Assembly: GCF_000380985.1 (NCBI RefSeq)
Contig: NZ_KB905694.1
Coordinates: 1-64,000, forward strand
Direction of reading: 5' to 3'
Length of the DNA: 64,000 bases
DNA from: Proteiniphilum acetatigenes DSM 18083
GTDB lineage: Bacteria; Bacteroidota; Bacteroidia; Bacteroidales; Dysgonomonadaceae
The translations under genes and the position numbers were made by a program. This document shows, in pieces, positions 1 to 64,000 of this stretch (position 1 is the first letter of the stretch; each line of letters begins with the position of its first letter). The notes under the pieces were generated by a model. That model was not told the DNA's origin and made no database searches. It saw only the letters and a list, made by a program, of their open reading frames with translations.

Positions 1-154
1 CTTCTTCACTCATCTTCTTGTACCTGGAAACAGTTCTGCGATCAACACCCAACTTTTTTGCAATTTTACTGTCCGAATTGCCCGGATTACTGGAAAGTTC
101 TTTAACTTCGTACCACATACGTACCTTTCTAAGGTCATGTATCTGAGTCTTCAT
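1..154 (-). CDS. IS21-type transposase (IstA-like), N-terminal 51 residues
   Basis: This is a partial gene reading leftwards from an ATG at 152-154 and leaving the window. The 51 visible residues begin MKTQIHDLRKVRMW and contain a helix-turn-helix with the run SKIAKKLGVDRRTVSRY followed by KKMSEE. That layout matches the N-terminal DNA-binding domain of IstA transposases, which bind the repeated ends of IS21 elements. The DDE catalytic domain would lie outside the window. The start lies about 110 bases inside the terminal repeats, a normal distance for this family. A helix-turn-helix regulator is the alternative, but the repeated TGTACA end makes a transposase more likely. Confidence 0.7.
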   Translation of the reverse strand, partial: MKTQIHDLRKVRMWYEVKELSSNPGNSDSKIAKKLGVDRRTVSRYKKMSEE

Positions 155-211
155 AGTGTTTGTATTTTCGTGAATTACAAATATATGAAGACTCTTCTTT
201 AACCCTTTTTA

Positions 212-265
212 TGTACATTGCATATTGCCAATTTCTGTACATTCAATCTTGCCGAAAATTGTACA
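212..265 (-). repeat. Terminal repeats of the IS end, 24-base period
   Basis: On the minus strand three TGTACA boxes lie at 260-265, 236-241 and 212-217. The spacing is exactly 24 bases in both intervals, and the two 24-base units share further bases such as the TTGGCAA/TCGGCAA core. These are probably the transposase-binding repeats of the insertion sequence. The outermost TG at 265 is the likely tip. Confidence 0.7.
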
Positions 266-1255
266 TGCGAAGTTACTGATTACAAGGACCTCTATCCCCC
301 TCTTTCGGTTGTATGTCCTGGAGAGAGTTGTTCCATAGTAATAGAGCAGATTGATATCAGTATTATTCTGATTATATGCTTTTTCCAGCCAGCTAACTGA
401 TTCATAATACAATTTGGAAGCATACAAGCTCATACCCAGATAGTAACAGGTTGTATATGAACTGTCACCCAAAATAATATTTTCCTTTAACCGTTGGGTC
501 GCTTCCATATAGTTGCCCGCCGAGTAGTGTGCCATTCCGTTCAATTGACCGATTAATTGCTGGCCAGGGTTGATATTTTCGAGATATGTCTGCGTCAGAT
601 TGATCGCAGCATCATAAAATTTTGCTCCCAGATAGATATTCCCCAGCTTATTTACAGCCAGATAATCCGCCGGATTTTTCGCGATAGCCTGGGAATAGTA
701 CCAGATGGCGGAATCACCTTCGGAGCTGTATAAATAGGCATCACCCACCATACGAAGAAGAAGAGGTACAGAATCTGCTTCAAAGACCACTTTCGCCTGT
801 TCAATGGCTTGTTTCCAATTATTATTCCTGTAAAAAGCCATTGCTTTTTGGGTCTGAATAAATTGGTTTTCCGGTGATAAACTGTCGGCCACTATCCAGC
901 ATTGTAACGATAACGGTGAATTCCCCGCCTGTAATGCACATTCTGCCATAGAAATCGCCAGATTGGCATCATCAGGATATTCATCCACCAACTGTTTGTA
1001 AATATTCAGTGCGGAAGTGTAACTATACAACTTTTCATAACAATGAGCCTTTAGTTGCAAATTCTCCCGGGTGAATGGTTCCGACTCCAACAATATCAAT
1101 ACTTCATTGTATTGATAGTTACGCAAGGCATCCTGCAACTCATTCGACTGAGATAATAACCACACCGAATGAAGGAACAACAGACTGAAAAGTAAGATCT
1201 GGGCATGATAGAAAGTGTTTGAACTGTCAGAAGAAACCTCCCTTGCCGGAGACAT
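266..1255 (-). pseudogene. TPR-repeat protein gene truncated by the IS
   Basis: About 330 residues of a tetratricopeptide-repeat protein remain. A hydrophobic segment near residues 18-35 looks like a signal peptide or anchor, and the rest is helical repeats with typical TPR spacing (for example the AVNKLGNIYLGAKFYDAAI region), implying a periplasmic scaffold. The frame runs through the IS boundary at 265/266 and ends with 18 IS-encoded residues at 209, so the native C-terminus is missing from this copy. The remaining 3' part, if present, lies beyond the IS outside the window. The ATG at 1255 is the only start offered before a stop but could be a few codons long. No enzymatic domain is visible. 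Confidence 0.7.
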
Positions 1256-1428
1256 TCTTTATACCTGCATGTTTTTGTTAAGTTACATGAGCAGAGTCCG
1301 GATAAACCCGTCCTCTGCTCATGTCGAAAAAATGATTAACAAGAAGATAGGGTCGATTATTCTAGATTACTTCTGTATTCGACATAGCCAGAACAGATAT
1401 ATTTTTTATTTATTCAACGGAATATTGA

Positions 1429-3120
1429 TCAGTTCTGAAGCCTGAAGACAACCGGCAATGTATAACGTACTCTCACCCGCTCTCCCCTCTGGACACCCGG
1501 TTTCCATTTGGGCATAGCCTCTATAACCCTTACAGCCTCTTTATCGAGAGCAGCGTCCTGACCGCGGACAACCTGCACATCACTCAGGCCGCCATCCTTC
1601 TCGACCACAAAATTCACGATTACGCGTCCTTGAATTCCATTCTCCTGGGCTACCATGGGATATTTGATATTGTCGGAAAGATATTTCATCATGGCTTCCT
1701 GCCCTCCAGGAAATTCGGGTTGTTTCTCTACCACCACAAATACTTCATCGGAAACGCTCGCTTTAACCGGTGCAGAAGATGCTGAAGCTGAAGAAGAATC
1801 TTTGGTGTCTTTCCCCTTTAACCTGAAAACCACAGGCAACGTAAACCGTACCCTTACTATCTCTTCCCGCTGCTTACCGGGAGTCCAGTTGGGCATACTT
1901 TTCAATACCCTCAAAGCTTCACTGTCCAATAAAGGATCAACACCGCGCACAACATTAAAATCGCTCAGGCGACCATCTTTTTCGACGACAAAGTTAACGA
2001 TCACTCGTCCTTCAGTTCCTTTTTCCTGTGCCTCTTTCGGATATTTTATATTATCAGCCAGGAACTGCATCATTGCCTCATTTCCCCCGGGAAATGAGGG
2101 TTGCTCTTCCACAACCACAAAAACTTCACTGTTATCTTCTCCTACTTCTTCAGGGAGAAGATCGGGCGTATCCGTTGAACCCGGTGTAGTAACAACACTC
2201 TCCGTTGTCGCATCCTCTCCGCTTTTCTTATCCCGATTTACACAACTATTGGCAAAGACCAGTAAAAAAGCCAAAGGAAGTATCAGCAGGTATTTCGCCA
2301 GTTTCAACGTAGGCGATTTCGTTTTATTCATCATCATAATTCGTTGTTTTAATTGTGATACATTAAAGTTATTTACTATCTGAACTGCAGTCTCATGATA
2401 AGTCAATCGTAAAAGATGATATTGGTATTCTCTGCTGTCAACCCCTTCACTCAGTACGCCATTATCAGCAAGGTATTCCAAATTCATAGCCATTTCCCGC
2501 TTCAGCAGCCATACAAACGGATTCCACCAGGAAAACAGACATACCAGTTCGACAAGCATGATATCGATGGAATGCCATTGGCGTGTATGCATCTGCTCAT
2601 GCAATAAAATCTGGGAAAGTTCGGCCTCAGAATGATTTCCGGTATGAATAAAGATCCGGTTAAAGAACGAAAAAGGTGTTATGTCATCTTTTAACCGATA
2701 AACTAGAATGCCAGCGATGCTACACCTTTCGCTACGCATATTCACCTGAAGGATCGATAAAAGCTGCCCGATAAAGCGCAAGAGAAATATAACAGTAACA
2801 ACAACATACATCAACGAAATTATCCTGGTCCAGGGAACAGCCGCTCTGGCAGTACTGTCCTCATCCTGTAATATTGTCGCATTTGCCCCTTCCACAATTA
2901 CCGTTGCCTCTACTTCTCCCAATCCTATGGACGATATCCGGAAATCACTAAGTGTCGGAATAGTCCAAAAGGGATAAAGAAGCGAGAAAACAATCGCCGA
3001 CAGGAAGAATACTCGCCGCAGACGCAGGAAAGTATCATTCTTCAATACAAGGGAATAGAGCAGGTAAAACAAGGTAAGCGCAATATTTACTTGTATCAGG
3101 TATATAAAAAACGAATGCAT
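1429..3120 (-). CDS. M56 peptidase (BlaR1-like) with two TonB C-terminal domains
   Basis: This is a 563-residue inner-membrane protein. Four hydrophobic segments fall roughly at residues 5-25, 37-55, 100-125 and 274-291. The M56 zinc motif HEQMH is at 174-178, with a distal glutamate near 215. Two TonB C-terminal-like domains follow, at about 333-434 and 460-563, each with the FPGG and KYP landmarks, joined by a Ser/Ala-rich linker. No penicillin-binding sensor domain is present, so it is not a classical BlaR1. It is the third gene of the blaI-M56-M56 unit, 61 bases after its paralogue. By analogy it may cleave the BlaI repressor in response to an envelope signal. That role and the signal are inferences. 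Confidence 0.8.
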   Translation of the reverse strand: MHSFFIYLIQVNIALTLFYLLYSLVLKNDTFLRLRRVFFLSAIVFSLLYPFWTIPTLSDFRISSIGLGEVEATVIVEGANATILQDEDSTARAAVPWTRIISLMYVVVTVIFLLRFIGQLLSILQVNMRSERCSIAGILVYRLKDDITPFSFFNRIFIHTGNHSEAELSQILLHEQMHTRQWHSIDIMLVELVCLFSWWNPFVWLLKREMAMNLEYLADNGVLSEGVDSREYQYHLLRLTYHETAVQIVNNFNVSQLKQRIMMMNKTKSPTLKLAKYLLILPLAFLLVFANSCVNRDKKSGEDATTESVVTTPGSTDTPDLLPEEVGEDNSEVFVVVEEQPSFPGGNEAMMQFLADNIKYPKEAQEKGTEGRVIVNFVVEKDGRLSDFNVVRGVDPLLDSEALRVLKSMPNWTPGKQREEIVRVRFTLPVVFRLKGKDTKDSSSASASSAPVKASVSDEVFVVVEKQPEFPGGQEAMMKYLSDNIKYPMVAQENGIQGRVIVNFVVEKDGGLSDVQVVRGQDAALDKEAVRVIEAMPKWKPGVQRGERVRVRYTLPVVFRLQN

Positions 3121-3181
3121 GGTTTGTACAAGTTAGCGTGAAACAAATATCTTCTCAGAACCTTTTTAATTTTGCCGTTAC

Positions 3182-4606
3182 CTACTTTTGTTCAGCCATA
3201 CCATAGCCAACGACTACCACTTCTTCAAGTATCATCATTCCTTCTACTTCTTTTAAATCATCCAGAAGGTCACTCTTAAAGAGATTCGACTTCTCTTCAC
3301 TTGTCAGAGGATCATCTTCGGGATTATCCCACTGGAGCCTGAAAACCACGGGGAATACACCCCGTACATTTACAACATTACCACGCTGGTTGCCCGGCTT
3401 CCATTTAGGCATTGAACTGATGAGACGTTTTACTTCCGCATCCAGCGCAGGATCCACTCCCTGTAGTATATTCACATTGCTGATGCTACCATCTTTCATT
3501 ATCGTGAAGTCACAGACCACACGTCCCTGAATACCGTTCTCCTGTGCTATCACTGGATATCTGATATTGTCGGCCAAAAATTTCATCATGGCGGTTTCAC
3601 CTCCGGGAAATTCGGGTTGGGACTCCGCTACTATAAAGAGTTCCTCAGCCTCTCCTTTCTTTTGGGGTGGAGGTTCAGGCAAATTATTTCCTGCCATGCT
3701 TTTATCTCCATTCTCTGCCGCATACATGCTGTTCGCCATTACAAACAGAAAAAAGATGGGTACTACCAATACATATTTTACCAGTTGTAATGCCGGCGTT
3801 TTTGCTTTATTCATCATCATAATTCGCTGTTTTAGTTGTGATACATTAAAGTTATTTACTATCTGAACTGCAGTCTCATGATAGGTTAATCGTAAAAGAT
3901 GGTACTGATATTCCCGGCTGTCGATACCCTCGCGCAGCACACCGTTATCCGCAAGATATTCCAGATTCATGGCCATTTCCCGCTTTAGCAGCCATACAAA
4001 CGGATTCCACCAGGAGAACAGATACAACAGTTCGACAAGCATGATATCGATTGAATGCCATTGTCGCACATGTGTTTGTTCATGCAGTAAAATTTGAGAC
4101 AGTTCGGTTTCGGAATGCTTTTCGGTATGGATAAAAATCAAACTGAAAAAAGAAAAAGGAGTAATATTGCTCTTTAATTGGTACACCGGGATTCCCGAAA
4201 TAATCTGTTTTTCACTTTTTGTCCATATACCATAGATAGATAGCAATTGAAATACAAACCGTAATAAGAACGCAAGCGTGACGGCTATATAAAACAAGGA
4301 AAGAATTTTTTCCCAAGGGATAGCTACAGGTGCAACCGCCTCTCCTTCTACTACCATAGCCATACCTGGTTCACCAATAATAACCGTGGCAGTCGTTTCC
4401 TGAAAATCGGAAGAACGGGAAGTCCATATATCACTTAGCCCCGGGATGGTAAAAAAAGGATAGAGAAGTGAAAAAACAATCACCGACAAGAAAAAAAGGC
4501 GTCTCAGTCGCAAAAAAGTATCTCTCTTCAGCACAATCGCATATAAGAGATAAAACAGAGACAGCGCAATATTTACTTGTATCAGGTATATAAAAAACAG
4601 TGACAT
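3182..4606 (-). CDS. M56 peptidase (BlaR1-like) with one TonB domain and a VVVVGYG tail
   Basis: This 474-residue protein is a paralogue of the downstream gene, with the same four-membrane-segment M56 module. The zinc motif HEQTH is at 175-179. One TonB C-terminal-like domain spans about 323-425. Beyond it, an acidic stretch leads to a C-terminal motif EEVVVVGYG (residues 461-469), five residues before the end. That motif resembles the plug/TonB-box region at the N-terminus of SusC-type receptors. The gene lies 29 bases downstream of the BlaI-type repressor. A block around 3810-3905 is nearly identical in DNA to the paralogue, which suggests recent duplication or gene conversion. Substrate and signal are unknown. 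Confidence 0.8.
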   Translation of the reverse strand: MSLFFIYLIQVNIALSLFYLLYAIVLKRDTFLRLRRLFFLSVIVFSLLYPFFTIPGLSDIWTSRSSDFQETTATVIIGEPGMAMVVEGEAVAPVAIPWEKILSLFYIAVTLAFLLRFVFQLLSIYGIWTKSEKQIISGIPVYQLKSNITPFSFFSLIFIHTEKHSETELSQILLHEQTHVRQWHSIDIMLVELLYLFSWWNPFVWLLKREMAMNLEYLADNGVLREGIDSREYQYHLLRLTYHETAVQIVNNFNVSQLKQRIMMMNKAKTPALQLVKYVLVVPIFFLFVMANSMYAAENGDKSMAGNNLPEPPPQKKGEAEELFIVAESQPEFPGGETAMMKFLADNIRYPVIAQENGIQGRVVCDFTIMKDGSISNVNILQGVDPALDAEVKRLISSMPKWKPGNQRGNVVNVRGVFPVVFRLQWDNPEDDPLTSEEKSNLFKSDLLDDLKEVEGMMILEEVVVVGYGMAEQK

Positions 4607-4635
4607 GATATGTTCAATTTGGTTGAAACAAGTCC

Positions 4636-4998
4636 TTACTTCCGTTTCTTTTCAATCAGACGAATAATCTCCTCAAGTTCGTCCGCAGTAATTTTCTGTT
4701 CTTTGGCAAAAAAAGAAACCAACTCTTTATATGAGTTATCAAAATAACTCTGCACTACCCCGGACAAAAAATGTCTCTTATAGGCCGATTCCGATATTAC
4801 TGGCTTGAATACCTTCACGTTTCCAAATCGCCTCTTTGCAAGATATCCTTTATTCTCGAGGTTTTTGAAGATAGATGCCACCGTGGTATACGGCGGTTTC
4901 GGATCTTCCATTCTGTCTACCACATCCTTAATAGCACATTCGTTGAGTTGCCATACATGCAACATTACATTTTCTTCCTGGTGAGTCAAACGTTCCAT
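4636..4998 (-). CDS. BlaI/MecI/CopY-family transcriptional repressor
   Basis: A 120-residue winged-helix protein beginning MERLTHQEENVMLHVWQL, with the family segment PPYTTVASIFKNLENKGYL as recognition helix and wing, and a C-terminal dimerisation helix. Members bind a palindrome at their own promoter and are inactivated by cleavage by a partner M56 protease. Here two M56 genes follow on the same strand, and a perfect palindrome lies over the promoter at 5029-5043. No beta-lactamase is nearby, so the regulon beyond this operon is unknown. Confidence 0.9.
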   Translation of the reverse strand: MERLTHQEENVMLHVWQLNECAIKDVVDRMEDPKPPYTTVASIFKNLENKGYLAKRRFGNVKVFKPVISESAYKRHFLSGVVQSYFDNSYKELVSFFAKEQKITADELEEIIRLIEKKRK

Positions 4999-5022
4999 AT
5001 CTTTTTATCTATATTAATAATG

Positions 5023-5051
5023 CAAATCTACGATTTTATCGTAACAAACAA
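5023..5051 (-). promoter_or_regulatory. blaI operon promoter with overlapping palindromic operator
   Basis: On the minus strand a Bacteroidetes -7 box TAGATTTG lies at 5023-5030, with TTG 18 bases upstream at 5049-5051. Between them lies the perfect inverted repeat TACGAT-TTT-ATCGTA at 5029-5043, which touches the -7 box and fills the spacer. A repressor bound there would block polymerase, so this is a good candidate for the BlaI-type operator. Confidence 0.7.
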
Positions 5052-5087
5052 TGCATTTCGTAAAAATAATCTGGTTAAATAATTATA

Positions 5088-5119
5088 AAAAGAGCCGCCT
5101 CTATAACAGAGACGGCTCT
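5088..5119 (-). terminator. Rho-independent terminator after serC
   Basis: The arms AGAGCCG and CGGCTCT, with inner CTCT/AGAG pairs, form a stable hairpin between the serC stop (5143) and the blaI promoter. On the minus strand it is followed by TTTTTATAATT, so it ends the serA-serC transcript. Confidence 0.75.
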
Positions 5120-5142
5120 GGATAAGCTACCGCAATAGACAA

Positions 5143-6222
5143 TCAGAGCTGTTTCTCAAAGTCTTGCATACACCGGATCAGAGCTTCTACTGCCTCTTTG
5201 GGACAGGCATTATAAATAGAAGCGCGGAATCCGCCTACAGAACGGTGCCCTTTGATGCCCACCATTCCTCTTTCAATAGCAAACTGAAGGAAAGCAGCTT
5301 CTTTGTCTTTGTATTCTTCATTCATCACAAAGCAGACATTCATGATAGAGCGGTCTTCTTTGGCAGCGGTTCCCACGAAAAGTTTATTACGGTCTATCTC
5401 ATCATAAAGAAGCGCAGCTTTCTCCTTGTTAAGTTTATACATTACTTCCAGACCTCCCAGTTCCTTCACCCATTTCAGTGTTTCATGCATCACGAAAATA
5501 GGAAATACCGGAGGTGTATTGAACATAGAACGATTCTTGTCGGAATCGCTGATATGTGTACGGTAATCAACCATAGTCTGCAGTGGCCGGTCAATCTTAC
5601 CGAGAATATCTTCACGAACGATCACGAAAGCCACACCTGCCGGGCCTACGTTTTTTTGTGCACCACCGTAGATAAGACCATATTTGGATACGTCTATCGG
5701 ACGGCTCATAATATCGGACGACATATCGGCCACTAAGGGAACCGGGCTATCGATATCTTCATGCAATTCAGTACCGAAAATAGTATTATTGGTAGTAATA
5801 TGGAAATAATCGGCATCTGCCGGAATAGTGTATTCTTTGGGGATATAGGAGTAGTTTTTGTCTTCTGATGAAGCCACCACATCCACTTCACCGTAAAATT
5901 TCGCTTCTTTGATGGCTTTTTTAGCCCAGGTTCCGGTTTGCAGATAGGCTGCTTTTTTCTTCATCAGGTTGGCAGGAACCATAAAAAACTGTGTACTGGC
6001 ACCTCCGCCAAGCAAAAGCACCCGATAATTATCAGGAATATTAAGCAGTTCTTTCCACAGATCTGCCGTCTCTTTCATGATCCGCTCCCACCCCGGAGTA
6101 CGATGCGATATTTCCAGAATACCTATTCCGGTATTGTCGAAATTGCGTATCGCTTCAATGGCTGACTCCACTGCCGGCCGGGGAAGTACGCACGGACCGG
6201 CATTAAAATTATACTTCTGCAT
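5143..6222 (-). CDS. serC: Phosphoserine aminotransferase
   Basis: Transfers an amino group from glutamate to 3-phosphohydroxypyruvate to give O-phosphoserine in serine synthesis, using PLP in the cytoplasm. The 359-residue length is normal for the family. The N-terminus [10 protein letters not shown] is characteristic, LGGGASTQF binds the cofactor phosphate, and the PLP lysine is in [12 protein letters not shown] (about K190). It follows serA on the same strand with a 104-base gap made of repeat modules. O-phosphoserine is also the substrate of cysteate synthases, which links it by inference to the sulfonolipid-like genes at 43-46 kb. Confidence 0.97.
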
Positions 6223-6326
6223 ACGGTTATATTTTTGAATTATAAATTAAAAATTATAAGTTACCAAATCACCCCAGTCTCCCTATCTCCTAAATCTCCA
6301 CAGTCATTTTCCCACCTTATTATTCC
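6223..6326 (-). repeat. Modular leader tract before serC
   Basis: On the minus strand this gap starts with AAGGTGGGAAAATGAC, continues through GGAGATTTAGGAGATAGGG and GACTGGGGTGA, and ends in an AT-rich block directly before the serC ATG. Both the first block and the last 22 bases before the start (apart from the final base) match the fmt leader at 11997-12196. No -7 box was seen, so it is probably an intercistronic leader within a serA-serC transcript. Confidence 0.6.
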
Positions 6327-7253
6327 TCAATTTACCCTGAAACGTTCATCTCCATTCTGGAAGTACGCCACAATTTGATTGGCAGCAGCTAAACCCGCAT
6401 TTTTATTGGCATCCATAGTTTGTGCACCCAATTTTTTGGGCGTAGCAAAATAACGTCTCGGGAATTTTTCCAGAAATTCCTCATGTTTATCGGGTTTGAC
6501 ATCGGTAACATATTGGAAAGCCGGGCGTTCTTCCATGATACGGATCAAATCGTCTTCTACCACCAACTCCTTCCGTGCTGTATTGAGGAGAAGCCCATCT
6601 TGCGGCATCAGGGATAAAAGGGAATAATCCACACAGTAACGTGTTTCTTCCAGCAAAGGCATATGGAGGGAAACAAAATCGCTATTCTGAAACAATTCCT
6701 TATTAGTATATGCAGTGATCACTCCATATTCTCCTTCTTTACGCAAGTCATCATGCGTAAGCGTAGGTGAAAAAGCATACACCGGCATATCGAAGCCTCT
6801 CGCTATCTTGGCCACCATCTTGGCCACGTTCCCGAAAGCATATAAACCCAGCCGTCTGCGAGTCAACTCACGTCCTACCGAACCATCGAAATGATTACGC
6901 TGCGCATAAATCATCATTCCGAAAACAAGCTCAGCCACAGCATTGGCATTCTGTCCGGGAGTGTTCATTACACAGATACCACAATCGGTAGCGGCTTCCA
7001 GATCCACATTATCGTATCCTGCCCCGGCCCTGACAATTATTTTCAGATTGGGGGCAGCTTCCATTACATTCTTGTTGACAATATCACTTCGTATGATCAA
7101 AGCATCCACGTCCTTCACAGCATCAAGCAACTGGCTTTCCGCCTCATACTTCTCTAACTTCACGAACTGATGACCCGCAGATTCTATAATATGTTGAATC
7201 CCCTGCACAGCAGGTAAAGCGAATGGCTTACTCGTTGCCAAAAGTACTTTCAT
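6327..7253 (-). CDS. serA: D-3-phosphoglycerate dehydrogenase, lysine active-site type
   Basis: Catalyses the first step of serine synthesis, NAD-dependent oxidation of 3-phosphoglycerate. I chose the ATG at 7253 (MKVLLATSKPF, 308 residues), which fits family length. ATGs at 7259 and 7304 only add a tail. The substrate/NAD arginine is in NTARKE (R227). The usual catalytic histidine of TPHxGA is replaced in ATPKKLGAQT (K273/K274), as in the short PGDH group that uses lysine. The nucleotide loop AFGNVA departs from GxGxxG. There is no ACT or ASB regulatory domain. It is co-directional with serC. Confidence 0.92.
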   Translation of the reverse strand: MKVLLATSKPFALPAVQGIQHIIESAGHQFVKLEKYEAESQLLDAVKDVDALIIRSDIVNKNVMEAAPNLKIIVRAGAGYDNVDLEAATDCGICVMNTPGQNANAVAELVFGMMIYAQRNHFDGSVGRELTRRRLGLYAFGNVAKMVAKIARGFDMPVYAFSPTLTHDDLRKEGEYGVITAYTNKELFQNSDFVSLHMPLLEETRYCVDYSLLSLMPQDGLLLNTARKELVVEDDLIRIMEERPAFQYVTDVKPDKHEEFLEKFPRRYFATPKKLGAQTMDANKNAGLAAANQIVAYFQNGDERFRVN

Positions 7254-7356
7254 ATTCATCCTTTGTTTATAAAAATTCACCGGATACTCGACCGATTCCC
7301 TCAAAGCAGGGCTTTTTATACACTTTTTTAAATTATCACTTTGTAATTAAGAAGTG

Positions 7357-7364
7357 CAAATTTA
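7357..7364 (-). promoter_or_regulatory. Probable -7 box of the serA-serC promoter
   Basis: TAAATTTG on the minus strand fits the Bacteroidetes TAnnTTTG consensus and lies about 100 bases upstream of serA in the divergent serA/recR gap. The -33 element is not clear. Confidence 0.45.
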
Positions 7365-7440
7365 CAAACTTATATCTAACAAAAAACGAAATCGGAATAA
7401 AAAATCCATGATGATTCTATTTTCTACGATTTAAAAGTTA

Positions 7441-7472
7441 TTTGCCCGATAAATTGAATCATCGTATCTTTG
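7441..7472 (+). promoter_or_regulatory. recR promoter (TTTG-N20-TATCTTTG)
   Basis: TTTG at 7441-7444 and TATCTTTG at 7465-7472 match the Bacteroidetes primary-sigma consensus with 20 bases between them. Transcription would begin roughly 18 bases before the recR ATG. Confidence 0.75.
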
Positions 7473-7495
7473 TACCACTCGAAAATGTTACGTAA

Positions 7496-8128
7496 ATGAA
7501 CAGTCCTTACCCATCCGCTTTACTCGAAAATGCAGTCAATGAATTTGCCAATCTTCCCGGGATTGGTAGAAAATCAGCACTGCGACTGGTACTTCATCTG
7601 TTACGTCAGGATGAAGACAGAGTAGCCAATTTTGCCGGCACTATGCTGAAATTGAAGCGGGAGATTAAATATTGTGCTGTCTGTCATAACATTTCCGATA
7701 CCGAGGTATGTAATATTTGCAGTGACAAATCCCGAGACAGTTCTTTGATCTGCGTAGTGGAGAATGTAAAGGAGGTAATGGCCATTGAGAAAACAGTACA
7801 ATTTGGCGGCCTTTACCATGTTTTAGGGGGTATTATCTCCCCTATCGACGGTATCGGCCCGTCCGATCTGGAAATAGCCAGTCTCGAAGAGAGGGTGAAA
7901 TCGGGCGAAGTCCGGGAGGTGATCCTTGCCCTCAGTGCTACCATGGAGGGCGACACTACCAATTTTTATATCTACCGTAAGCTTCAGCCTTATGGAGTAA
8001 AAGTGAGTATTATAGCCAGAGGGGTATCAATTGGCGATGAGATTGAGTATGCTGATGAGGTGACACTTGGCCGCTCCATTTTGAACCGGACGCCGTTTGA
8101 TGAATCCTATAAACTTGTTTCAAAATGA
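7496..8128 (+). CDS. recR: Recombination mediator RecR
   Basis: RecR works with RecO and RecF to load RecA at gaps during repair. The 210-residue protein has the N-terminal helix-hairpin-helix ([13 protein letters not shown]), the C4 zinc finger (C60, C63, C72, C75), a Toprim domain beginning at SLICVVEN and the Walker-like C-terminus. It has its own promoter. Confidence 0.97.
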
Positions 8129-8276
8129 AACGAGCATGTAAGTCGATTTAATGATGTGCTGACTTGTCCCGATCTTCGGGAAGTAGTGCAGGTTTGATAA
8201 TTACTAATCGATAAATCGTTAAATTAACTAATCATTCCGGGTCCATACACTTTAATGAAAAAAGTGAAATAATGAT
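8129..8276 (+). repeat. Modular gap between recR and the membrane-protein gene
   Basis: The gap carries module-type sequence in sense orientation: GATTTAATGATGTGCTGA, then a small hairpin CCCGA-TCT-TCGGG at 8168-8180, then TGATAATTACTAATCG and AAAAAGTGAAATAATGAT before the start. A related CCGACAAGTAGTGCC fragment occurs near 17510. No promoter box is evident. Confidence 0.4.
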
Positions 8277-8918
8277 ATGAAAAACGTGAATACAATGGAG
8301 AAAACCATAAGGCTCTTGAAAGGGCATTATTATGGAAATATTATCCTGCTGGCGACTATTTTCCTACTTACCATATTTAGTCTGATTCCATTCTTTACGA
8401 ATGGAGAGGTCATTAGCGTTACGACTGAGAGATATGCCATCATGATCTCTATCATAGCCATCCCGGCCTCACTGAAATTTTTCGCCCATCAATTAAAGAA
8501 AATACCTCGTCCCACGGAAACCAAGACAGCTACAGAAAAGTATAAAAATGCTTCTTTCCTGCGCCTGTACACTATCAGCGCAGTGACACTGATGCATATT
8601 ATATTGTTTACCATTTCGCGGAATATGAATTTTTTCTGGTTTACGGTAGTATTGTTTATCGTTTTTCTCTTTTGCAAACCATCATACGAAGAGTTGGAAA
8701 ACCTCACTGAAACGCCCGGAAAACAAGGTTTGACCGGGGAAGAAGAACAAGAACTACAAGAAGAACAATTATACCCAAATCAGTCTTACGGGGATCACAG
8801 CCGGACCGATGACAGAAAAGCCGGAGAAATGCAGGAAAAACGATTTGAGAATATAGAAGATATCCCAGAACCAACACACAATAAATATCCGGAAAATGAA
8901 CAGGTTACTGGAAAATAA
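8277..8918 (+). CDS. Small integral membrane protein of unknown function
   Basis: I do not recognise this 213-residue protein. It has four hydrophobic segments at roughly 21-40, 51-68, 98-115 and 118-137, and then a charged, Glu/Gln-rich cytoplasmic tail of about 75 residues with no cysteines. The start may be the ATG at 8277 or the one six codons later (MEKTIRLLKGHYYG), which reads more like a natural N-terminus. Its 3' end overlaps the GNAT gene by 23 bases, so the two are probably translationally coupled. Confidence 0.6.
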   Translation: MKNVNTMEKTIRLLKGHYYGNIILLATIFLLTIFSLIPFFTNGEVISVTTERYAIMISIIAIPASLKFFAHQLKKIPRPTETKTATEKYKNASFLRLYTISAVTLMHIILFTISRNMNFFWFTVVLFIVFLFCKPSYEELENLTETPGKQGLTGEEEQELQEEQLYPNQSYGDHSRTDDRKAGEMQEKRFENIEDIPEPTHNKYPENEQVTGK

Positions 8919-9423
8919 TATTCTCCGCCTCCGTGCTCCCGAACCGGAGGATCTGGATTTGCTTTATGCCTGGGAGAACGACACGGCCATTTGGCAAAAC
9001 GGCGCCTCTATTGTCCCTTTTTCCCGGTACTCCATCAAACAATATCTGATCGATTATAAGCATGACATATATGTGGACAAACAGTTACGGCTGATGGTGA
9101 CACTCAGGGAAACGGACGAATGCATAGGTACCGTCGACCTGTATGATTTTGATCCGTTTCACCGAAGGGCCGGTGTAGGGATATTGATTGACTGCAAACA
9201 CCGGCGTAAAGGCTATGCAGTGCAAGCACTCATGCTGCTGGAAGAATATGCGTTCCGGTTCCTCAATCTGAGACAACTCTACGCGATCATTCCCGAAAAA
9301 AACAATAGTAGTATCGGTTTGTTCGCTAAGACGGGTTATCGGCAGACAGGGCTGTTGGAAGAGTGGCTTTCTTCGGAAGATTCATTTTACCACGCATTGA
9401 TAATGCAAAAACTCAAACTGTAA
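8896..9423 (+). CDS. GNAT-family N-acetyltransferase
   Basis: A 175-residue acetyltransferase of the RimJ/RimL-like GNAT fold. It opens with LRAPEPEDLDLLYAWEND, and the acetyl-CoA loop is in RRAGVGILIDCKHRRKGYA. A C-terminal NNSSIGLFAKTGY segment is typical of the family. The substrate cannot be told from sequence and may be a protein N-terminus, an amine or an antibiotic. It overlaps the preceding membrane-protein gene and lies 25 bases before the Sua5-type gene. Confidence 0.85.
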   Translation: MNRLLENNILRLRAPEPEDLDLLYAWENDTAIWQNGASIVPFSRYSIKQYLIDYKHDIYVDKQLRLMVTLRETDECIGTVDLYDFDPFHRRAGVGILIDCKHRRKGYAVQALMLLEEYAFRFLNLRQLYAIIPEKNNSSIGLFAKTGYRQTGLLEEWLSSEDSFYHALIMQKLKL

Positions 9424-9448
9424 GGTCAAAATATTTTTTTAAAGAACG

Positions 9449-10012
9449 ATGCAAGACGATATAAAAAAAGCGTGCGACATATTAAAAAAAGGGGGAATCA
9501 TTCTCTATCCCACCGACACCATCTGGGGTATTGGCTGCGACGCAACCAATGAAGAGGCCGTAAAACGCATTTACGAACTGAAGCAACGTGACGATAGCAA
9601 ATCGATGCTCGTGCTGTTGGATAACCCCGCGAAGTTACAGACATACGTAAAGGATGTGCCCGATATTGCATGGGATTTGATAGATCTGGCCGACAAGCCG
9701 CTTACCATTATCTACGATGGAGCCAAGAACCTGGCGGCAAATCTTATTGCTCCGGATGGTTCCATTGGCATCCGCATCACCGCCGAAACTTTTTCTATGG
9801 AATTGTGCAGGCAATTCCGTAAGCCAATCGTATCCACATCGGCCAACATAAGCGGGGAATCGTCGCCTTCCTCTTTTTCACAAATCGGACAGGCGGTCAG
9901 AGAAGGTGTGGATTATATCGTTACATACCGGCAAAAAGAACAAAGCCAAGCCAAACCATCGGGGATCGTGAAACTGGCCAAAGACGGCTCCATCAAAATT
10001 ATACGTAAGTAA
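9449..10012 (+). CDS. L-threonylcarbamoyladenylate synthase (Sua5/YciO/YrdC family)
   Basis: Makes threonylcarbamoyl-AMP from threonine, bicarbonate and ATP for the t6A37 modification of ANN-decoding tRNAs. The 187-residue protein is a single YrdC domain with the signatures YPTDTIWGIGCDA, KQRDDSKSM and PIVSTSANISGE. The long Sua5 C-terminal domain is absent, so it is TsaC-like in length. YciO paralogues look similar, which is why I leave the symbol blank. Confidence 0.88.
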   Translation: MQDDIKKACDILKKGGIILYPTDTIWGIGCDATNEEAVKRIYELKQRDDSKSMLVLLDNPAKLQTYVKDVPDIAWDLIDLADKPLTIIYDGAKNLAANLIAPDGSIGIRITAETFSMELCRQFRKPIVSTSANISGESSPSSFSQIGQAVREGVDYIVTYRQKEQSQAKPSGIVKLAKDGSIKIIRK

Positions 10013-10022
10013 AAAAAATAAT

Positions 10023-10030
10023 TATCTTTG
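10023..10030 (+). promoter_or_regulatory. -7 box before the CLC channel gene
   Basis: TATCTTTG at 10023-10030 fits TAnnTTTG, but no convincing -33 TTG was found. If used, the transcript would carry a leader of about 170 bases containing the dispersed repeat at 10114-10196. Confidence 0.5.
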
Positions 10031-10113
10031 CATAAAGGCTATTTATAGCCATTTTGAATTTCATTCTACTATTTTAAATGCTTTAGACTATTTCCACGTT
10101 TGGCAGCTTTGTT

Positions 10114-10196
10114 TCTGCTCTCACTTATCGAAATAGTTCTGTGCTCGACAGAGTTAAAATAAGTTTTATCTCTGTATTCGCTTAACGAAAATGTTC
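10114..10196 (+). repeat. 83-bp dispersed repeat, copy 1
   Basis: Begins TCTGCTCTCACTTATCGAA. By hand alignment 71 of 83 positions match 63490-63572, with no gaps. It contains two subunits of a CTCACTTATCGAAA type, separated by a CTCGAC inverted repeat and an AAGTTTT stretch. Its last bases overlap the first possible CLC start codon at 10191. Confidence 0.7.
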
Positions 10197-10205
10197 CGTA
10201 CTCCG

Positions 10206-11996
10206 ATGCAACTGACAGAAAGATTCAATAAATTTCTTATTTGGCGCGACAGACACATAAAGGAGCGTCATTTTTTACTGTTCGTCTGCTTCTTAGTGGG
10301 AATTCTCACGGCATTGGCCGCCTTCTTTCTGAAAACAGCGATCCACTTCTTTCAGGTTTTTCTCACCGAAAATTTCAGCCGTCCCAACCTCAACTTCTCG
10401 TACCTGCTCTACCCTATTGCAGGAATCCTGATTGCGGGACTGTATGTGAGATATGTGGTAAAAGACGATATCAGCCATGGTGTTACAAAAATCCTCTTTG
10501 CCATCTCCCAGCGCAAAAGCCGGATCAAACCACACAACATGTATTCATCGTTGGTGGCCAGTTCCATTACTATCGGATTCGGGGGGTCAGTAGGAGCGGA
10601 AGCACCGATCGTACTGACAGGTTCCGCTATCGGCTCCAATCTGGGTAGATTCTTCAAACTGGAACAACGCAGCCTGATGATCCTTGTGGGTTGTGGTGCC
10701 GCCGGTGCTATCGCAGGCATCTTTAAAGCACCCATTGCCGGAATTCTTTTTGTGATAGAAGTGCTGCTGCTCGACCTCACTATGTCGTCTATCCTGCCTC
10801 TTCTGGTAACGGCTGTCACGGCCACTACCGTGTCATACATCCTTACGGGTATGGACGCTATGTTCGCTTTTACACTGATCGAACCTTTCACCCTCAACCG
10901 TATTCCCCACGTAATCTTTCTGGGGATACTCTGCGGATTTCTGTCCTTGTATGTGATCCGTATCATGAGCCGTCTGGAGGGGCTTTTTCACCGACTGTCA
11001 CACTGGAAGAAATTCCTGCTTGGGGGAACCATGCTGAGTTTGCTTATCTTCTTTTTTCCACCGCTCTATGGTGAAGGATACAATACCATCAATATCCTGT
11101 TAGCCGGTGGAGATCTATTCCAATCGCTCACCAACGAAAGCTTTTTTCATCAACTGGAAAGTAGATGGACTATTGTTGCATTCCTGGTGCTGGTCATACT
11201 CTTTAAGGTTTTTGCCACCAGCGCTACCAACGGCGGAGGCGGTACCGGAGGAGTATTTGCTCCTACCCTTTTCTTAGGTTGTATTGCCGGGTTTGTCTAT
11301 TCATATACACTCAATCAATTGGGATATACCGTTTATCTCCCGCAGGAAAATTTTGCTCTGATGGGGATGGCAGGGGTAATGGCAGGGGTAATGCATGCTC
11401 CGCTTACCGGCACCTTCCTTATTGCAGAATTGACAGGTGGTTATGACTTGTTTTTACCTCTTATGATCGTCTCCCTACTCTCCTATGGGACTATCATGGT
11501 CTTCGAAAAGCATAGCATTTACGCTATCCGCCTTGCCAAAAGAGGAGAGCTGATCACCCATCATAAAGACAAGGCCGTACTTACTTTCCTGAAGATCAAA
11601 GATCTGCTTGAAAAAGATATTCCAACCGTAACGCCGAAAATGACCCTTGGCGATATGGTAAAAGTAATCTCTACCAGTAACCGGAATATTTTCCCGGTAG
11701 TAGATGATAAGGGTATTCTTTTGGGACTCGTAATGATGAACGATATCCGCAACATTATGTTCCGACCTGAGCTGTACGACCGGTTTACTGTAGAGAAATT
11801 CATGGTAGGATCTCCCGCCACAATAGAAATACACAGCAGCATGGAAGAGGCAATGGCAAAGTTTGAAAACACCAAAGCATGGAATTTGCCGGTAGTAGAC
11901 CATAAAGGGGTCTATCAGGGTCTCCTGTCTCAATCATCTGTATTCAATTCTTACAGGGAAGTATTGGTCGAAAATTATTCCGATACGGATGAGTAA
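10206..11996 (+). CDS. CLC-family chloride channel/transporter with CBS pair
   Basis: A ClC membrane protein of about 596 residues with ten or more hydrophobic segments. The selectivity regions are GGSVGAEAPI (with the gating-type glutamate) and GGGGTGGVFAPTLF, followed by a cytoplasmic CBS-domain pair from about residue 440 to the end. It moves chloride through the inner membrane, perhaps in exchange for protons. I prefer the ATG at 10206 (MQLTERFNKF). The ATG at 10191 lies in the last bases of an 83-bp dispersed repeat whose other copy has no ATG there, so it is probably fortuitous. It ends one base before the G-rich leader of fmt. Confidence 0.93.
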   Translation: MQLTERFNKFLIWRDRHIKERHFLLFVCFLVGILTALAAFFLKTAIHFFQVFLTENFSRPNLNFSYLLYPIAGILIAGLYVRYVVKDDISHGVTKILFAISQRKSRIKPHNMYSSLVASSITIGFGGSVGAEAPIVLTGSAIGSNLGRFFKLEQRSLMILVGCGAAGAIAGIFKAPIAGILFVIEVLLLDLTMSSILPLLVTAVTATTVSYILTGMDAMFAFTLIEPFTLNRIPHVIFLGILCGFLSLYVIRIMSRLEGLFHRLSHWKKFLLGGTMLSLLIFFFPPLYGEGYNTINILLAGGDLFQSLTNESFFHQLESRWTIVAFLVLVILFKVFATSATNGGGGTGGVFAPTLFLGCIAGFVYSYTLNQLGYTVYLPQENFALMGMAGVMAGVMHAPLTGTFLIAELTGGYDLFLPLMIVSLLSYGTIMVFEKHSIYAIRLAKRGELITHHKDKAVLTFLKIKDLLEKDIPTVTPKMTLGDMVKVISTSNRNIFPVVDDKGILLGLVMMNDIRNIMFRPELYDRFTVEKFMVGSPATIEIHSSMEEAMAKFENTKAWNLPVVDHKGVYQGLLSQSSVFNSYREVLVENYSDTDE

Positions 11997-12196
11997 GGTG
12001 GGAAAATGACCGGGGGACCAGGGGACCAGGGGAGAGGGTGATAGGGTGATAGGGTGATAGGGGTAAATTAGGCTGATATAGTTACACTTTTCATTTTCAC
12101 TTTTAGTTTTTCACTTGGTTCTCACTTCTTAGTTCTTAGTTAATTACTTATTCGGTAGTTTATTATTCATAACTTATAATTCAAAAATATAACCGC
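11997..12196 (+). repeat. Modular leader tract before fmt, G-quadruplex-capable
   Basis: The tract begins immediately after the CLC stop codon with GGTGGGAAAATGAC. At 12012-12063 there are seven G-runs of three to five bases, with loops ACCA, ACCA, AGA, TGATA, TGATA and TGATA. These include two and a half copies of an 8-base unit GGGGACCA and three of GGGTGATA. Then come CACTTTTAGTTTTTCAC, repeated TTCTTAG pieces and an AT-rich block just before the fmt ATG that matches the serC leader. The G-rich strand is the sense strand. No promoter box was recognised. Confidence 0.65.
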
Positions 12197-13171
12197 ATGG
12201 ACAAAAAATCATTACGTATCCTCTTCATGGGAACTCCCGAATTTGCCGTAGAGTCGCTGAAAGCACTTGTAGAGAACGGATATAACGTAGTGGGAGTTGT
12301 CACTATGCCCGATAAGCCGGCAGGCAGGGGATATAAACTACAACCATCACCGGTAAAGCAATATGCACTGCAGCGGGGACTTCCGGTACTACAACCTGAG
12401 AAACTGAAAAATGAAGGGTTTCTGCATGAGCTAAAACGGTTAAACGTCGATCTCCAGATCGTAGTAGCCTTCCGTATGTTGCCGGAAGTGGTGTGGAATA
12501 TGCCGCCGAAAGGCACTTTTAACCTCCACTCATCACTCCTGCCCCAGTACCGGGGCCCCGCCCCTATCAATTGGGCCATTATCAACGGGGAGAAAGAAAC
12601 CGGCGTGACTACTTTCTTTCTTTCACACGAGATTGATACCGGTAAGATCATCTTTCAGGAAAAGACAATGATCGATGAGACAGACAATGCAGGTACTTTG
12701 CACGACAGGCTGATGATAATGGGGGCACAACTGGTACTGAAGACCGTCAATGCCATACTTGAAGAGAATATACAAACCGTTCCGCAGGATAAACTCTTCA
12801 AAGACCTGTCCGAATTAAAGAATGCCCCTAAAGTATTCAAGGAAGACTGTCGGATCGACTGGAATAAACCAGTGCGGGAGGTATATAATTATATCCGCGG
12901 TCTATCGCCTTATCCGGCGGCATGGACGGAACTGGTGACCGACAATGAGGAAAAGCAACGTTTCAAACTGTTTGCCGGTGAGCCGATTGAAGAAAAGACT
13001 CACGATTTACAGCCGGGCACTATCAGGACTGACAATAAGTCACACCTCGACGTGGCGGTAAAAGACAGTTTCTTACGAATTACGGAACTTCAACTGACCG
13101 GCAAGAGGCGAATGAGTACCATCGATTTCCTGAATGGATACCACTTCGAAGAAAAAGCACGCTTCTGTTGA
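12197..13171 (+). CDS. fmt: Methionyl-tRNA formyltransferase
   Basis: Formylates Met-tRNAfMet from 10-formyl-THF for initiation. The 324-residue protein has the formyltransferase domain, with LFMGTPEFAVESL at the N-terminus and the catalytic SLLPQYRGPAPINWAIING region, plus the C-terminal tRNA-binding domain. It lies downstream of a 200-base leader of repeat modules, and its stop codon lies two bases from the stop of the convergent DUF3078 gene. Confidence 0.97.
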   Translation: MDKKSLRILFMGTPEFAVESLKALVENGYNVVGVVTMPDKPAGRGYKLQPSPVKQYALQRGLPVLQPEKLKNEGFLHELKRLNVDLQIVVAFRMLPEVVWNMPPKGTFNLHSSLLPQYRGPAPINWAIINGEKETGVTTFFLSHEIDTGKIIFQEKTMIDETDNAGTLHDRLMIMGAQLVLKTVNAILEENIQTVPQDKLFKDLSELKNAPKVFKEDCRIDWNKPVREVYNYIRGLSPYPAAWTELVTDNEEKQRFKLFAGEPIEEKTHDLQPGTIRTDNKSHLDVAVKDSFLRITELQLTGKRRMSTIDFLNGYHFEEKARFC

Positions 13172-13173
13172 GG

Positions 13174-14766
13174 TTACCACTTATAATTCAGGCCAAAACT
13201 GAGCGTCTGGTTCATCTGCCAGTACTTCAGATCAGGATCGGGAGGAACCCCATCGTCAAATCTCATGATCACATACAAACGAGTGGAGAATGCATTCGTC
13301 AAAGCCATATTCAGGCTATTCTCAAATTCCGAGATAACTTTCTCGTAACTGGTAAAATAAGTCAGGCGCGAATCCCAGGTAATATATCTTGTGATATCGT
13401 ATTTTAATATGGAGGTAATGGTGCTACCGAAGTCAAACTCGGATTTCTTTCCTTCCTCAATACCGAAACGTTTCTCGTCCACATCATCATTCATCACATA
13501 GACATAGTTGATGGAGACAGGGGCAATTGCCAGTTCCCACTTAATCTTACGATGGCGCACCGTCTTGGAGGGTCTTTCGTAATTAAACTTCAACCCGACC
13601 CCCGCATTCACATACAAAGGAGACAGTATTGACGAAAGGAGGTCGTTTGAGTTGACCGGATATGCTTTAAACATCTGTGATTTTGCTTCCAAATTGGTGG
13701 AGTAAGACCAGCCTTTACCAAAAGCATCTATTCCAAAGTCGCCATAATAGCGAATAAGGTCATTACCGATACGGTGCTTGCGCAATGAATCGTCAGGAGA
13801 ATTAAAGACGGATAACCGCCACTCGAGGGTATTGTTAAACTTCACCCTTTTTTTCTGGTAATTAGCTTTCAATATATGCAGGCTATTAATGTTCAGATTA
13901 TTCACGCCCCCTTTATGCCAGTTGTCAGAGAAGTAGTTTTGTGCAAACTGAAAAGAGTGTTCACCGGAACGAACCCAATATTTTCGGCCGATCGTAACCC
14001 CTTCAATACCCGGAGCATCCAACGAATAAGTCGTTTCTGCCTTTATCAATTCGCGGAAAGGATTGAATGTCTCTCTTACAACCTGATCATCAGACTCCAG
14101 ACTCGGTATTGAGTCGAAACTTGCCACGGAATATCTGATCCGGTCAGGATACTTCATATAATAATCACGCCGCACATTTCGTACAAAGTCGATATGATCG
14201 AGCCGGGGAGCAAAGGTTTTTTCCCGCGGAATAAGGACCCCTTTATCACGATCCTTTTCCTCAGAGTATAACGACAACTCCCGGGGAAGCATCTCTCCAG
14301 TAAATATCATCGGCAGGAAAAGCGGATTATAAAAAAGTGTATCCCGGAATGTAAGTCCACTCATTGATTCAAAACTACTATAATTCACCGGAAGCTGCAA
14401 CGTACCATTCTCTTTCCTGAAATAGATGAAATCAAGTGGGTTCCGGTATGAAGGAGTCGAATCTACCGGCACTATAGGACCCGTTTTCCTCGGTATTTGT
14501 CTCGAAACCGGAGGAATAATAATGCTATCAGGAAGCGTATCAGAAGGCTGCTGCGGAGAAATAATCGCACTATCGTCTATCTCTTTGGGTTGTACTCTAC
14601 GACGTTCAATCTGCCTGCTGATATCGGTAATATCCCGGAACAGATCCAGGCTATCTATCACCGGTATAGAATCTGGCCTCTCGGCGACCTTTTTTTCAAC
14701 TACGGAAGCTATCACTCCGAATGAGCATACAGTTATTATCAAAAAAGGGAGAATAATTCGTCTCAT
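13174..14766 (-). CDS. DUF3078-family outer-envelope protein
   Basis: A 530-residue protein with a signal peptide (MRRIILPFLIITVCSFGVIA), a Pro-rich region up to about residue 120 and a beta-rich C-terminal half. The segment around FSDNWHKGGVNNLNINS is the hallmark of DUF3078 proteins of Bacteroidetes, which are thought to be outer-membrane barrels of unknown function. The final residues SFGLNYKW end in an aromatic-rich strand, as porins do. It is transcribed towards fmt, with only two bases between the two stop codons. Confidence 0.8.
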   Translation of the reverse strand: MRRIILPFLIITVCSFGVIASVVEKKVAERPDSIPVIDSLDLFRDITDISRQIERRRVQPKEIDDSAIISPQQPSDTLPDSIIIPPVSRQIPRKTGPIVPVDSTPSYRNPLDFIYFRKENGTLQLPVNYSSFESMSGLTFRDTLFYNPLFLPMIFTGEMLPRELSLYSEEKDRDKGVLIPREKTFAPRLDHIDFVRNVRRDYYMKYPDRIRYSVASFDSIPSLESDDQVVRETFNPFRELIKAETTYSLDAPGIEGVTIGRKYWVRSGEHSFQFAQNYFSDNWHKGGVNNLNINSLHILKANYQKKRVKFNNTLEWRLSVFNSPDDSLRKHRIGNDLIRYYGDFGIDAFGKGWSYSTNLEAKSQMFKAYPVNSNDLLSSILSPLYVNAGVGLKFNYERPSKTVRHRKIKWELAIAPVSINYVYVMNDDVDEKRFGIEEGKKSEFDFGSTITSILKYDITRYITWDSRLTYFTSYEKVISEFENSLNMALTNAFSTRLYVIMRFDDGVPPDPDLKYWQMNQTLSFGLNYKW

Positions 14767-14817
14767 ACGATTATTTTATTTTTTTACGTCAATTCACCTA
14801 TACATTCTTCCAATGGG

Positions 14818-14825
14818 CAAAGATA
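14818..14825 (-). promoter_or_regulatory. -7 box of the DUF3078 gene
   Basis: TATCTTTG on the minus strand lies about 52 bases upstream of the start at 14766. The -33 element is weak. Confidence 0.5.
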
Positions 14826-14856
14826 TAAAAAAAGTTTTATTTATTCTTTGTTTTTC

Positions 14857-14887
14857 TTGCCTGGGACTTTAAAACTCACTATTTTTG
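14857..14887 (+). promoter_or_regulatory. Promoter of the M28 peptidase gene (TTG-N20-TATTTTTG)
   Basis: TTG at 14857-14859 and TATTTTTG at 14880-14887 match the Bacteroidetes consensus. The 5' leader would be about 65 bases. Confidence 0.65.
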
Positions 14888-14960
14888 AGGAGTAAAGAAT
14901 TAAAACCGAAAAACAGACGTTCATATCTTAATTGATAATTACCATTTTATAACCTCCATT

Positions 14961-16519
14961 ATGATAAGAATCATCATTATTTCCCTGTTACTACTGTCCG
15001 GCTTATTTGTTAATTGTCTTCATTCGCAAGAAGTATCCTTAAAAGGATTAGAACAAATTTCGGAACCTTTGGTGAAAGAGTTTATAGATGTTCTGGCTTC
15101 AGACGAAATGCGTGGACGCTCGGCACCGAGTATAGAAGCAGATAGAGCCGCAGATTATATCGCCATGAAATTGAAAGAGTTCGGGATAAGATCTGTAAAT
15201 GGATCTTATTTTCAACCAATTCCATTTTGTGCGGCCGACCTGAATATTGAAAACTGTAAATTTTTTTTAACTAAGGGCAGTATAAATCACCCATATGACT
15301 TAAAGGAAAATTTCACTCCTCTGTTCAATACAGGAAGTAACCAGGTACAAGGTGAACTGGTTTTTGCGGGATATGGTATCACAGCTCCCCAAATTATGAT
15401 GATTATAAAGATATTGATGTAAAAGGCAAGATTGTGCTGGTGATGAAACAGGAACCTCGCAAAAACGACACTATCGCCACATTCTTTGAAGGAAAAAAAG
15501 AGACACAATATTCCGGCATACCCTACAAAATACGGAACGCGGCGAAACACGGTGCAACAGGACTTTTACTGGTAACCGACCCGCTTCATAATGTGGCCAT
15601 TACCGCGCAAGGATATTTATGGAACAGCCTCTATATGAAAGGGCAGGGAAATCCTTCCTATAATATATGCGAAGAAAACGCAAATATTCCCGCAGTCCAG
15701 GTGAACCGGGATGTGATTAATGAAATATTCGGTAGCGTGGATTCGCTGAGGACTCTACAGCGAAAAATCGATGAAAGCATGCATCCGGGATCATTTGTAG
15801 TACCCGGAATTGAGATTGATCTATCCGTTTCAGTCGGTAAAAAAGAGTTTCCTTCGAGCAATGTAATCGGGTGGTTAGAAGGTTCAGATCCTGTGCTAAA
15901 GGATGAATTTATTGTCATAGGAGCCCACTACGACCACATTGGCGTATCACCAATTCCCAATCATCTGAACGATTCTATCATGAATGGAGCCGACGATAAT
16001 GCCTCGGGAACAGCAGCCGTGATGGCTGTAGCGAAAGCTTTTGCCGCTTCAGATAAGAAACCGGCAAGAAGTGTCCTGTTTATGTTGTTTACCGCCGAAG
16101 AGCGCGGCTTGATCGGCTCCGATTACTACACCAAAAATCCACTGTTCCCACTGGAGAAAACGGTGGCAATGATCAATATGGATATGGTCGGCCGGAACGG
16201 AAACGATACAGTATATGTGATCGGGCAACAATATAATCCTGATCTGGCAGCACTGGTAAATGCAACAATTCCAGAAGCCGGATTGAAAAAAGAGGAGATG
16301 ATGATGGATCTATATCGGTCGAGCGATTATTATCCCTTTTACAAGAAGGGTATATCGGCTATCGGGCTAACATCGGGTCTGCACAACGATTACCACGGCG
16401 TAGGAGACAATCCGGACAAGATCAATCATGTGAAAGTGCAAAAAATAGCACAACTCGCCTATAAAGTGGCATGGCAAATTGCAGACTCTAACAATTACTA
16501 CACTATAATCGAACACTAA
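14961..16519 (+). pseudogene. M28-family zinc aminopeptidase, frameshifted
   Basis: A secreted peptidase (signal peptide up to about residue 23) with an M28 catalytic domain in the second frame: GAHYDHIG, GADDNASG, TAEERGLIGS and INMDMVGR supply the zinc ligands and catalytic glutamate. The first frame stops at 15422, after GITAPQIMMIIKILM. The sense continues one base out of phase as PNYDDYKDIDVKGKIVLV. One extra base in the C-run at 15387-15390 would restore a single protein of about 520 residues. Either the gene is broken, or the sequence has lost a base in a homopolymer. A protease-associated domain probably covers the middle. Confidence 0.8.
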
Positions 16520-16536
16520 CACATAAACTGAAAATT

Positions 16537-17378
16537 ATGAACTCAAAAAATTTATTCATTATCCCTTTGCTTTTTATTGTATTTGGAGCGTTTGCACAAG
16601 AAGCCAACCTGACGATAAAACCTGTTGCGAAAAAGGAATACGACCTGAACCTGCAGTCGTTGACAGATATTACACAGACCATGGCAGGAATGGAAATGAA
16701 AGCGAGCATTGCGTACATCGTAAAAGCCGTGATGGAAATAAAAGAAATCAATTCCAACGGCGATTTTACCGTTTTATCCACCTGGAAAGATATTGAAGCA
16801 ACCTCATCGGCTATGGGAAAAGACACCACCTCGCGTGCTGAAAATCTGAATGTGGTAATGGAAACCGTGTACGACAAATCAGGAAAAATAATCAAAAACA
16901 ACCGGATAGATACGTTAGGTTCCACAGACCCGTTCGTTGCAATGATCGAACAATTAGCGAAAAATGTAAAACTCCTATTCTGCCGGCCAAAACAATAAAA
17001 AAAGGAGACAGCTGGCAATCCTATACCAATGATACCATTCAAACAATGGAGTTTCCAATGGCAATGATTGTCCAAACGGAAGATGAGTACTCATTTGAGG
17101 GAGCCGTTACGGAGAACGGGGTAGAATATTACAGAATCAATAAATCCGGCCCTACAAAAGTATCAGCTGAGGGAGCGCTAGAGGGAATGGATATGCACAT
17201 TGAAGGTACGGGCATGAGCGAGAGTTATTCCCTGCTTGATAAAGCGACTCTGCTTCCGGTAAGAATGGAAGAGAAAACCGGTATGGATATGAGTATCATA
17301 ATATCCGGTCCGCAATCCATGGCTATTCCGATGACACAGAACACAGAAACAAAAATTCAATTCTCAGAAGTGAAATAA
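16537..17378 (+). pseudogene. DUF6263-like secreted protein, frameshifted
   Basis: A lineage-typical secreted protein with a signal peptide (MNSKNLFIIPLLFIVFGAFA). The first frame ends at 16998 after KNVKLLFCRPKQ, and the protein continues one base out of phase as PILPAKTIKKGDSW until 17378. Adding one A to the A-run near 16968-16971 would restore VKTPILPAKT and a protein of about 280 residues. The family name is tentative. No catalytic residues are visible. It lies 17 bases after the M28 gene, which has the same kind of lesion. Confidence 0.65.
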
Positions 17379-17473
17379 CGAATGCATTCAAAAGAAAAAC
17401 TTTTCTCACCGTTTATCTGTTATTTATATCTGTTAAGATCTCTTGTGGCAGACGGTAGCAACAAAAATTGTTT

Positions 17474-17481
17474 TACTTTTG
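17474..17481 (+). promoter_or_regulatory. -7 box of the lemA-TPM unit
   Basis: TACTTTTG fits TAnnTTTG and lies about 130 bases before the LemA start. No clear -33. The remaining leader (17510-17611) is module-type sequence with AATGTACCAATGTACTAATG and GGTAATTCATAACTCATAA in sense orientation. Confidence 0.5.
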
Positions 17482-17509
17482 CCGGACGGGACAAGACAAT
17501 GTGAATAAT

Positions 17510-17611
17510 CCCGACAAGTAGTGCCAATGAGACTAATGTACCAATGTACTAATGGGACTAATTTAAATTGGTAGTTAGTGTTGGTAATTCATAACTCATA
17601 AATACAACCAA
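17510..17611 (+). repeat. Modular leader tract before the LemA gene
   Basis: Contains the ACTAATGTACCAATGTACTA and ATGGGACTAAT modules, then GGTAGTTAGTGTTGGTAATT and a final CATAACTCATAAATACAACC before the start. The last block is a variant of the start-proximal block at fmt and serC. Confidence 0.55.
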
Positions 17612-18193
17612 ATGAGAAAATTATCTTTCGTTTTACTGATCGTAGTAGGTGCAATGGGCCTTACCGGATGCCAGGGATACAATCGGATGGTAGAAAAACA
17701 GGAAGCAGTAACCTCACAGTGGGGGAATGTGCAGAATGCTTATCAACGCCGTGCCGATCTCATTCCCAACTTAGTGAATACAGTGAAGGGATACGCCCAG
17801 CACGAACAGGAGACCTTTACTCAGGTGACCGAAGCACGGGCCAAAGCTACACAAACAACTATCAACCCCGAAAACCTCACCGCAGAGAGCTTGCAGGAAT
17901 ACCAGCAGGCCCAGGATCAACTGAGCCAGGCATTGGGAAGATTGTTACTGATACAGGAGAATTACCCTGAACTGAAAGCCAACCAGAATTTCCTCGCACT
18001 TCAGGATGAACTGGCAGGAACAGAAAACAGGATCTCGGTAGAGCGGAACCGTTTCAACCAGTTGGCGCAGGACTATAATGCCTATATCCGCAAATTTCCA
18101 CAGGTGATCTATGCGAAATGGTTCAAATTTGAACCGAAAGCTTATTTCGAAGCGACTTCCGAAGCCCAGACCGCTCCCCAGGTACAATTCTGA
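17612..18193 (+). CDS. lemA: LemA-family lipoprotein
   Basis: A 193-residue LemA protein, anchored as a lipoprotein through the lipobox LTGC (C20). It has the family's helical core, with NAYQRRADLIPNLVNTVKGYA and the C-terminal SVERNRFNQLAQDYNAYIRKFP segments. Function is not established; LemA proteins are commonly encoded beside TPM-domain proteins, as here. The two TPM genes follow in the same direction. Confidence 0.93.
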   Translation: MRKLSFVLLIVVGAMGLTGCQGYNRMVEKQEAVTSQWGNVQNAYQRRADLIPNLVNTVKGYAQHEQETFTQVTEARAKATQTTINPENLTAESLQEYQQAQDQLSQALGRLLLIQENYPELKANQNFLALQDELAGTENRISVERNRFNQLAQDYNAYIRKFPQVIYAKWFKFEPKAYFEATSEAQTAPQVQF

Positions 18194-18251
18194 GAAGATA
18201 TTCCCACACCATACAATTTAACTTAACGGGAAAATAAAAACCGGTTGAGAT

Positions 18252-18674
18252 ATGTTGAACAAAGAGGAACTACAGAGAATCACGGAATCGATCCAACTCG
18301 CGGAAAGCCATACTTCGGGAGAGATACGCGTATGCGTGGCCCGGCAATGCAAGGGCGATCCGCTGGAAGCCGCATTCAAAAAGTTCAGTCAACTGAAGAT
18401 GGATACGACCCGGCTCCGTAATGGTGTGCTCATCTACGTATCTCCATCCGACCATAAAACAGCTATTATCGGGGATCAGGGCATCCATGACGCCGTGAAT
18501 GGTGGATTCTGGAATGAAGCCCTGGAAAAGATGCTCTCCTATTTCAAAAAAGGAGAAATTTCGGAAGGGATCTGCAAAGGTGTAGAAAAAGTGGGAGAAT
18601 TGATCAAGTCCCGTTATCCTGTATCGGAAAATGATATAAATGAATTAGGCGATGAAGTTATTATGGAAGAGTAA
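18252..18674 (+). CDS. TPM-domain protein, soluble
   Basis: A 140-residue protein made almost entirely of a TPM (TLP18.3/Psb32/MOLO-1) domain, with the GEIRVCVA and IGDQGIHDAVNGGFW segments. No signal peptide or membrane segment is seen, so it is probably cytoplasmic. It overlaps the next TPM gene by 23 bases. Role unknown. The lemA-TPM-TPM order is common in Bacteroidetes and suggests an envelope-associated complex. Confidence 0.85.
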   Translation: MLNKEELQRITESIQLAESHTSGEIRVCVARQCKGDPLEAAFKKFSQLKMDTTRLRNGVLIYVSPSDHKTAIIGDQGIHDAVNGGFWNEALEKMLSYFKKGEISEGICKGVEKVGELIKSRYPVSENDINELGDEVIMEE

Positions 18675-19449
18675 ATATCTTCTTATACTTATATTCTTTT
18701 CTTCTTTAGGGTTATCGGCGCAGGATATCCCCGAACCGATGGTGCCCTACCGTTTGGTAAACGACTTTGCAGATATTTTCTCTCCGGCTGAAGAACAGGC
18801 TCTGGAGCAAAAACTACGTGCCTACAATGACTCCACATCCACACAAATATATGTAGTCTCAGTAACCGATCTGGGCGGTTATCCCGCCTCCGATTATGCT
18901 TTCAGGCTTGGTGAGAAATGGGAGATTGGACAGAAGAGTAAAGACAACGGTGCCGTCATCCTTATCAAACCGAAAATAGGGAATAGCCGCGGACAGGCAT
19001 TTATCGCCACCGGTTACGGTCTGGAAGCACGGATCAATGATGCCTATGCCGGTCGTATTGTACGCAACGAGATGATCCCCTACTTTATTGACGAGGATTA
19101 TTTCGGTGGAGTGAATGCCGCTATTGACGTAATGATAGCACGCCTCTCCGGTGAATTTGTTGCCGATGCCGAAGAAGAGGAAGGGATCCCCTTTTTCGTG
19201 ATCATTATTATTCTGGTCGGCATCATCCTGTTGCTCTCTTCCCTTTCTAAGGGAGGAGACCAGCATATCGGCGGCGGTGGTCACCGGACAAGCCCCCCTA
19301 TATTCTTCCCGCCAATGAGTGGTGGGCGTAGAAGCGGCGGCTTTGGCAGCGGAAGCGGCTGGAGCGGGGGTTTCGGTGGAGGTGGAGGCGGCTTCGGCGG
19401 CGGTGGCGGTGGCAGATTCGGTGGTGGGGGCGCCGGAGGAAGCTGGTAA
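18652..19449 (+). CDS. TPM-domain membrane protein with Gly-rich tail (YgcG-like)
   Basis: A 265-residue protein with a signal peptide ending near SAQD, an exported TPM domain (about residues 30-155), one membrane helix near 182-198 and a Gly/Ser-rich tail from about 220 to the end. The tail is encoded by a GC-rich repetitive stretch (19320-19445). It begins inside the preceding TPM gene and ends one base before the miaA start codon. Confidence 0.88.
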   Translation: MKLLWKSKYLLILIFFSSLGLSAQDIPEPMVPYRLVNDFADIFSPAEEQALEQKLRAYNDSTSTQIYVVSVTDLGGYPASDYAFRLGEKWEIGQKSKDNGAVILIKPKIGNSRGQAFIATGYGLEARINDAYAGRIVRNEMIPYFIDEDYFGGVNAAIDVMIARLSGEFVADAEEEEGIPFFVIIIILVGIILLLSSLSKGGDQHIGGGGHRTSPPIFFPPMSGGRRSGGFGSGSGWSGGFGGGGGGFGGGGGGRFGGGGAGGSW

Positions 19450-19450
19450 C

Positions 19451-20374
19451 ATGGAAAAGAAAACTTTGATCACCGTTCTGGGCCCCACGGCGAGTGGAAA
19501 AACCGCATTTGCTGCACAATTAGCATACACGCTCGATGGCGAAATTGTGAGTGCCGACTCCCGTCAGATATACCGGCGGATGGATATAGGTACCGGCAAA
19601 GACCTTTCGGAATACACTGTAAAAGGATCTTCTATCCCCTATCATCTTATCGACATCCGCGAACCGGGAGAGAAATACACCCTCTTTGACTATCAACACG
19701 ATTTTCATAAAATCTACTGCGACATCCTCAGCCGCAACAAGACTCCCATACTGTGCGGCGGCACCGGACTTTATATCGAATCGGTGCTGAAAGGATACAA
19801 TCTTCCTGATGTACCCGCCAATCCGAGACTGAGGTCAGCACTCGAACAAAAATCACTCGAGGAACTGACCGACATCCTGCAAAGTTATCGTCCACTACAT
19901 AATACAACCGATACCGACAGTAAAAAAAGGGCAATCAGAGCCATCGAAATAGAAGAGTACAAGTCGAAACAAGAGAGTTCAGCCACCACCCTCCCGGCAG
20001 TGAATAGCATCCTATTAGGTCTTGATATCGACAGGGAGCTCCGGCGGAAAAAGATCACTGCACGCCTGCACGCACGTCTTCAGGAAGGGATGATCGAAGA
20101 GGTGCGGAGTATCCTTGATTCCGGAGTTTCACCCGAAGATCTGATTTATTACGGACTGGAATATAAATTCGTAACACTTCACGTGACCGGTAAGTTAAGT
20201 TACGGAGAGATGTTCCGGCAATTAGAGATTGCCATTCACCAATTTGCCAAACGGCAGATGACATGGTTCAGAGGCATGGAACGACGCGGATTCTTCATTC
20301 ACTGGATAGACGCAACCCTACCCATGGAACAAAAACTGCAACTGGCAGGTAAATTGACAGTGGACAATGGATAA
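19451..20374 (+). CDS. miaA: tRNA dimethylallyltransferase
   Basis: Adds dimethylallyl to A37 of tRNAs that read UNN codons. The P-loop GPTASGKTAFA is near the N-terminus, followed by ADSRQIYRRMDIGTGK and GGTGLYIESV. I start it at the ATG at 19451 (MEKKTLITVLGP, 307 residues). The frame is open upstream as far as 19319, but that extension is the out-of-frame shadow of the Gly-rich tail of the preceding gene. It is therefore tightly coupled to the TPM gene. Confidence 0.96.
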   Translation: MEKKTLITVLGPTASGKTAFAAQLAYTLDGEIVSADSRQIYRRMDIGTGKDLSEYTVKGSSIPYHLIDIREPGEKYTLFDYQHDFHKIYCDILSRNKTPILCGGTGLYIESVLKGYNLPDVPANPRLRSALEQKSLEELTDILQSYRPLHNTTDTDSKKRAIRAIEIEEYKSKQESSATTLPAVNSILLGLDIDRELRRKKITARLHARLQEGMIEEVRSILDSGVSPEDLIYYGLEYKFVTLHVTGKLSYGEMFRQLEIAIHQFAKRQMTWFRGMERRGFFIHWIDATLPMEQKLQLAGKLTVDNG

Positions 20375-20440
20375 TGGACAATGGATAATTTTCAGTTGTC
20401 AATTGTCAATTGTCAATTAAAGAAAAAAATCGTAATTTTG
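20375..20440 (+). promoter_or_regulatory. lysA promoter embedded in TTGTCAA repeats
   Basis: The gap starts with GGACAATGGATAAT duplicated, then has TTGTCAA repeated with a 7-base period. The last TTG at 20410-20412 stands 20 bases before TAATTTTG at 20433-20440, a good Bacteroidetes promoter. The GACAA and TTGTC repeats are mutually complementary, so a stem could also form across the promoter. Confidence 0.6.
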
Positions 20441-20520
20441 CCGTTCAGATAGTGATGCGCCCGAAAAAATAAGATACGCAAGGTGCTTTTAACAAACTCC
20501 ATCTTTATAAATTAACACCA

Positions 20521-21678
20521 ATGATCAAAGGAATATTTCCCGTTGAGAAATTCAAACAACTCGACACACCGTTTTATTATTACGACATAAAATTGTTGCG
20601 GGCAACACTCCACGCAATAAAAAAAGAGACAGAGAATAAGCCTTTTCATGTGCATTATGCAGTGAAGGCGAATGCCAACCCACGTATCCTGAAAGAAATC
20701 GCTTCCTACGGATTCGGTGCTGACTGCGTAAGCGGCAATGAGATACTGGCTGCACTGGCAGGCGGGTTCACTCCGGACAAGATCGTCTTTGCCGGTGTAG
20801 GAAAAAGTGATCGTGAAATAGAGATCGGGCTCGATAACGATATCTTCTGCTTCAATGTGGAATCGATTCCCGAGCTCGAAGTGCTCAACATATTGGCCTC
20901 GGCAAAAGGGAAAACAGCAAGGGTCGCGTTCCGCATCAATCCGAATGTGGATGCACATACACATAAATATATCACTACCGGACTGACAGAAAACAAGTTC
21001 GGCCTCAATGAGCAGGATCTGCCACGGATTCTGGAGGTAATGAAAACCTCGGTAAACCTGCAACTTACCGGTATCCATTTTCATATCGGTTCGCAGATCA
21101 CCGACCTTAAATCATTTGAGGATCTTTGTGTAAAAGTAAAGGAATTACAGGAATGGTTCAATACGCAGGGGATCAAACTACCGATTATCAACGTTGGTGG
21201 AGGGTTGGGAATAAACTATCAGCACCCCAACCATATCCCGATGGCTGATTTCGAGTCTTATTTCCGGCTCTTTGAAAAAAACCTGCAATTACAGGAAAAC
21301 CAGGCATTGCATTTCGAACTGGGACGTGCGGTGGTAGCACCCTGTGGCTCGCTTATATCACGGGCACTCTTCGTGAAAGAGGGTATCCAAAAGAAATTCC
21401 TGATCGTGGATGCGGGCATGACCGACCTGATACGTCCCGCGCTCTATCAGGCTTTTCACCATATTGAGAACATTTCCTCCGACAAAGAGCCTATGCTGTA
21501 CGATGTGGTAGGCCCTATCTGTGAATCGAGCGACGTCTTCGCAGAACAGATATTACTCAACGAAAGTGCCAGGGGAGACCTGATCGCTATCCGCTCAGCC
21601 GGTGCATACGGAGAAGTCATGGCATCCCGATACAACTGTCGTGACTTGCCCCTATCCTACTTCTCCGACCAGTTTTAA
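20521..21678 (+). CDS. lysA: Diaminopimelate decarboxylase
   Basis: Last step of lysine synthesis: meso-diaminopimelate to lysine, PLP-dependent. The 385-residue protein has the PLP lysine in YAVKANANP (K49), the HIGSQ motif, the GGGLG phosphate-binding loop and the substrate-binding GPICESSDVFA, and it ends with the family's ROxxF-like C-terminus. NspC-type carboxynorspermidine decarboxylases share the fold, but the CESSD motif and length favour LysA. Confidence 0.93.
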   Translation: MIKGIFPVEKFKQLDTPFYYYDIKLLRATLHAIKKETENKPFHVHYAVKANANPRILKEIASYGFGADCVSGNEILAALAGGFTPDKIVFAGVGKSDREIEIGLDNDIFCFNVESIPELEVLNILASAKGKTARVAFRINPNVDAHTHKYITTGLTENKFGLNEQDLPRILEVMKTSVNLQLTGIHFHIGSQITDLKSFEDLCVKVKELQEWFNTQGIKLPIINVGGGLGINYQHPNHIPMADFESYFRLFEKNLQLQENQALHFELGRAVVAPCGSLISRALFVKEGIQKKFLIVDAGMTDLIRPALYQAFHHIENISSDKEPMLYDVVGPICESSDVFAEQILLNESARGDLIAIRSAGAYGEVMASRYNCRDLPLSYFSDQF

Positions 21679-21681
21679 ATT

Positions 21682-22842
21682 ATGATACTCAACCAATTTA
21701 CCCTGATAGAATGGATACTGGGAGGTACACTATTGCTTTGCTTCCTGATACAACTCTTTTTCTGGCTCTTCTTCTATAAACGGCCTTATAGTTACCAAAA
21801 AAAGAGAAAAGAGATATCTGTTCCCGATGAAGCGCTACCTCCCATCTCAATCATTGTTACCTCAAAGAACAGTGCCGAAGAGTTAGCACGGAATCTGCCA
21901 TTCATTATCGAACAGGATTATCCCGATTTTGAAGTGATTGTGGTGAACAGGGGATCGACCGATGATACCGACATGGTACTGAAAGCCGCAGAACAGAAAT
22001 ATTCACGGCTCTATCATACTTATGTACCGGCGGAGGCCGACGGCGTCAATGAAAAGAAACTGGCACTCACATTAGGTATCAAGGCAGCGAAAAACGACTA
22101 TCTCCTTTTTACCGAAGCATATTGCAAACCCTGTTCCGAACACTGGATAAAAGAATACGGAAAGGAATTTACACAAGGTAAAGAGGTGGTCCTGGGTTTT
22201 AGCCGGTTAGAAATTTCCCGAAAAACAGGCCTGCGGGGTTTTATGCTGTATGACAACCTTATCCATCACCTGAAATTCCTCTCTATGGCCATCCTGCGCA
22301 AACCGTTCATGGGAATCGGTCGTAACCTGGGTTACAAAAAGGAGCTTTTTTTCAAGCATAAGGGTTACTCCCCTATATTGAATCTGGAAGGCGGGGAAGA
22401 TGACCTTTATATTAACAGGATCGCCCCTAAAAAAAAGACAGGAGTGGTACTTTCCAGGGAGAGCCTGACGGAGACTGACAGCGTGAAACACTTCTCCACA
22501 TGGCGCACATTGAAGTCGGGATATCTCTATTCAAAACAATATTATAAAGGATTCTCTTTCCGTTTATTCGGACTGGAAACATTTTCAAAATATCTTTTTT
22601 ATCTGTTATTTATTTGTGCTATTATACTGGGAGTGGTAACCGACAACCATATACTGACAGTTTCAGCTCTATTGCTTTTTGCGATCAGATACGTAGTTCA
22701 ATGGAGAGTGATCACCCTGAACAGCCGTCTCTTCAACGCAGGGAAATACCATATTAACCTTCCCTTTTACGATATCTTCCAACCGCTCAACAACACCCGC
22801 TTCAGGAAATATGCAACCAGACGAAACAGGACGGGAAGATAA
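21682..22842 (+). CDS. Family 2 glycosyltransferase, membrane-anchored
   Basis: A 386-residue GT-A glycosyltransferase. A hydrophobic N-terminal helix (about 8-30) precedes PISIIVTSKNSAEELARNLP, the DFEVIVVNRGSTDDT donor-binding region and the acceptor-side GGEDDLYINR. Two or three C-terminal hydrophobic segments follow from about residue 300. The donor and acceptor cannot be told. It begins four bases after lysA. Confidence 0.88.
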   Translation: MILNQFTLIEWILGGTLLLCFLIQLFFWLFFYKRPYSYQKKRKEISVPDEALPPISIIVTSKNSAEELARNLPFIIEQDYPDFEVIVVNRGSTDDTDMVLKAAEQKYSRLYHTYVPAEADGVNEKKLALTLGIKAAKNDYLLFTEAYCKPCSEHWIKEYGKEFTQGKEVVLGFSRLEISRKTGLRGFMLYDNLIHHLKFLSMAILRKPFMGIGRNLGYKKELFFKHKGYSPILNLEGGEDDLYINRIAPKKKTGVVLSRESLTETDSVKHFSTWRTLKSGYLYSKQYYKGFSFRLFGLETFSKYLFYLLFICAIILGVVTDNHILTVSALLLFAIRYVVQWRVITLNSRLFNAGKYHINLPFYDIFQPLNNTRFRKYATRRNRTGR

Positions 22843-23053
22843 GCATAAAAACAGACATGACAAAAATGACAGACAAAAGCAGTAAAAAACAGAAACTAAA
22901 GAAGCGCTATAGAAAGTGACAAACGGTTTTCCGTCAATCTGTCATGCTAAAACGGCTCTGAATGAAACGGATAGGGTTAAATCGGGTTAATCGCTCTTCG
23001 TTTGCGTTAAAAGTGTTAAAAAGTCGATCTACAGCGAAAAAATCTGCATGCTA

Positions 23054-23088
23054 TTTGTCATATATTTGCAAAATAGATTAATGACAAA
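23054..23088 (+). promoter_or_regulatory. htrA promoter with flanking 8-bp inverted repeat
   Basis: The -7 box TATATTTG (23061-23068) lies between TTTGTCAT (23054-23061) and its exact complement ATGACAAA (23081-23088). Further TGACA or TGTCA motifs occur upstream at about 22857-22950. A dimeric regulator could cover the start of transcription. The rest of the 264-base gap shows no gene that I accept. Confidence 0.5.
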
Positions 23089-23106
23089 CATCAACATTCA
23101 AAGAAT

Positions 23107-24636
23107 ATGAACACAGGAAATAGTAAAAATGTATTTGTTATCGTTCTGGTCGCAATTATAAGTTCCGTTGTCACTCTATTAGGTTACAACGTAATAAGTA
23201 AAAACAACGGAAACAGTGCATTCTCCGGTTTATCAGGAGACAGGGTTTCAGAAGAAGTCAGCGCCTATGCCGACTCCTTTGAACAAGACAAGAACATAGT
23301 ACTCACAAACCTTACCACATCGGATGGTTATCCCGATTTTACGGAAGCAGCCGCCAAATCGGTCGACGGCGTAGTGCACGTAAAAACAAAGACAATAAGC
23401 CAGCAACAATATATTAATCCGTTCGATTTCTTCTTCGGATTCGGTGACCGCATGCCTTCTCAACCACGCGAACAGGTGGGTTTCGGCTCAGGGGTGATCA
23501 TCTCCAAAGACGGATATATCATTACCAATAATCACGTGGTGGAGAATGCCAATGAGGTATCGGTCACACTGAACGACAACAGGGAATTCAACGCCAAAGT
23601 GGTCGGTACCGACCGTATGAGCGATATTGCCCTACTAAAAATTGATGGGGATGACTTCCCCTATCTCACTTTCGGGAATTCTGATGCTCTCCGGGTGGGA
23701 GAATGGGTATTGGCGGTAGGTAACCCGTTTAACCTGACCTCTACGGTCACTGCCGGTATTGTCAGTGCCAAAAACAGAGGTAATGTGATGGGAGGCGGGT
23801 TAGGTATTCAATCATTCATTCAGATAGACGCAGCCGTCAATCCCGGAAACAGTGGAGGTGCACTGGTCAATACACGGGGAGAACTGGTAGGGATCAATAC
23901 AGCTATTTACTCACAGACTGGTAATTTTGCTGGTTATGCCTTTGCAGTGCCTATTTCCATCGCAGGTAAGATCGCGGCTGACCTGAAGGAATACGGAACA
24001 GTGCAACGCGCCTTGCTGGGAATTTCAGCGCCCAATATAGAAAATATCAGGCGTCAGGATCCCGAAAAAGCGCGCGAACTGTCGCAAATCAGGGGTGTCC
24101 TTGTAGAAGGCTTCAGTGAGCGGAGCGCCGCCAAGGCAGCCGGTATCCAGAAAGGGGATATCATCACGGCCATCAACAATGTCCCTATCCGAAGCTTCTC
24201 CGAATTGCAGAGCCAGTTGAACAGGTACCGGCCGGGAGACAAGGTCAGCGTAACTGTTAAACGTAACGATAACGACCGTTCATTCAATGTTGAACTCACG
24301 AACGACGAAGGAAGTACCGAAATCACACGCGGAACAGATGTCACGAGCAGTCTGGGCGCCACATTCAAACAAATACCTGATGAAAGGAAAAGAGCATTGG
24401 GAATATCGAGCGGTATTGAAGTGGAAAGCGTAGAAAGCAATGGGCTCTTCCGGAAAGAAGGAATCAACAAAGGATTTATCATTATGAGAATCAACAATAC
24501 ACCTGTGAATAGCGAAAGCGATGTGAATAACATTGTAGCAGCCACCAGCAACCGTCAGGATAAAGTACTGCTTGTAGCGGGCTTTTATCCCAACGGAAGA
24601 ACACAGTATATTGCCATTGATTTGACAAACAGGTGA
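23107..24636 (+). CDS. Periplasmic serine protease of the Do/HtrA family
   Basis: A trypsin-fold envelope protease and chaperone that degrades misfolded proteins. N-terminal membrane anchor (residues 9-28). Catalytic triad H143 (NNHVV), D173 (MSDIALL) and S249 (GNSGGALV). Two PDZ domains follow (about 315-405 and 420-505). The 509-residue length is normal for DegP/DegQ. It has its own promoter with a palindrome and is followed by a hairpin. Confidence 0.94.
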   Translation: MNTGNSKNVFVIVLVAIISSVVTLLGYNVISKNNGNSAFSGLSGDRVSEEVSAYADSFEQDKNIVLTNLTTSDGYPDFTEAAAKSVDGVVHVKTKTISQQQYINPFDFFFGFGDRMPSQPREQVGFGSGVIISKDGYIITNNHVVENANEVSVTLNDNREFNAKVVGTDRMSDIALLKIDGDDFPYLTFGNSDALRVGEWVLAVGNPFNLTSTVTAGIVSAKNRGNVMGGGLGIQSFIQIDAAVNPGNSGGALVNTRGELVGINTAIYSQTGNFAGYAFAVPISIAGKIAADLKEYGTVQRALLGISAPNIENIRRQDPEKARELSQIRGVLVEGFSERSAAKAAGIQKGDIITAINNVPIRSFSELQSQLNRYRPGDKVSVTVKRNDNDRSFNVELTNDEGSTEITRGTDVTSSLGATFKQIPDERKRALGISSGIEVESVESNGLFRKEGINKGFIIMRINNTPVNSESDVNNIVAATSNRQDKVLLVAGFYPNGRTQYIAIDLTNR

Positions 24637-24701
24637 TGAACACGGGTTAACAAAGGTTAATCTCAACTTTTTCAGTAACAAAAAAGTAGTGATTCGTGTT
24701 T

Positions 24702-24744
24702 TATAGCAAAGGAATTGGGTGTAGTACCAGATTCCTTTGTTATA
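24702..24744 (+). terminator. Terminator-like hairpin after htrA
   Basis: CAAAGGAAT (24707-24715) pairs with ATTCCTTTG (24731-24739), and flanking TATA segments and a G-T pair extend the stem to 14 pairs around a 15-base loop. The downstream run TATAGTTTATTG is only moderately T-rich. Confidence 0.55.
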
Positions 24745-24786
24745 GTTTATTGACGGGGCTTTTATTTAAGTATCAGAAATATTTTG

Positions 24787-24794
24787 TACTTTTG
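24787..24794 (+). promoter_or_regulatory. -7 box of the primary sigma factor gene
   Basis: TACTTTTG is followed by GCACCCC about 50 bases before the rpoD start. It is a good TAnnTTTG match, while the -33 region is A/T-rich without a clean TTG. Confidence 0.6.
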
Positions 24795-24844
24795 CACCCC
24801 CGAAATAATGCATCATAAGATAATTTAGTAAGGATTAAGTATAA

Positions 24845-25705
24845 ATGAGACAATTAAAGATTACAAAATCAATCACAAACCGGGAAAGCGCTTCTTTGGA
24901 CAAGTACCTCCAGGAGATCGGCCGTGAAGACCTGATCACCGTAGAGGAAGAGGTCGAATTGGCACAAGCCATCAAAAGAGGCGATCGCCAGGCACTGGAA
25001 AAACTCACCAGGGCCAATCTCCGATTTGTGGTATCGGTAGCCAAACAATACCAAAACCAGGGATTGAGTTTACCCGACCTTATCAATGAAGGGAACCTCG
25101 GTCTGATAAAAGCTGCCGAGAAATTTGACGAAACCAGAGGGTTTAAATTTATCAGTTATGCCGTTTGGTGGATTCGTCAATCAATTCTGCAAGCGTTAGC
25201 CGAGCAGTCTAGAATTGTCAGATTGCCGTTAAATCAAGTAGGATCACTTAATAAAATCAGCAAAGCCTTTCAAAAATTTGAACAGGAGAATGAGCGGAGG
25301 CCTTCGGCTGAAGAATTGGCACAGGAACTGGATCTGTCGGTAGAAAAAGTGACAGACTCACTAAAAGTGTCAGGCCGCCATATCTCTATGGATGCTCCTT
25401 TTGTAGAAGGAGAAGACAATAGCCTGTTGGATGTATTGGTAAACGATGACGCACCTGTAGCTGACCGCACACTGATTAACGAATCACTCCAAAAAGAGAT
25501 TGACAGGGCGCTCTCTACACTGACCGAAAGAGAAAGCGATATCATCAAAATGTTTTTCGGCATCGGCTGCCAGGAAATGACCCTGGAAGAGATCGGTGAT
25601 AAATTTCAGTTGACGCGCGAACGTGTCCGCCAGATCAAAGAGAAAGCAATACGAAGGCTCAGACAAGACTCCAGGAGCAAGTTACTAAAAACCTACCTGG
25701 GTTAA
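24845..25705 (+). CDS. rpoD: Primary RNA polymerase sigma factor
   Basis: A 286-residue sigma-70 protein containing regions 1.2 to 4.2 without the long N-terminal region 1.1, as in Bacteroidetes. Region 2 is visible as [35 protein letters not shown] and [10 protein letters not shown]. Region 4 helix-turn-helix is at [20 protein letters not shown]. It recognises the TAnnTTTG/TTTG promoters seen in this window. Confidence 0.95.
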
Positions 25706-25815
25706 TCAGAGCCTATTCTCAGATGAAAAAGCAAAAAAATTGCTTAAAATGCCACTATACCGATGTTTTTTGGTGATTTTTTACACAAAATAGAGTATAT
25801 GTGAAAATTAAGTTT

Positions 25816-25823
25816 TATATTTG
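25816..25823 (+). promoter_or_regulatory. -7 box of the OmpA-porin gene
   Basis: TATATTTG is followed by a leader of about 155 bases before the porin start, unusually long for this window. No -33 was resolved. The leader has no open frame. Confidence 0.55.
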
Positions 25824-25985
25824 TGATCCGAAGTAAGAATGAATACGCTTCGATGAACATTATTTTAGCGGAAATGTTATACATGAAGTAATAAAGGTAC
25901 TAAGTGTGTATTACACATGTCTAACGAACGACAGAAAAATAATATCGAGTTATTGTAATAAAATGTTTAATTAGAATTTAAATTT

Positions 25986-27143
25986 ATGAAAAAGTTTGGT
26001 TTACTTTTATTCTCGGCTCTTATCGCTTTCAGCATAAGTGCACAAGAAGTACAAAACGTTTCTCACGGTACAGTGTATCTGAAAAACAAAGCAAGTGATA
26101 ATTGGTATATTGGTCTTGGCGGTGGAACCAACCTTTACATGACCAAAGGCGAAAATGACGCCGATGCAAGCTTCGGCGACCGTCTGGGATGGAACGGACA
26201 AATCGAGATCGGACGCTGGAACTCTCCTAACTGGGGTGCCCGTGTAGTTATCGACGGTGGTCACATCAAACACGTTGCAGGTGGAACTGTTCCTCCCGAA
26301 CAAAACTGGTTAGGCGGTCACTTAGACCTGATGTATGACGTTACCAACGCATGGGGTAGCTACAATCCCGACAGGGTTTACAGCCTGGTTCCTTATCTTG
26401 GTATCGGTTACATGTACGGACTGGATGCAGACTGGAAAAAACCCAATCCTGACGGAGACCTGTTCAAACATCAGAACCAGACATTGACCTACAATGTGGG
26501 TTTGATCAACAATTTCCAACTTTCCAGAAGCGTTGCTTTGTTCCTTGAAATAGGCTACAAAGTATTCCAGGAATCTTTTGATTTCAGTGGAACAGCTGGA
26601 GATTTTGAATATGACAGCAAGTTGACTGCTGCAGCAGGTATCAAATTCGGTCTTGGCGGAAAACAGGATTTCACTCCTGCCGAACTGATGGATTACAACC
26701 TGATCAACGACTTGAACAGCCAGATCAACAGACTGCGTGCTGAAAACGAAGAACTGAGACTCAGACCGGAATCTTGCCCGGAATGTCCTGAAGTTCAACC
26801 GACCGTTGTTTCTGAAGGTGTATACGTTCCGAACGTAGTATTCTTCCGCATCAACTCTGCGAAGATCGACAGAGGTCAGCAAGTAAGCGTTTACAACACT
26901 GCTGAATACCTGAAAGCTAACCCGAATGCGAAAGTAAACATCGTGGCTTATGCCGACAGACAAACCGGTACTCCGGAATACAACTTCGCACTTTCTGAAA
27001 AACGTGCAAGAGCGGTTGCCGACGCGTTGACTAACGACCACGGAATCAACAGTGATCGTATCTCTATCGACTGGAAGGGTGATACCGAACAGCCGTACGC
27101 AGAAAATGACTGGAACCGTGTTGCTATCTTCTTCGTTGAGTAA
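25986..27143 (+). CDS. OmpA-family outer membrane protein
   Basis: A 385-residue two-domain protein: a signal peptide (cleaved near SAQEV), an eight-strand-type barrel of about 200 residues, a short coiled coil (INDLNSQINRLRAENEELRL), a CPECPE cysteine pair, and a C-terminal peptidoglycan-binding OmpA domain from about residue 278 (VVFFRINSAKID, NPNAKVNIVAYAD, SEKRARAVADAL). It tethers the outer membrane to the wall. Strong codon bias and the long leader imply high expression. Confidence 0.93.
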   Translation: MKKFGLLLFSALIAFSISAQEVQNVSHGTVYLKNKASDNWYIGLGGGTNLYMTKGENDADASFGDRLGWNGQIEIGRWNSPNWGARVVIDGGHIKHVAGGTVPPEQNWLGGHLDLMYDVTNAWGSYNPDRVYSLVPYLGIGYMYGLDADWKKPNPDGDLFKHQNQTLTYNVGLINNFQLSRSVALFLEIGYKVFQESFDFSGTAGDFEYDSKLTAAAGIKFGLGGKQDFTPAELMDYNLINDLNSQINRLRAENEELRLRPESCPECPEVQPTVVSEGVYVPNVVFFRINSAKIDRGQQVSVYNTAEYLKANPNAKVNIVAYADRQTGTPEYNFALSEKRARAVADALTNDHGINSDRISIDWKGDTEQPYAENDWNRVAIFFVE

Positions 27144-27170
27144 GATTAAGGTATAGCAAACAGTAAATAA

Positions 27171-27204
27171 AAAAAATATCCCGGCAATGCCGGGATATTT
27201 TTTT
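27171..27204. terminator. Bidirectional terminator between the OmpA and MurF-Alr genes
   Basis: A-run, ATATCCCGGC, loop AAT, GCCGGGATAT, T-run. The symmetrical A and T runs let it serve both converging transcripts. It ends at the murF-alr stop codon. Confidence 0.9.
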
Positions 27205-29672
27205 TATTCCTTAATATAGACACGTTTTACGCGTGGGGACACAGAAGTGAGTATTTCATAAGGGATCGTTCCGATACTTTCCGCCAACTCTATTACAGAT
27301 AGATTTTCGCCAAACAGAATAACGGTATCTCCCTCCGCTGCTTTAATATCGGTAACATCTACCATACAAAGGTCCATGCAAACATTCCCCACAATAGGAG
27401 CATATTGCCCGTTAATAAGTACTTTTCCTTTCCGGTTCCCAAATTGCCTGTCCAATCCATCCGCATAACCAAAGCGAATAGTAGCTATACGGGCATCCCG
27501 TTCCAGTTTTTCCTTTCTCCCGTAACCAATAGTTTCGTTTGAGGAGATCCGCTTGATCTGTAAAATAGTCGTTTTCAATGTACAGGCATTCTTAAGACCC
27601 GGTAAACCGCTTGCACTTATGCCATACAACCCGATTCCCAAACGCGCCATATCCCACTTCGTTTCCTGAAAACGCTCCATACCTGCAGAATTGAGAATAT
27701 GCTTATAGACGGGATAATTGAAGGCTTGCTCAATTTCCTCTGCAGCCTTTCTGAATATTTCCATCTGCCTGTGGGTAAAATCATCGAAATGCCAGCTTTC
27801 ACTTGCCGACAGATGAGAGAATACGGAACGTACCTTCAACCCCTTTTGTTTTTTAAGCAGGACAATCATCTCCGGTATCTGCTCCGGCAAAAATCCCAAC
27901 CGGTGCATTCCGGTATCGATTTTCAGATGGATGGGATAACCAGTAATACCTCTTCGTTCCGATTCCTTAATGAATGCCTCCAGAATACGGAAATTGTACA
28001 CTTCCGGTTCCAGATCGGCAGAGAAAAGTTCTTCGAAACCATTCACTTCGGGATTCAACACGATCAAAGGCAAAGAAATACCTTCTTTCCGGAGTTGGAT
28101 CCCTTCCTCGGCCACAGCTACCGCCAGGTAATCACAACGGTGGTATTGAAGAGTCTTGGCAATCTCTACAGCACCGGCGCCATATCCGTTGGCCTTCACC
28201 ATGCAAACCAGTTTCACATCCGATTGCAGGCGGGATTTATAAAAATTGAAATTATGTACTACAGCATCCAGGTCGACTTCCAGCATTGTCTCGTGTATAC
28301 GCTCCTCAATAAGAGCGCTGATCTGTTCGAAATGATATCTCCGGGCCCCTTTCAGCAGGATCAACTCATGATTGAAGTTTTTCCATTCGCCTGAAGAGAT
28401 GAATTGATCCGTTGTCTGATAAAAGGATTTCTCCGGCATTGAAAACAGATCGTGATGGGCAGAGATATCTCTGCCTATACCGATAATTCTCACCACGCCA
28501 CTCTGCTCAACCATCTCCGCTACCTTTTTATAGAGAGACCTCGGTGGTATCCCCGTCTGAAGAATATCGGAAAGAATCAACGTTTTCTTCAGATGGCGGT
28601 CCAGCTTTCGCTGTTGTTGGAAATCAAGCGCAATTTTAATGGAATTGATATCAGAATTATAGGTATCATTGATAATAATGCAATTCTCTTTTCCTTTCCG
28701 CACGTCTAACCGCATGGCGACCGGTTCGAGTGTAGCCATTCTGGAGGAAATATCTGCTGGAGAAATATGCAGGTAAAGTGCCACCGCAAGGCAACTTATT
28801 GCATTTTCAATAGCAGCATCATCCGTAAAAGGGATGGTAAAGGAATCGTCAAAATCCAGCAACGAATAGTTAATCACCGTTTTCTCCCCTTTCTTTTTTA
28901 CGGAAGAAATATATAAATGTGCATCTCTGTTCTTTCTCGACCAGGTAAAAGTTTTTTGGGAAAGCACCATCTGATCGACACATTCTGAAACCAGATCGTT
29001 ATCTTCATCAAAAATAAACACATCACAGTTGACAAAAAGTGTCAGTTTTTCCATGATCTTTTGCTGCAAAGAAGCAAAATTTTCCTGATGAGCCTCCCCT
29101 ATTTTTGTCAATACTCCGATAGTAGGCCGGATAACCGGCTCCAGCTTTTCCATCTCATCCGGCATCGATATCCCTGCCTCAAAAATACCCAGTTCTGTAT
29201 CATCGTCTAATTGCCACACTGAGAGAGGTACGCCGATTTGGGAATTATAACTCCTGGGTGAACGGACAATATTATAATTTTTCTCGAGTATCTGGTAAAG
29301 CCATTCTTTTACAATAGTTTTCCCGTTACTGCCGGTAATTCCAATGACAGGTATGTTGAATTTTTTTCTGTGATAAGCCGCGATCTTCTGCAATGCCGAC
29401 AAACTGTTCTTCACTTTCAGGAAATTAGCATCAGCAAACTTTTCCCATTCCGGTAAAGTCTTAGATACTATAAAATTGCGTACGCCCTTTTCATACAGTT
29501 CTCCTATAAAAACATGTGCATCATTATTTTTCGTTTCCAGTGCGAAGAAAAGTGTCTCAGCCGGCAGTGTCAATTTACGGCTGTCGGTAAGCAAAATAGT
29601 TATTCTATCTGATCGCTGTTTGTTAACCGGAACACCTAATATAGCTCCTATATCTTGAATACTGTATTGCAT
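27204..29672 (-). CDS. Fused MurF ligase / alanine racemase
   Basis: An 822-residue fusion typical of Bacteroidetes. Residues 1 to about 450 are the MurF part, adding D-Ala-D-Ala to UDP-MurNAc-tripeptide, with the ATP loop GITGSNGKTIVKEW. The C-terminal part from about 455 is a PLP alanine racemase with VCMVKANGYGAGA (PLP lysine), HLKIDTGMHRLGF and the RFGYADG segment near the end. The fusion pairs D-alanine supply with its use in the cytoplasm. In the ligase part some canonical residues are not easily recognised, so activity of that half should be confirmed. Confidence 0.93.
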   Translation of the reverse strand: MQYSIQDIGAILGVPVNKQRSDRITILLTDSRKLTLPAETLFFALETKNNDAHVFIGELYEKGVRNFIVSKTLPEWEKFADANFLKVKNSLSALQKIAAYHRKKFNIPVIGITGSNGKTIVKEWLYQILEKNYNIVRSPRSYNSQIGVPLSVWQLDDDTELGIFEAGISMPDEMEKLEPVIRPTIGVLTKIGEAHQENFASLQQKIMEKLTLFVNCDVFIFDEDNDLVSECVDQMVLSQKTFTWSRKNRDAHLYISSVKKKGEKTVINYSLLDFDDSFTIPFTDDAAIENAISCLAVALYLHISPADISSRMATLEPVAMRLDVRKGKENCIIINDTYNSDINSIKIALDFQQQRKLDRHLKKTLILSDILQTGIPPRSLYKKVAEMVEQSGVVRIIGIGRDISAHHDLFSMPEKSFYQTTDQFISSGEWKNFNHELILLKGARRYHFEQISALIEERIHETMLEVDLDAVVHNFNFYKSRLQSDVKLVCMVKANGYGAGAVEIAKTLQYHRCDYLAVAVAEEGIQLRKEGISLPLIVLNPEVNGFEELFSADLEPEVYNFRILEAFIKESERRGITGYPIHLKIDTGMHRLGFLPEQIPEMIVLLKKQKGLKVRSVFSHLSASESWHFDDFTHRQMEIFRKAAEEIEQAFNYPVYKHILNSAGMERFQETKWDMARLGIGLYGISASGLPGLKNACTLKTTILQIKRISSNETIGYGRKEKLERDARIATIRFGYADGLDRQFGNRKGKVLINGQYAPIVGNVCMDLCMVDVTDIKAAEGDTVILFGENLSVIELAESIGTIPYEILTSVSPRVKRVYIKE

Positions 29673-29742
29673 AAAATTAATTTACCAATTTGTAGATTTG
29701 TAGATAAAAAAATAATCCTCAAATCATTAAATCATTACATCA
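29673..29742 (-). repeat. Modular leader tract before murF-alr
   Basis: On the minus strand: GTTAATGTGATGATGTAATG, ATTTAATGATTTGAGGATTA, then TCTACAAATCTACAAATTGG with a 9-base duplication just before the start. It fills the whole gap after the GSCFA gene. Confidence 0.55.
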
Positions 29743-30717
29743 TCACATTAACTTACATTTCTCCTCGTCGCACGAAATCTCTGGATATCTCCGGCTAAAA
29801 GTCTCCATTTTCCGTAAGGTATCCTTTACAAACGCAGTGTGAGCCTCCGTGCCGGGATAAAGCGGACGATGCTCAATTGCTTTTCGGATATGCTCCCATT
29901 CTTCATTAATATGCATGGTCTCAGCAGAAAAGAATGTATTGCTAAAAAGTTGCCAAATATAATCTACCGCAAAAGAGGAAGGGTGCATCATATCTTCATC
30001 GTAAAACCTGTAATCACGTAGTTCATCGATCATCACTTCGTAGGCAGGAAAATAGCAGACATTTTCCGGGAAAAGTTGTTGTAAGTTGTCTATCGCCAGA
30101 TGAAGTACCGATTTACTGATTTGATTCTCATGTGCTCCCTCTTTCCAGTGACGGACGGGACTGACAGTAAACAGCAATTTGATACCCGGACGAATGGACG
30201 TAAGCACAGAGATCAACTTCTTCCACTCCTCAGTAACCTCTTCTACCGATAAACGGACCCGGTGGAACAGACGGGCAGGAAACTTATGGCAATTCCCCGC
30301 TATTTCCCCGCTGTCTCTCCATCGATATATGTATGCAGAACCAAAGGTGATAAGAAAAAGATCCGCCTGTTTGATATTTGCGGCAGCACTTTCAAAACGT
30401 TCCGAAATATTCCGCAAACAAACAGTCTTGTCAGGAGCAGAAAATTGGCCATGATGCATCAAGCTATGATATATCCCATTATTGAATACCAGATCAGTTT
30501 CCGAAAAAGGAATTGCGGACAACAATCTTTGCATGGCAGCGGAAACAGAAAAAGGGTTGTACAGAATACCGAAAGGATTCACATCCACCTGAAACTTATA
30601 TTGCAGAAGTTTCCTGCCTATATTTTCAGAAAAGCAGGAACCGAAAAGCATCATCCGGCTGGAGTGATCAATCCGTATATCCGATACGGGAATATCTATG
30701 ATTGTCCTAAAATTCAT
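29743..30717 (-). CDS. GSCFA-domain protein
   Basis: A 324-residue protein with the family motif FGSCFSENIG near residue 31 and the HPSSFAVDYIW segment near residue 245. GSCFA proteins have an SGNH-hydrolase-like fold and are presumed esterases or acyltransferases, but no function is established. It precedes murF-alr on the same strand with a 70-base modular gap. Confidence 0.88.
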   Translation of the reverse strand: MNFRTIIDIPVSDIRIDHSSRMMLFGSCFSENIGRKLLQYKFQVDVNPFGILYNPFSVSAAMQRLLSAIPFSETDLVFNNGIYHSLMHHGQFSAPDKTVCLRNISERFESAAANIKQADLFLITFGSAYIYRWRDSGEIAGNCHKFPARLFHRVRLSVEEVTEEWKKLISVLTSIRPGIKLLFTVSPVRHWKEGAHENQISKSVLHLAIDNLQQLFPENVCYFPAYEVMIDELRDYRFYDEDMMHPSSFAVDYIWQLFSNTFFSAETMHINEEWEHIRKAIEHRPLYPGTEAHTAFVKDTLRKMETFSRRYPEISCDEEKCKLM

Positions 30718-31170
30718 ATATAAACCATTTTCATCACAAAAATAACAATAATAGCGCCATTTCGCTCATTCAACCGGTTTATATTTTGTGAAATCACAAT
30801 ATGGATGATGTGATAATCTGAGGATGTGTTGATGAGATGATTGTCAGGGAAGAGGGTTCCCTTTTAGTTTTTCACTTTTAATTTTAAGTAGAGGGTCATA
30901 AAAAAGGAAAGGTTGTCTCACGACAACCAATCTTCATTGTTAACCTTAAATCTAATACCATGAAAAACACGTTACAAATATAAGCGTTTTTGTGTTATAA
31001 AACATACTTTCCTAGCATAAAAATCATATATTTCATATAATTTAACTAAGTTCCGATAGAACAGCGGTGTTTTAAACAGATTTAAACGCATTTTTTACTA
31101 ACCGGGTTTATCTGATGACTAATTACTAATGATCAATGAATGGGCGTCCACAAATCTTAAATCTTGAATC
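30718..31170. other. 453-base gap: module tracts around a candidate small RNA
   Basis: From left to right there are GATGTGATAATCTGAGGATG and TTTTAGTTTTTCACTTTTAA modules reading on the plus strand (30800-30895), the candidate minus-strand RNA (30897-30968 with promoter), an unstructured AT-rich stretch, and CTAATTACTAATG with AAATCTTAAATCTTGAATC modules (31118-31170). Both flanking genes are on the minus strand, so the modules here are antisense to them, unlike most other gaps in the window. Confidence 0.5.
30897..30968 (-). ncRNA. Candidate small RNA with its own promoter and terminator
   Basis: On the minus strand a -7 box TATATTTG lies at 30975-30982. About 40 bases after the expected start comes GGTTGTC-GTGA-GACAACC (30911-30928), followed by TTTCCTTTTTT, a clean Rho-independent terminator. 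The implied RNA is about 70 bases and codes for nothing obvious. Promoter-to-terminator spacing of this kind is how Bacteroidetes small RNAs look. I cannot assign it to a named family from memory. On the opposite strand the same DNA shows a seven-codon ATG frame, which I reject. Confidence 0.55.
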
Positions 31171-32364
31171 TTATTCCACCTGAAGTACCAATCCTTTCAG
31201 GTATTCACCTTCGGGATGATAGATATTGATAGGGTGATCAGCCGGCTGTGTAAGTTGGTGCAGGATACGTACTTTCCTGCCCGATATGGCGGCAGCACTG
31301 AAAACAGCCAGCCGGAACTGCTCAGCAGAGATCACCTGCGAGCAAGAAAAAGTAAACAGGAGACCGCCTGTAGCAATTTTCTCCAGCGCATGAAGATTCA
31401 GCTTTTTGTAGCCCTGCAATGCGTTATTGATGGCTCCACGATGTTTCGCAAAAGCCGGTGGATCCAGGATAATAAGATCCTTTTCTTCATCAGGAAGCTG
31501 TTTGAGGAACTTAAAAGCATCTTCAGGGCAGGAACTGTGCCGGGGATCGTCGCCAAAATTGAGCGCTACATTCTGGTCGGTAATCGAAACCGCTTTCGCA
31601 GAACTGTCGACCGATACCACCGAAGCAGCACCTCCCCGCAGGGCATACACCGAGAAACCTCCGGTATAACAAAACATATTCAATACGTGCCGGTCTCCCG
31701 CATAATACTCCAATAGTGCACGATTTTCCCGCTGGTCGACGAAAAAACCGGTCTTTTGTCCCTTCAACCAATCGATACGGAACTGTAAACCATTTTCCAT
31801 GGCAATTTCATCGACATCCTTCCCTCCCGAGAGATAGCTGTTTTCAAGAAAGATACCGGCTTTATAGGGTAGTGTTCCCTCCGATTTATAAAAGATATGC
31901 TTCACTGCATCGGCAGGAAGGATGCACTTTAATGCATTCGTCACAAACTCCAGGTCTTTGTGAATTCCCACCGAATGGGCTTGTACCACCGCCGTATTCC
32001 CGTATATGTCGACAATTAAGCCCGGGAGATAATCACCCTCACCATGCACCAACCTGAAAATTGTATTATCAGGTCTGACAAGATTCAGCGTTGAGCGCAT
32101 CTTATAGGCATTGGACAGTCTTCTTTCATAAAATGCACCATCTATAGGTTCATCAACAAAAGACATGATACGTACAGCAATACTGCCGATCTGGAAATGC
32201 CCCACCCCTAAAAAAGTACCGTCAGCTGACAATACCCGTACCGTTTCCCCTTCAATCATATCTTCCGGTTTATGGGCGATGGCACCCGAGAAAACCCATG
32301 GATGAAAGCGTTGTAGTGACGCCTCCTTCCCGGGACGCAACCGTATCTCTTTGTATGGTTTCAT
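31171..32364 (-). CDS. RlmI-like 23S rRNA cytosine methyltransferase
   Basis: A 397-residue class I SAM methyltransferase with an N-terminal PUA domain (HPWVFSGAIAHKPED), the FFVDQRENRALLEYY entrance, SAM loop NMFCYTGGFSVYALRGGA, acidic VVSVDSS and catalytic DPPAFAKHRG. This layout matches RlmI (m5C1962 of 23S rRNA) and relatives. Its start overlaps the exonuclease stop by four bases, so it is the last gene of a DUF5063-exonuclease-methyltransferase operon. Confidence 0.9.
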   Translation of the reverse strand: MKPYKEIRLRPGKEASLQRFHPWVFSGAIAHKPEDMIEGETVRVLSADGTFLGVGHFQIGSIAVRIMSFVDEPIDGAFYERRLSNAYKMRSTLNLVRPDNTIFRLVHGEGDYLPGLIVDIYGNTAVVQAHSVGIHKDLEFVTNALKCILPADAVKHIFYKSEGTLPYKAGIFLENSYLSGGKDVDEIAMENGLQFRIDWLKGQKTGFFVDQRENRALLEYYAGDRHVLNMFCYTGGFSVYALRGGAASVVSVDSSAKAVSITDQNVALNFGDDPRHSSCPEDAFKFLKQLPDEEKDLIILDPPAFAKHRGAINNALQGYKKLNLHALEKIATGGLLFTFSCSQVISAEQFRLAVFSAAAISGRKVRILHQLTQPADHPINIYHPEGEYLKGLVLQVE

Positions 32365-32936
32365 CTCTCTGTTCGGATTAAATGGTTATAAATACGAAGG
32401 CAGGCCCAGGCATCGATCGCCGCGTAGGACTGTTGTGCGGGGGTAAGCGTTTCCGCTTCCCAATTCGAAACACGCTGATTCTTGGATATCTTTCTGCCAA
32501 AAAGAATAGCATAAATCTTTTGCAGACTGTTATCCTCTATGCCGAATTGATCTACAAAACCCTGCAGATCGATAAAATTTTCCGGTTTCCGTCCCGACCG
32601 TTTTCTGATGGCCGCAAAATCGTCGCGCAACGAAAGACCTATTTTCTTGATCCCGGGATCGCTCAGGATCCTTTCCAGTTCATCAGGATAACCGATTTTA
32701 TTTAAACGGAACAGGAAACACACCTCCTCCGTGGAGAGTTGCACAAGAGCCACCTTATTTATTTGTCCCCGCTTGAACGCAGGCCTGGTCTCCGTATCGA
32801 AACCCAGCGCACTGTGTGAAGAAAGATAGTTGCAAGCTTTCTGTATTTCTCCAATATGGTCAACAACCACTATATTACCCTTAAAGGTCTCTAATGGCAA
32901 CTCTGCCACCTGTTCTTTTGAAATCGTTAACCCCAC
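32361..32936 (-). CDS. 3'-5' exonuclease (DEDD, RNase D-like)
   Basis: A 191-residue DnaQ-like exonuclease of the DEDDy type. ALGFDTETRPAF supplies the first two acids, GLSLRDDFAAI the next, and SYAAIDAW the last. There are no HRDC domains, so it is smaller than RNase D. Substrate may be RNA or DNA. It overlaps DUF5063 by ten bases upstream and the methyltransferase by four bases downstream. Confidence 0.88.
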   Translation of the reverse strand: MGLTISKEQVAELPLETFKGNIVVVDHIGEIQKACNYLSSHSALGFDTETRPAFKRGQINKVALVQLSTEEVCFLFRLNKIGYPDELERILSDPGIKKIGLSLRDDFAAIRKRSGRKPENFIDLQGFVDQFGIEDNSLQKIYAILFGRKISKNQRVSNWEAETLTPAQQSYAAIDAWACLRIYNHLIRTER

Positions 32937-33499
32937 AATTCGTCCTCCGATAAATCCGCCTCATCATTTTCGTTTTCCAGGTAGAGACACCTCAACGCGT
33001 GCAGCGGACGCAACACGTTTACCAATTTTTGTCCCCAATAGAGACGGAAATTTTCTTTACACTGATACAGAGCATCATTCATCTGTTCAGTAAGGCCAAA
33101 CTGATACACCGACACAAAATTCCTGATATCCTGATAAATATCTGCAATATTTTCCGACACAAACGTAGATACGGGCGTATCACTGTATTTCATGTCTTCT
33201 ACAAACACATCAAGATAGACATCCTCCTCACCCATCACTTCCGACACCCCGTTTGCTACCCGTGAATAATCTTCTTCCCTCACAAAAGTGGCGGGAATTT
33301 CCTCCTCCGTGGTTACAGTCTCAGGTAACAAAAGCGCCTTCACATACAAAAGGGGAAGCATTTTCAATAGCCTGTCCACCCACTCTTCACGCGGAAGAGG
33401 TTCATTTTCTTCCAAAAACACACAAACCTCCACGGCAATAGTGACGAAGTCGATTACACTTTTATCATATACGATCTTATCAATATCTGCTTTCTCCAT
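32927..33499 (-). CDS. DUF5063-family protein
   Basis: A 190-residue acidic helical protein starting MEKADIDKIVYDKSVIDFV. The family is known only from Bacteroidetes and is of unknown function. It is consistently found beside this exonuclease and methyltransferase in related genomes, as far as I recall. No signal peptide, membrane helix or catalytic motif is seen. Confidence 0.8.
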   Translation of the reverse strand: MEKADIDKIVYDKSVIDFVTIAVEVCVFLEENEPLPREEWVDRLLKMLPLLYVKALLLPETVTTEEEIPATFVREEDYSRVANGVSEVMGEEDVYLDVFVEDMKYSDTPVSTFVSENIADIYQDIRNFVSVYQFGLTEQMNDALYQCKENFRLYWGQKLVNVLRPLHALRCLYLENENDEADLSEDELWG

Positions 33500-33650
33500 A
33501 CTCTCAATCCGTTTATCAGCATGCCCTTTCTAATCCGGTCAGGGCATACACTTTTTTTTCGGAAGACAAAATTACGCATTATTTTCCGATAATATCACAC
33601 CCGGAGGTAGCAAACAGGAGCCCTGACAATACAAAAAAAGCCACAAACAT

Positions 33651-33681
33651 TTTGTGAATCCGTTTGAAAATAATATCTTTG
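33651..33681 (+). promoter_or_regulatory. rimP-nusA-infB promoter P1 (TTTG-N19-TATCTTTG)
   Basis: TTTG at 33651-33654 and TATCTTTG at 33674-33681 with exactly 19 bases between are a textbook match. A second TATCTTTG at 33783-33790 without a good -33 may be P2. An inverted repeat GACTC-AA-GAGTC lies between them at 33743-33754. The whole 351-base gap to the divergent DUF5063 gene is regulatory. Confidence 0.8.
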
Positions 33682-33698
33682 CACCCGTAAAGGAGGAG

Positions 33699-33728
33699 GG
33701 AAGCAGGACACACACCGCTTCCTTTTTT
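33699..33728 (+). terminator. Early terminator or attenuator in the rimP leader
   Basis: GGAAGC (33699-33704) pairs with GCTTCC (33717-33722) around a 12-base loop and is followed by six Ts. It lies only about 15 bases after the start site implied by P1, so most P1 transcripts would stop unless anti-terminated. Confidence 0.6.
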
Positions 33729-33850
33729 GTTCATACAAAACAGACTCAAGAGTCAAAATCACGACACAAGACATTTTAATTATATCTTTGTGTGTGAACT
33801 TTTAGTGAATTTATATCTCATGAGTCTCTCTTACTGAATGATAAATAAAT

Positions 33851-34318
33851 ATGATCGAAAAGAAACTGATTATCGATTTTACGGAGCAGTATCTGGAAGG
33901 TTCGCCCAATTATTTGACGGACGTTTCGGTTAGTGCGGATAATACAATTACCGTAGAAATTGATAACGATCATGGAGTGGATATTGACGATTGTGTCGCG
34001 TTGAGCCGTTATCTGGAGTCAAAACTCGACCGTGACACAGAAGATTTTGAACTGACCGTCACCTCGGCCGGACTCTCTTCGCCCTTCAAAATATTGCGTC
34101 AGTACAAAAAATATGAGGGCCGGGAAGTGGAAGTACTCAGCAAGAACGGACAGAAAATTACCGGGATGCTGAAATCGTCTGATGACAACGGGTTCATTGT
34201 CTCAGTCACAAAAAAGATAAAACCCGAAGGTGCCAAACGCAAAATCGAAGTGGAAGAAGATATCCGTTTTGCGTTTGAAGAAGTAAAACATACAAAATAT
34301 CTTATACGATTTAAATAA
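33851..34318 (+). CDS. rimP: Ribosome maturation factor RimP
   Basis: A 155-residue RimP with the N-terminal alpha/beta domain (VEIDNDHGVDIDDCVALSRYLE) and a C-terminal Sm-like domain. Needed for 30S subunit maturation. First gene of the rimP-nusA-infB operon, three bases from nusA. Confidence 0.95.
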   Translation: MIEKKLIIDFTEQYLEGSPNYLTDVSVSADNTITVEIDNDHGVDIDDCVALSRYLESKLDRDTEDFELTVTSAGLSSPFKILRQYKKYEGREVEVLSKNGQKITGMLKSSDDNGFIVSVTKKIKPEGAKRKIEVEEDIRFAFEEVKHTKYLIRFK

Positions 34319-34321
34319 TAT

Positions 34322-35719
34322 ATGGGTAAGAAGAAAGAAACCATCAGTCTCATCGATACATTTTCTGAATTCAACGAGCTGAAGAATATCGATAAAGCCA
34401 CACTCATCAGCGTGCTTGAAGAATCGTTCCGCAATGTTATTTCCAAAAACAACGGTACAGATGAAAACTATGATATCATCATTAACCCCGACAAAGGTGA
34501 CTTGGAAATATGGCGTAACAGGGTGGTTGTGGAAGACGATGAACTGGAGGATCCCAATTTAGAAATCAGCCTGTCGGAAGCCCGGAAGATCGACGAGGAT
34601 TTTGAGGTGGGAGAAGAGGTTACCGACGAGGTATCGCTTGATCATTTCGGCCGCCGCACTATCCTGAATCTCAGGCAGACGCTGGCTTCCAAGATACTGG
34701 AACTGGAAAAAGACAACCTCTATAACAAGTATAAGGAAAAAGTAGGAGAAATTGTCTCCGGAGAGGTCTATCAGGTCTGGAAAAAGGAATTATTACTGCT
34801 CGATGATGAGCATAATGAACTGATCTTACCCAAGACAGAACAGATACCCAGCGATTTTTTCCGGAAAGGTGAACATGCCCGTGCTGTTGTAGCACGCGTG
34901 GAGAACAAGAACAACAATCCCAGGATCATTCTTTCGCGTACGTCACCCGTATTCCTTGAAAGATTATTCGAACAGGAGATTCCGGAGATTGCGGACGGAC
35001 TGATTACCATCAAAGGTATTGCCCGTATTCCGGGTGAACGAGCCAAGGTAGCTGTGGAAGCTTATGACGATCGCATCGACCCGGTAGGAGCCTGTGTTGG
35101 GATGAAAGGATTTCGTATTCACGGCATAGTGCGTGAATTGCGAAACGAGAACATCGACGTAATCAACTACACTAACAACACCACTCTCTATATCCAGCGG
35201 GCATTGAGTCCTGCAAGGATCAACTCCATTACCGTGAGGGAGGAGGAACGTCGTGCCGAAGTATTTCTTAATCCCGAAGAAGTCTCCCTTGCCATTGGAA
35301 AGGGAGGTGCCAATATAAAACTGGCCTCCATGCTCACCGGTTATAACATCGAAGTGTTCCGCGACATAGATGAGGTGGACGAAGAAGATATCTATCTCGA
35401 TGAATTCCGTGATGAGATCGATGGATGGGTGATCGACCAGTTAAAAAAGATCGGCTGCTCCACTGCCAAGAACGTACTCGCGATGGGACGTGAAAGGCTT
35501 ATCAGAGAAGCGGATCTGGAAGATAGTACAGTAGATGAAGTATTGGCCATTTTACGTTACGAGTTTGAAGAAGATGACCTGGATGATACAGATATGGATG
35601 TAGAAGCAGATGTAGATGTGGATACAGATATAGATGTAGAATCAAATACAGATATGGATACCGGAACAGATACGGATGTGGATATGGGCATGGATGCCGA
35701 AGAGGAAGATGATAATTAG
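34322..35719 (+). CDS. nusA: Transcription factor NusA with Asp-rich tail
   Basis: NusA controls pausing, termination and antitermination by binding RNA polymerase and nascent RNA. The 465-residue protein has the N-terminal polymerase-binding domain, S1 (GEIVSGEVYQVWKKELLL), two KH domains (GACVGMKGFRIHGIVRELR and AIGKGGANIKLASML) and a short helical C-terminal region. The last 45 or so residues are a repeat of D-x-D steps, encoded by GATATGGATGTA-like hexamers at about 35582-35700. The acidic tail looks elastic in length. Confidence 0.95.
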   Translation: MGKKKETISLIDTFSEFNELKNIDKATLISVLEESFRNVISKNNGTDENYDIIINPDKGDLEIWRNRVVVEDDELEDPNLEISLSEARKIDEDFEVGEEVTDEVSLDHFGRRTILNLRQTLASKILELEKDNLYNKYKEKVGEIVSGEVYQVWKKELLLLDDEHNELILPKTEQIPSDFFRKGEHARAVVARVENKNNNPRIILSRTSPVFLERLFEQEIPEIADGLITIKGIARIPGERAKVAVEAYDDRIDPVGACVGMKGFRIHGIVRELRNENIDVINYTNNTTLYIQRALSPARINSITVREEERRAEVFLNPEEVSLAIGKGGANIKLASMLTGYNIEVFRDIDEVDEEDIYLDEFRDEIDGWVIDQLKKIGCSTAKNVLAMGRERLIREADLEDSTVDEVLAILRYEFEEDDLDDTDMDVEADVDVDTDIDVESNTDMDTGTDTDVDMGMDAEEEDDN

Positions 35720-35794
35720 CCCAATCCAATCCCGATCAATATAGTATACATACTGTTCACAACATAAAAAGAGAGTAAAGGTTAGGAGAGATAT

Positions 35795-38700
35795 ATGCCT
35801 GTAAGACTAATAAAAGTATCAAAAAATTTAAATGTGGGGATCAACACTCTTGTTGAATTCCTGCACAAGAAAGGTATTGAAATAGAAGCAAATCCCAATG
35901 CAAAAATTGAGGATGAACAGTATGATATACTGATTGCCGAATTCGGTAAAGACAAAAATATACGCAAAGAAGCGACCATCACCCGTGAAAAACTACATCG
36001 TCGTGACGAAAAACGGGAGACTGTCGCCATAGAGGGGTATGAACTTCCGGAAGAACAAACTCCCAGGAAAAAGACAGAAAAAGAAGCTATTGAGACGGAG
36101 ATACCTGACGAATTAAGACCTCACTTCAATGTCGTAGGTAGTATTGACCTCGACAACCTTCATAAAAAGAAAAGCGAACCAAAGAGAGAAGAGCCGGTGA
36201 AGGAAGAGAATGAAGAGATCATTGCGCCGGTTTCCCGGGAAGTGGAAGCACAGCCCGAGCCCGAAGTAGAAAAACCGGCTCCTGTTGAAGAGGTTCCGGC
36301 AGAAGAGATTTCTATTGAGCCGGTTCCCACTGAAGAGGTAACTTCACCTCAGGCGGAAGAACAAGCAGAAGAGAAAAAGGAGGAGAGCGTAAAAGAGAAA
36401 ACAGAGGAACAAGCAGAAGAGAAAAAGGAAGATATAGCACATCCGGTAGCAGTGGAAAAAGCCGAACCGGAAGAAATAAAAAAACCAGAGCCGGAGGAAG
36501 CAGTAACAAAACCGGCATCCGAATCTGTATCGGAAGCTGCCGGAACAGAGTCGCATAAAGATGACTCTGAAGAGGAAGAAAAAACCGATGAAACTAAATC
36601 CGACTCAGTATTCAGGTTACATAATAATAAACTGGAATCCAATATTGTGGTTAAAGGATCTATCGATCTGGATTCGATCAATGACCGTACCCGGCCGCCC
36701 AGAAAATCAAGAGCACAACGGAAGAAAGAACGCCTTGAACGCGAACAGAAAGCGCTGGACAATAAAAAGCTGAAAGAAGAAAAGGTAAAACAACTGAAGA
36801 AGGAAGCTATCGATGAAAAGAAAAAACAGCCGGAGGTTTCAGATAGTGATAGCGACGGCGGAAAGAAAAAGAGAAAACGTATACGTTCGGGACAGGTGAA
36901 CATCGACAAACCTACGACCTACAGTCAGGGTTCCAAAAGCAACAACAAAAAATTGTCGCTTAGGAAACCACTTAAAGCCGAGGTCAGTGAAGAAGATGTA
37001 CAAAAACAGATAAAAGAGACACTCGCACGCCTCACTGAAAAGAGAGGAAAGAAAGCAGGTGCGAAGTATCGTCGTGAAAAGCGCGAAGCCAGCGCCCAGA
37101 GACAACAGGAGGAACTCAAACAGCAGGAAAAGGCAAGCCGCATATTACAGTTGACGGAGTTTGTTACGGCAAACGACCTGGCCAATATGATGAATGTCCC
37201 TGTAACCAATGTTATCTCCACCTGTATGAGCCTGGGGGTAATGGTGGCTATCAATCAGCGCCTCGACGCCGAGACCATTAATATTGTGGCCGAAGAATAT
37301 GGCTTCAAAACCCAATATGTGAGCGCCGATGTAATTGAAGCAATCGCCGATCAGGAAGATGCGCCAGAAGACCTGATACCGCGTCCGCCCATTGTGACGG
37401 TGATGGGACACGTGGACCACGGGAAAACATCATTGCTCGACAGGATCCGCAGTACTAACGTAATTGCGGGTGAAGCCGGTGGTATCACGCAACATATCGG
37501 AGCCTACAACGTACAGTTATCCGACGGACGTAAGATCACCTTTCTTGATACACCGGGCCATGAGGCATTTACCGCCATGCGTGCACGTGGTGCCAAGGTG
37601 ACAGACGTAGCCATTATCATCGTAGCGGCAGACGACAATGTGATGCCCCAAACGGTAGAAGCCATCAACCACGCGGGTGCGGCAGGCGTTCCTATTGTGT
37701 TTGCCATTAACAAGATCGATAAACCGGGAGCCAATCCCGAAAAAATAAAAGAAAGACTGGCCGAAATGAACTACCTGGTAGAGGATTGGGGAGGAAAATA
37801 CCAATCACAGGATATATCGGCAAAGAGTGGTATCGGTATCAATGAACTACTGGAGAAGGTATTGCTTGAAGCTGACCTGCTGGAACTGAAAGCCAATCCC
37901 AATCGGAGGGCAACCGGATCCATCATTGAGTCGTCACTCGATAAGGGAAGAGGTTATATGGCCACCGTGCTGGTAGAAAATGGAACGCTCAGGCAGGGTG
38001 ATATCGTATTGGCAGGCTCCTACTTCGGCCGCGTGAAAGCAATGTTCAACGAGCGTAATCAGCGTATAGAAGAGGCCGGACCATCTGAACCGGCTCTGAT
38101 ACTCGGTTTAAACGGAGCGCCTCAGGCTGGCGACACATTCAATGTAATGGAGACCGAACAGGAAGCACGCTCAATTGCCAACCGTCGCGAACAATTGCAG
38201 CGCGAACAATCGTTGCGTACACAAAAAATGCTTACACTCGACGATATCGGACGCCGCATCGCCATCGGCAGCTTCCAGCAGCTGAATATCATTGTGAAAG
38301 GAGACGTGGACGGATCGGTAGAAGCACTCTCCGACTCATTGATACGTCTTTCTACGGAAGAGATCCAGGTGAATGTTATTCACAAGGCCGCAGGGCAAAT
38401 CTCGGAATCGGACGTTAGCCTGGCGGCAGTTTCGGATGCCATTATTATTGGCTTCCAGGTGCGTCCCTCACTCGGAGCACGTAAAGAGGCAGAGAAAGAA
38501 GGTGTGGATATCCGCCTCTACTCTATCATCTACGATGCCATAGAAGAGGTCAAAGCGGCTATGGAAGGTATGCTTTCTCCCGATATCAAGGAAGAGATTA
38601 CCGGTAACGTTGAAGTGCTGGAAGTATTCAAAATATCAAAAGTGGGAACCGTAGCCGGATGTATGGTGCGCGACGGCAAAATAAAACGCTCAAGTCGCAT

Positions 38701-38887
38701 TCGTCTTATCCGCGACGGTATCGTAATCTTCACCGGCGAATTGGAATCGTTGAAACGGTTCAAAGAGGATGTGAAAGAAGTTACTTCAGGCTATGAGTGC
38801 GGCGTCACTATACGTAATTTTAATGATATAAAAGTGGGTGATGTAGTTGAAGCCTACGAAGAGACTGAAGTAAAGAAAAAATTATAA
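35795..38887 (+). CDS. infB: Translation initiation factor IF-2
   Basis: A 1030-residue IF-2 that carries initiator tRNA to the ribosome. The first 440 residues are an extended Glu/Lys-rich linker with two copies of GSIDLD (about residues 112 and 289) and a duplicated EEQAEEKKE stretch. The IF2_N helix follows, then the GTPase domain from about residue 537 ([11 protein letters not shown]), with DTPGHEAF and NKIDKPGA, and the beta-barrel and C-terminal domains that bind fMet-tRNA. The long N-terminus is typical of the phylum. Confidence 0.97.
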
Positions 38888-38946
38888 GAAATCCCAATTA
38901 TGGATCATCCCGTTCAATACGGAGATTCAAGGGCTTTATTTATGGT

Positions 38947-39066
38947 AACCAGTTGACATTGTAATTTTAATTCCTACCCTGAGAGCGGCCGCATCTGCTC
39001 TTTACAAGCGGGTGCGGCCACAACACACAGGAGATGGGAAAAGAAATTACAATTGCAACCAGGTTT
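38947..39066 (+). other. Long imperfect hairpin upstream of ompH
   Basis: Nested complementary arms span 120 bases: AACC/GGTT, GTTG/CAAC, ATTGTAATTT (38958-38967) with AAATTACAAT (39044-39053), TTCC/GGAA, CCTG/CAGG and GGCCGCA (38987-38993) with TGCGGCC (39013-39019). That is 33 pairs in one rod with small internal loops. It could be a structured leader, an excised RNA or a small palindromic mobile element. No T-run follows the right arm, so it is not a simple terminator. Confidence 0.5.
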
Positions 39067-39096
39067 TATCAATTGAATATTCACTTTTTAAAATAG

Positions 39097-39627
39097 TTGA
39101 CAATGACAAAAAGAGTTTTTTTCACGCTTACCCTACTTATTTCATTGGTCGGTGGAACTGCTTTTTCACAGGTGTTGCCACAAGTTTCCGTTGCTTATGT
39201 AAATACAACCGAACTACTGGACCAAATGCCTGAAAAAGCACAGGCCACACAGCAACTGCTTACATTAAGTGAGAATTACGAAAAAGAGCTGGAACTGATG
39301 CAGAATGAATACAACAAAAAGTATTCCGACTATATCACCTATCAAGCCTCTCTCTCAGAAAATATCAAGCTGCGCAGGATGCAGGAACTTACCGAACTGG
39401 AAAGTAGGATAACTCAATTCATGGAATTGGCCCAGAAAGATATTGAAAATCGGGAGAAAGAATTACTGGAACCCCTGAAACAGAAAATAAACAATGCCAT
39501 TCATAATGTCGGTGTTGAACAGGGATATACTGTAATTTATGATCTGGCCAATCCTGGAATCGCCTTTGTATCACCCGATGCGGTCAATGCCAATCCTTAC
39601 GTAAAATCAAAACTGGGCATCCGCTAA
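39097..39627 (+). CDS. OmpH/Skp-family periplasmic chaperone
   Basis: A 176-residue OmpH-like protein with a signal peptide (cleaved near AFSQ), followed by VSVAYVNTTELLDQMPEKAQA and a long helical tentacle region. It would escort outer-membrane proteins to the BAM machinery. murI follows 16 bases downstream. Confidence 0.92.
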   Translation: MTMTKRVFFTLTLLISLVGGTAFSQVLPQVSVAYVNTTELLDQMPEKAQATQQLLTLSENYEKELELMQNEYNKKYSDYITYQASLSENIKLRRMQELTELESRITQFMELAQKDIENREKELLEPLKQKINNAIHNVGVEQGYTVIYDLANPGIAFVSPDAVNANPYVKSKLGIR

Positions 39628-39643
39628 GCGATCTTCGGCAGAC

Positions 39644-40495
39644 GTGGAAGAACAAACAGGACTGGAAAGCCGGAAAGCGGGGCCAATCGGTATCTTCGAC
39701 TCCGGATACGGCGGACTTACGGTACTCTCCGAAATAAGAGCGCTGATGCCGGAGTATGATTATATCTATTTGGGCGACAACGCCCGTGCTCCGTATGGCA
39801 GCCGTTCCTATGAACGGGTATACCAGTTCACACTTGAAGCGGTGAAGTGGTTTTTCAGGCAGGGGTGCCATCTGGTAATCCTGGCATGTAACACGGCCTC
39901 CGCAAAAGCATTACGAACCATCCAGCAGATCAATCTGCCAGAGCTTGATCCCTCGAAAAGGGTATTGGGTGTGATTCGCCCCACAGCAGAGTCGATAGCA
40001 ACTCTTTCAGAAAACGGCCATATAGGTATTTTGGGGACAGAAGGAACCATTCGATCGGGATCGTATGAGTTGGAGATCAGCAAACTCTACCCGGATATAA
40101 CCGTAACGGGCGAAGCATGTCCCATGTGGGTTCCCCTTGTAGAAAACAGGGAGTACCACAAACCGGGAGCTGATTATTTTGTACAACAACATCTGGAGAA
40201 ACTCTTTGAGAAAGATCCTCTTATCGACACAATTATCCTGGGATGCACGCATTATCCACTACTCATGAATAAGATAACCCAATATCTGCCGAAGAATGTG
40301 AAAGTAATTTCCCAGGGAAAGTATGTGGCCGAAAGCCTCAGGAGCTATCTGCAAAGACATCCTGAAATGGATAAAAATTGCACAAAGAAAGGTAGTATAC
40401 AATACTTTACCACCGACTCACCGGAAAAATTCGGACAACAGGCATCCATTTTCCTGAATGAACAGGTTGATGCCTTGCAAACCAATCTTGAATAA
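39644..40495 (+). CDS. murI: Glutamate racemase
   Basis: Makes D-glutamate for peptidoglycan. The 283-residue protein has the GIFDSGYGGLTVL start region and the two catalytic cysteines in ACNTASA and GCTHYPLL. It starts at a GTG (39644). There is no ATG before the FDSG motif that would give a full protein. Confidence 0.95.
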   Translation: MEEQTGLESRKAGPIGIFDSGYGGLTVLSEIRALMPEYDYIYLGDNARAPYGSRSYERVYQFTLEAVKWFFRQGCHLVILACNTASAKALRTIQQINLPELDPSKRVLGVIRPTAESIATLSENGHIGILGTEGTIRSGSYELEISKLYPDITVTGEACPMWVPLVENREYHKPGADYFVQQHLEKLFEKDPLIDTIILGCTHYPLLMNKITQYLPKNVKVISQGKYVAESLRSYLQRHPEMDKNCTKKGSIQYFTTDSPEKFGQQASIFLNEQVDALQTNLE

Positions 40496-40500
40496 AAGCT

Positions 40501-41079
40501 ATGAACTGGTTTGATCTCACCGTAGGCATATTGCTGCTTATCGCCTTTATCAACGGATACCGTAAAGGATTAATTATGCAGCTTGTGGGACTGGCAACTA
40601 TCGTCCTGGCAGCCATCTTTGGGGGAAGACTGGCCAGTACCATCCTACCCGAAATAAACAGGTTGATCGACCTCTCGCCGGAAGCAGCAAGGGTATTGTC
40701 TTTCATCCTCGCATTCGCAGCTATCGCTATCGCTCTCTCACTGGTCGGACGAATACTACAGCGCTTTATCGATATAATCTTTCTCAGTTTTATCAACCGT
40801 CTGCTGGGAGCAGTAATTGCAACCGGCACAATGATGGTGTTCCTGAGTATCATCCTCAATCTGGTATTGATGCTCGACTATAACGAACAGGTCATCAATA
40901 AAAAAACGAAAGAAGAATCATTTTTCTTCGAACGGGTGGAAGCGGTAATTCCCGCTATCGTTCCTTATCTTCAACCTCAACTATGGGATGAAATTATTCC
41001 CGAAAAATATCGTGAAGAAATAGAAAGAAAGAGCGAACCCATTGACTCGACATACCAACAGCGCCATTTCAATATTTAA
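40501..41079 (+). CDS. CvpA-family membrane protein
   Basis: A 192-residue protein with four hydrophobic segments (about 3-20, 28-46, 62-82 and 95-120) and the N-terminal FDLTVGILLLIAFINGYRKG pattern of CvpA. In enterobacteria CvpA is linked to colicin V production and envelope homeostasis. Its function here is unknown. Five bases after murI. Confidence 0.88.
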   Translation: MNWFDLTVGILLLIAFINGYRKGLIMQLVGLATIVLAAIFGGRLASTILPEINRLIDLSPEAARVLSFILAFAAIAIALSLVGRILQRFIDIIFLSFINRLLGAVIATGTMMVFLSIILNLVLMLDYNEQVINKKTKEESFFFERVEAVIPAIVPYLQPQLWDEIIPEKYREEIERKSEPIDSTYQQRHFNI

Positions 41080-41233
41080 GTGGAATGGTGGGAAGGTGGG
41101 AAGGTATCAATGAATTAATGTGCTAATATGCCAATGTGCCAATGAGAATAATGAAATGAGAAGTGAAGAAGTGATTTAATGATTAGTAGATTTGATGATC
41201 TTGAATCTTAAATCTTGAATTTTAAATTTTGAA
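41080..41233 (+). repeat. Modular leader tract before psd
   Basis: Starts right after the cvpA stop with GTGGAATGGTGGGAAGG (GGTGGGAA duplicated). Then come TAATGTGCTAATATGCC, AATGTGCCAATGAG, GTGATTTAATGATTAG and a double CTTGAATCTTAAAT block before the psd ATG. All are on the sense strand. Confidence 0.6.
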
Positions 41234-41914
41234 ATGAAACAATTACGAATACATAAAGAAGGTAAATCGGCTTTGATAAAAATAGGTGTTGTACTTATCC
41301 TTATCAATGCAGTTCTCCTGATCCTGCTTCCCGGTACAATATTTACCCTTTTCCTGGCAGTCTTGTCATTTCTGTTATATGCGATGGCGATCAACTTTTA
41401 CAGACACCCTGATCGCACCTATAAAGGTGATCTGCACGGATTGGTAAATGCCCCTACAGACGGTAAAATTGTAACCATAGAAAAAGTATTCGAAAAAGAG
41501 TTCTTCCATGACGAACGTATTCAGATTTCTATCTTCATGTCATTCTTTAATGCTCACTCCAATTGGATACCGGTCACCGGCAAGATCACTCATTTCTCCC
41601 ATATAGAGGGAAATTTTCATGCCGCATACCTGCCTAAATCGAGCCATGAAAATGAGCATACGAATATTTTGATAGAGACGCCCGATCATGGTACAATACT
41701 CACGAAACAGATCGCCGGGGCAGTGGCAAGAAGAGTGATCACCTATGTGAAAGAGGGTGATGAAGTACATATAGGAGCGCCACTCGGTTTCATCAAACTG
41801 GGTTCCCGAATGGATATTTTTCTGCCGCTGGACAGTGAAATATTGGTCGAACCGGGAGAAGAAGTACATGCCAACGTCACCTTTTTGGCAAGGCTCACCC
41901 AAAAGGAAAGATAA
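41234..41914 (+). CDS. psd: Phosphatidylserine decarboxylase, short form
   Basis: Converts phosphatidylserine to phosphatidylethanolamine. A 226-residue PSD with two N-terminal membrane segments (about 15-55) and the self-cleavage Gly-Ser in FIKLGSRMDIFLP, where serine becomes the pyruvoyl group. The short form with GSR resembles the archaetidylserine-type enzymes of Bacteroidetes. Six bases before pssA. Confidence 0.93.
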   Translation: MKQLRIHKEGKSALIKIGVVLILINAVLLILLPGTIFTLFLAVLSFLLYAMAINFYRHPDRTYKGDLHGLVNAPTDGKIVTIEKVFEKEFFHDERIQISIFMSFFNAHSNWIPVTGKITHFSHIEGNFHAAYLPKSSHENEHTNILIETPDHGTILTKQIAGAVARRVITYVKEGDEVHIGAPLGFIKLGSRMDIFLPLDSEILVEPGEEVHANVTFLARLTQKER

Positions 41915-41920
41915 CGGACT

Positions 41921-42634
41921 ATGCGAAAACAGATACCCAATATTCTCACTTTGTTGAATCTCTTCTCGGGATGCATAGCCATTGTCATGGCGTTCCAAGG
42001 TAACTTTAAAGCGGTAGTAATATGGGTTGCAATGGCCGCCCTGTTCGATTTCCTGGATGGGATGGCGGCACGACTACTAAAAGCTTATTCCCCTTTGGGT
42101 AAAGAGCTGGATTCCCTGGCAGATGTGATCAGTTTCGGTACTGCACCTGCATCAGCAGTTTTTATACTACTTCGGGATTACTCCTTACTGCCAGGTTATC
42201 TGGAACCTCTGCACATCTGGATCCCATATCTGGCATTTCTTATTCCTGTTTTTTCTGCCTACCGGCTGGCCAAATTCAATATAGACGAACGACAAACCAC
42301 CTCATTTATAGGCCTGCCTACTCCGGCCAACGGACTATTCTGGATTAGCTACTGCTTCGGAATGACTGAAATAGTAACCCTAAATGAAAACTTCTTCTAT
42401 CTAACCGCCGGATTGATTGTTCTAATGTCGCTGATGATGATCTCCGAAATACCGATGTTCTCATTAAAAATCAAAAAAATGGCGTTCAAAGGGAATGAAA
42501 AACAGATTTTTCTGATCATCCTGATGATCCTGCTTATTACGCTACAGGGGATCAGCGGTATCTCTTGGGGAATAGCAGCCTATATTCTCCTCTCTGTTTT
42601 AGGCCGTAGCAGCAAGCAGAGAACCGTTAAATAA
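41921..42634 (+). CDS. pssA: CDP-diacylglycerol-serine O-phosphatidyltransferase
   Basis: Makes phosphatidylserine from CDP-diacylglycerol and serine. The 237-residue protein is a CDP-alcohol phosphatidyltransferase with the motif DFLDGMAARLLKAYSPLGKE and then LDSLAD. It has six or so membrane segments. Its partner Psd is just upstream, so the pair makes phosphatidylethanolamine. Confidence 0.93.
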   Translation: MRKQIPNILTLLNLFSGCIAIVMAFQGNFKAVVIWVAMAALFDFLDGMAARLLKAYSPLGKELDSLADVISFGTAPASAVFILLRDYSLLPGYLEPLHIWIPYLAFLIPVFSAYRLAKFNIDERQTTSFIGLPTPANGLFWISYCFGMTEIVTLNENFFYLTAGLIVLMSLMMISEIPMFSLKIKKMAFKGNEKQIFLIILMILLITLQGISGISWGIAAYILLSVLGRSSKQRTVK

Positions 42635-42704
42635 TACAAATAGATTGATTATCATTGCGTGAATCATTGTATCTTTATTCCTGAATCAATTTATCACACA
42701 ACAT

Positions 42705-42950
42705 ATGGGATTCCTAATTAAATTTCTTCTGGGTTTTATGGTTGTCTATTTTCTGCTGAAAGCAGTCGCAGCCTTTCTTATGGGAAAGCGTGGCAGACAG
42801 ACTTCAAACTTCCGGCAGCAACAGGCACAACAGACCAGACAACCTGAAAACCAACAAGATCGGATCATTGAGTATCAGAAAAAAAAATTCGAGTCGAGCG
42901 AAATCGAAGATGCAGATTTTGTAGAAGTAAAAGACAGCCGTAAAATATAA
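42705..42950 (+). CDS. DUF4834-family small membrane protein
   Basis: An 81-residue protein with one N-terminal hydrophobic helix (about residues 2-25), a Gln-rich middle and a charged C-terminus ending IEDADFVEVKDSRKI. The family is restricted to Bacteroidetes and has no known function. It lies between pssA and the alpha-oxoamine synthase. Confidence 0.75.
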   Translation: MGFLIKFLLGFMVVYFLLKAVAAFLMGKRGRQTSNFRQQQAQQTRQPENQQDRIIEYQKKKFESSEIEDADFVEVKDSRKI

Positions 42951-42981
42951 ATCCGACAAGATAAGGGGTCTATACAAACAA

Positions 42982-43091
42982 CCCGTCAACAGCCGCTCTT
43001 TTCAATTCAGGATAGGGGCGGCTCATTTTCTACAGGGACGGGATTTACCTGTACAGATATTTCTAAGTTAGTTTAAAAATAGCTATTTTTG
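42982..43091 (+). promoter_or_regulatory. Nested hairpins and promoter before the alpha-oxoamine synthase
   Basis: CCCGTC (42982-42987) pairs with GACGGG (43037-43042) and encloses AGCCGC (42991-42996)/GCGGCT (43018-43023). The pair probably ends the upstream transcript. A -7 box TATTTTTG at 43084-43091 then gives a leader of about 27 bases to the ATG at 43125. The -33 is weak. Confidence 0.5.
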
Positions 43092-43124
43092 CAAAAAGGA
43101 AAATCAAATCAATCATATACAATC

Positions 43125-44387
43125 ATGACAGATATTTTTGACCGGCTGAAAAGTGCCGAAGGTCCGCTTGAACAGTATCGCAAGAAAGCGGAAGGATATT
43201 TTATATTTCCCGAACTGGAAGGTGAGATAGGTCCCAGAATGAGGTTTCTCGGTAAAGAGGTGATCACCTGGAGTCTGAACAATTATCTGGGATTGGCCAA
43301 CCACCCTGAAGTTCGTGAAGCGGATGCGAAAGCTGCAGCCGACTGGGGTATGGCATATCCTATGGGAGCACGTATGATGTCGGGACAAACGAAATATCAC
43401 AAAGAGCTGGAGGAAAAACTCGCTGCCTTTGAGAAAAAGGAGGCTGCCTATCTGCTGAATTACGGTTATCAGGGAATGGTTTCTATCATCGATTCTCTGG
43501 TCTCAAGGAATGATGTTATTGTTTACGACTCCGAATCCCATGCTTGTATCATGGACGGCATTTTTCTGCATAAAGCCAAGGGTGGAAAGAGTTTTGTATT
43601 TCCCCACAACGATATGGAGAGATGTGACAAGATGCTTGGTTTCGCTACCAGAAAAGCAGAAGAGACAGGCGGTGGTATCCTGGTGATTACCGAAGGGGTA
43701 TTCGGTATGTCGGGCGATTTGGGAAATCTTCCCGGAATCGTTATACTCAGAGAAAAATATAATTTCCGCCTCATGATAGATGATGCACACGGATTTGGCA
43801 CCATGGGAGAGACCGGAGCGGGTGCAAGCGAACATTTCGGATTGATGGACGAAGTGGACATTTATTTTGGCACCTTTGCTAAATCAATGGCCGGTATCGG
43901 TGCTTTTGTCGCTTCTGAAAAAGCTATCGTCAATTCATTGAAATACAATATGCGCTCTCAGATTTTTGCCAAATCACTTCCTATGCCCATGGTGATCGGT
44001 GCATTAAAACGCCTCGAAATATTACAGACACAGCCCCAATATAAAGAAAATCTGTGGAAAATCGCCAAGTCGTTGCAAGAAGGACTGGTGGCCGAAGGAT
44101 TCAATATCGGCAATACGCAATCACCGGTGACCCCCGTCTATTTCAGCGGCTCCGTTCCCGAAGGCACCAATATTGTAATCGATCTGCGTGAGAATCATAA
44201 TGTTTTCTGCTCCATCGTAGTATATCCGGTGGTACCTAAAGGAGTATTAATGCTCAGACTGATCCCTACTGCCTCTCATACACAGAAGGATGTGTATGAG
44301 ACCATTGAGGTATTCAAAAAGATAAAGGTTAATCTCGAAGCGGGAAAATATATGGCTGACGAGATGAAATCGATGTCCACTACATAA
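43125..44387 (+). CDS. Alpha-oxoamine synthase, possible cysteate acyltransferase (capnine-type)
   Basis: A 420-residue PLP enzyme of the AOS family (Kbl, BioF, serine palmitoyltransferase). PLP lysine K253 in FGTFAKSMAGIGAF, cofactor-contacting DDAHGFGTMG (D220, H222). Start chosen at the ATG at 43125 (MTDIFDRLK); the open frame upstream runs over the promoter. Its neighbour is a threonine-synthase-like enzyme rather than threonine dehydrogenase, so a role in amino-acid acylation to a 3-keto sulfonolipid or sphingoid base is more likely than threonine breakdown. Specificity (cysteate or serine) is an inference. Confidence 0.8.
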   Translation: MTDIFDRLKSAEGPLEQYRKKAEGYFIFPELEGEIGPRMRFLGKEVITWSLNNYLGLANHPEVREADAKAAADWGMAYPMGARMMSGQTKYHKELEEKLAAFEKKEAAYLLNYGYQGMVSIIDSLVSRNDVIVYDSESHACIMDGIFLHKAKGGKSFVFPHNDMERCDKMLGFATRKAEETGGGILVITEGVFGMSGDLGNLPGIVILREKYNFRLMIDDAHGFGTMGETGAGASEHFGLMDEVDIYFGTFAKSMAGIGAFVASEKAIVNSLKYNMRSQIFAKSLPMPMVIGALKRLEILQTQPQYKENLWKIAKSLQEGLVAEGFNIGNTQSPVTPVYFSGSVPEGTNIVIDLRENHNVFCSIVVYPVVPKGVLMLRLIPTASHTQKDVYETIEVFKKIKVNLEAGKYMADEMKSMSTT

Positions 44388-44396
44388 AAAAAGAAA

Positions 44397-45728
44397 ATGC
44401 TTCGCATAAAAATTCAGCATAAGTACCATTTAGCCTGTACCGGCTGTGGGCATGTGACTCCCAACTTCTGGACATGGTTCGAACAGAATCAACAATGCCC
44501 GAAGTGCGGAAGCAAACATTCCGAAGTGTGGTACAACCGACGTTATCAGCGGTTACCGCGACTTATCGGACGCCGCAACCCTAACAGTTTCTGGCACTAT
44601 TTCCCTTTTCTTCCGCTATTACGCAGAAGGCATATCATCTCGAAAGGTGAAGGTGCCATTCCCGTAGAACAGTGGACATTCCTCGAAGAGTTTGCGAAAG
44701 AGAAGTACGGACTCGATCTCAATGTTCATGTCTACAGGAATGACCTGAACGGAGGTACAGGGACATTTAAGGATATTGCTGCTTCGCTGGCAGCCAGCCT
44801 GTTCAACGAGATCGGCATCAATCAGTATTGTATTGCTTCCACCGGTAATTCGGCTACGGCCTATGCCAAATATCTTTCCCTGGCAAAGGTGAATTGTTCC
44901 GTATTCATGCCGGAAGACGCTATCAAAACATCAGAGGCCACTATCAGTTCCTACGGGCAACAGGTTTTCCGTGTGATGGGCGACTATGCCAAAGCAAAGG
45001 AGATTGCAGCGGGATATGCCAGACTGCACAATATTCCGATATCGACCGGCAACATCGATCCTATCCGTGTGGAAGCAAAGAAGACAATGGTCTTCGAATG
45101 GCTTCGCCAGATGGATAAGTTTCCTGATGTATATATCCAGGCAGTCAGTGGCGGTACAGGCCCCATTGCTATAGACAAAGGTATCCGCGAGATTAAACAG
45201 GTCTATCCTGAATTGAAAAATCCCCGCTTCCTTCTGATACAGACAGACGGATGCGACCCGATGGTGCAGGCGTGGGAAGACGCCGAAGCCGTCGGATTCC
45301 CCGAAGGTTTTGAGAAGAAATATCCTATTATCGACAATCCTCAGACAGAAGTTCCTACCCTGGCAACCGGAAATCCGGCTACCTACCCCATCGTAGCGAA
45401 ATTGGTAAAAGAGTCAGGAGGCAGCTTCCTGCGAATGCGTGAAAAAAAACTGGTATCCGTAGGTAAACTGACTGCCTATGAGCAGAAAGTAATCCCCGGA
45501 CCGGCATCTGCCGTTTCTATCGCCGGATTCTTCGTCGCACTCAGGAAAAACCTCATCAAAAACGGAGAGACAGTACTGCTCAATATCGGAGAAGGACCCA
45601 ATCGTGCTCCCTATTTCCTGGAGCAGATGATCTATACCTCCCATAATGTATATAATGTGGATGAATGTGCTCCCCACTCCATAGACGATTACCGGTCACA
45701 ACTCTGGAATGAGGTGATGCGCGACTAA
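44397..45728 (+). CDS. Threonine-synthase-like PLP enzyme, probable cysteate synthase
   Basis: A 443-residue fold-type II PLP protein. An N-terminal zinc ribbon has C14, C17, C34 and C37. The PLP lysine is K125 in TGTFKDIAASLA, and SGGTGPIAIDKG is a phosphate-binding turn. Known cysteate synthases of capnine makers convert O-phosphoserine and sulfite to cysteate and descend from threonine synthase. Ten bases after the acyltransferase gene and upstream of an SDR, this context supports that role over threonine synthesis. The assignment is an inference. Confidence 0.7.
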   Translation: MLRIKIQHKYHLACTGCGHVTPNFWTWFEQNQQCPKCGSKHSEVWYNRRYQRLPRLIGRRNPNSFWHYFPFLPLLRRRHIISKGEGAIPVEQWTFLEEFAKEKYGLDLNVHVYRNDLNGGTGTFKDIAASLAASLFNEIGINQYCIASTGNSATAYAKYLSLAKVNCSVFMPEDAIKTSEATISSYGQQVFRVMGDYAKAKEIAAGYARLHNIPISTGNIDPIRVEAKKTMVFEWLRQMDKFPDVYIQAVSGGTGPIAIDKGIREIKQVYPELKNPRFLLIQTDGCDPMVQAWEDAEAVGFPEGFEKKYPIIDNPQTEVPTLATGNPATYPIVAKLVKESGGSFLRMREKKLVSVGKLTAYEQKVIPGPASAVSIAGFFVALRKNLIKNGETVLLNIGEGPNRAPYFLEQMIYTSHNVYNVDECAPHSIDDYRSQLWNEVMRD

Positions 45729-45899
45729 TTGAAGGAGAAAAGGAATTGAAGGAGAAAAGGTGGAATGGTGATTAGGCTAATGGGATAATTTGTTGATGTG
45801 ATAATTTACTGATTTGATGATTAGTTAATGTGCTGATTATAAAAGAGAAAAACGAAAAGTGAAATTGGTAATTAGTAATTAATAATTGGTAATTGGTAA
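45729..45899 (+). repeat. Modular leader tract before the SDR gene
   Basis: Right after the upstream stop: GAAGGAGAAAAGG duplicated, then TGATTAGGCTAATGGG, TGTTGATGTGATAATTTAC, TTTGATGATTAG, AACGAAAAGTGAAA and, at the end, repeated AATTGGTAATTGG with a 7-base period running into the coding region. Confidence 0.6.
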
Positions 45900-46694
45900 T
45901 TGGTAATTAATAATAGAACAATATGGATCACAGGTGCTTCGTCGGGTATCGGTGAAGTATGCGCTTATCTCTATGCACAGAAAGGAGTCAACCTGATCCT
46001 TACGGCTACACGGGCCGATAGGTTGGCGAAAGTGCAGGCAGAGTGTATCCGGCTTGGTGCACAATGCGTAATATTACCATATGACCTGTCCGATCTGGCA
46101 CATATCGACGAGCTGACCGACAAAGCCATTACTGCTTTCGGGAAGATCGACATCGCATTTCTGAATGCCGGTATCAGTCAACGCTCCAAAATACTGGAAA
46201 CAGACGGCAAGGTAGATGAAAAGATCATGGCTGTGAACTTCTTTGCACCGGTAAAGATCAGTAAACAGCTGTTACCTGACATGATTAAAAAAGACGGAGG
46301 AACTATCGCTGTCACCACCAGTATCTCCGGGAAATTCGGCTTTCCTCTGCGATCAGCCTATGCTTCATCCAAATTTGCCCTTTATGGTTTTTTCGAAACC
46401 CTTCACGCGGAGTACTACGACCGGAATATCCGGGTAGTGATGGTCTGCCCCGGACGGGTAAAGACAAGTATCTCCTACAATGCGTTAGAAGCTGACGGTA
46501 GAAAACACGGACAAATGGATGACGGGCAGAACAGCGGTATCTCTGCGGAGAAAGCAGCAAAGAAGATCGTGAAGGCTATTGATAAACAAAAACCTGAGGT
46601 GCTCGTCGGAGGTAAAGAGTTACTGATGGTATATATCAAACGTTTTTTTCCCGGACTGGCAAGAAAAATAGTTAGAAAGATCAAAGCGACATAA
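45900..46694 (+). CDS. Short-chain dehydrogenase/reductase, probable 3-keto-base reductase
   Basis: A 264-residue SDR with the NAD(P) motif TGASSGIGE, NAG at residues 89-91 (LNAGI), catalytic S141/S143, Y154 and K158 (YASSK). It would reduce a 3-keto sulfonolipid or sphingoid base made by the upstream synthase. No ATG gives a full Rossmann fold. A TTG at 45900, just after an in-frame stop, is the only near start, and it lies in a 7-base repeat tract. A rare ATT two codons later, which would begin INNRTIW, is an alternative. Confidence 0.75.
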   Translation: MVINNRTIWITGASSGIGEVCAYLYAQKGVNLILTATRADRLAKVQAECIRLGAQCVILPYDLSDLAHIDELTDKAITAFGKIDIAFLNAGISQRSKILETDGKVDEKIMAVNFFAPVKISKQLLPDMIKKDGGTIAVTTSISGKFGFPLRSAYASSKFALYGFFETLHAEYYDRNIRVVMVCPGRVKTSISYNALEADGRKHGQMDDGQNSGISAEKAAKKIVKAIDKQKPEVLVGGKELLMVYIKRFFPGLARKIVRKIKAT

Positions 46695-46698
46695 TTGT

Positions 46699-47793
46699 AT
46701 GAAAGAGAACTACATCATTGCAGGAATCCAACAGGTAGGTATAGGAGTAGAAAAACTGTATGAAGCATGGAAATACTATATTGACCTGTTCAATATGGAT
46801 ATTCGTATTCTTGAGGACGATAAAGTTGCCGAACTGATGCTACCCTACACAGGAGGAAAACCACAACGGCGCCACGCTCTGATTGCTGTTAATATGCAGG
46901 GTGGCGGCGGTTTTGAAGTGTGGCAATACTCAGAACGGAAGCCAAAACCGCTTGACTTCACATTGAATATGGGCGATCTGGGTGTTTTGATATGCAAAGT
47001 CAAAAGCAGGGACGTTGCCCACACGTTCGAAGAATTTTCCAAAAATCCGAAAGCCCATATCCTCGGCGGACTCAACAAAAATATCGACGGAAATCAGACT
47101 TTTTATGTGAAAGACCCATATGAAAATCTGTTTCAAATCGTACAGGACGATTACATTTTTAAAGACGAAGGGCAGTCGACAGGCGGTGCGGCTGGTGTAA
47201 CTATCGGTGTGACAGATATCGATAAAGCGATGACAGTATATCGTGATATTCTGGGTTATGACAAGATTATCGCAGACGAGACAGGCATTTTTCCCGATTT
47301 CGAAGGATTGCCTTCAGGTACACAAAAATTTCGTCGTCGCTTGCTGACACACTCACAACCCAGAAAAGGAAGCCTTAGTGAACTATTCGGCCCCTCCTAT
47401 ATCGAACTGGTGCAGGCACTGGAACGTACCCCGAAAAAACTTTACGAAGGGCGTTTCTGGGGTGATCCCGGCTTTATTCAGGTTTGTTTCGATATCCGGA
47501 ATATGGATGCATTACGCAAAAAGTGTGCGGAGTTGGGGCATCCCTTTACGGTAGATACCACACAAAATATCAAGGAAGGCAACTCCTTCGATATGGGTGA
47601 TGCCGCAGGACAATTTGCCTATATTGAAGATCCGGACGGTACGTTGATCGAATTTGTGGAAACACACAAAATACCAATCGCAAAAAAATTAGGACTAAGC
47701 CTTAACCTGAAAAACAGGGATCCCGAAAAACCGCTTCCGAAATGGATGCTCGGAATGCTCCGGCTTATGCGGGTAAAATCCTCCAAAATATAG
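46699..47793 (+). CDS. Two-domain VOC-family protein (HPPD-like length)
   Basis: A 364-residue protein with two vicinal-oxygen-chelate domains (about 7-155 and 163-325), of the size of 4-hydroxyphenylpyruvate dioxygenase. Conserved turns include FYVKDPYENLFQIVQDD and IEDPDGTLIEFVETHK. The histidine that normally starts domain strands (DHxxxxV) is replaced (GIQQVGIGV and GVTIGVTD), so canonical iron binding is doubtful. It begins four bases after the SDR gene and may act with it. No substrate can be named. Confidence 0.7.
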   Translation: MKENYIIAGIQQVGIGVEKLYEAWKYYIDLFNMDIRILEDDKVAELMLPYTGGKPQRRHALIAVNMQGGGGFEVWQYSERKPKPLDFTLNMGDLGVLICKVKSRDVAHTFEEFSKNPKAHILGGLNKNIDGNQTFYVKDPYENLFQIVQDDYIFKDEGQSTGGAAGVTIGVTDIDKAMTVYRDILGYDKIIADETGIFPDFEGLPSGTQKFRRRLLTHSQPRKGSLSELFGPSYIELVQALERTPKKLYEGRFWGDPGFIQVCFDIRNMDALRKKCAELGHPFTVDTTQNIKEGNSFDMGDAAGQFAYIEDPDGTLIEFVETHKIPIAKKLGLSLNLKNRDPEKPLPKWMLGMLRLMRVKSSKI

Positions 47794-47846
47794 TAGGAAA
47801 TTCCTCCTGGACACAATTTTTTCGTCGTTTTTCAGTTATACACATA

Positions 47847-48821
47847 ATGGAAAAACGGTGTTTATTATTAACCATACTCCTGTTGCTATGCAGCCTATTA
47901 CATCTGCAGGCACAATGGGATGACCCGCCCGGTCAATACTGGGCCGTAAAGAGTTATCTCAATTCCTCGTTTGCAGGTGATACAGAGGCAATCAGCACCA
48001 CTGCCTTTTACCGTTATGCATGGAGAGGCATAGAAAATGCACCTCAACAACTTATCCTTACCGCTGATATGCCCTTTGAATTTTTCGGCAGACGCCACGG
48101 TGTCGGATTGGTGATTAATAATGAAACCGTAGGCCAACTGCGTAACTCATTACTGGCAGTACAATACAGTTTCAAAAAAGAGTTCGGTAAAGGCTTTCTG
48201 AATATGGGGCTACAAGCCGGAGTGTATGACTTGAATTTCGATGCAGGAAGCAAATATATTTTTGAAGATTCCTTACAACACGGCCGGGGGACGCTGAAAG
48301 TGGACCCGGCCGACAAACAGGTGATCGACCTGGGCGCCGGTATCTCCTGGACAGGGAAATCTGTTTTCATAGGTCTGTCGGCAATACATCTCAATCAACC
48401 CCGGTTTTATGCACATAATGACTCTCTCGGAGCTGATCTTCAAAGCGATTCTACGTTGTCGGCTATTCCCCTTTCCTATAATTTGATGGCCGGATACAAT
48501 ATTACTCTCTTTCATACGTTAGAAATACAACCGATGTTGTGGGTTCAGACCGACCTCAGCACGCTACAAGTGCAGGCTACGCTTCGCCTCGAATACAATA
48601 AAAAATTATCAGGTGGTGCATCATGGAGGATGAACGACGGATATCTGCTTTTTGCCGGAACTACCATCCGTGAAGTAGAGTTGGGATATGCCTACGGATT
48701 GCATACCAGGGGAATCGGACAAAATAGCAGGGGGAGTCATGAGCTCTACCTCCGGTATAATTTTCCGCTCGATCATTTCAAACCGAAGCGGCAACCGCAT
48801 AAGAGCATCCGGTTACTGTAA
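47847..48821 (+). CDS. PorP/SprF-family type IX secretion outer membrane protein
   Basis: A 324-residue outer-membrane barrel of the PorP/SprF family, with a signal peptide (LLLLCSLLHLQAQ) and the hallmark FYRYAWRGIENAPQQLILT region. It anchors the type IX system and docks to GldK/PorK. Start taken at the ATG at 47847, as the longer frame from 47742 overlaps the preceding gene and lacks a signal peptide at its beginning. Confidence 0.9.
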   Translation: MEKRCLLLTILLLLCSLLHLQAQWDDPPGQYWAVKSYLNSSFAGDTEAISTTAFYRYAWRGIENAPQQLILTADMPFEFFGRRHGVGLVINNETVGQLRNSLLAVQYSFKKEFGKGFLNMGLQAGVYDLNFDAGSKYIFEDSLQHGRGTLKVDPADKQVIDLGAGISWTGKSVFIGLSAIHLNQPRFYAHNDSLGADLQSDSTLSAIPLSYNLMAGYNITLFHTLEIQPMLWVQTDLSTLQVQATLRLEYNKKLSGGASWRMNDGYLLFAGTTIREVELGYAYGLHTRGIGQNSRGSHELYLRYNFPLDHFKPKRQPHKSIRLL

Positions 48822-48992
48822 AGCGGGAAAGTAGAAAGGACTGGGGAGAGGAGATGACCGGGAGACTGGGGAGATTGTGAATTCCAATCCGACATCCCAA
48901 AGTTCAAGTCTTGAATCCTGGTTCTTGACTCTTTTAGTTCAGATATTGTCACTTTTAGTTTTTCATTTTTAGCTTTTAGTTTTCTGGCAATT
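48822..48992 (+). repeat. Modular leader tract before gldK
   Basis: Starts at the porP stop with GCGGGAAAGTAGAAAGGACTG, contains GACTGGGGAGA twice (a weaker G-rich block), then TCAAGTCTTGAATCCTGG, then CACTTTTAGTTTTTCATTTT and a final CTTTTAGTTTTC before the gldK ATG. Order as in the fmt and psd leaders. Confidence 0.6.
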
Positions 48993-50411
48993 ATGAGAAG
49001 ATATATCTTATTTGGGCTGTTACTGATAGTGATCGTCTCTTGTGGAAGACGGGGGATCGGGAGCAGTATCGGCGGTGAACTGACCGGCGTCCCTGCAGGC
49101 AAAGTGTGGGGGGAACCCACACCATACAATATGGTATTGGTGTCACGGGGAGCTTATATCATGGGGCCGGGAGAGATCGATTCTCTTTGGGGATTCTCGA
49201 TACCTACCCGCGGCGTATCAGTGGATAATTTTTGGATGGACGAAACGGAGATCACTAACTCCCAATACAAACAGTTTGTTTACTGGGTACGGGATTCCAT
49301 CATCCGAGAACGGCTGGCAGACCCGGCCTACGCCGGCGATGACTTTTACAAGATCACTGAGGATGAATATGGTGATCCTGTCACCCCCCGGTTGAACTGG
49401 AGGATTCCCATCCCCTGGACAAGAAATACCGAAGAGGAAGAGGCTGCCATCAACAGTGTTTATACCACACATCCCATCACAGGAGAAAAAATGCTGGATG
49501 CCCGCCAGATGAATTTTCGTTACGAGTGGTTTGATGCTGCGGAAGCGGCCAGACGACAGCACCGACTGAATCCCGCAGAGAGGACATTGAACAGTGACAT
49601 CATCATCGATCCGAATGAAATCATCATAATATCGAAAGATACAGCTTATATTGCTTCCGACGGCCGAATTGTTAACGAAACCGTCACCCGCCCTCTGAGC
49701 AGCCTTTACGACTTCGTACACACACGTATCGTCAATATATACCCCGATACCACCTGCTGGGTGAATGATTTTCCGAACGCGGATAATGAACGCTATTTAC
49801 GCAATTATTTTTCCCATTCCGCCTACGCACACCACCCGGTAGTAGGAGTTTCATGGGAACAGGCGACTGCTTTCTGCGAGTGGCGTACCCTCTTTCTGCG
49901 CAGGAGTATTAACAGGGAAGGAGTGACGATAGAAAAATATCGTCTCCCTACCGAAGCGGAATGGGAAATGGCAGCACGGAATGCCAATTCCGACAACCGA
50001 TACCCGTGGGATTCCGATGCTACAACAAGTGAAAGCGGCTGTTTCCAGGCCAACTTCAAACCGGGCGACGGAGCCTATGGTGCCGATAACCACCTTATTC
50101 CCGCTAAAGTAAGAAGCTTTAAGCCTAATAATTCAGGATTGTATGATATGGCCGGGAATGTGGCGGAATGGACTTCTACAGCCTACACCGAGTCGGGGAA
50201 TGAACTGATGGGTGACCTGAACCCTGAATACAGCTATAATGCCGCTACCGAAGATCCCTATGCATTGAAACGAAAAGTAGTGAAAGGAGGTTCATGGAAA
50301 GATATCTCTACCTTTATCCGGTCGGATATGCGCGACAACGAACACCAGAACCGTGGACGTTCCTATATCGGATTTCGTTGCGTAAGGACGCAGGTCAGCT
50401 CGGGGAAATAA
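48993..50411 (+). CDS. gldK: GldK/PorK lipoprotein of the type IX secretion system
   Basis: A 472-residue lipoprotein (lipobox VSCG, C17) with a formylglycine-generating-enzyme-like (SUMF1) domain, ending in GSWKDISTFIRSDMRDNE and the final IGFRCVR. GldK forms the periplasmic ring with GldN under the outer membrane. It lies between the porP-like gene and gldL, the usual order. Confidence 0.96.
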   Translation: MRRYILFGLLLIVIVSCGRRGIGSSIGGELTGVPAGKVWGEPTPYNMVLVSRGAYIMGPGEIDSLWGFSIPTRGVSVDNFWMDETEITNSQYKQFVYWVRDSIIRERLADPAYAGDDFYKITEDEYGDPVTPRLNWRIPIPWTRNTEEEEAAINSVYTTHPITGEKMLDARQMNFRYEWFDAAEAARRQHRLNPAERTLNSDIIIDPNEIIIISKDTAYIASDGRIVNETVTRPLSSLYDFVHTRIVNIYPDTTCWVNDFPNADNERYLRNYFSHSAYAHHPVVGVSWEQATAFCEWRTLFLRRSINREGVTIEKYRLPTEAEWEMAARNANSDNRYPWDSDATTSESGCFQANFKPGDGAYGADNHLIPAKVRSFKPNNSGLYDMAGNVAEWTSTAYTESGNELMGDLNPEYSYNAATEDPYALKRKVVKGGSWKDISTFIRSDMRDNEHQNRGRSYIGFRCVRTQVSSGK

Positions 50412-50509
50412 ATTCAAAATTTCAAATTCAATATTTAAGATTTGTACAATTCCTATTCATCGGTAATTAGTAATTAGTAATTAGTAATTAGTAATTGATA
50501 ATTAAAAAA
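50412..50509 (+). repeat. Modular leader tract before gldL
   Basis: First half AAATTCAAAATTTCAAATTC reads as the reverse complement of the usual CTTGAATCTTAAAT type block, the exception to the sense-strand rule. Second half is GTAATTA repeated five times with a 7-base period, then the gldL ATG at 50510. Confidence 0.55.
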
Positions 50510-51265
50510 ATGAACGCCTACAAAAGATATAAAAACAGACTTGAACGGTTTCTGCAAACCGAGCGGGGGAAACGGTTCATCAACTTTGCCTATAGTTTCG
50601 GAGCTGCCATCGTGATACTCGGTGCGATGTTTAAACTGCTCCACTTTCCCTTCGGCAATGAGATGCTCTTTATCGGGATGGTCACCGAATGTATCGTCTT
50701 TATCCTCTCGGCGTTCGACTCACCGATACGCGATTACAGGTGGGAGCAGGTATTCCCGGCGCTCTCTTCCGTAAACTCTGAAGAGGATCCCGGTTTTAAC
50801 GCTGCTATAGCACAACAGACACCACCATCCGCTCGCGAAACGGTTTCCGTTTCCGCTACGCACAATTTTACACCGCAGCACTCCGAAGTATCTACAGCTC
50901 CCCACATCCATCCGGCAAGTTCTCCCGGCGAACCGGGGTATGAAATCCCTCACAATCTCTCGGCACACACCGAAGAATACGGAAAACAGATGGAAAACCT
51001 TAATCGTACATTGTCAGGACTCAACTCCATCTACGAGATACAGCTCAAAAGTGTCAGCAGCCAGATCGGCGCCATCGAGCAGATCAATCAGGGGCTGGCC
51101 CGCCTCAGAACTATGTATGGCGATACACTCCCCGACGGATCAGTTATTAAAGCAGAAACAGAGAAAATGGCGGATCAGCTCAGAGAACTGAACGAAGTCT
51201 ATGCGCGTATGCTGAATGCTATGACAGTCAATAAACAGAACAATCCCGGTAACCCCCACATATAA
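50510..51265 (+). CDS. gldL: GldL/PorL inner-membrane motor subunit
   Basis: A 251-residue inner membrane protein with two helices (about 27-47 and 52-72) that hold the proton-responsive glutamate region, followed by a long cytoplasmic coiled coil (NLNRTLSGLNSIYEIQLKS). GldL and GldM form the rotary motor of the type IX system. Start at the ATG at 50510; the open frame upstream is a TTG in the repeat tract. Confidence 0.95.
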   Translation: MNAYKRYKNRLERFLQTERGKRFINFAYSFGAAIVILGAMFKLLHFPFGNEMLFIGMVTECIVFILSAFDSPIRDYRWEQVFPALSSVNSEEDPGFNAAIAQQTPPSARETVSVSATHNFTPQHSEVSTAPHIHPASSPGEPGYEIPHNLSAHTEEYGKQMENLNRTLSGLNSIYEIQLKSVSSQIGAIEQINQGLARLRTMYGDTLPDGSVIKAETEKMADQLRELNEVYARMLNAMTVNKQNNPGNPHI

Positions 51266-51273
51266 TCCCATCC

Positions 51274-52824
51274 ATGGCAGTCAACAGTCCCAATTCCCCC
51301 CGTCAGAAAATGATCAACCTGATGTATCTGGTATTCATTGCAATGCTGGCGTTGAACGTATCGGTCGAAGTACTCGACGGATTCGAAATGGTGGATAATA
51401 GTCTGGGAAATTCATCCGGTACGATGCTGGAACGCAACAGGCTAATCATGGATGAATTAACGGCCTACCATGCACAAAACCCGGAAAAGGCCGGTGAGTG
51501 GTTCCGGAAAGGAGTGCAGGTGCGCACCATGAGCGATTCGCTGACAAGGTATATTGGAGAACTGAAACTGCGTATGGTGCGTGAAGCTGACGGAAGAAAA
51601 GCAGATATCAATAACATCAAACACAAAGACGATCTGGAAGCCGCTTCGGTGGTTATGCTCTCCCCCGTAAATGGTGAAGGAAGAAAATTCAGGAATACAA
51701 TCGATACCTACCGCGACTCAGTAACGCAACTCGTAACAGATCCCGCCCGCCGGGCAATTATCGAAAAAAATCTCAGCACACAACCACGGTCAGCCAATAA
51801 AAGCTGGGAAGCCTCTCTTTTTGAACAAATGCCGCTGGCTGCAGCTATCACCATGCTTACCAAGATAGAGAATGATATCCGTTCATCGGAAGGAGAAGCA
51901 CTCTCCAATATCCTGCACAATGTGGATATTGGCGATTTTCGTGTAAACCGGCTGAATGCCTATATCATCCCCGAGTCCGATATCGTCATCCAAGGTGGTT
52001 CCTATAATGCCCGTATTGTACTCTCGGCAGAAGACTCTACCCGGCAACCTCTTATTATGGTCAACGGGGAGATTCTCGACACAGAAGAAAACGGATCCTT
52101 TTCCGTCCGGGCCGACCGTACCGGAACATTCCCGGTAGAAGGATATTTAGAAATGACCGGCAGTGAGGGTAGCGTGACCCGTCGCCCGTTTGCGGGCAGC
52201 TACACTGTGATTGAACCGATCGCTACCATCGCTCCTACCCTGATGAATGTATTGTATGCCGGCATCGACAACGAGATCGGCATTTCCGTACCCGGTATCG
52301 CTCCGCAGGATGTCAGTGCGACTATCACCAACGGCACCCTCAGCCGTCGGGGAAATATGTGGATTGCCCGTCCCTCGGCCATAGGACAGGATGTCACAAT
52401 ATCGGTATCGGCCCGTACCACGGGTGGAGATGTTCGGCGAGTGGCCGTTAAAGAGTTCAGGGTACGTGCGCTCCCCGATCCCACTCCATATATTGAATAC
52501 AGTGATGCGAACGGAAATCCGGTAATGTTCAGGGGAGGTGGATTACAGAAAGCGGCTTTAATGAATGCCAGCGGGATAAATGCAGCTATCGACGACGGCA
52601 TCCTTTCCATTCCGTTCCGGGTAATCAGTTTCCGTACTGTCTTTTTCGATTCCATGGGAAATGCTATTCCCGAAGTTTCCGATGGGAACCGTTTCTCTGA
52701 TAGGCAGAAAGAGCAGATCAGACGTCTTGCACGAGGCAGTTATTTCTATATTTCGGGTGTACGGGCTGCCGGTCCCGACGGCACTGAACGGGAGATTGCA
52801 GTGATGGAGGTAAGGCTGATGTGA
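51274..52824 (+). CDS. gldM: GldM/PorM periplasmic motor subunit
   Basis: A 516-residue protein with one N-terminal membrane helix (MINLMYLVFIAMLALN) and four periplasmic domains (about 60 to 516). It couples the GldL motor to the GldKN ring. Eight bases after gldL. Confidence 0.96.
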   Translation: MAVNSPNSPRQKMINLMYLVFIAMLALNVSVEVLDGFEMVDNSLGNSSGTMLERNRLIMDELTAYHAQNPEKAGEWFRKGVQVRTMSDSLTRYIGELKLRMVREADGRKADINNIKHKDDLEAASVVMLSPVNGEGRKFRNTIDTYRDSVTQLVTDPARRAIIEKNLSTQPRSANKSWEASLFEQMPLAAAITMLTKIENDIRSSEGEALSNILHNVDIGDFRVNRLNAYIIPESDIVIQGGSYNARIVLSAEDSTRQPLIMVNGEILDTEENGSFSVRADRTGTFPVEGYLEMTGSEGSVTRRPFAGSYTVIEPIATIAPTLMNVLYAGIDNEIGISVPGIAPQDVSATITNGTLSRRGNMWIARPSAIGQDVTISVSARTTGGDVRRVAVKEFRVRALPDPTPYIEYSDANGNPVMFRGGGLQKAALMNASGINAAIDDGILSIPFRVISFRTVFFDSMGNAIPEVSDGNRFSDRQKEQIRRLARGSYFYISGVRAAGPDGTEREIAVMEVRLM

Positions 52825-52929
52825 TAATTTAATAATTTCATGATTATGAATTAAAAAACGACGTAGTCAAATTTTATAATCTTGGTTCTTGAATCTGGAA
52901 TTTTGAATTTTGAATTTGAAATAAAAAGA
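52825..52929 (+). repeat. Modular leader tract before gldN
   Basis: GTGATAATTTAATAATTTC, then AATCTTGGTTCTTGAATC, then GAATTTTGAATTTTGAATTT with a 9-base duplication, and the gldN ATG at 52930. Confidence 0.55.
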
Positions 52930-53898
52930 ATGCAAACAAAACGATTACTTATATTCATTCTGTTGACAGTAGGAGTTACTACCCTTTCCGCCCAAGAGAC
53001 AGCGAGGGAGAGAATAGAACGGCGGCAGAGCACAGTGCAGCAACAGGCTACCGGCACGAACGTCCGCATAGAGCAGCAGAACCGCCGCAGTGAGGAAAGT
53101 ATACAAAATGCCAAATGGTCTCGTATTATCTACCGCTATCTCGACCTCACCAAAGAGGCCAATGCCCCACTCTATTATCCGGTCACTCCCGTAGATGGAA
53201 GAATAAGTCTCTTTACTATGTTATTTAATCTACTGCAGGAAGAAACCATTCCTGCTTATGAGTACTTAGACGGACGGGAAGAATTCACAGAGGAATACCG
53301 GGTCAATTTTCAGGAATTGCTGGATCGGTTTGGGATTTACTATGAAACATCCGACGGAAAGATCGTAGTCAACGATGTCGATATCCCCGGTAATGAGGTA
53401 GAAGGTTATTTTGTGAAAGAGGCCTACTATTTCGATACAGGCAATTCCTCTTTCAGGGTTAGGCCGCTCGCCATCTGCCCCGTTTTGCAGCGCCGGGACG
53501 ATTATGGTGCCACCACCCGCTATCCGCTCTTCTGGATCCCCTACGAGGAGATAGTCCCTTATGCACGACGGATACCGGTCATGGGGTCATCGCTCAACAA
53601 CAGTATGAGCGGTAGCATCGATGATTTTTTCCGCATGAGAAAATATAACGGGGAGATTTATAAAGCGCAAAATCCGCGAAACCTTGCTATCTCGCAATAT
53701 ACCTCCACTCCCGAAGAAATGAAGGCTGAACAGGCAAGATTAGAACAGGAACTGATCGATTTCGAAAAGAATCTCTGGAAGCAGGAAAACCACTCTGTTG
53801 TCCCTCAACAGCAGAAAGTAAACCGTCGGAGCAAAAGAAGATCTCCGGCAACTTCATCCGGCACGGCTTCTATCTCCATGCGGGACAGGAGATATTAA
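52930..53898 (+). CDS. gldN: GldN/PorN type IX secretion ring protein
   Basis: A 322-residue secreted protein: signal peptide (LLTVGVTTLSAQ), then the GldN family region with WSRIIYRYLDLTKEANAPLY and LFTMLFNLLQE. It forms the periplasmic ring with GldK. Start at the ATG at 52930; upstream codons belong to the repeat tract. It ends the porP-gldKLMN cluster and faces the convergent ugd gene. Confidence 0.95.
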   Translation: MQTKRLLIFILLTVGVTTLSAQETARERIERRQSTVQQQATGTNVRIEQQNRRSEESIQNAKWSRIIYRYLDLTKEANAPLYYPVTPVDGRISLFTMLFNLLQEETIPAYEYLDGREEFTEEYRVNFQELLDRFGIYYETSDGKIVVNDVDIPGNEVEGYFVKEAYYFDTGNSSFRVRPLAICPVLQRRDDYGATTRYPLFWIPYEEIVPYARRIPVMGSSLNNSMSGSIDDFFRMRKYNGEIYKAQNPRNLAISQYTSTPEEMKAEQARLEQELIDFEKNLWKQENHSVVPQQQKVNRRSKRRSPATSSGTASISMRDRRY

Positions 53899-53957
53899 TA
53901 TTCATCGGGAGAAAAGCCAGCCTTTCCTGTGCGTTAGGTGAGATGTTACAGATATCA

Positions 53958-55274
53958 CTATTGCCCGATACCGCTATAAGCAAAACCGTAAGAGGCAAGC
54001 TCTTCCATATTGTAGATATTTCTCCCGTCGATCACAACATGATTGTTCATGATCTTCTTCAGGATACTCCAGTTGGGGAGCCGGAATTCTTTCCATTCAG
54101 TAGGTACTATCAACGCATCAGCGCCATTGGCGGCATCATAAATATCGGTAGCATAATAGATGGAATCGTTCAGGTAATAACGGGCTTCCTGCATTGCCGC
54201 GGGATCATAAGCCCGCACAGATACACCTGCCTCCCGCAGGCTTTTGATCAGGGTGAGTGACGGTGCTTCACGCATATCGTCGGTTTCCGGCTTAAACGAC
54301 AATCCCCATACAGCTGCGGTCTTCCCTTCCATTTCGCCGTTAAAATGATGTTTAAATTTTTGAAACAGGATATCTTTCTGACGATTATTCACTTCTTCGA
54401 CTGCCTTCAAAACGTTCATCTCATATCCGGCATCTTCCGCCACCTTAATCAACGCACGAATATCCTTGGGAAAACAGCTACCTCCATAACCGCAACCAGG
54501 ATAAAGGAAACTTCTGCCAATCCGGGAATCGCTGCCCATACCACGGCGTACCATATTCACGTCGGCTCCTACCCTCTCACACAGATTGGCGATATCATTC
54601 ATAAAACTGATACGTGTAGCCAGCATAGCGTTGGACGCATACTTGGTCATCTCCGACGAGAGGATATCCATAAAGATAACCCGGAAATTATTCAGCACGA
54701 AAGGACGGTAAAGTTTAGTCATCAAGTTTTTTGCTTCTTCGCTTTCCACTCCCACAATCACCCGATCGGGGCTCATAAAGTCGTTCACAGCCGCACCTTC
54801 CTTCAGAAATTCGGGATTGGAGGCCACATCAAATTGCAGATCTGTCAATCCCCGTTCATCAAGTCGTTTTCTCACCAGATCCCTGATACGATATGAAGTT
54901 CCAACGGGAACAGTACTTTTGGTGACAATCAACAAGGATTTGGACATGTGCTCGGCAATAGTATTTGCCACTGTCATCACATAAGAAAGATCGGCCGTTC
55001 CGTCTTCGTCGGAGGGAGTACCCACTGCGATGAACACAATTTCCATATCGTTCAGTATGGCCGACAAATCGGTCGAGAAATGAAGACGGTCCGCTTCATA
55101 GTTGCGCACCACAATATTCTTTAACCCTGGTTCGTAGATAGGTATGATCCCTTTTTTCAACCTCTCAATCTTTTCTCTGTCGATATCCACACAGGTCACA
55201 TCGACACCCATCTCAGAAAAGCAGGCTCCTGAAACTAAACCTACATAACCTGTTCCTACAATAGCTATTTTCAT
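53958..55274 (-). CDS. ugd: UDP-glucose 6-dehydrogenase
   Basis: Oxidises UDP-glucose to UDP-glucuronate for surface polysaccharide. The 438-residue protein has GTGYVGLVSGACFSEMG (NAD site), the catalytic cysteine in PGCGYGGSCFPKD and the C-terminal UDP-binding domain. UDP-mannose or related dehydrogenases look alike, so substrate is probable, not certain. It lies convergent to gldN. Confidence 0.9.
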   Translation of the reverse strand: MKIAIVGTGYVGLVSGACFSEMGVDVTCVDIDREKIERLKKGIIPIYEPGLKNIVVRNYEADRLHFSTDLSAILNDMEIVFIAVGTPSDEDGTADLSYVMTVANTIAEHMSKSLLIVTKSTVPVGTSYRIRDLVRKRLDERGLTDLQFDVASNPEFLKEGAAVNDFMSPDRVIVGVESEEAKNLMTKLYRPFVLNNFRVIFMDILSSEMTKYASNAMLATRISFMNDIANLCERVGADVNMVRRGMGSDSRIGRSFLYPGCGYGGSCFPKDIRALIKVAEDAGYEMNVLKAVEEVNNRQKDILFQKFKHHFNGEMEGKTAAVWGLSFKPETDDMREAPSLTLIKSLREAGVSVRAYDPAAMQEARYYLNDSIYYATDIYDAANGADALIVPTEWKEFRLPNWSILKKIMNNHVVIDGRNIYNMEELASYGFAYSGIGQ

Positions 55275-55371
55275 ATTTTTAATTAAAAATGAAAAACTAA
55301 AAGCTTCTATCCTCTATCCTGCAAAGCACATTATCCCTTTTCTAATCTTTCCACCTTTCCACTTTTCCACC
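55275..55371 (-). repeat. Modular leader tract before ugd
   Basis: On the minus strand: AAGGTGGAAAAGTGGAAAGG, TGGAAAGATTAGAAAAGGG, a GATAGAGGATAGAAG repeat and CTTTTAGTTTTTCATTTTTA just before the ugd ATG. The same order (G/A-rich block, then TTTTAGTTTTTC block) is found before gldK on the other strand. Confidence 0.6.
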
Positions 55372-56595
55372 TTACTGTTGGAGTTTCTTTCTCAAGTTAT
55401 TGACGGGATAAAGCACTGTCAACAGGCTTATCAAGCTCACAACCGCAAAGGCGATCACCACATCCGTCATTTTGACGATCACCGGATAGGCATCAATAAT
55501 ATAAGCACCAGGCGTATCACTTAACTGAAGTAATCCGAAATGTTGCTGCAATAAACATAATGACAATCCGGTAATTATGCCGGAGATGATACCGATAAAC
55601 GAAATCAACCATCCTTCGTACAAAAAGATACGTGATATCAATTGTTCGGATGCTCCCATATTCTGCAGGCTTTTGATATCGTCCCGTTTCTCCACGATCA
55701 GCATTGAAAGCGAACCCACCAGATTAAAAACAGCAATCAACAAGACGAATACCATGATAAGGAAGGTCACCCATTTCTCAATTTGCATCATCCGGTACGA
55801 TTCTTTTTGTTGTTGATACCGGTCTTCCACAAGAAAATTATCTCCCAGGATACGTTCTATTTCACGCTTCACTCTGTTCACCGAGACGTTGGGGTCCAAT
55901 TTGATATCCAGTGACGTCACCTGGTTTTCATACTCAAAAAGATCCCGCGCCAGTTGAATAGGAATGATAGCCATTTGTTCGTCATATTCCGGGGAATTGA
56001 GGCTGAAAACGCCACCAATCTGAATGTATGCTCTAGTGAATGCTGCAGCCGGGTTAGCCAGGTTTACCCTTACATCACGTTTGGGTGCATATATTTCAAT
56101 GGGATTGATAAAACCGGGACGCGCGCCAAGTGTCATTGCCAATCCGGAACCCAGCGTAGTATAGTCCACCACATCTTCGCGCAGGTTAAATGATCCCTCC
56201 AGTAATAACTTCTCCATGTCGGTCATCAACTTAAACTCCTCCGATACTCCTTTCATCAGCACCGGAACCTGACTTTCGCCGAACATAAAAAGGGCATTCT
56301 CTTCCAGTGATTCGGAAATGATCTGTATGCCATTTACCTGTAACGCCTTCTCAAATTCCGGCGTATGATAATCAAACACTTTTCCCTCTTTCACCGTAAT
56401 CTTCAGATCGGGATCGAAAGCATTGAACGTACCCTCCACAATACCTCCGAAACCATTAAAGATAGAAAGTACGCATACTATAGCCGCAGTAGCGACAGCG
56501 ATACCGCATACCGATATAGCGGAAATCACGTTGACGACATTGTGTGATTTCTTTGAGAAGAGATATCTGCGCGCTATGAAAAAGGAGACGTTCAC
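55372..56595 (-). CDS. LolE/LolC-type ABC transporter permease
   Basis: A 407-residue FtsX-like permease. N-terminal helix (about 20-47), a periplasmic domain (50-270) and three C-terminal helices after about 275, ending with an LLTVLYPVNNLRKKL tail. The layout is that of LolC/LolE, which extracts lipoproteins from the inner membrane with LolD. No ATPase is nearby. It follows rbfA on the same strand, 11 bases on. Confidence 0.87.
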   Translation of the reverse strand: MNVSFFIARRYLFSKKSHNVVNVISAISVCGIAVATAAIVCVLSIFNGFGGIVEGTFNAFDPDLKITVKEGKVFDYHTPEFEKALQVNGIQIISESLEENALFMFGESQVPVLMKGVSEEFKLMTDMEKLLLEGSFNLREDVVDYTTLGSGLAMTLGARPGFINPIEIYAPKRDVRVNLANPAAAFTRAYIQIGGVFSLNSPEYDEQMAIIPIQLARDLFEYENQVTSLDIKLDPNVSVNRVKREIERILGDNFLVEDRYQQQKESYRMMQIEKWVTFLIMVFVLLIAVFNLVGSLSMLIVEKRDDIKSLQNMGASEQLISRIFLYEGWLISFIGIISGIITGLSLCLLQQHFGLLQLSDTPGAYIIDAYPVIVKMTDVVIAFAVVSLISLLTVLYPVNNLRKKLQQ

Positions 56596-56606
56596 CGGCC
56601 GGGATT

Positions 56607-56945
56607 TTACTGGTCTTTCAATAGTCTGTCGATATTTTCGATATAATCGAGCGAGTCATCCACATGAAACGTCAGTTCAGGGATCACCCGCAATTGGTTT
56701 CTTAACCGCTTGCCCAGGTCGTAACGGACGGTCTTCACATTTTCATTGATATTTTTAACCAACTCTTCTGCTTTTTCCGACGGAAACACACTCAGATAGG
56801 CATGGGCGATACCCAGGTCGGGCGATACCCGTACGTTGGTTACCGAAATCAATACGCCCTGCATCTTTTTGGCATCCAGCAGAAAAATCTCACTGAGTTC
56901 TTTCTGTATCAACCGGTTTACTTTTTGTTGTCTGTTCGTATCCAT
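56607..56945 (-). CDS. rbfA: Ribosome-binding factor A
   Basis: A 112-residue KH-like protein of 30S maturation, starting with RQQKVNRLIQKELSEIF and carrying the DLGIAHAYLSVFP and IPELTFHVDDSLDY segments. Between the O-methyltransferase (7 bases) and the LolE-type gene. Confidence 0.95.
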   Translation of the reverse strand: MDTNRQQKVNRLIQKELSEIFLLDAKKMQGVLISVTNVRVSPDLGIAHAYLSVFPSEKAEELVKNINENVKTVRYDLGKRLRNQLRVIPELTFHVDDSLDYIENIDRLLKDQ

Positions 56946-56952
56946 GCTATTG

Positions 56953-57585
56953 TTATTTTTTTCTTATCAATGTCAATCCGTCGCGGAGAGGCAGGATCAC
57001 CTTCTCCACCCGGTCGTCATCGGCCAGTTTCCTGTTAAAATCCAATATCGCTTGGGTTGCCCAATCGTTACTTTTCACCTCTTCTATTACTTTTCCGTAC
57101 CAAAGGGTGTTGTCGACCAGGATAAAACCCCCTTTCCTGATCTTCGGGAGGGTATCTTCGTAATGAAGACAATAATCTTCCTTATCGGCATCAAGGAAAG
57201 CGAGATCGAAACTTTCATCCGGAAAACGGGAAAGGATATCCAACGCATCACCAATATGAAGGATAATCTTGTTTCCGTGCTCAGACTGTGCAAAATTATT
57301 GCGTATCCGATCCTCTAATTCATCATCAATTTCAATGGTGTGAAGTTCACTTCCTTCTACGAGGCCTTCTGCGAAACAGAGAGCTGAATATCCGACAAAA
57401 GTACCGATTTCCAGTACCCGCTTCGGACGGATCATTTGCGTGATCATTTTCAGGAAGCGTCCCTGCAGATGCCCGGAAGTCATGTTTCCCTGCAACAGTT
57501 TCACATGCGCATCCCGATCGATCTTTTTCAGCACCTCCGGCTCCGCATCTATATGGGACAGTATGTATTCTTCTATTTTGCTCAT
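56953..57585 (-). CDS. Class I SAM-dependent O-methyltransferase (COMT-like)
   Basis: A 210-residue methyltransferase of the catechol O-methyltransferase-like family. SAM loop VLEIGTFVGYSALCFAEGL, metal-binding DLAFLDADKEDY and ILVDNTLWYGKV. Small phenolic substrates or TrmR-like tRNA modification are both possible for such proteins. Confidence 0.88.
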   Translation of the reverse strand: MSKIEEYILSHIDAEPEVLKKIDRDAHVKLLQGNMTSGHLQGRFLKMITQMIRPKRVLEIGTFVGYSALCFAEGLVEGSELHTIEIDDELEDRIRNNFAQSEHGNKIILHIGDALDILSRFPDESFDLAFLDADKEDYCLHYEDTLPKIRKGGFILVDNTLWYGKVIEEVKSNDWATQAILDFNRKLADDDRVEKVILPLRDGLTLIRKK

Positions 57586-57696
57586 TCGATACTACTTTTA
57601 GAATTACTAATTACCAATTACAGATTTATCGTGCGAACCTCATTATCTTATTATATTGGCACATTAGCATATTAGTCCCATTGGCACATTAAATTG
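57586..57696 (-). repeat. Modular leader tract before the O-methyltransferase gene
   Basis: On the minus strand: TTTAATGTGCCAATGGGACT, AATATGCTAATGTGCC, AATATAATAAGATAATGAGG and then AATTGGTAATTAGTAATTC, the same order as in the SDR leader. Confidence 0.6.
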
Positions 57697-59169
57697 CTAC
57701 ATTGTATAATCGGGTAGATTGTATTTCTCTTTCGCTTCGAGAATTCTCCAGACATCTATGATTTCCAGATAGGTCGTTCCTCCGGTTTCACCGAAACTTC
57801 CTCCCAGGTAAGCTACTCTATCCTGAGACTGGATCGTCTTCTTCCCGAGCATTTGATTAATCGCTTCCGTGAAATAGGCTCGCCGGCTCTCCTTGGTATT
57901 ACCATCCCCTTTTCCTTGCTGAAATTCTGCCCAGATACCGTATGACAGTGCCAACTCACGTGCCAGTCGCTTGGTAGTGGTAATAGCGTAAACGGGACTC
58001 TTTCCCCGGAATGCAGCCAATACCCTGGCAGTCCTGCCGGTGTGACTGTCAGTCACAATCGCCTTTACATTCAGGATGGCACACGATTTCACTGCCTGCT
58101 TGGCGAGAAATTCGGTAACCTCACGATTATCATCAGGATCATAGGGTACCCGGATATCATTCTCCGACAGTTTGGTCAGTTCTGCCTCATAGGCTGTCTT
58201 TGCCATGGTACGTACCGCCTCTACCGGATACTTACCATATGCTGTCTCACCGCTAAGCATTACTGCATCGGTGCGATAATAGATTGCATTGGCGATATCG
58301 GTAATTTCCGCCCGTGTAGGACGTGGATTATTGATCATGGAATGCAGCATTTGAGTAGCTACAATAACCGGCTTCTTATGATGAATGGCTTTTCTGATCA
58401 GCACACGCTGTATACCGGGTATTTTCTCCTGAGCTACTTCTATTCCCAGGTCTCCACGGGCGATCATAATACCATAGGCTGCTTCCAGTATCTCGTCGGC
58501 ATTATCCACACCTTCCTGATTCTCTATCTTGGCAATAATTTTGATAGGGCTCCGCAGCGCATCCAGTATTTCCTGTACAGCTTCTACATCCTCCTTATTT
58601 CTCACGAACGAATGAGCCACAAAATCCACATCGTGTTTTGCGGATAATTCGAGAAATTTCTTATCGCGATCAGTAATTGCAGGAAGGTTGATACGCACAC
58701 CGGGAATATTCACACTCTTGCGGCTACCGATCACCCCGTCATTTTTGGCGCAGCAGAGCAGATAATCGTTCGCAACCTCGATCACTTCCAAATCTACTTC
58801 TCCGTCATCAATCAGGATATCATCCCCCACATGCATCTCTTCGGTAATATTCCGGTAGGTGATATATACTGTATCTCTTGAAGAGATGCCCTCCGGATTT
58901 CCTACAATTCTTATCTTGTCTCCAATTTTCAATTCAATAGGATTTTCCAACACCGTAGTCCGAATCTCCGGGCCTTTGGTATCTACCAATATCGCGATCT
59001 GATCAGAAACTATCCGTACATTGTTAATAATATTGAGAAACCCTTCTTCATCAAGATGGGCAGAATTAAGCCTTACCACATTCATTCCGGCATCGAATAA
59101 TTGTTCTAAAAAAGGTACATCACAACGTTTATCAGAAATAGTGGCAATAATTTTCGTATGTTTATACAT
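57697..59169 (-). CDS. pyk: Pyruvate kinase
   Basis: Last step of glycolysis, making ATP and pyruvate. The 490-residue protein has ILVDTKGPEIRT, the catalytic lysine in IAKIENQEGVDNADEIL, and GIMIARGDLGIEV with the C-terminal allosteric domain. It supplies pyruvate to the pyruvate:ferredoxin oxidoreductase encoded nearby. Confidence 0.96.
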   Translation of the reverse strand: MYKHTKIIATISDKRCDVPFLEQLFDAGMNVVRLNSAHLDEEGFLNIINNVRIVSDQIAILVDTKGPEIRTTVLENPIELKIGDKIRIVGNPEGISSRDTVYITYRNITEEMHVGDDILIDDGEVDLEVIEVANDYLLCCAKNDGVIGSRKSVNIPGVRINLPAITDRDKKFLELSAKHDVDFVAHSFVRNKEDVEAVQEILDALRSPIKIIAKIENQEGVDNADEILEAAYGIMIARGDLGIEVAQEKIPGIQRVLIRKAIHHKKPVIVATQMLHSMINNPRPTRAEITDIANAIYYRTDAVMLSGETAYGKYPVEAVRTMAKTAYEAELTKLSENDIRVPYDPDDNREVTEFLAKQAVKSCAILNVKAIVTDSHTGRTARVLAAFRGKSPVYAITTTKRLARELALSYGIWAEFQQGKGDGNTKESRRAYFTEAINQMLGKKTIQSQDRVAYLGGSFGETGGTTYLEIIDVWRILEAKEKYNLPDYTM

Positions 59170-59258
59170 ATATATATGTTGATTTGTAAATTTATTGATG
59201 TGATAATTTGTTGATTAATCAATAAATCATTGAATTATCACATCATTTAATCATTTTA
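59170..59258 (-). repeat. Modular leader tract before pyk
   Basis: On the minus strand: ATGATTAAATGATGTGATAA, then an inverted pair TTTATTGATTAATCAACAAA, then ATCACATCAATAAATTTAC and the pyk start. GATGTGATAAT occurs here in both directions, so a local hairpin is possible. Confidence 0.55.
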
Positions 59259-59684
59259 TTATCTTTTATCGCGAACCAAAGCATTCAACGCCAAACGATA
59301 GGAATCGGTACCAAAACCGGCAATAACTCCAAGGCAGACAGCCGACAGCATAGAGTGATGACGGAACTCTTCCCGCGCATACACATTGGAGATATGCACC
59401 TCTACTACCGGAGCAGAAACCGCCTTGATAGCATCGCGAATAGCTACAGAGGTATGAGTATAACCTCCTGCGTTGAGGATAATACCATTACTTTCAAATC
59501 CGGCTTCCTGTATCTTGTTAATGATTTCGCCCTCTACATTCGATTGGAAATAGTCGATCCCAATACCTGGATTATCGGCCCGTAACTGCTCCAGATAGTC
59601 GCCGAATGTCTGACCACCATATACTTCCGGTTCCCTGACACCCAGCAAGTTGAGATTCGGGCCGTTGATGATTTGGATTTTCAT
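59259..59684 (-). CDS. aroQ: Type II 3-dehydroquinate dehydratase
   Basis: Third step of the shikimate pathway. The 141-residue protein has INGPNLNLLGVREPEVYG with the catalytic tyrosine, NAGGYTHTSVAIRDA with the catalytic histidine region, and EVHISNVYAREEFRHHS. Dodecameric in the family. Confidence 0.96.
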   Translation of the reverse strand: MKIQIINGPNLNLLGVREPEVYGGQTFGDYLEQLRADNPGIGIDYFQSNVEGEIINKIQEAGFESNGIILNAGGYTHTSVAIRDAIKAVSAPVVEVHISNVYAREEFRHHSMLSAVCLGVIAGFGTDSYRLALNALVRDKR

Positions 59685-59787
59685 AACTGTTCATCTTTTT
59701 TAGCCGCAAAGATACATCATTATTTTTAAACAACCGGGGGTATCACAATAAGTGATACCCCCGGGAGTATAACAGCTATATTGTTAT

Positions 59788-62700
59788 TTAGTTCGCTTCA
59801 TCCGCTGTTTCTGTTACCGGCACAGCAAACGATGCTTCAGCCATCCGCCGGTAAGAGCGGTACCGCCATTGTGCATTCTCTTTCGCAGCTGCAAAAAGCT
59901 CATCGGCTTCCCGCGGGAATGACTTCATCAACTGGGTATAACGGACTTCTCCGAGCAGGAAGTCTTTAAATCTACTCCAGTCCGGCTCTTTACTGTCGAG
60001 TTGGAACGGATTCTTTCCTTCTTCCTCAAGACGCGGGTCATAGCGCCACAGGTGCCAGTATCCGCATTCTACTGCAGCTTTTTGTTCAGACTGGGCGTGT
60101 CCCATTCCTCTTCTTAAGCCGTGACTGATACAGGGAGAATAGGCAATCACAATTGAAGGACCGTTGTAAGACTCGGCCTCCTTAATCGCCTTCAGTGTTT
60201 GTGCCTGGTTAGCTCCCATGGCTACCTGTGCTACATATACATATCCGTACGTAGCAGCAATCATACCGAGATCTTTTTTGCGTATCCGCTTTCCGGCAGC
60301 AGCAAACTTGGCAACCGCAGCGATCGGCGTCGACTTGGATGATTGCCCTCCCGTATTGGAATAGACTTCTGTATCAAGTACCAATATATTGATATTCTGT
60401 CCACTTGCCAGTACATGGTCGAGACCACCGAATCCTATATCATAAGCCCAACCATCACCTCCGAATACCCAGATTGACTTCTTGGACAAATATTTCTCAA
60501 GTGATAGGATCTCTTTTGCGATCTGGTTACCTGCCCCGGTGAGAGATGCAACGATCCTGGGGGCCAACTCTTTCGACACATCGGCATCCTCTCCGTTATC
60601 GATCCATTGACGGAACAGTTCTTTCTGTTCTTCGGTGAATTCTCCCGATGCGAGCCCTTTTTGCATTAAGTCCCGGATACGGTTACGCATACTCATATGG
60701 GCAATTGCAAAACCATATCCGTATTCAGCATTGTCTTCGAAGAGCGAGTTGGCCCATGCCGGCCCTTTACCTTCTTCATTTTTGGTATAAGGTGTGGCCG
60801 GGGCAGAAGCGCCGTAGATAGAGGAACAACCGGTGGCGTTGGCGATCATCATCCTTTCGCCATAGAGTTGTGTAACCAGCTTCACGTAGGGTGTTTCTCC
60901 GCAACCTGAGCAGGCACCGGAGAATTCAAACAACGGTGTGGCAAACTGGGAATTCTTCACATTCAGTTTCACATCTACCAAATGTGCTTTACTGGTCACA
61001 TTATCCACCATATAATCCCAGTTTTTCTGGTTGTCGTACTGTGTGGCGATTGGCACCATTTCAAGCGCCTTTTCTCCTTTCTTGCCGGGGCATACATCCA
61101 CACAATTACCACAACCGAGGCAATCGAGCACATCGACCTGAATACGGAAACCCATATCGGCAAACTGCTTGCCCTGTGCTTTCAGGATTTCCACATCTTC
61201 TCCTACACCTTTCTGTTCTTCCTCATCGAGAACAAACGGGCGTATGGTAGCGTGGGGACATACATAAGCACACTGATTACACTGGATACATGTTTCCGGC
61301 TTCCATACCGGCACACTCACCGCTACACCGCGTTTCTCGTAAGTGGTTGTACCCATCTCCCAGGTACCGTCTTCACGGCCGCTGAAAGCAGATACGGGCA
61401 GACCGTAACCTCGCTGTGCATTTACCGGGCGTACTACCTTCCGGATAAATTCAGGTGCATCGTTGGAGGTATCGGCAACAGTCTCAATAACAGCCCATTC
61501 CATAGGCACTTCCACTTCTTCCACGTCACCTCCACGGTCGACCGCCGCATAGTTCATTTTCACCACCTCTTCCCCTTTTCTTCCATATGATTTCACAATG
61601 AATTTCTTCATCTGCTCCACAGCAAGTTCATAAGGAATAACGTTGGATATTTTAAAAAATGCCGATTGCAGGATGGTATTGGTACGATTACCCAATCCGA
61701 TCTCTTCGGCAATTTTCGTAGCATTGATGATATAGAACCTGATATTGTTTTCAGCAAAATACTTCTTTATATGATCAGGCAGATGATTGCCCACTTCTTC
61801 TTTAGCCCATACCGAGTTGAGAAGGAATGTTCCGTTCTTTTTTAATCCTTTGGTCACATCATACAGATGCAGGTAGGCCGGCACATGGCATGCTACAAAA
61901 TTGGGTGTATTCACCAAATAAGTCGAACGAATAGGATTATCTCCAAAACGAAGGTGAGAACAGGTAAATCCGCCCGACTTCTTGGAGTCGTAAGCGAAGT
62001 AAGCCTGTACATATTTATCGGTATTATCACCGATAATCTTGATAGAGTTTTTATTAGCTCCGACAGTACCATCCGATCCCAATCCGTAGAATTTGGCTTC
62101 GTAGGTGGTCTCATCTATAGTGATCTCTTCTTTCAAAGGAAGTGATTTGAATGTCACATCATCTACAATACCGATAGTGAAATCGTTTTTCGGTATATTC
62201 ATAGAGAGGTTCTCAAAGACCGATACGATCTGTGCCGGAGTGGTGTCTTTGGATGAAAGGCCATAAATCCCTCCCACAATTTCAGGTGCACCCTCTTTTC
62301 CATAGAAGGAATCCTTTACATCAAGATAGAGCGGCTGTCCGGCAGCACCCGGTTCTTTGGTCCGATCGAGTACGGCGATACGTTTCGCCGTTTCCGGAAT
62401 TGCCGACAAAAACGCTTCGGCCTTAAAGGGACGATAAAGATGAACGGCTACCATTCCCACTTTCTCCCCTCTTTCGTTAAGGTAATCTACTGCTTCACGA
62501 ATAGTTTCCGTTACAGAACCCATGGCGATCACTACTCTCTCAGCTTGCGGATCACCGTAATAATCGAATAGGCCGTATTTACGGCCGGTCACAGCAGCCA
62601 GTTTTTCGAGGTATTTTTCCACAACACCTGGTACTGCATCGTAGAACGGGTTGGAAGCTTCGCGTGCCTGAAAATAAATATCATCATTTTGAGCCGTACC

Positions 62701-63354
62701 TCTTGTAACAGGATTATCAGGATTCAATGCCCGGTCACGGAATGCCTGTAAAGCTTCCCGGTTAATAAGGGGTGCCAGATCGTCGTTCGATAAAGCCTCT
62801 ATCTTCTGGATTTCGTGTGATGTACGGAATCCGTCGAAGAAATGGAGAAAAGGAATACGGCTTTCTATCGCAGCCAAGTGTGCTACGGCCGCCAGGTCCA
62901 TCACTTCCTGTACCGATCCGGTAGCAAAAAGTGCGAAACCGGTAGGCCTTGCAGCCATTGCATCCTGGTGGTCGCCGAAAATAGAAAGGGCGTGTGAAGC
63001 CAATGCACGTGCCGAAACGTGAAATACGCCGGGGAGCAACTCTCCCGCTATTTTGTACATGTTGGGGAGCATCAACAACAGCCCCTGAGAGGCAGTAAAA
63101 GTGGATGTAAGTGCACCCGCCTGCAAAGAGCCATGTACAGCTCCGGCAGCCCCGGCCTCCGATTGCATCTCCTGCACCAGTACCGGCTGTCCGAAAATAT
63201 TTTTTCTTCCGGCAGCCGCCCATTCATCCACATATTCGGCCATAGTGGAAGAAGGGGTTATCGGGTAGATCGCAGCCACCTCGCTAAACATATACGCGAT
63301 GTGAGCGGCGGCCTGATTACCGTCGCAGGTTAAGTAAGTTTTTTGTTTTGCCAT
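59788..63354 (-). CDS. nifJ: Pyruvate:ferredoxin (flavodoxin) oxidoreductase
   Basis: Oxidatively decarboxylates pyruvate to acetyl-CoA and reduces ferredoxin in fermenting cells. The 1188-residue single-chain enzyme carries domains I-VII, including the FGQPVLVQEMQSEAGAAGA region, two 4Fe-4S clusters in the insert (CIQCNQCAYVC and CLGCGNCVDVC) and the TPP-binding GDGWAYDIGFGGLDHV near the C-terminus, with NTGGQ. Its 5' region shares a 533-base gap with the divergent trehalose gene. Confidence 0.97.
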   Translation of the reverse strand: MAKQKTYLTCDGNQAAAHIAYMFSEVAAIYPITPSSTMAEYVDEWAAAGRKNIFGQPVLVQEMQSEAGAAGAVHGSLQAGALTSTFTASQGLLLMLPNMYKIAGELLPGVFHVSARALASHALSIFGDHQDAMAARPTGFALFATGSVQEVMDLAAVAHLAAIESRIPFLHFFDGFRTSHEIQKIEALSNDDLAPLINREALQAFRDRALNPDNPVTRGTAQNDDIYFQAREASNPFYDAVPGVVEKYLEKLAAVTGRKYGLFDYYGDPQAERVVIAMGSVTETIREAVDYLNERGEKVGMVAVHLYRPFKAEAFLSAIPETAKRIAVLDRTKEPGAAGQPLYLDVKDSFYGKEGAPEIVGGIYGLSSKDTTPAQIVSVFENLSMNIPKNDFTIGIVDDVTFKSLPLKEEITIDETTYEAKFYGLGSDGTVGANKNSIKIIGDNTDKYVQAYFAYDSKKSGGFTCSHLRFGDNPIRSTYLVNTPNFVACHVPAYLHLYDVTKGLKKNGTFLLNSVWAKEEVGNHLPDHIKKYFAENNIRFYIINATKIAEEIGLGNRTNTILQSAFFKISNVIPYELAVEQMKKFIVKSYGRKGEEVVKMNYAAVDRGGDVEEVEVPMEWAVIETVADTSNDAPEFIRKVVRPVNAQRGYGLPVSAFSGREDGTWEMGTTTYEKRGVAVSVPVWKPETCIQCNQCAYVCPHATIRPFVLDEEEQKGVGEDVEILKAQGKQFADMGFRIQVDVLDCLGCGNCVDVCPGKKGEKALEMVPIATQYDNQKNWDYMVDNVTSKAHLVDVKLNVKNSQFATPLFEFSGACSGCGETPYVKLVTQLYGERMMIANATGCSSIYGASAPATPYTKNEEGKGPAWANSLFEDNAEYGYGFAIAHMSMRNRIRDLMQKGLASGEFTEEQKELFRQWIDNGEDADVSKELAPRIVASLTGAGNQIAKEILSLEKYLSKKSIWVFGGDGWAYDIGFGGLDHVLASGQNINILVLDTEVYSNTGGQSSKSTPIAAVAKFAAAGKRIRKKDLGMIAATYGYVYVAQVAMGANQAQTLKAIKEAESYNGPSIVIAYSPCISHGLRRGMGHAQSEQKAAVECGYWHLWRYDPRLEEEGKNPFQLDSKEPDWSRFKDFLLGEVRYTQLMKSFPREADELFAAAKENAQWRYRSYRRMAEASFAVPVTETADEAN

Positions 63355-63489
63355 AATTATATGATGATGTTACTATAAAATTGCAATCCTTAGTTTAGAT
63401 ACTTCTCAATAGTTCAATTACATCAGGCACTTTGAGTCGCCTTGCTCCTCGATTTTCAATTCTGCGTTCGGCAAAGTAAATAAATTTAC

Positions 63490-63620
63490 TCTGCTCTCAC
63501 TTAACGAAATAGTTCTATGCTCGACATAGTAAAAACAAGTTTTTCCTCTGTACTCACTTATCGAAAACATTCAAACAAGTTTGTCTTTTGCTCGTATTGC
63601 TTATCGAAAACGTTGTAATC
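63490..63620 (+). repeat. Dispersed repeat, copy 2, with extra subunits
   Basis: 63490-63572 aligns over 83 bases with 10114-10196 (71 identities counted by hand). Two further degenerate CTTATCGAAAACGTT-type subunits follow up to 63620, giving at least three tandem subunits. The rest of the 533-base gap between nifJ and the trehalose gene holds the nifJ leader, two palindromes and module-type sequence. Confidence 0.7.
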
Positions 63621-63733
63621 TGAACAACGAAATTACTATAAAAAAGTGGAAGCAACAAACCATACTGTTTTTTTGTTCACGAACGATTTGATAAAAAAAG
63701 AATCTAAACAGAAAAAATAAGTTAAATTTTAAT

Positions 63734-63757
63734 CTTTCATGAAAGTATAACGTTATA
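63734..63757 (+). promoter_or_regulatory. Two adjacent 12-bp palindromes before the trehalose gene
   Basis: CTTTCATGAAAG (63734-63745) and TATAACGTTATA (63746-63757) are both perfect palindromes and are exactly abutted. They lie about 130 bases before the start at 63888 and could be an operator pair. No -7 box was clearly resolved here. Confidence 0.45.
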
Positions 63758-63887
63758 ATTAATATACTAATGAGTCAATAAATCAATGTGCCAATTTAAT
63801 CATGTGATAAGGTGGGAAAGTGTTTTTCACTTTTCATTTTTAATTTAAATAGTCATGGCTCTTGATTTGAAAAGTATTGAATAAAAT
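63758..63887 (+). repeat. Modular leader tract before the trehalose gene
   Basis: ATACTAATGAGTCAATAAA, AATGTGCCAATTTAATC, GTGATAAGGTGGGAAAGTG, then TTTTTCACTTTTCATTTTTA on the sense strand. Here the GGTGGG block comes after the TGCCAAT block, an exception to the usual order. Confidence 0.5.
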
Positions 63888-64000
63888 ATGAAGATAATAA
63901 TAATTGCTAATAGATTACCTGTTAAAATTGAACGGGAAGAGAAAGGGTTTTGTATCGTCAGAAGTGAAGGGGGGCTTGCCACAGGCCTCGGATCATTAGA
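63888..64000 (+). CDS. Trehalose-6-phosphate synthase (OtsA-like), N-terminal fragment
   Basis: The last 113 bases encode MKIIIIANRLPVKIEREEK, followed by IVRSEGGLATGLGSL, which matches the N-terminus of GT20 trehalose-6-phosphate synthases (the GGLxxGL loop binds UDP-glucose). In Bacteroidetes this gene often encodes a fusion with trehalose phosphatase, but that part is outside the window. Confidence 0.8.
   Translation, partial: MKIIIIANRLPVKIEREEKGFCIVRSEGGLATGLGSL

Follow-up and report, generated by a model that had tools for sequence, protein, structure and literature searches.

Filamentous cyanobacteria carry STRR sequences, which are degenerate tandem heptamers between genes, and REP or MITE-like elements place inverted arms in intergenic DNA. 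To our knowledge, there is no accepted explanation for the length, place and orientation of the short heptamer repeats of bacteria. The arrays described here, from a Proteiniphilum-like genome, resemble STRR sequences in being intergenic, degenerate tandem heptamers, and the inverted arms seen in intergenic DNA of two further genomes (G005 and G010) recall REP or MITE-like elements; unlike the latter, however, these arms consist of 8-mers in tandem and vary in length, and within our own genus the two arms usually differ.

A published parallel is provided by the TAACTGA repeats, intergenic heptamers of Beggiatoaceae, Cyanobacteria and some Bacteroidetes (MacGregor 2015, PMC4679880). According to the accessible portions of that paper, of 170 sets, a ribosome-binding site accompanies 15 of those that face a nearby start and is lacking in 132, and 12 are directed toward a stop; some reversed sets directly follow a stop, close strains differ by 7-nt indels, and repeats of related heptamers are rare in the main genome of the study. 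Insofar as these portions allow comparison, the two systems are alike in consisting of mostly intergenic tandem 7-mers that face the start when near it, but the Proteiniphilum arrays comprise many words in units of 7, 8 and 9 bases, follow a two-sided outward rule and occupy junctions where sister species have their genes packed. The 75 words listed for our genome do not include TAACTGA itself. Among long simple sequence repeats with units of 5-11 nt, seven is the commonest unit length and slippage has been proposed (Mrazek et al. 2007, as cited in the accessible part of PMC4679880), and heptamer repeats are also carried by Xanthomonas and Nostoc (PMC4692102). Both share the unit of 7 with the present arrays, and in the accessible text we found no report of outward polarity or operon opening; nor did we recognise a statement of either the two-sided rule or operon opening among the open-licence papers that our searches brought up. 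The first-pass annotation of this DNA had known of no named family for its intergenic blocks, yet start-facing intergenic tandem heptamers had, by the available sections of PMC4679880, already been published. The blocks are a variant of known heptamer repeats, to which the two-sided polarity and the opening of packed junctions add something new.

Tandem arrays in intergenic gaps

The sample covered 1.26 Mb, made up of the window (the whole 64-kb stretch of DNA that was analysed) and further contigs of the same genome; 360 co-directional and 41 convergent gaps were analysed, and gap DNA amounted to 51.8 kb (co-directional), 14.2 kb (divergent) and 5.4 kb (convergent). Periodicity in the 360 co-directional gaps peaked at lags 7, 14, 21 and 8 (z of 13.8, 6.2, 10.7 and 12.7, respectively), with lags 2-6 likewise elevated (z of 4 to 7), and no such peak was present in the 41 convergent gaps (z of -0.9 at lag 7 and 1.2 at lag 8). 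An unsupervised period scan with a strict threshold detected 70 arrays, located in 57 of the 360 co-directional gaps. Dinucleotide-preserving shuffles gave a mean of 2.3, so base composition alone is insufficient to explain the arrays. The period was 7 in 53 of the 70 and 8 in 14. Period-7 arrays were mainly intergenic (53 per 51.8 kb of co-directional gaps vs 4 per 1.00 Mb of called genes), and array density per kb was higher in co-directional gaps (70 in 51.8 kb) than in divergent (7 in 14.2 kb) or convergent ones (3 in 5.4 kb).

Within the window, the strict scan returned 12 arrays across 9 gaps, and the words originally named were recovered where they had been placed (Table 1). The blocks said to fill most leader gaps are real, but "most" is too strong for the strict count given above; those of the gldK leader fall under the threshold. 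The preferred order also noticed at the outset was borne out: the octamers (G-rich and TGTGCC) lie near the stop and the heptamers (AATTRGT, TTTTCAC and CTTGGTT) near the start. The gap at 30718-31170 was left out of the statistics because the gene caller missed the gene at 29743-30717. The gene at 56953-57585, initially labelled an O-methyltransferase, had zero NCBIfam matches. A TCCCGA..TCGGGA hairpin was found in several gaps of the genome.

Most array gaps look like operon-internal spacers, because the promoter-like TAnnTTTG is rarer in them (8 of 56 vs 73 of 212). Array gaps were also not unusually folded, with a median MFE z of -0.61 (n = 85) vs -1.06 in array-less gaps (n = 90), and the window held a single Rfam match at the gathering score, FopS sRNA (30897-30970), which adjoins the blocks of the gap at 30718-31170 and is not composed of them. 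These three observations leave the idea of a leader-RNA system unsupported as such.

Table 1 Gaps and repeat blocks of the window, in window coordinates.
Feature	Coordinates	Strand	Blocks and remarks
serC leader gap	6223..6326	-	post-stop G-rich block 6304-6316; pre-start heptamer array 6238-6263 (sequence and array scan)
serC gap, pre-start block AATTCAAAAATATAACCGT	within 6223..6326	-	of shared type
fmt gap	11997..12196	+	stop side, period-8 G-rich array 12008-12062; toward start, period-7 array 12119-12141
Gap preceding LemA-like gene	17379..17611	+	octamers 17526-17562, under strict array threshold
lysA gap, TCAATTG heptamer array	20392..20418	+	stop side; orientation violates polarity rule
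Gap between minus-strand genes	30718..31170	-	first-pass exception
Same gap, GATTCAAGATTTAAGATTTG (AAGATTC heptamers)	31151-31170	-	adjoins upstream stop
Same gap, antisense octamers	30804-30841		start side
Same gap, TTTTAGTTTTTCAC (TTTTAGT/TTTTCAC) heptamers	30857-30885		contradict polarity rule
psd gap	41080..41233	+	G-rich 8-mers 41080-41105; AATGTGCC octamers 41116-41144; CTTGAAT heptamers 41198-41230
Gap preceding SDR gene	45729..45899	+	TGATAATG-type octamers followed by array of AATTRGT heptamers, 45863-45899
gldK leader	48822..48992	+	CTGGGGAGA blocks 48841-48874; CTTGAATC/CTTGACTC 48910-48931; TTTTAGT/TTTTCAC heptamers 48950-48973
gldL leader	50412..50494	+	ATTCAAAATTTCAAATTCAA (ATTCAA heptamers) 50412-50431 adjoin gldK stop; TAATTAG array 50463-50494 adjoins start
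gldN leader	52825..52881	+	AT-rich degenerate blocks, under array threshold
ugd (nucleotide-sugar dehydrogenase) gap	55275..55371	-	G-rich octamer array 55347-55370 beside stop; TTTTAGT/TTTTCAT toward start
Gap preceding gene 56953-57585	57586..57696	-	AATGTGCC octamers 57679-57690, then GGTAATTAGTAATT array 57602-57621
pyk gap	59170..59258	-	octamers 59178-59258, stop side sense, then start side antisense
TTTTCAC heptamer array	63824..63846	+	near right end of divergent gap 63355-63887

Outward polarity of the repeat words

The direction of a word tends to be outward from the gene that it flanks, so that the orientation found after a stop is replaced by its reverse complement before a start. 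This rule was followed by 63 of 69 scored arrays of our genome when contigs were left out one at a time, and by 33 of 42 arrays in the relatives G063 and G053; it was valid on both gene strands, and start-side arrays favoured one orientation by 35 to 1. Most word families flip with position, with some exceptions such as TTTTAGT; ATTCAAGA, for example, had 18 sense copies at a median relative position of 0.18 and 12 antisense copies at 0.75. The simple sense-strand rule first put forward is accordingly not sufficient, and the two supposed exceptions to it, the gap at 30718-31170 and the first half of the gldL leader, largely fit the outward rule, from which the TTTTAGTTTTTCAC heptamers of the former depart.

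A test that is independent of gene calls, in which a single word was scored across 101 genomes of the family, gave 66 facing to 8 back-to-back copies, in agreement with the rule for this word. Facing copies were common in other genera, and our genome contributed no pair to the 66. In a word-level check, held-out words voted for the rule by 163 to 72 on the left and 214 to 52 on the right, although scoring by gap halves gave weaker ratios (38 to 20 and 44 to 29). In divergent gaps the left and right counts for these words were 36 to 33 and 52 to 41, and in convergent gaps 21 to 8 and 10 to 3. Words of our genome failed as a predictor of orientation at the gldK loci of other Bacteroidales (15 of 27 scored). 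An AAGANNN scan across the phylum matched 38 of 148 genomes, but as the reversed control was also high in some genomes, it shows only the existence of several kinds of period-7 repeat.

Candidate causes of the polarity

Composition, start codons, hairpins, Ku and reverse transcriptase were each tested, and none accounts fully for the polarity. Gaps without arrays showed no strand skew, so general gap composition is insufficient. Avoidance of start codons accounts for only part: upstream ATG or GTG codons in 50 start-side arrays were fewer in the native than in the flipped orientation in 16, more in 1 and equal in 33, and the rule was still valid in arrays without ATG or GTG on either strand (23 to 1; 15 to 4). 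Stop-codon content is too weak a cause, with native exceeding flipped in 25 and falling below it in 12 of 52 stop-side arrays (32 and 22, respectively, of 60 start-side arrays). A plain purine rule agreed with the stop side by 40 to 10 but not with the start side (25 to 33); purine counts in the start-side arrays of G053 went the opposite way by 7 to 3, a reversal that we read as due mostly to AATTRGT arrays. Predicted openness of the start is likewise a weak candidate, since flipping start-side arrays hardly altered it (mean 0.040; 30 more open, 20 less).

The presence of Ku and RVT_1 does not track array load. Ku is present in our genome, G063 and G088 and absent from G060 and from G053, an array-bearing genome in one contig, and RVT_1 counts were 8 in array-poor G078 vs 1 in G053. 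Among genus members, those with 12 or more copies of ATGTGCCAATG had Ku in 6 of 10 cases and the others in 5 of 29 (a sub-cut-off match in G078 being left out), an excess taken as kinship.

Packed and opened junctions among relatives

In many genus-mates the equivalent gene pairs overlap or sit at most 14 nt apart, and in our genome and its near relatives arrays occupy junctions that are packed elsewhere in the genus, with words that differ per species. Arrays were found in 19 of 85 gaps in our genome, 21 of 116 in G063 and 12 of 54 in G053, vs 0 of 52, 1 of 68 and 0 of 60 in the array-poor relatives G052, G078 and G051. Of 30 genus loci, 17 have an fmt gap called at 4-14 nt and 18 a psd gap called at -4 to 5 nt. 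Counterparts of the serC gap (13 nt in G078) and of the gap before the SDR gene (17 nt in G078, -1 in G051) are short, and those of the ugd gap (13 nt in G052, 50 in G078, 173 in G051) and of the gap at 57586-57696 (46, 26 and 147 nt in the same three genomes) vary. Gaps without arrays are also longer in our genome than in its sister species. Two gap contrasts between our genome and G063 (-38 and -19 nt) and a further one of 2 vs 237 nt were excluded because the start calls disagree.

Close species differ in arrays by whole units or entirely, changes at a junction are located at array ends, and the leading word changes between species within one genus. The gldL leaders of our genome and G053 differ by exactly two heptamers between identical flanks, which supports the early suggestion of a slippage-driven filler. 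The TCAATTG array of the lysA gap is near-identical in G053, the pyk gap in G063 retains its start-side end alone, and the counterpart of the gldN gap carries CTTGAATC-type heptamers in G063 and G053, where start calls differ by 16 aa.

Origin of the arrays

Judging from the sequence comparisons, we give an even chance to the explanation that the blocks are of the minisatellite kind, with 7- to 9-base units in tandem array, and that they have opened the spacers between operon genes in this clade. Replication slippage, to which the unit-sized indels point, would lengthen and shorten the arrays; deletions would trim them and could shift a stop codon into an array. Their role would be mainly that of a passive spacer, with the translation of one flanking gene no longer coupled to that of the other. 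Local slippage leaves the words common to dozens of gaps unexplained. Separate selection on the post-stop trailer and on the pre-start region is in our view the most likely reason for the outward direction, although a skew would then be expected in array-less gaps too, where none was seen.

One may postulate instead that the two arrays form a hairpin as its two arms (a closing stem, or an inverted-arm element) and thereby terminate, protect or bridge the gap in the mRNA. In G005 and G010 there are indeed gaps with the same octamer, in facing copies, at either end, and three chosen examples fold with z of -5.97, -1.68 and -7.02. In our own genus, however, the two arrays share a word in 2 of 24 gaps vs 1.35 when permuted, which is no excess, our genome holds 0 of the 66 facing pairs, and array gaps do not fold above other gaps; we consider such arms unlikely.

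A further scenario invokes a break at the stop/start junction, after which each 3' end is extended by reiterative synthesis of 7-8 nt and the ends are joined; both arrays would then read outward because both are 3' extensions. Such directional addition predicts the two-sided rule for unrelated words and the excess of facing over back-to-back copies (66 to 8). It also predicts that new DNA appears where junctions were packed, and that outward strands are mostly purine-rich (40 to 10 on the stop side). Yet unit decay shows no gradient from gene to gap centre (0.097 vs 0.100), a symmetric process would not give the stop-side preference of G-rich and TGTGCC words, and neither Ku nor RVT_1 tracks the arrays, G053 bearing arrays without Ku. 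That junctions were opened clade-wide by telomere-like outward addition of repeats at both flanking DNA ends, the word being set by lineage, is rather improbable.

We would extend no more credence to the idea, proposed for the TAACTGA repeats, that translation is affected by a protein which binds the repeats as RNA or DNA. Half of the start-side arrays (30 of 60) lie within 15 nt of the start, and the start-facing orientation matches that in the accessible part of PMC4679880. The words are many and unrelated, however, the leading one varies between species of one genus, reverse-complement copies occur after stops, and the essential genes flanking the arrays on both sides are functionally unrelated. 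Chance, base composition or a gene-calling artefact has almost nothing to recommend it: in its favour one may note the high AT content of gaps and the bias that start calls can introduce into their extent, but the shuffles (2.3 arrays vs 70) refute it for the existence of the arrays, and the facing test, which needs no gene calls, for the arrangement of the single word scored.

Whatever the origin of the spacer-opening arrays, a polarity rule common to several unrelated words at both ends of genes leaves fewer candidate causes, and it can be checked elsewhere even without gene calls. The separation of packed operon genes within one genus also provides a natural case in which the effect of losing start/stop overlap on expression is directly testable.

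Repeat arrays in the intergenic gaps

The first-pass annotation had described most leader gaps of the window as built from shared, locally duplicated short blocks, and the existence of these blocks was borne out, as both periodicity and array counts exceeded dinucleotide shuffles. Besides the window, the sample took in a further 1.2 Mb of the 4.78-Mb source genome; genes came from a purpose-written codon-score caller, and gaps of 20–600 nt were retained (360 co-directional, 44 divergent, and 41 convergent). This caller set some starts wrongly and overlooked one gene, and the gap beyond that gene was therefore excluded from the statistics (see table). Window genes over NCBIfam cut-offs include serC, fmt, psd, an SDR, lysA, murF-alr, pyk, aroQ, GldK, GldL, GldM, GldN, and a nucleotide-sugar dehydrogenase; the two best GldK relatives lay in MAGs, one labelled uncultured Proteiniphilum (94%) and the other Bacteroidales (93%). 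More Proteiniphilum MAGs ranked lower, and we therefore term the source genome Proteiniphilum-like.

Pooled self-matches in co-directional gaps peaked at lags 7, 14, 21, 8, and 15 (z = 13.8, 6.2, 10.7, 12.7, and 4.7, respectively, against dinucleotide shuffles). Divergent gaps reached z = 2.9 at lag 7 and 5.9 at lag 8, and the 41 convergent gaps gave no signal at either lag. An unsupervised scan for periods of 6–10 detected arrays in 57 of the 360 co-directional gaps (70 arrays versus a shuffle mean of 2.3), in 6/44 divergent gaps (7 versus 0.6), and in 3/41 convergent gaps (3 versus 0.0). For G063, a genus-mate sampled over 0.4 Mb with gaps up to 700 nt admitted, co-directional gaps held 29 arrays, spread over 24 of 131 (shuffle mean 1.5); one array fell in 22 divergent gaps and none in 11 convergent gaps. 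The motif TAnnTTTG occurred in 8 of 56 array gaps versus 73 of 212 array-free co-directional gaps 60 nt or longer (5/33 versus 47/119 in G063 and a second genus-mate, G053), a lower frequency that fits operon-internal positions.

Orientation of the repeat words

The blocks had also been said to lie mostly on the sense strand of the gene. Strand was indeed non-random, but sense alone is insufficient, since most words flip with position in the gap. Among enriched 8-mers, sense and antisense copies (median relative positions in brackets) numbered 18 (0.27) and 2 (0.73) for TGTGCCAA, 18 (0.18) and 12 (0.75) for ATTCAAGA, 13 (0.77) and 4 (0.27) for CTTGGTTC, and 24 (0.64) and 4 (0.33) for TGGTAATT; TTTTAGTT did not flip, at 15 (0.71) and 10 (0.72). 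Thus, past a stop codon most words point away from the upstream gene, and ahead of a start codon their reverse complements point away from the downstream gene.

When words were learned on contigs other than the one scored, the first orientation prevailed 28 to 5 in arrays nearer the stop (one unscored) and was outnumbered 1 to 35 in arrays nearer the start (Fisher p = 7e-13), with the outward polarity present on both gene strands. Applied to G063 and G053, source-genome words predicted 33 of 42 arrays (p = 4e-4); G053 alone gave 11/14, which is not significant, and in gldK loci of other Bacteroidales prediction failed (15 of 27 scored, p = 0.7). Within 13 word families chosen by hand after data inspection, the flip had a CMH z of 4.80 in the source genome, where AAAGAGT and AAATCCC did not flip and AATCAAC contributed with opposite sign, and 2.87 in G063 and G053. 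In these families, orientation switched inside one gap from stop-type to start-type 67 times and in reverse 14 times (13 to 3 within a single family).

The outward rule makes a prediction that needs no gene calls, namely that opposite copies within a gap face each other. Across 101 family genomes, TGTGCCAA followed by TTGGCACA at 2–60 nt occurred 66 times in 28 genomes, and back-to-back pairs numbered 8, in 5 genomes; these counts repeat some places (distinct ones are about 56 and 7), and a few entries resemble chance matches outside arrays. One genus holds 42 of the 66 facing pairs and the source genome none. Three pieces chosen from this list had folding z of -5.97, -1.68, and -7.02. The word ATGTGCCAATG pointed outward from the nearer gene in 12/12 gap entries of G005 and 6/10 of G010, members of other genera, in stretches picked for this word and with one edge case omitted; several gaps of these two genomes are flanked at both ends by facing copies of the octamer. 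In unpicked stretches the figures were 8/9 in the source genome and 9/13 in G063, with no entries in G053.

Arrays at junctions packed in related species

Of the 38 genus genomes with a match, we compared loci from 30. The fmt gap was 4–14 nt as called in 17 of 30, and 28 and 44 nt in two more; six, the source genome included, had 34–267 nt of arrays or of array words (the latter judged by eye), and five were not settled by the caller. The psd gap was -4 to 5 nt in 18 of 30, word-rich G088 among these, and 90–154 nt with array words in four (the source genome, G063, G053, and G086); eight were not settled, and in one of these, G068, octamers are visible by eye. In longer stretches, arrays occupied 19/85 co-directional gaps in the source genome, 21/116 in G063, and 12/54 in G053, versus 0/52 in G052, 1/68 in G078, and 0/60 in G051. 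For conserved gene pairs with consistent starts, source array gaps had median lengths of 111 versus 46 nt (G052, 9 pairs), 128.5 versus 39 nt (G078, 10 pairs), and 154 versus 69 nt (G051, 9 pairs), although some individual source array gaps were shorter than their counterparts, and array-free gaps were also longer in the source genome (127 versus 79, 82 versus 42.5, and 89 versus 59, respectively).

Repeat content changes from species to species while the arrangement persists. Copies of ATGTGCCAATG number 28 in the source genome, 84 in G063, 63 in G088, and 62 in G086, with 0–6 in 28 of 38 genus-mates (reversed control 0–2 across the genus). TTCNAGATTCNAGATT has 28 copies in the source genome, 21 in G053, and 25 in G088. 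G063 has only 4, and the reversed control reaches 42 there, a score we attribute to a different heptamer belonging to that species. The gldL leaders of the source genome and G053 differ by two heptamers and are otherwise identical. At 176577 and 59169, G063 retains the start-side end of the source gap, and the upstream reading frame extends into it; we read these differences, without claiming proof, as deletion in G063. Such deletions would explain arrays that start at the stop codon, and 24 of 52 stop-side arrays (source genome, G063, and G053) begin within 5 nt of it.

Other elements near the arrays

A short REP-like palindrome, TCCCGA(2-8)TCGGGA, lies in 8 co-directional gaps, one convergent gap, and one divergent gap, and once in genes, of the 1.26-Mb sample; it is often spliced into octamer arrays and then followed by AAGTAGTG. 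A second dispersed intergenic element carries GAGCGAAGGCGACTC and TCGTTAAGC, and the associated AGGCGACT is sense 11 times and antisense never in the 360 co-directional gaps. The serC and fmt leaders share a pre-start block, AATTCAAAAATATAACCG(T/C), and G063 and G053 carry similar versions of it in one or both of the corresponding gaps. Multi-unit AAGA+3 heptamer strings such as AAGAATCAAGAACCAAGA occur at several places each in the source genome and in G195, from another family of the phylum. Ku is patchy in Dysgonomonadaceae: it exceeds the cut-off in 13 of 101 genomes, and 11 of the 13 belong to the source genus.

Positions of features and compared gaps (plain numbers from 1 to 64,000 are window positions, equal to contig C3:1-64000 of the source genome)
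Feature	Position	Strand	Remark
AATTCAAAAATATAACCG(T/C) block, serC leader	6223-6245	-	
Hairpin related to the palindrome	8165-8185		
AATTCAAAAATATAACCG(T/C) block, fmt leader	12174-12196	+	
Gene overlooked by the caller	29743-30717		
Repeat-flanked gap	30718-31170		excluded from statistics
BTncRNA_FopS (RF04319)	30897-30970	-	Bacteroidetes sRNA family; Rfam match, 77.5 bits; inside the repeat-flanked gap
TCCCGA(2-8)TCGGGA sites, examples	C3:149638, C1:143028, C6:27259, C6:183078		
GAGCGAAGGCGACTC/TCGTTAAGC element, examples	C3:135099-135355, C3:260810-261014		
Compared gap	C3 142734		-4 nt in source, 107 nt of repeats in G063
Compared gap	152353		197 nt in source, 20 in G063
Compared gap	176577		96 nt in source, -4 in G063
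Compared gap	59169		

Origin of the arrays

The arrays belong to the same class as the TAACTGA heptamers described by MacGregor (PMC4679880). In that paper, 147 of 170 sets face a start codon and 12 face a stop, reversed sets after stop codons are noted, and a translational regulator is proposed, the mechanism of spread not having been found. As far as we searched the open-licence literature, the two-sided rule over several words is new, as is the evidence that arrays occupy junctions at which sister species have the genes packed together.

A bold alternative is directed addition, in which arrays grow outward from gene ends. It predicts the two-sided rule; however, it does not predict the absence of a unit-decay gradient, and none was seen, nor the differing word preferences of the stop and start sides. 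General gap composition, start codons alone, the purine rule alone, and Ku and RVT_1 (a reverse transcriptase domain), candidate enzymes for such addition, were ruled out as causes of the polarity, as were pairing of two arms in the source genus and, to any large extent, start openness. Because outward growth misses these two features and the other causes tested are insufficient, we commit, with about even confidence, to the arrays being spacers made by slippage and then filtered by selection. Slippage would generate repeat spacers between genes, and selection acting separately at each gene end would filter the orientation of the arrays.
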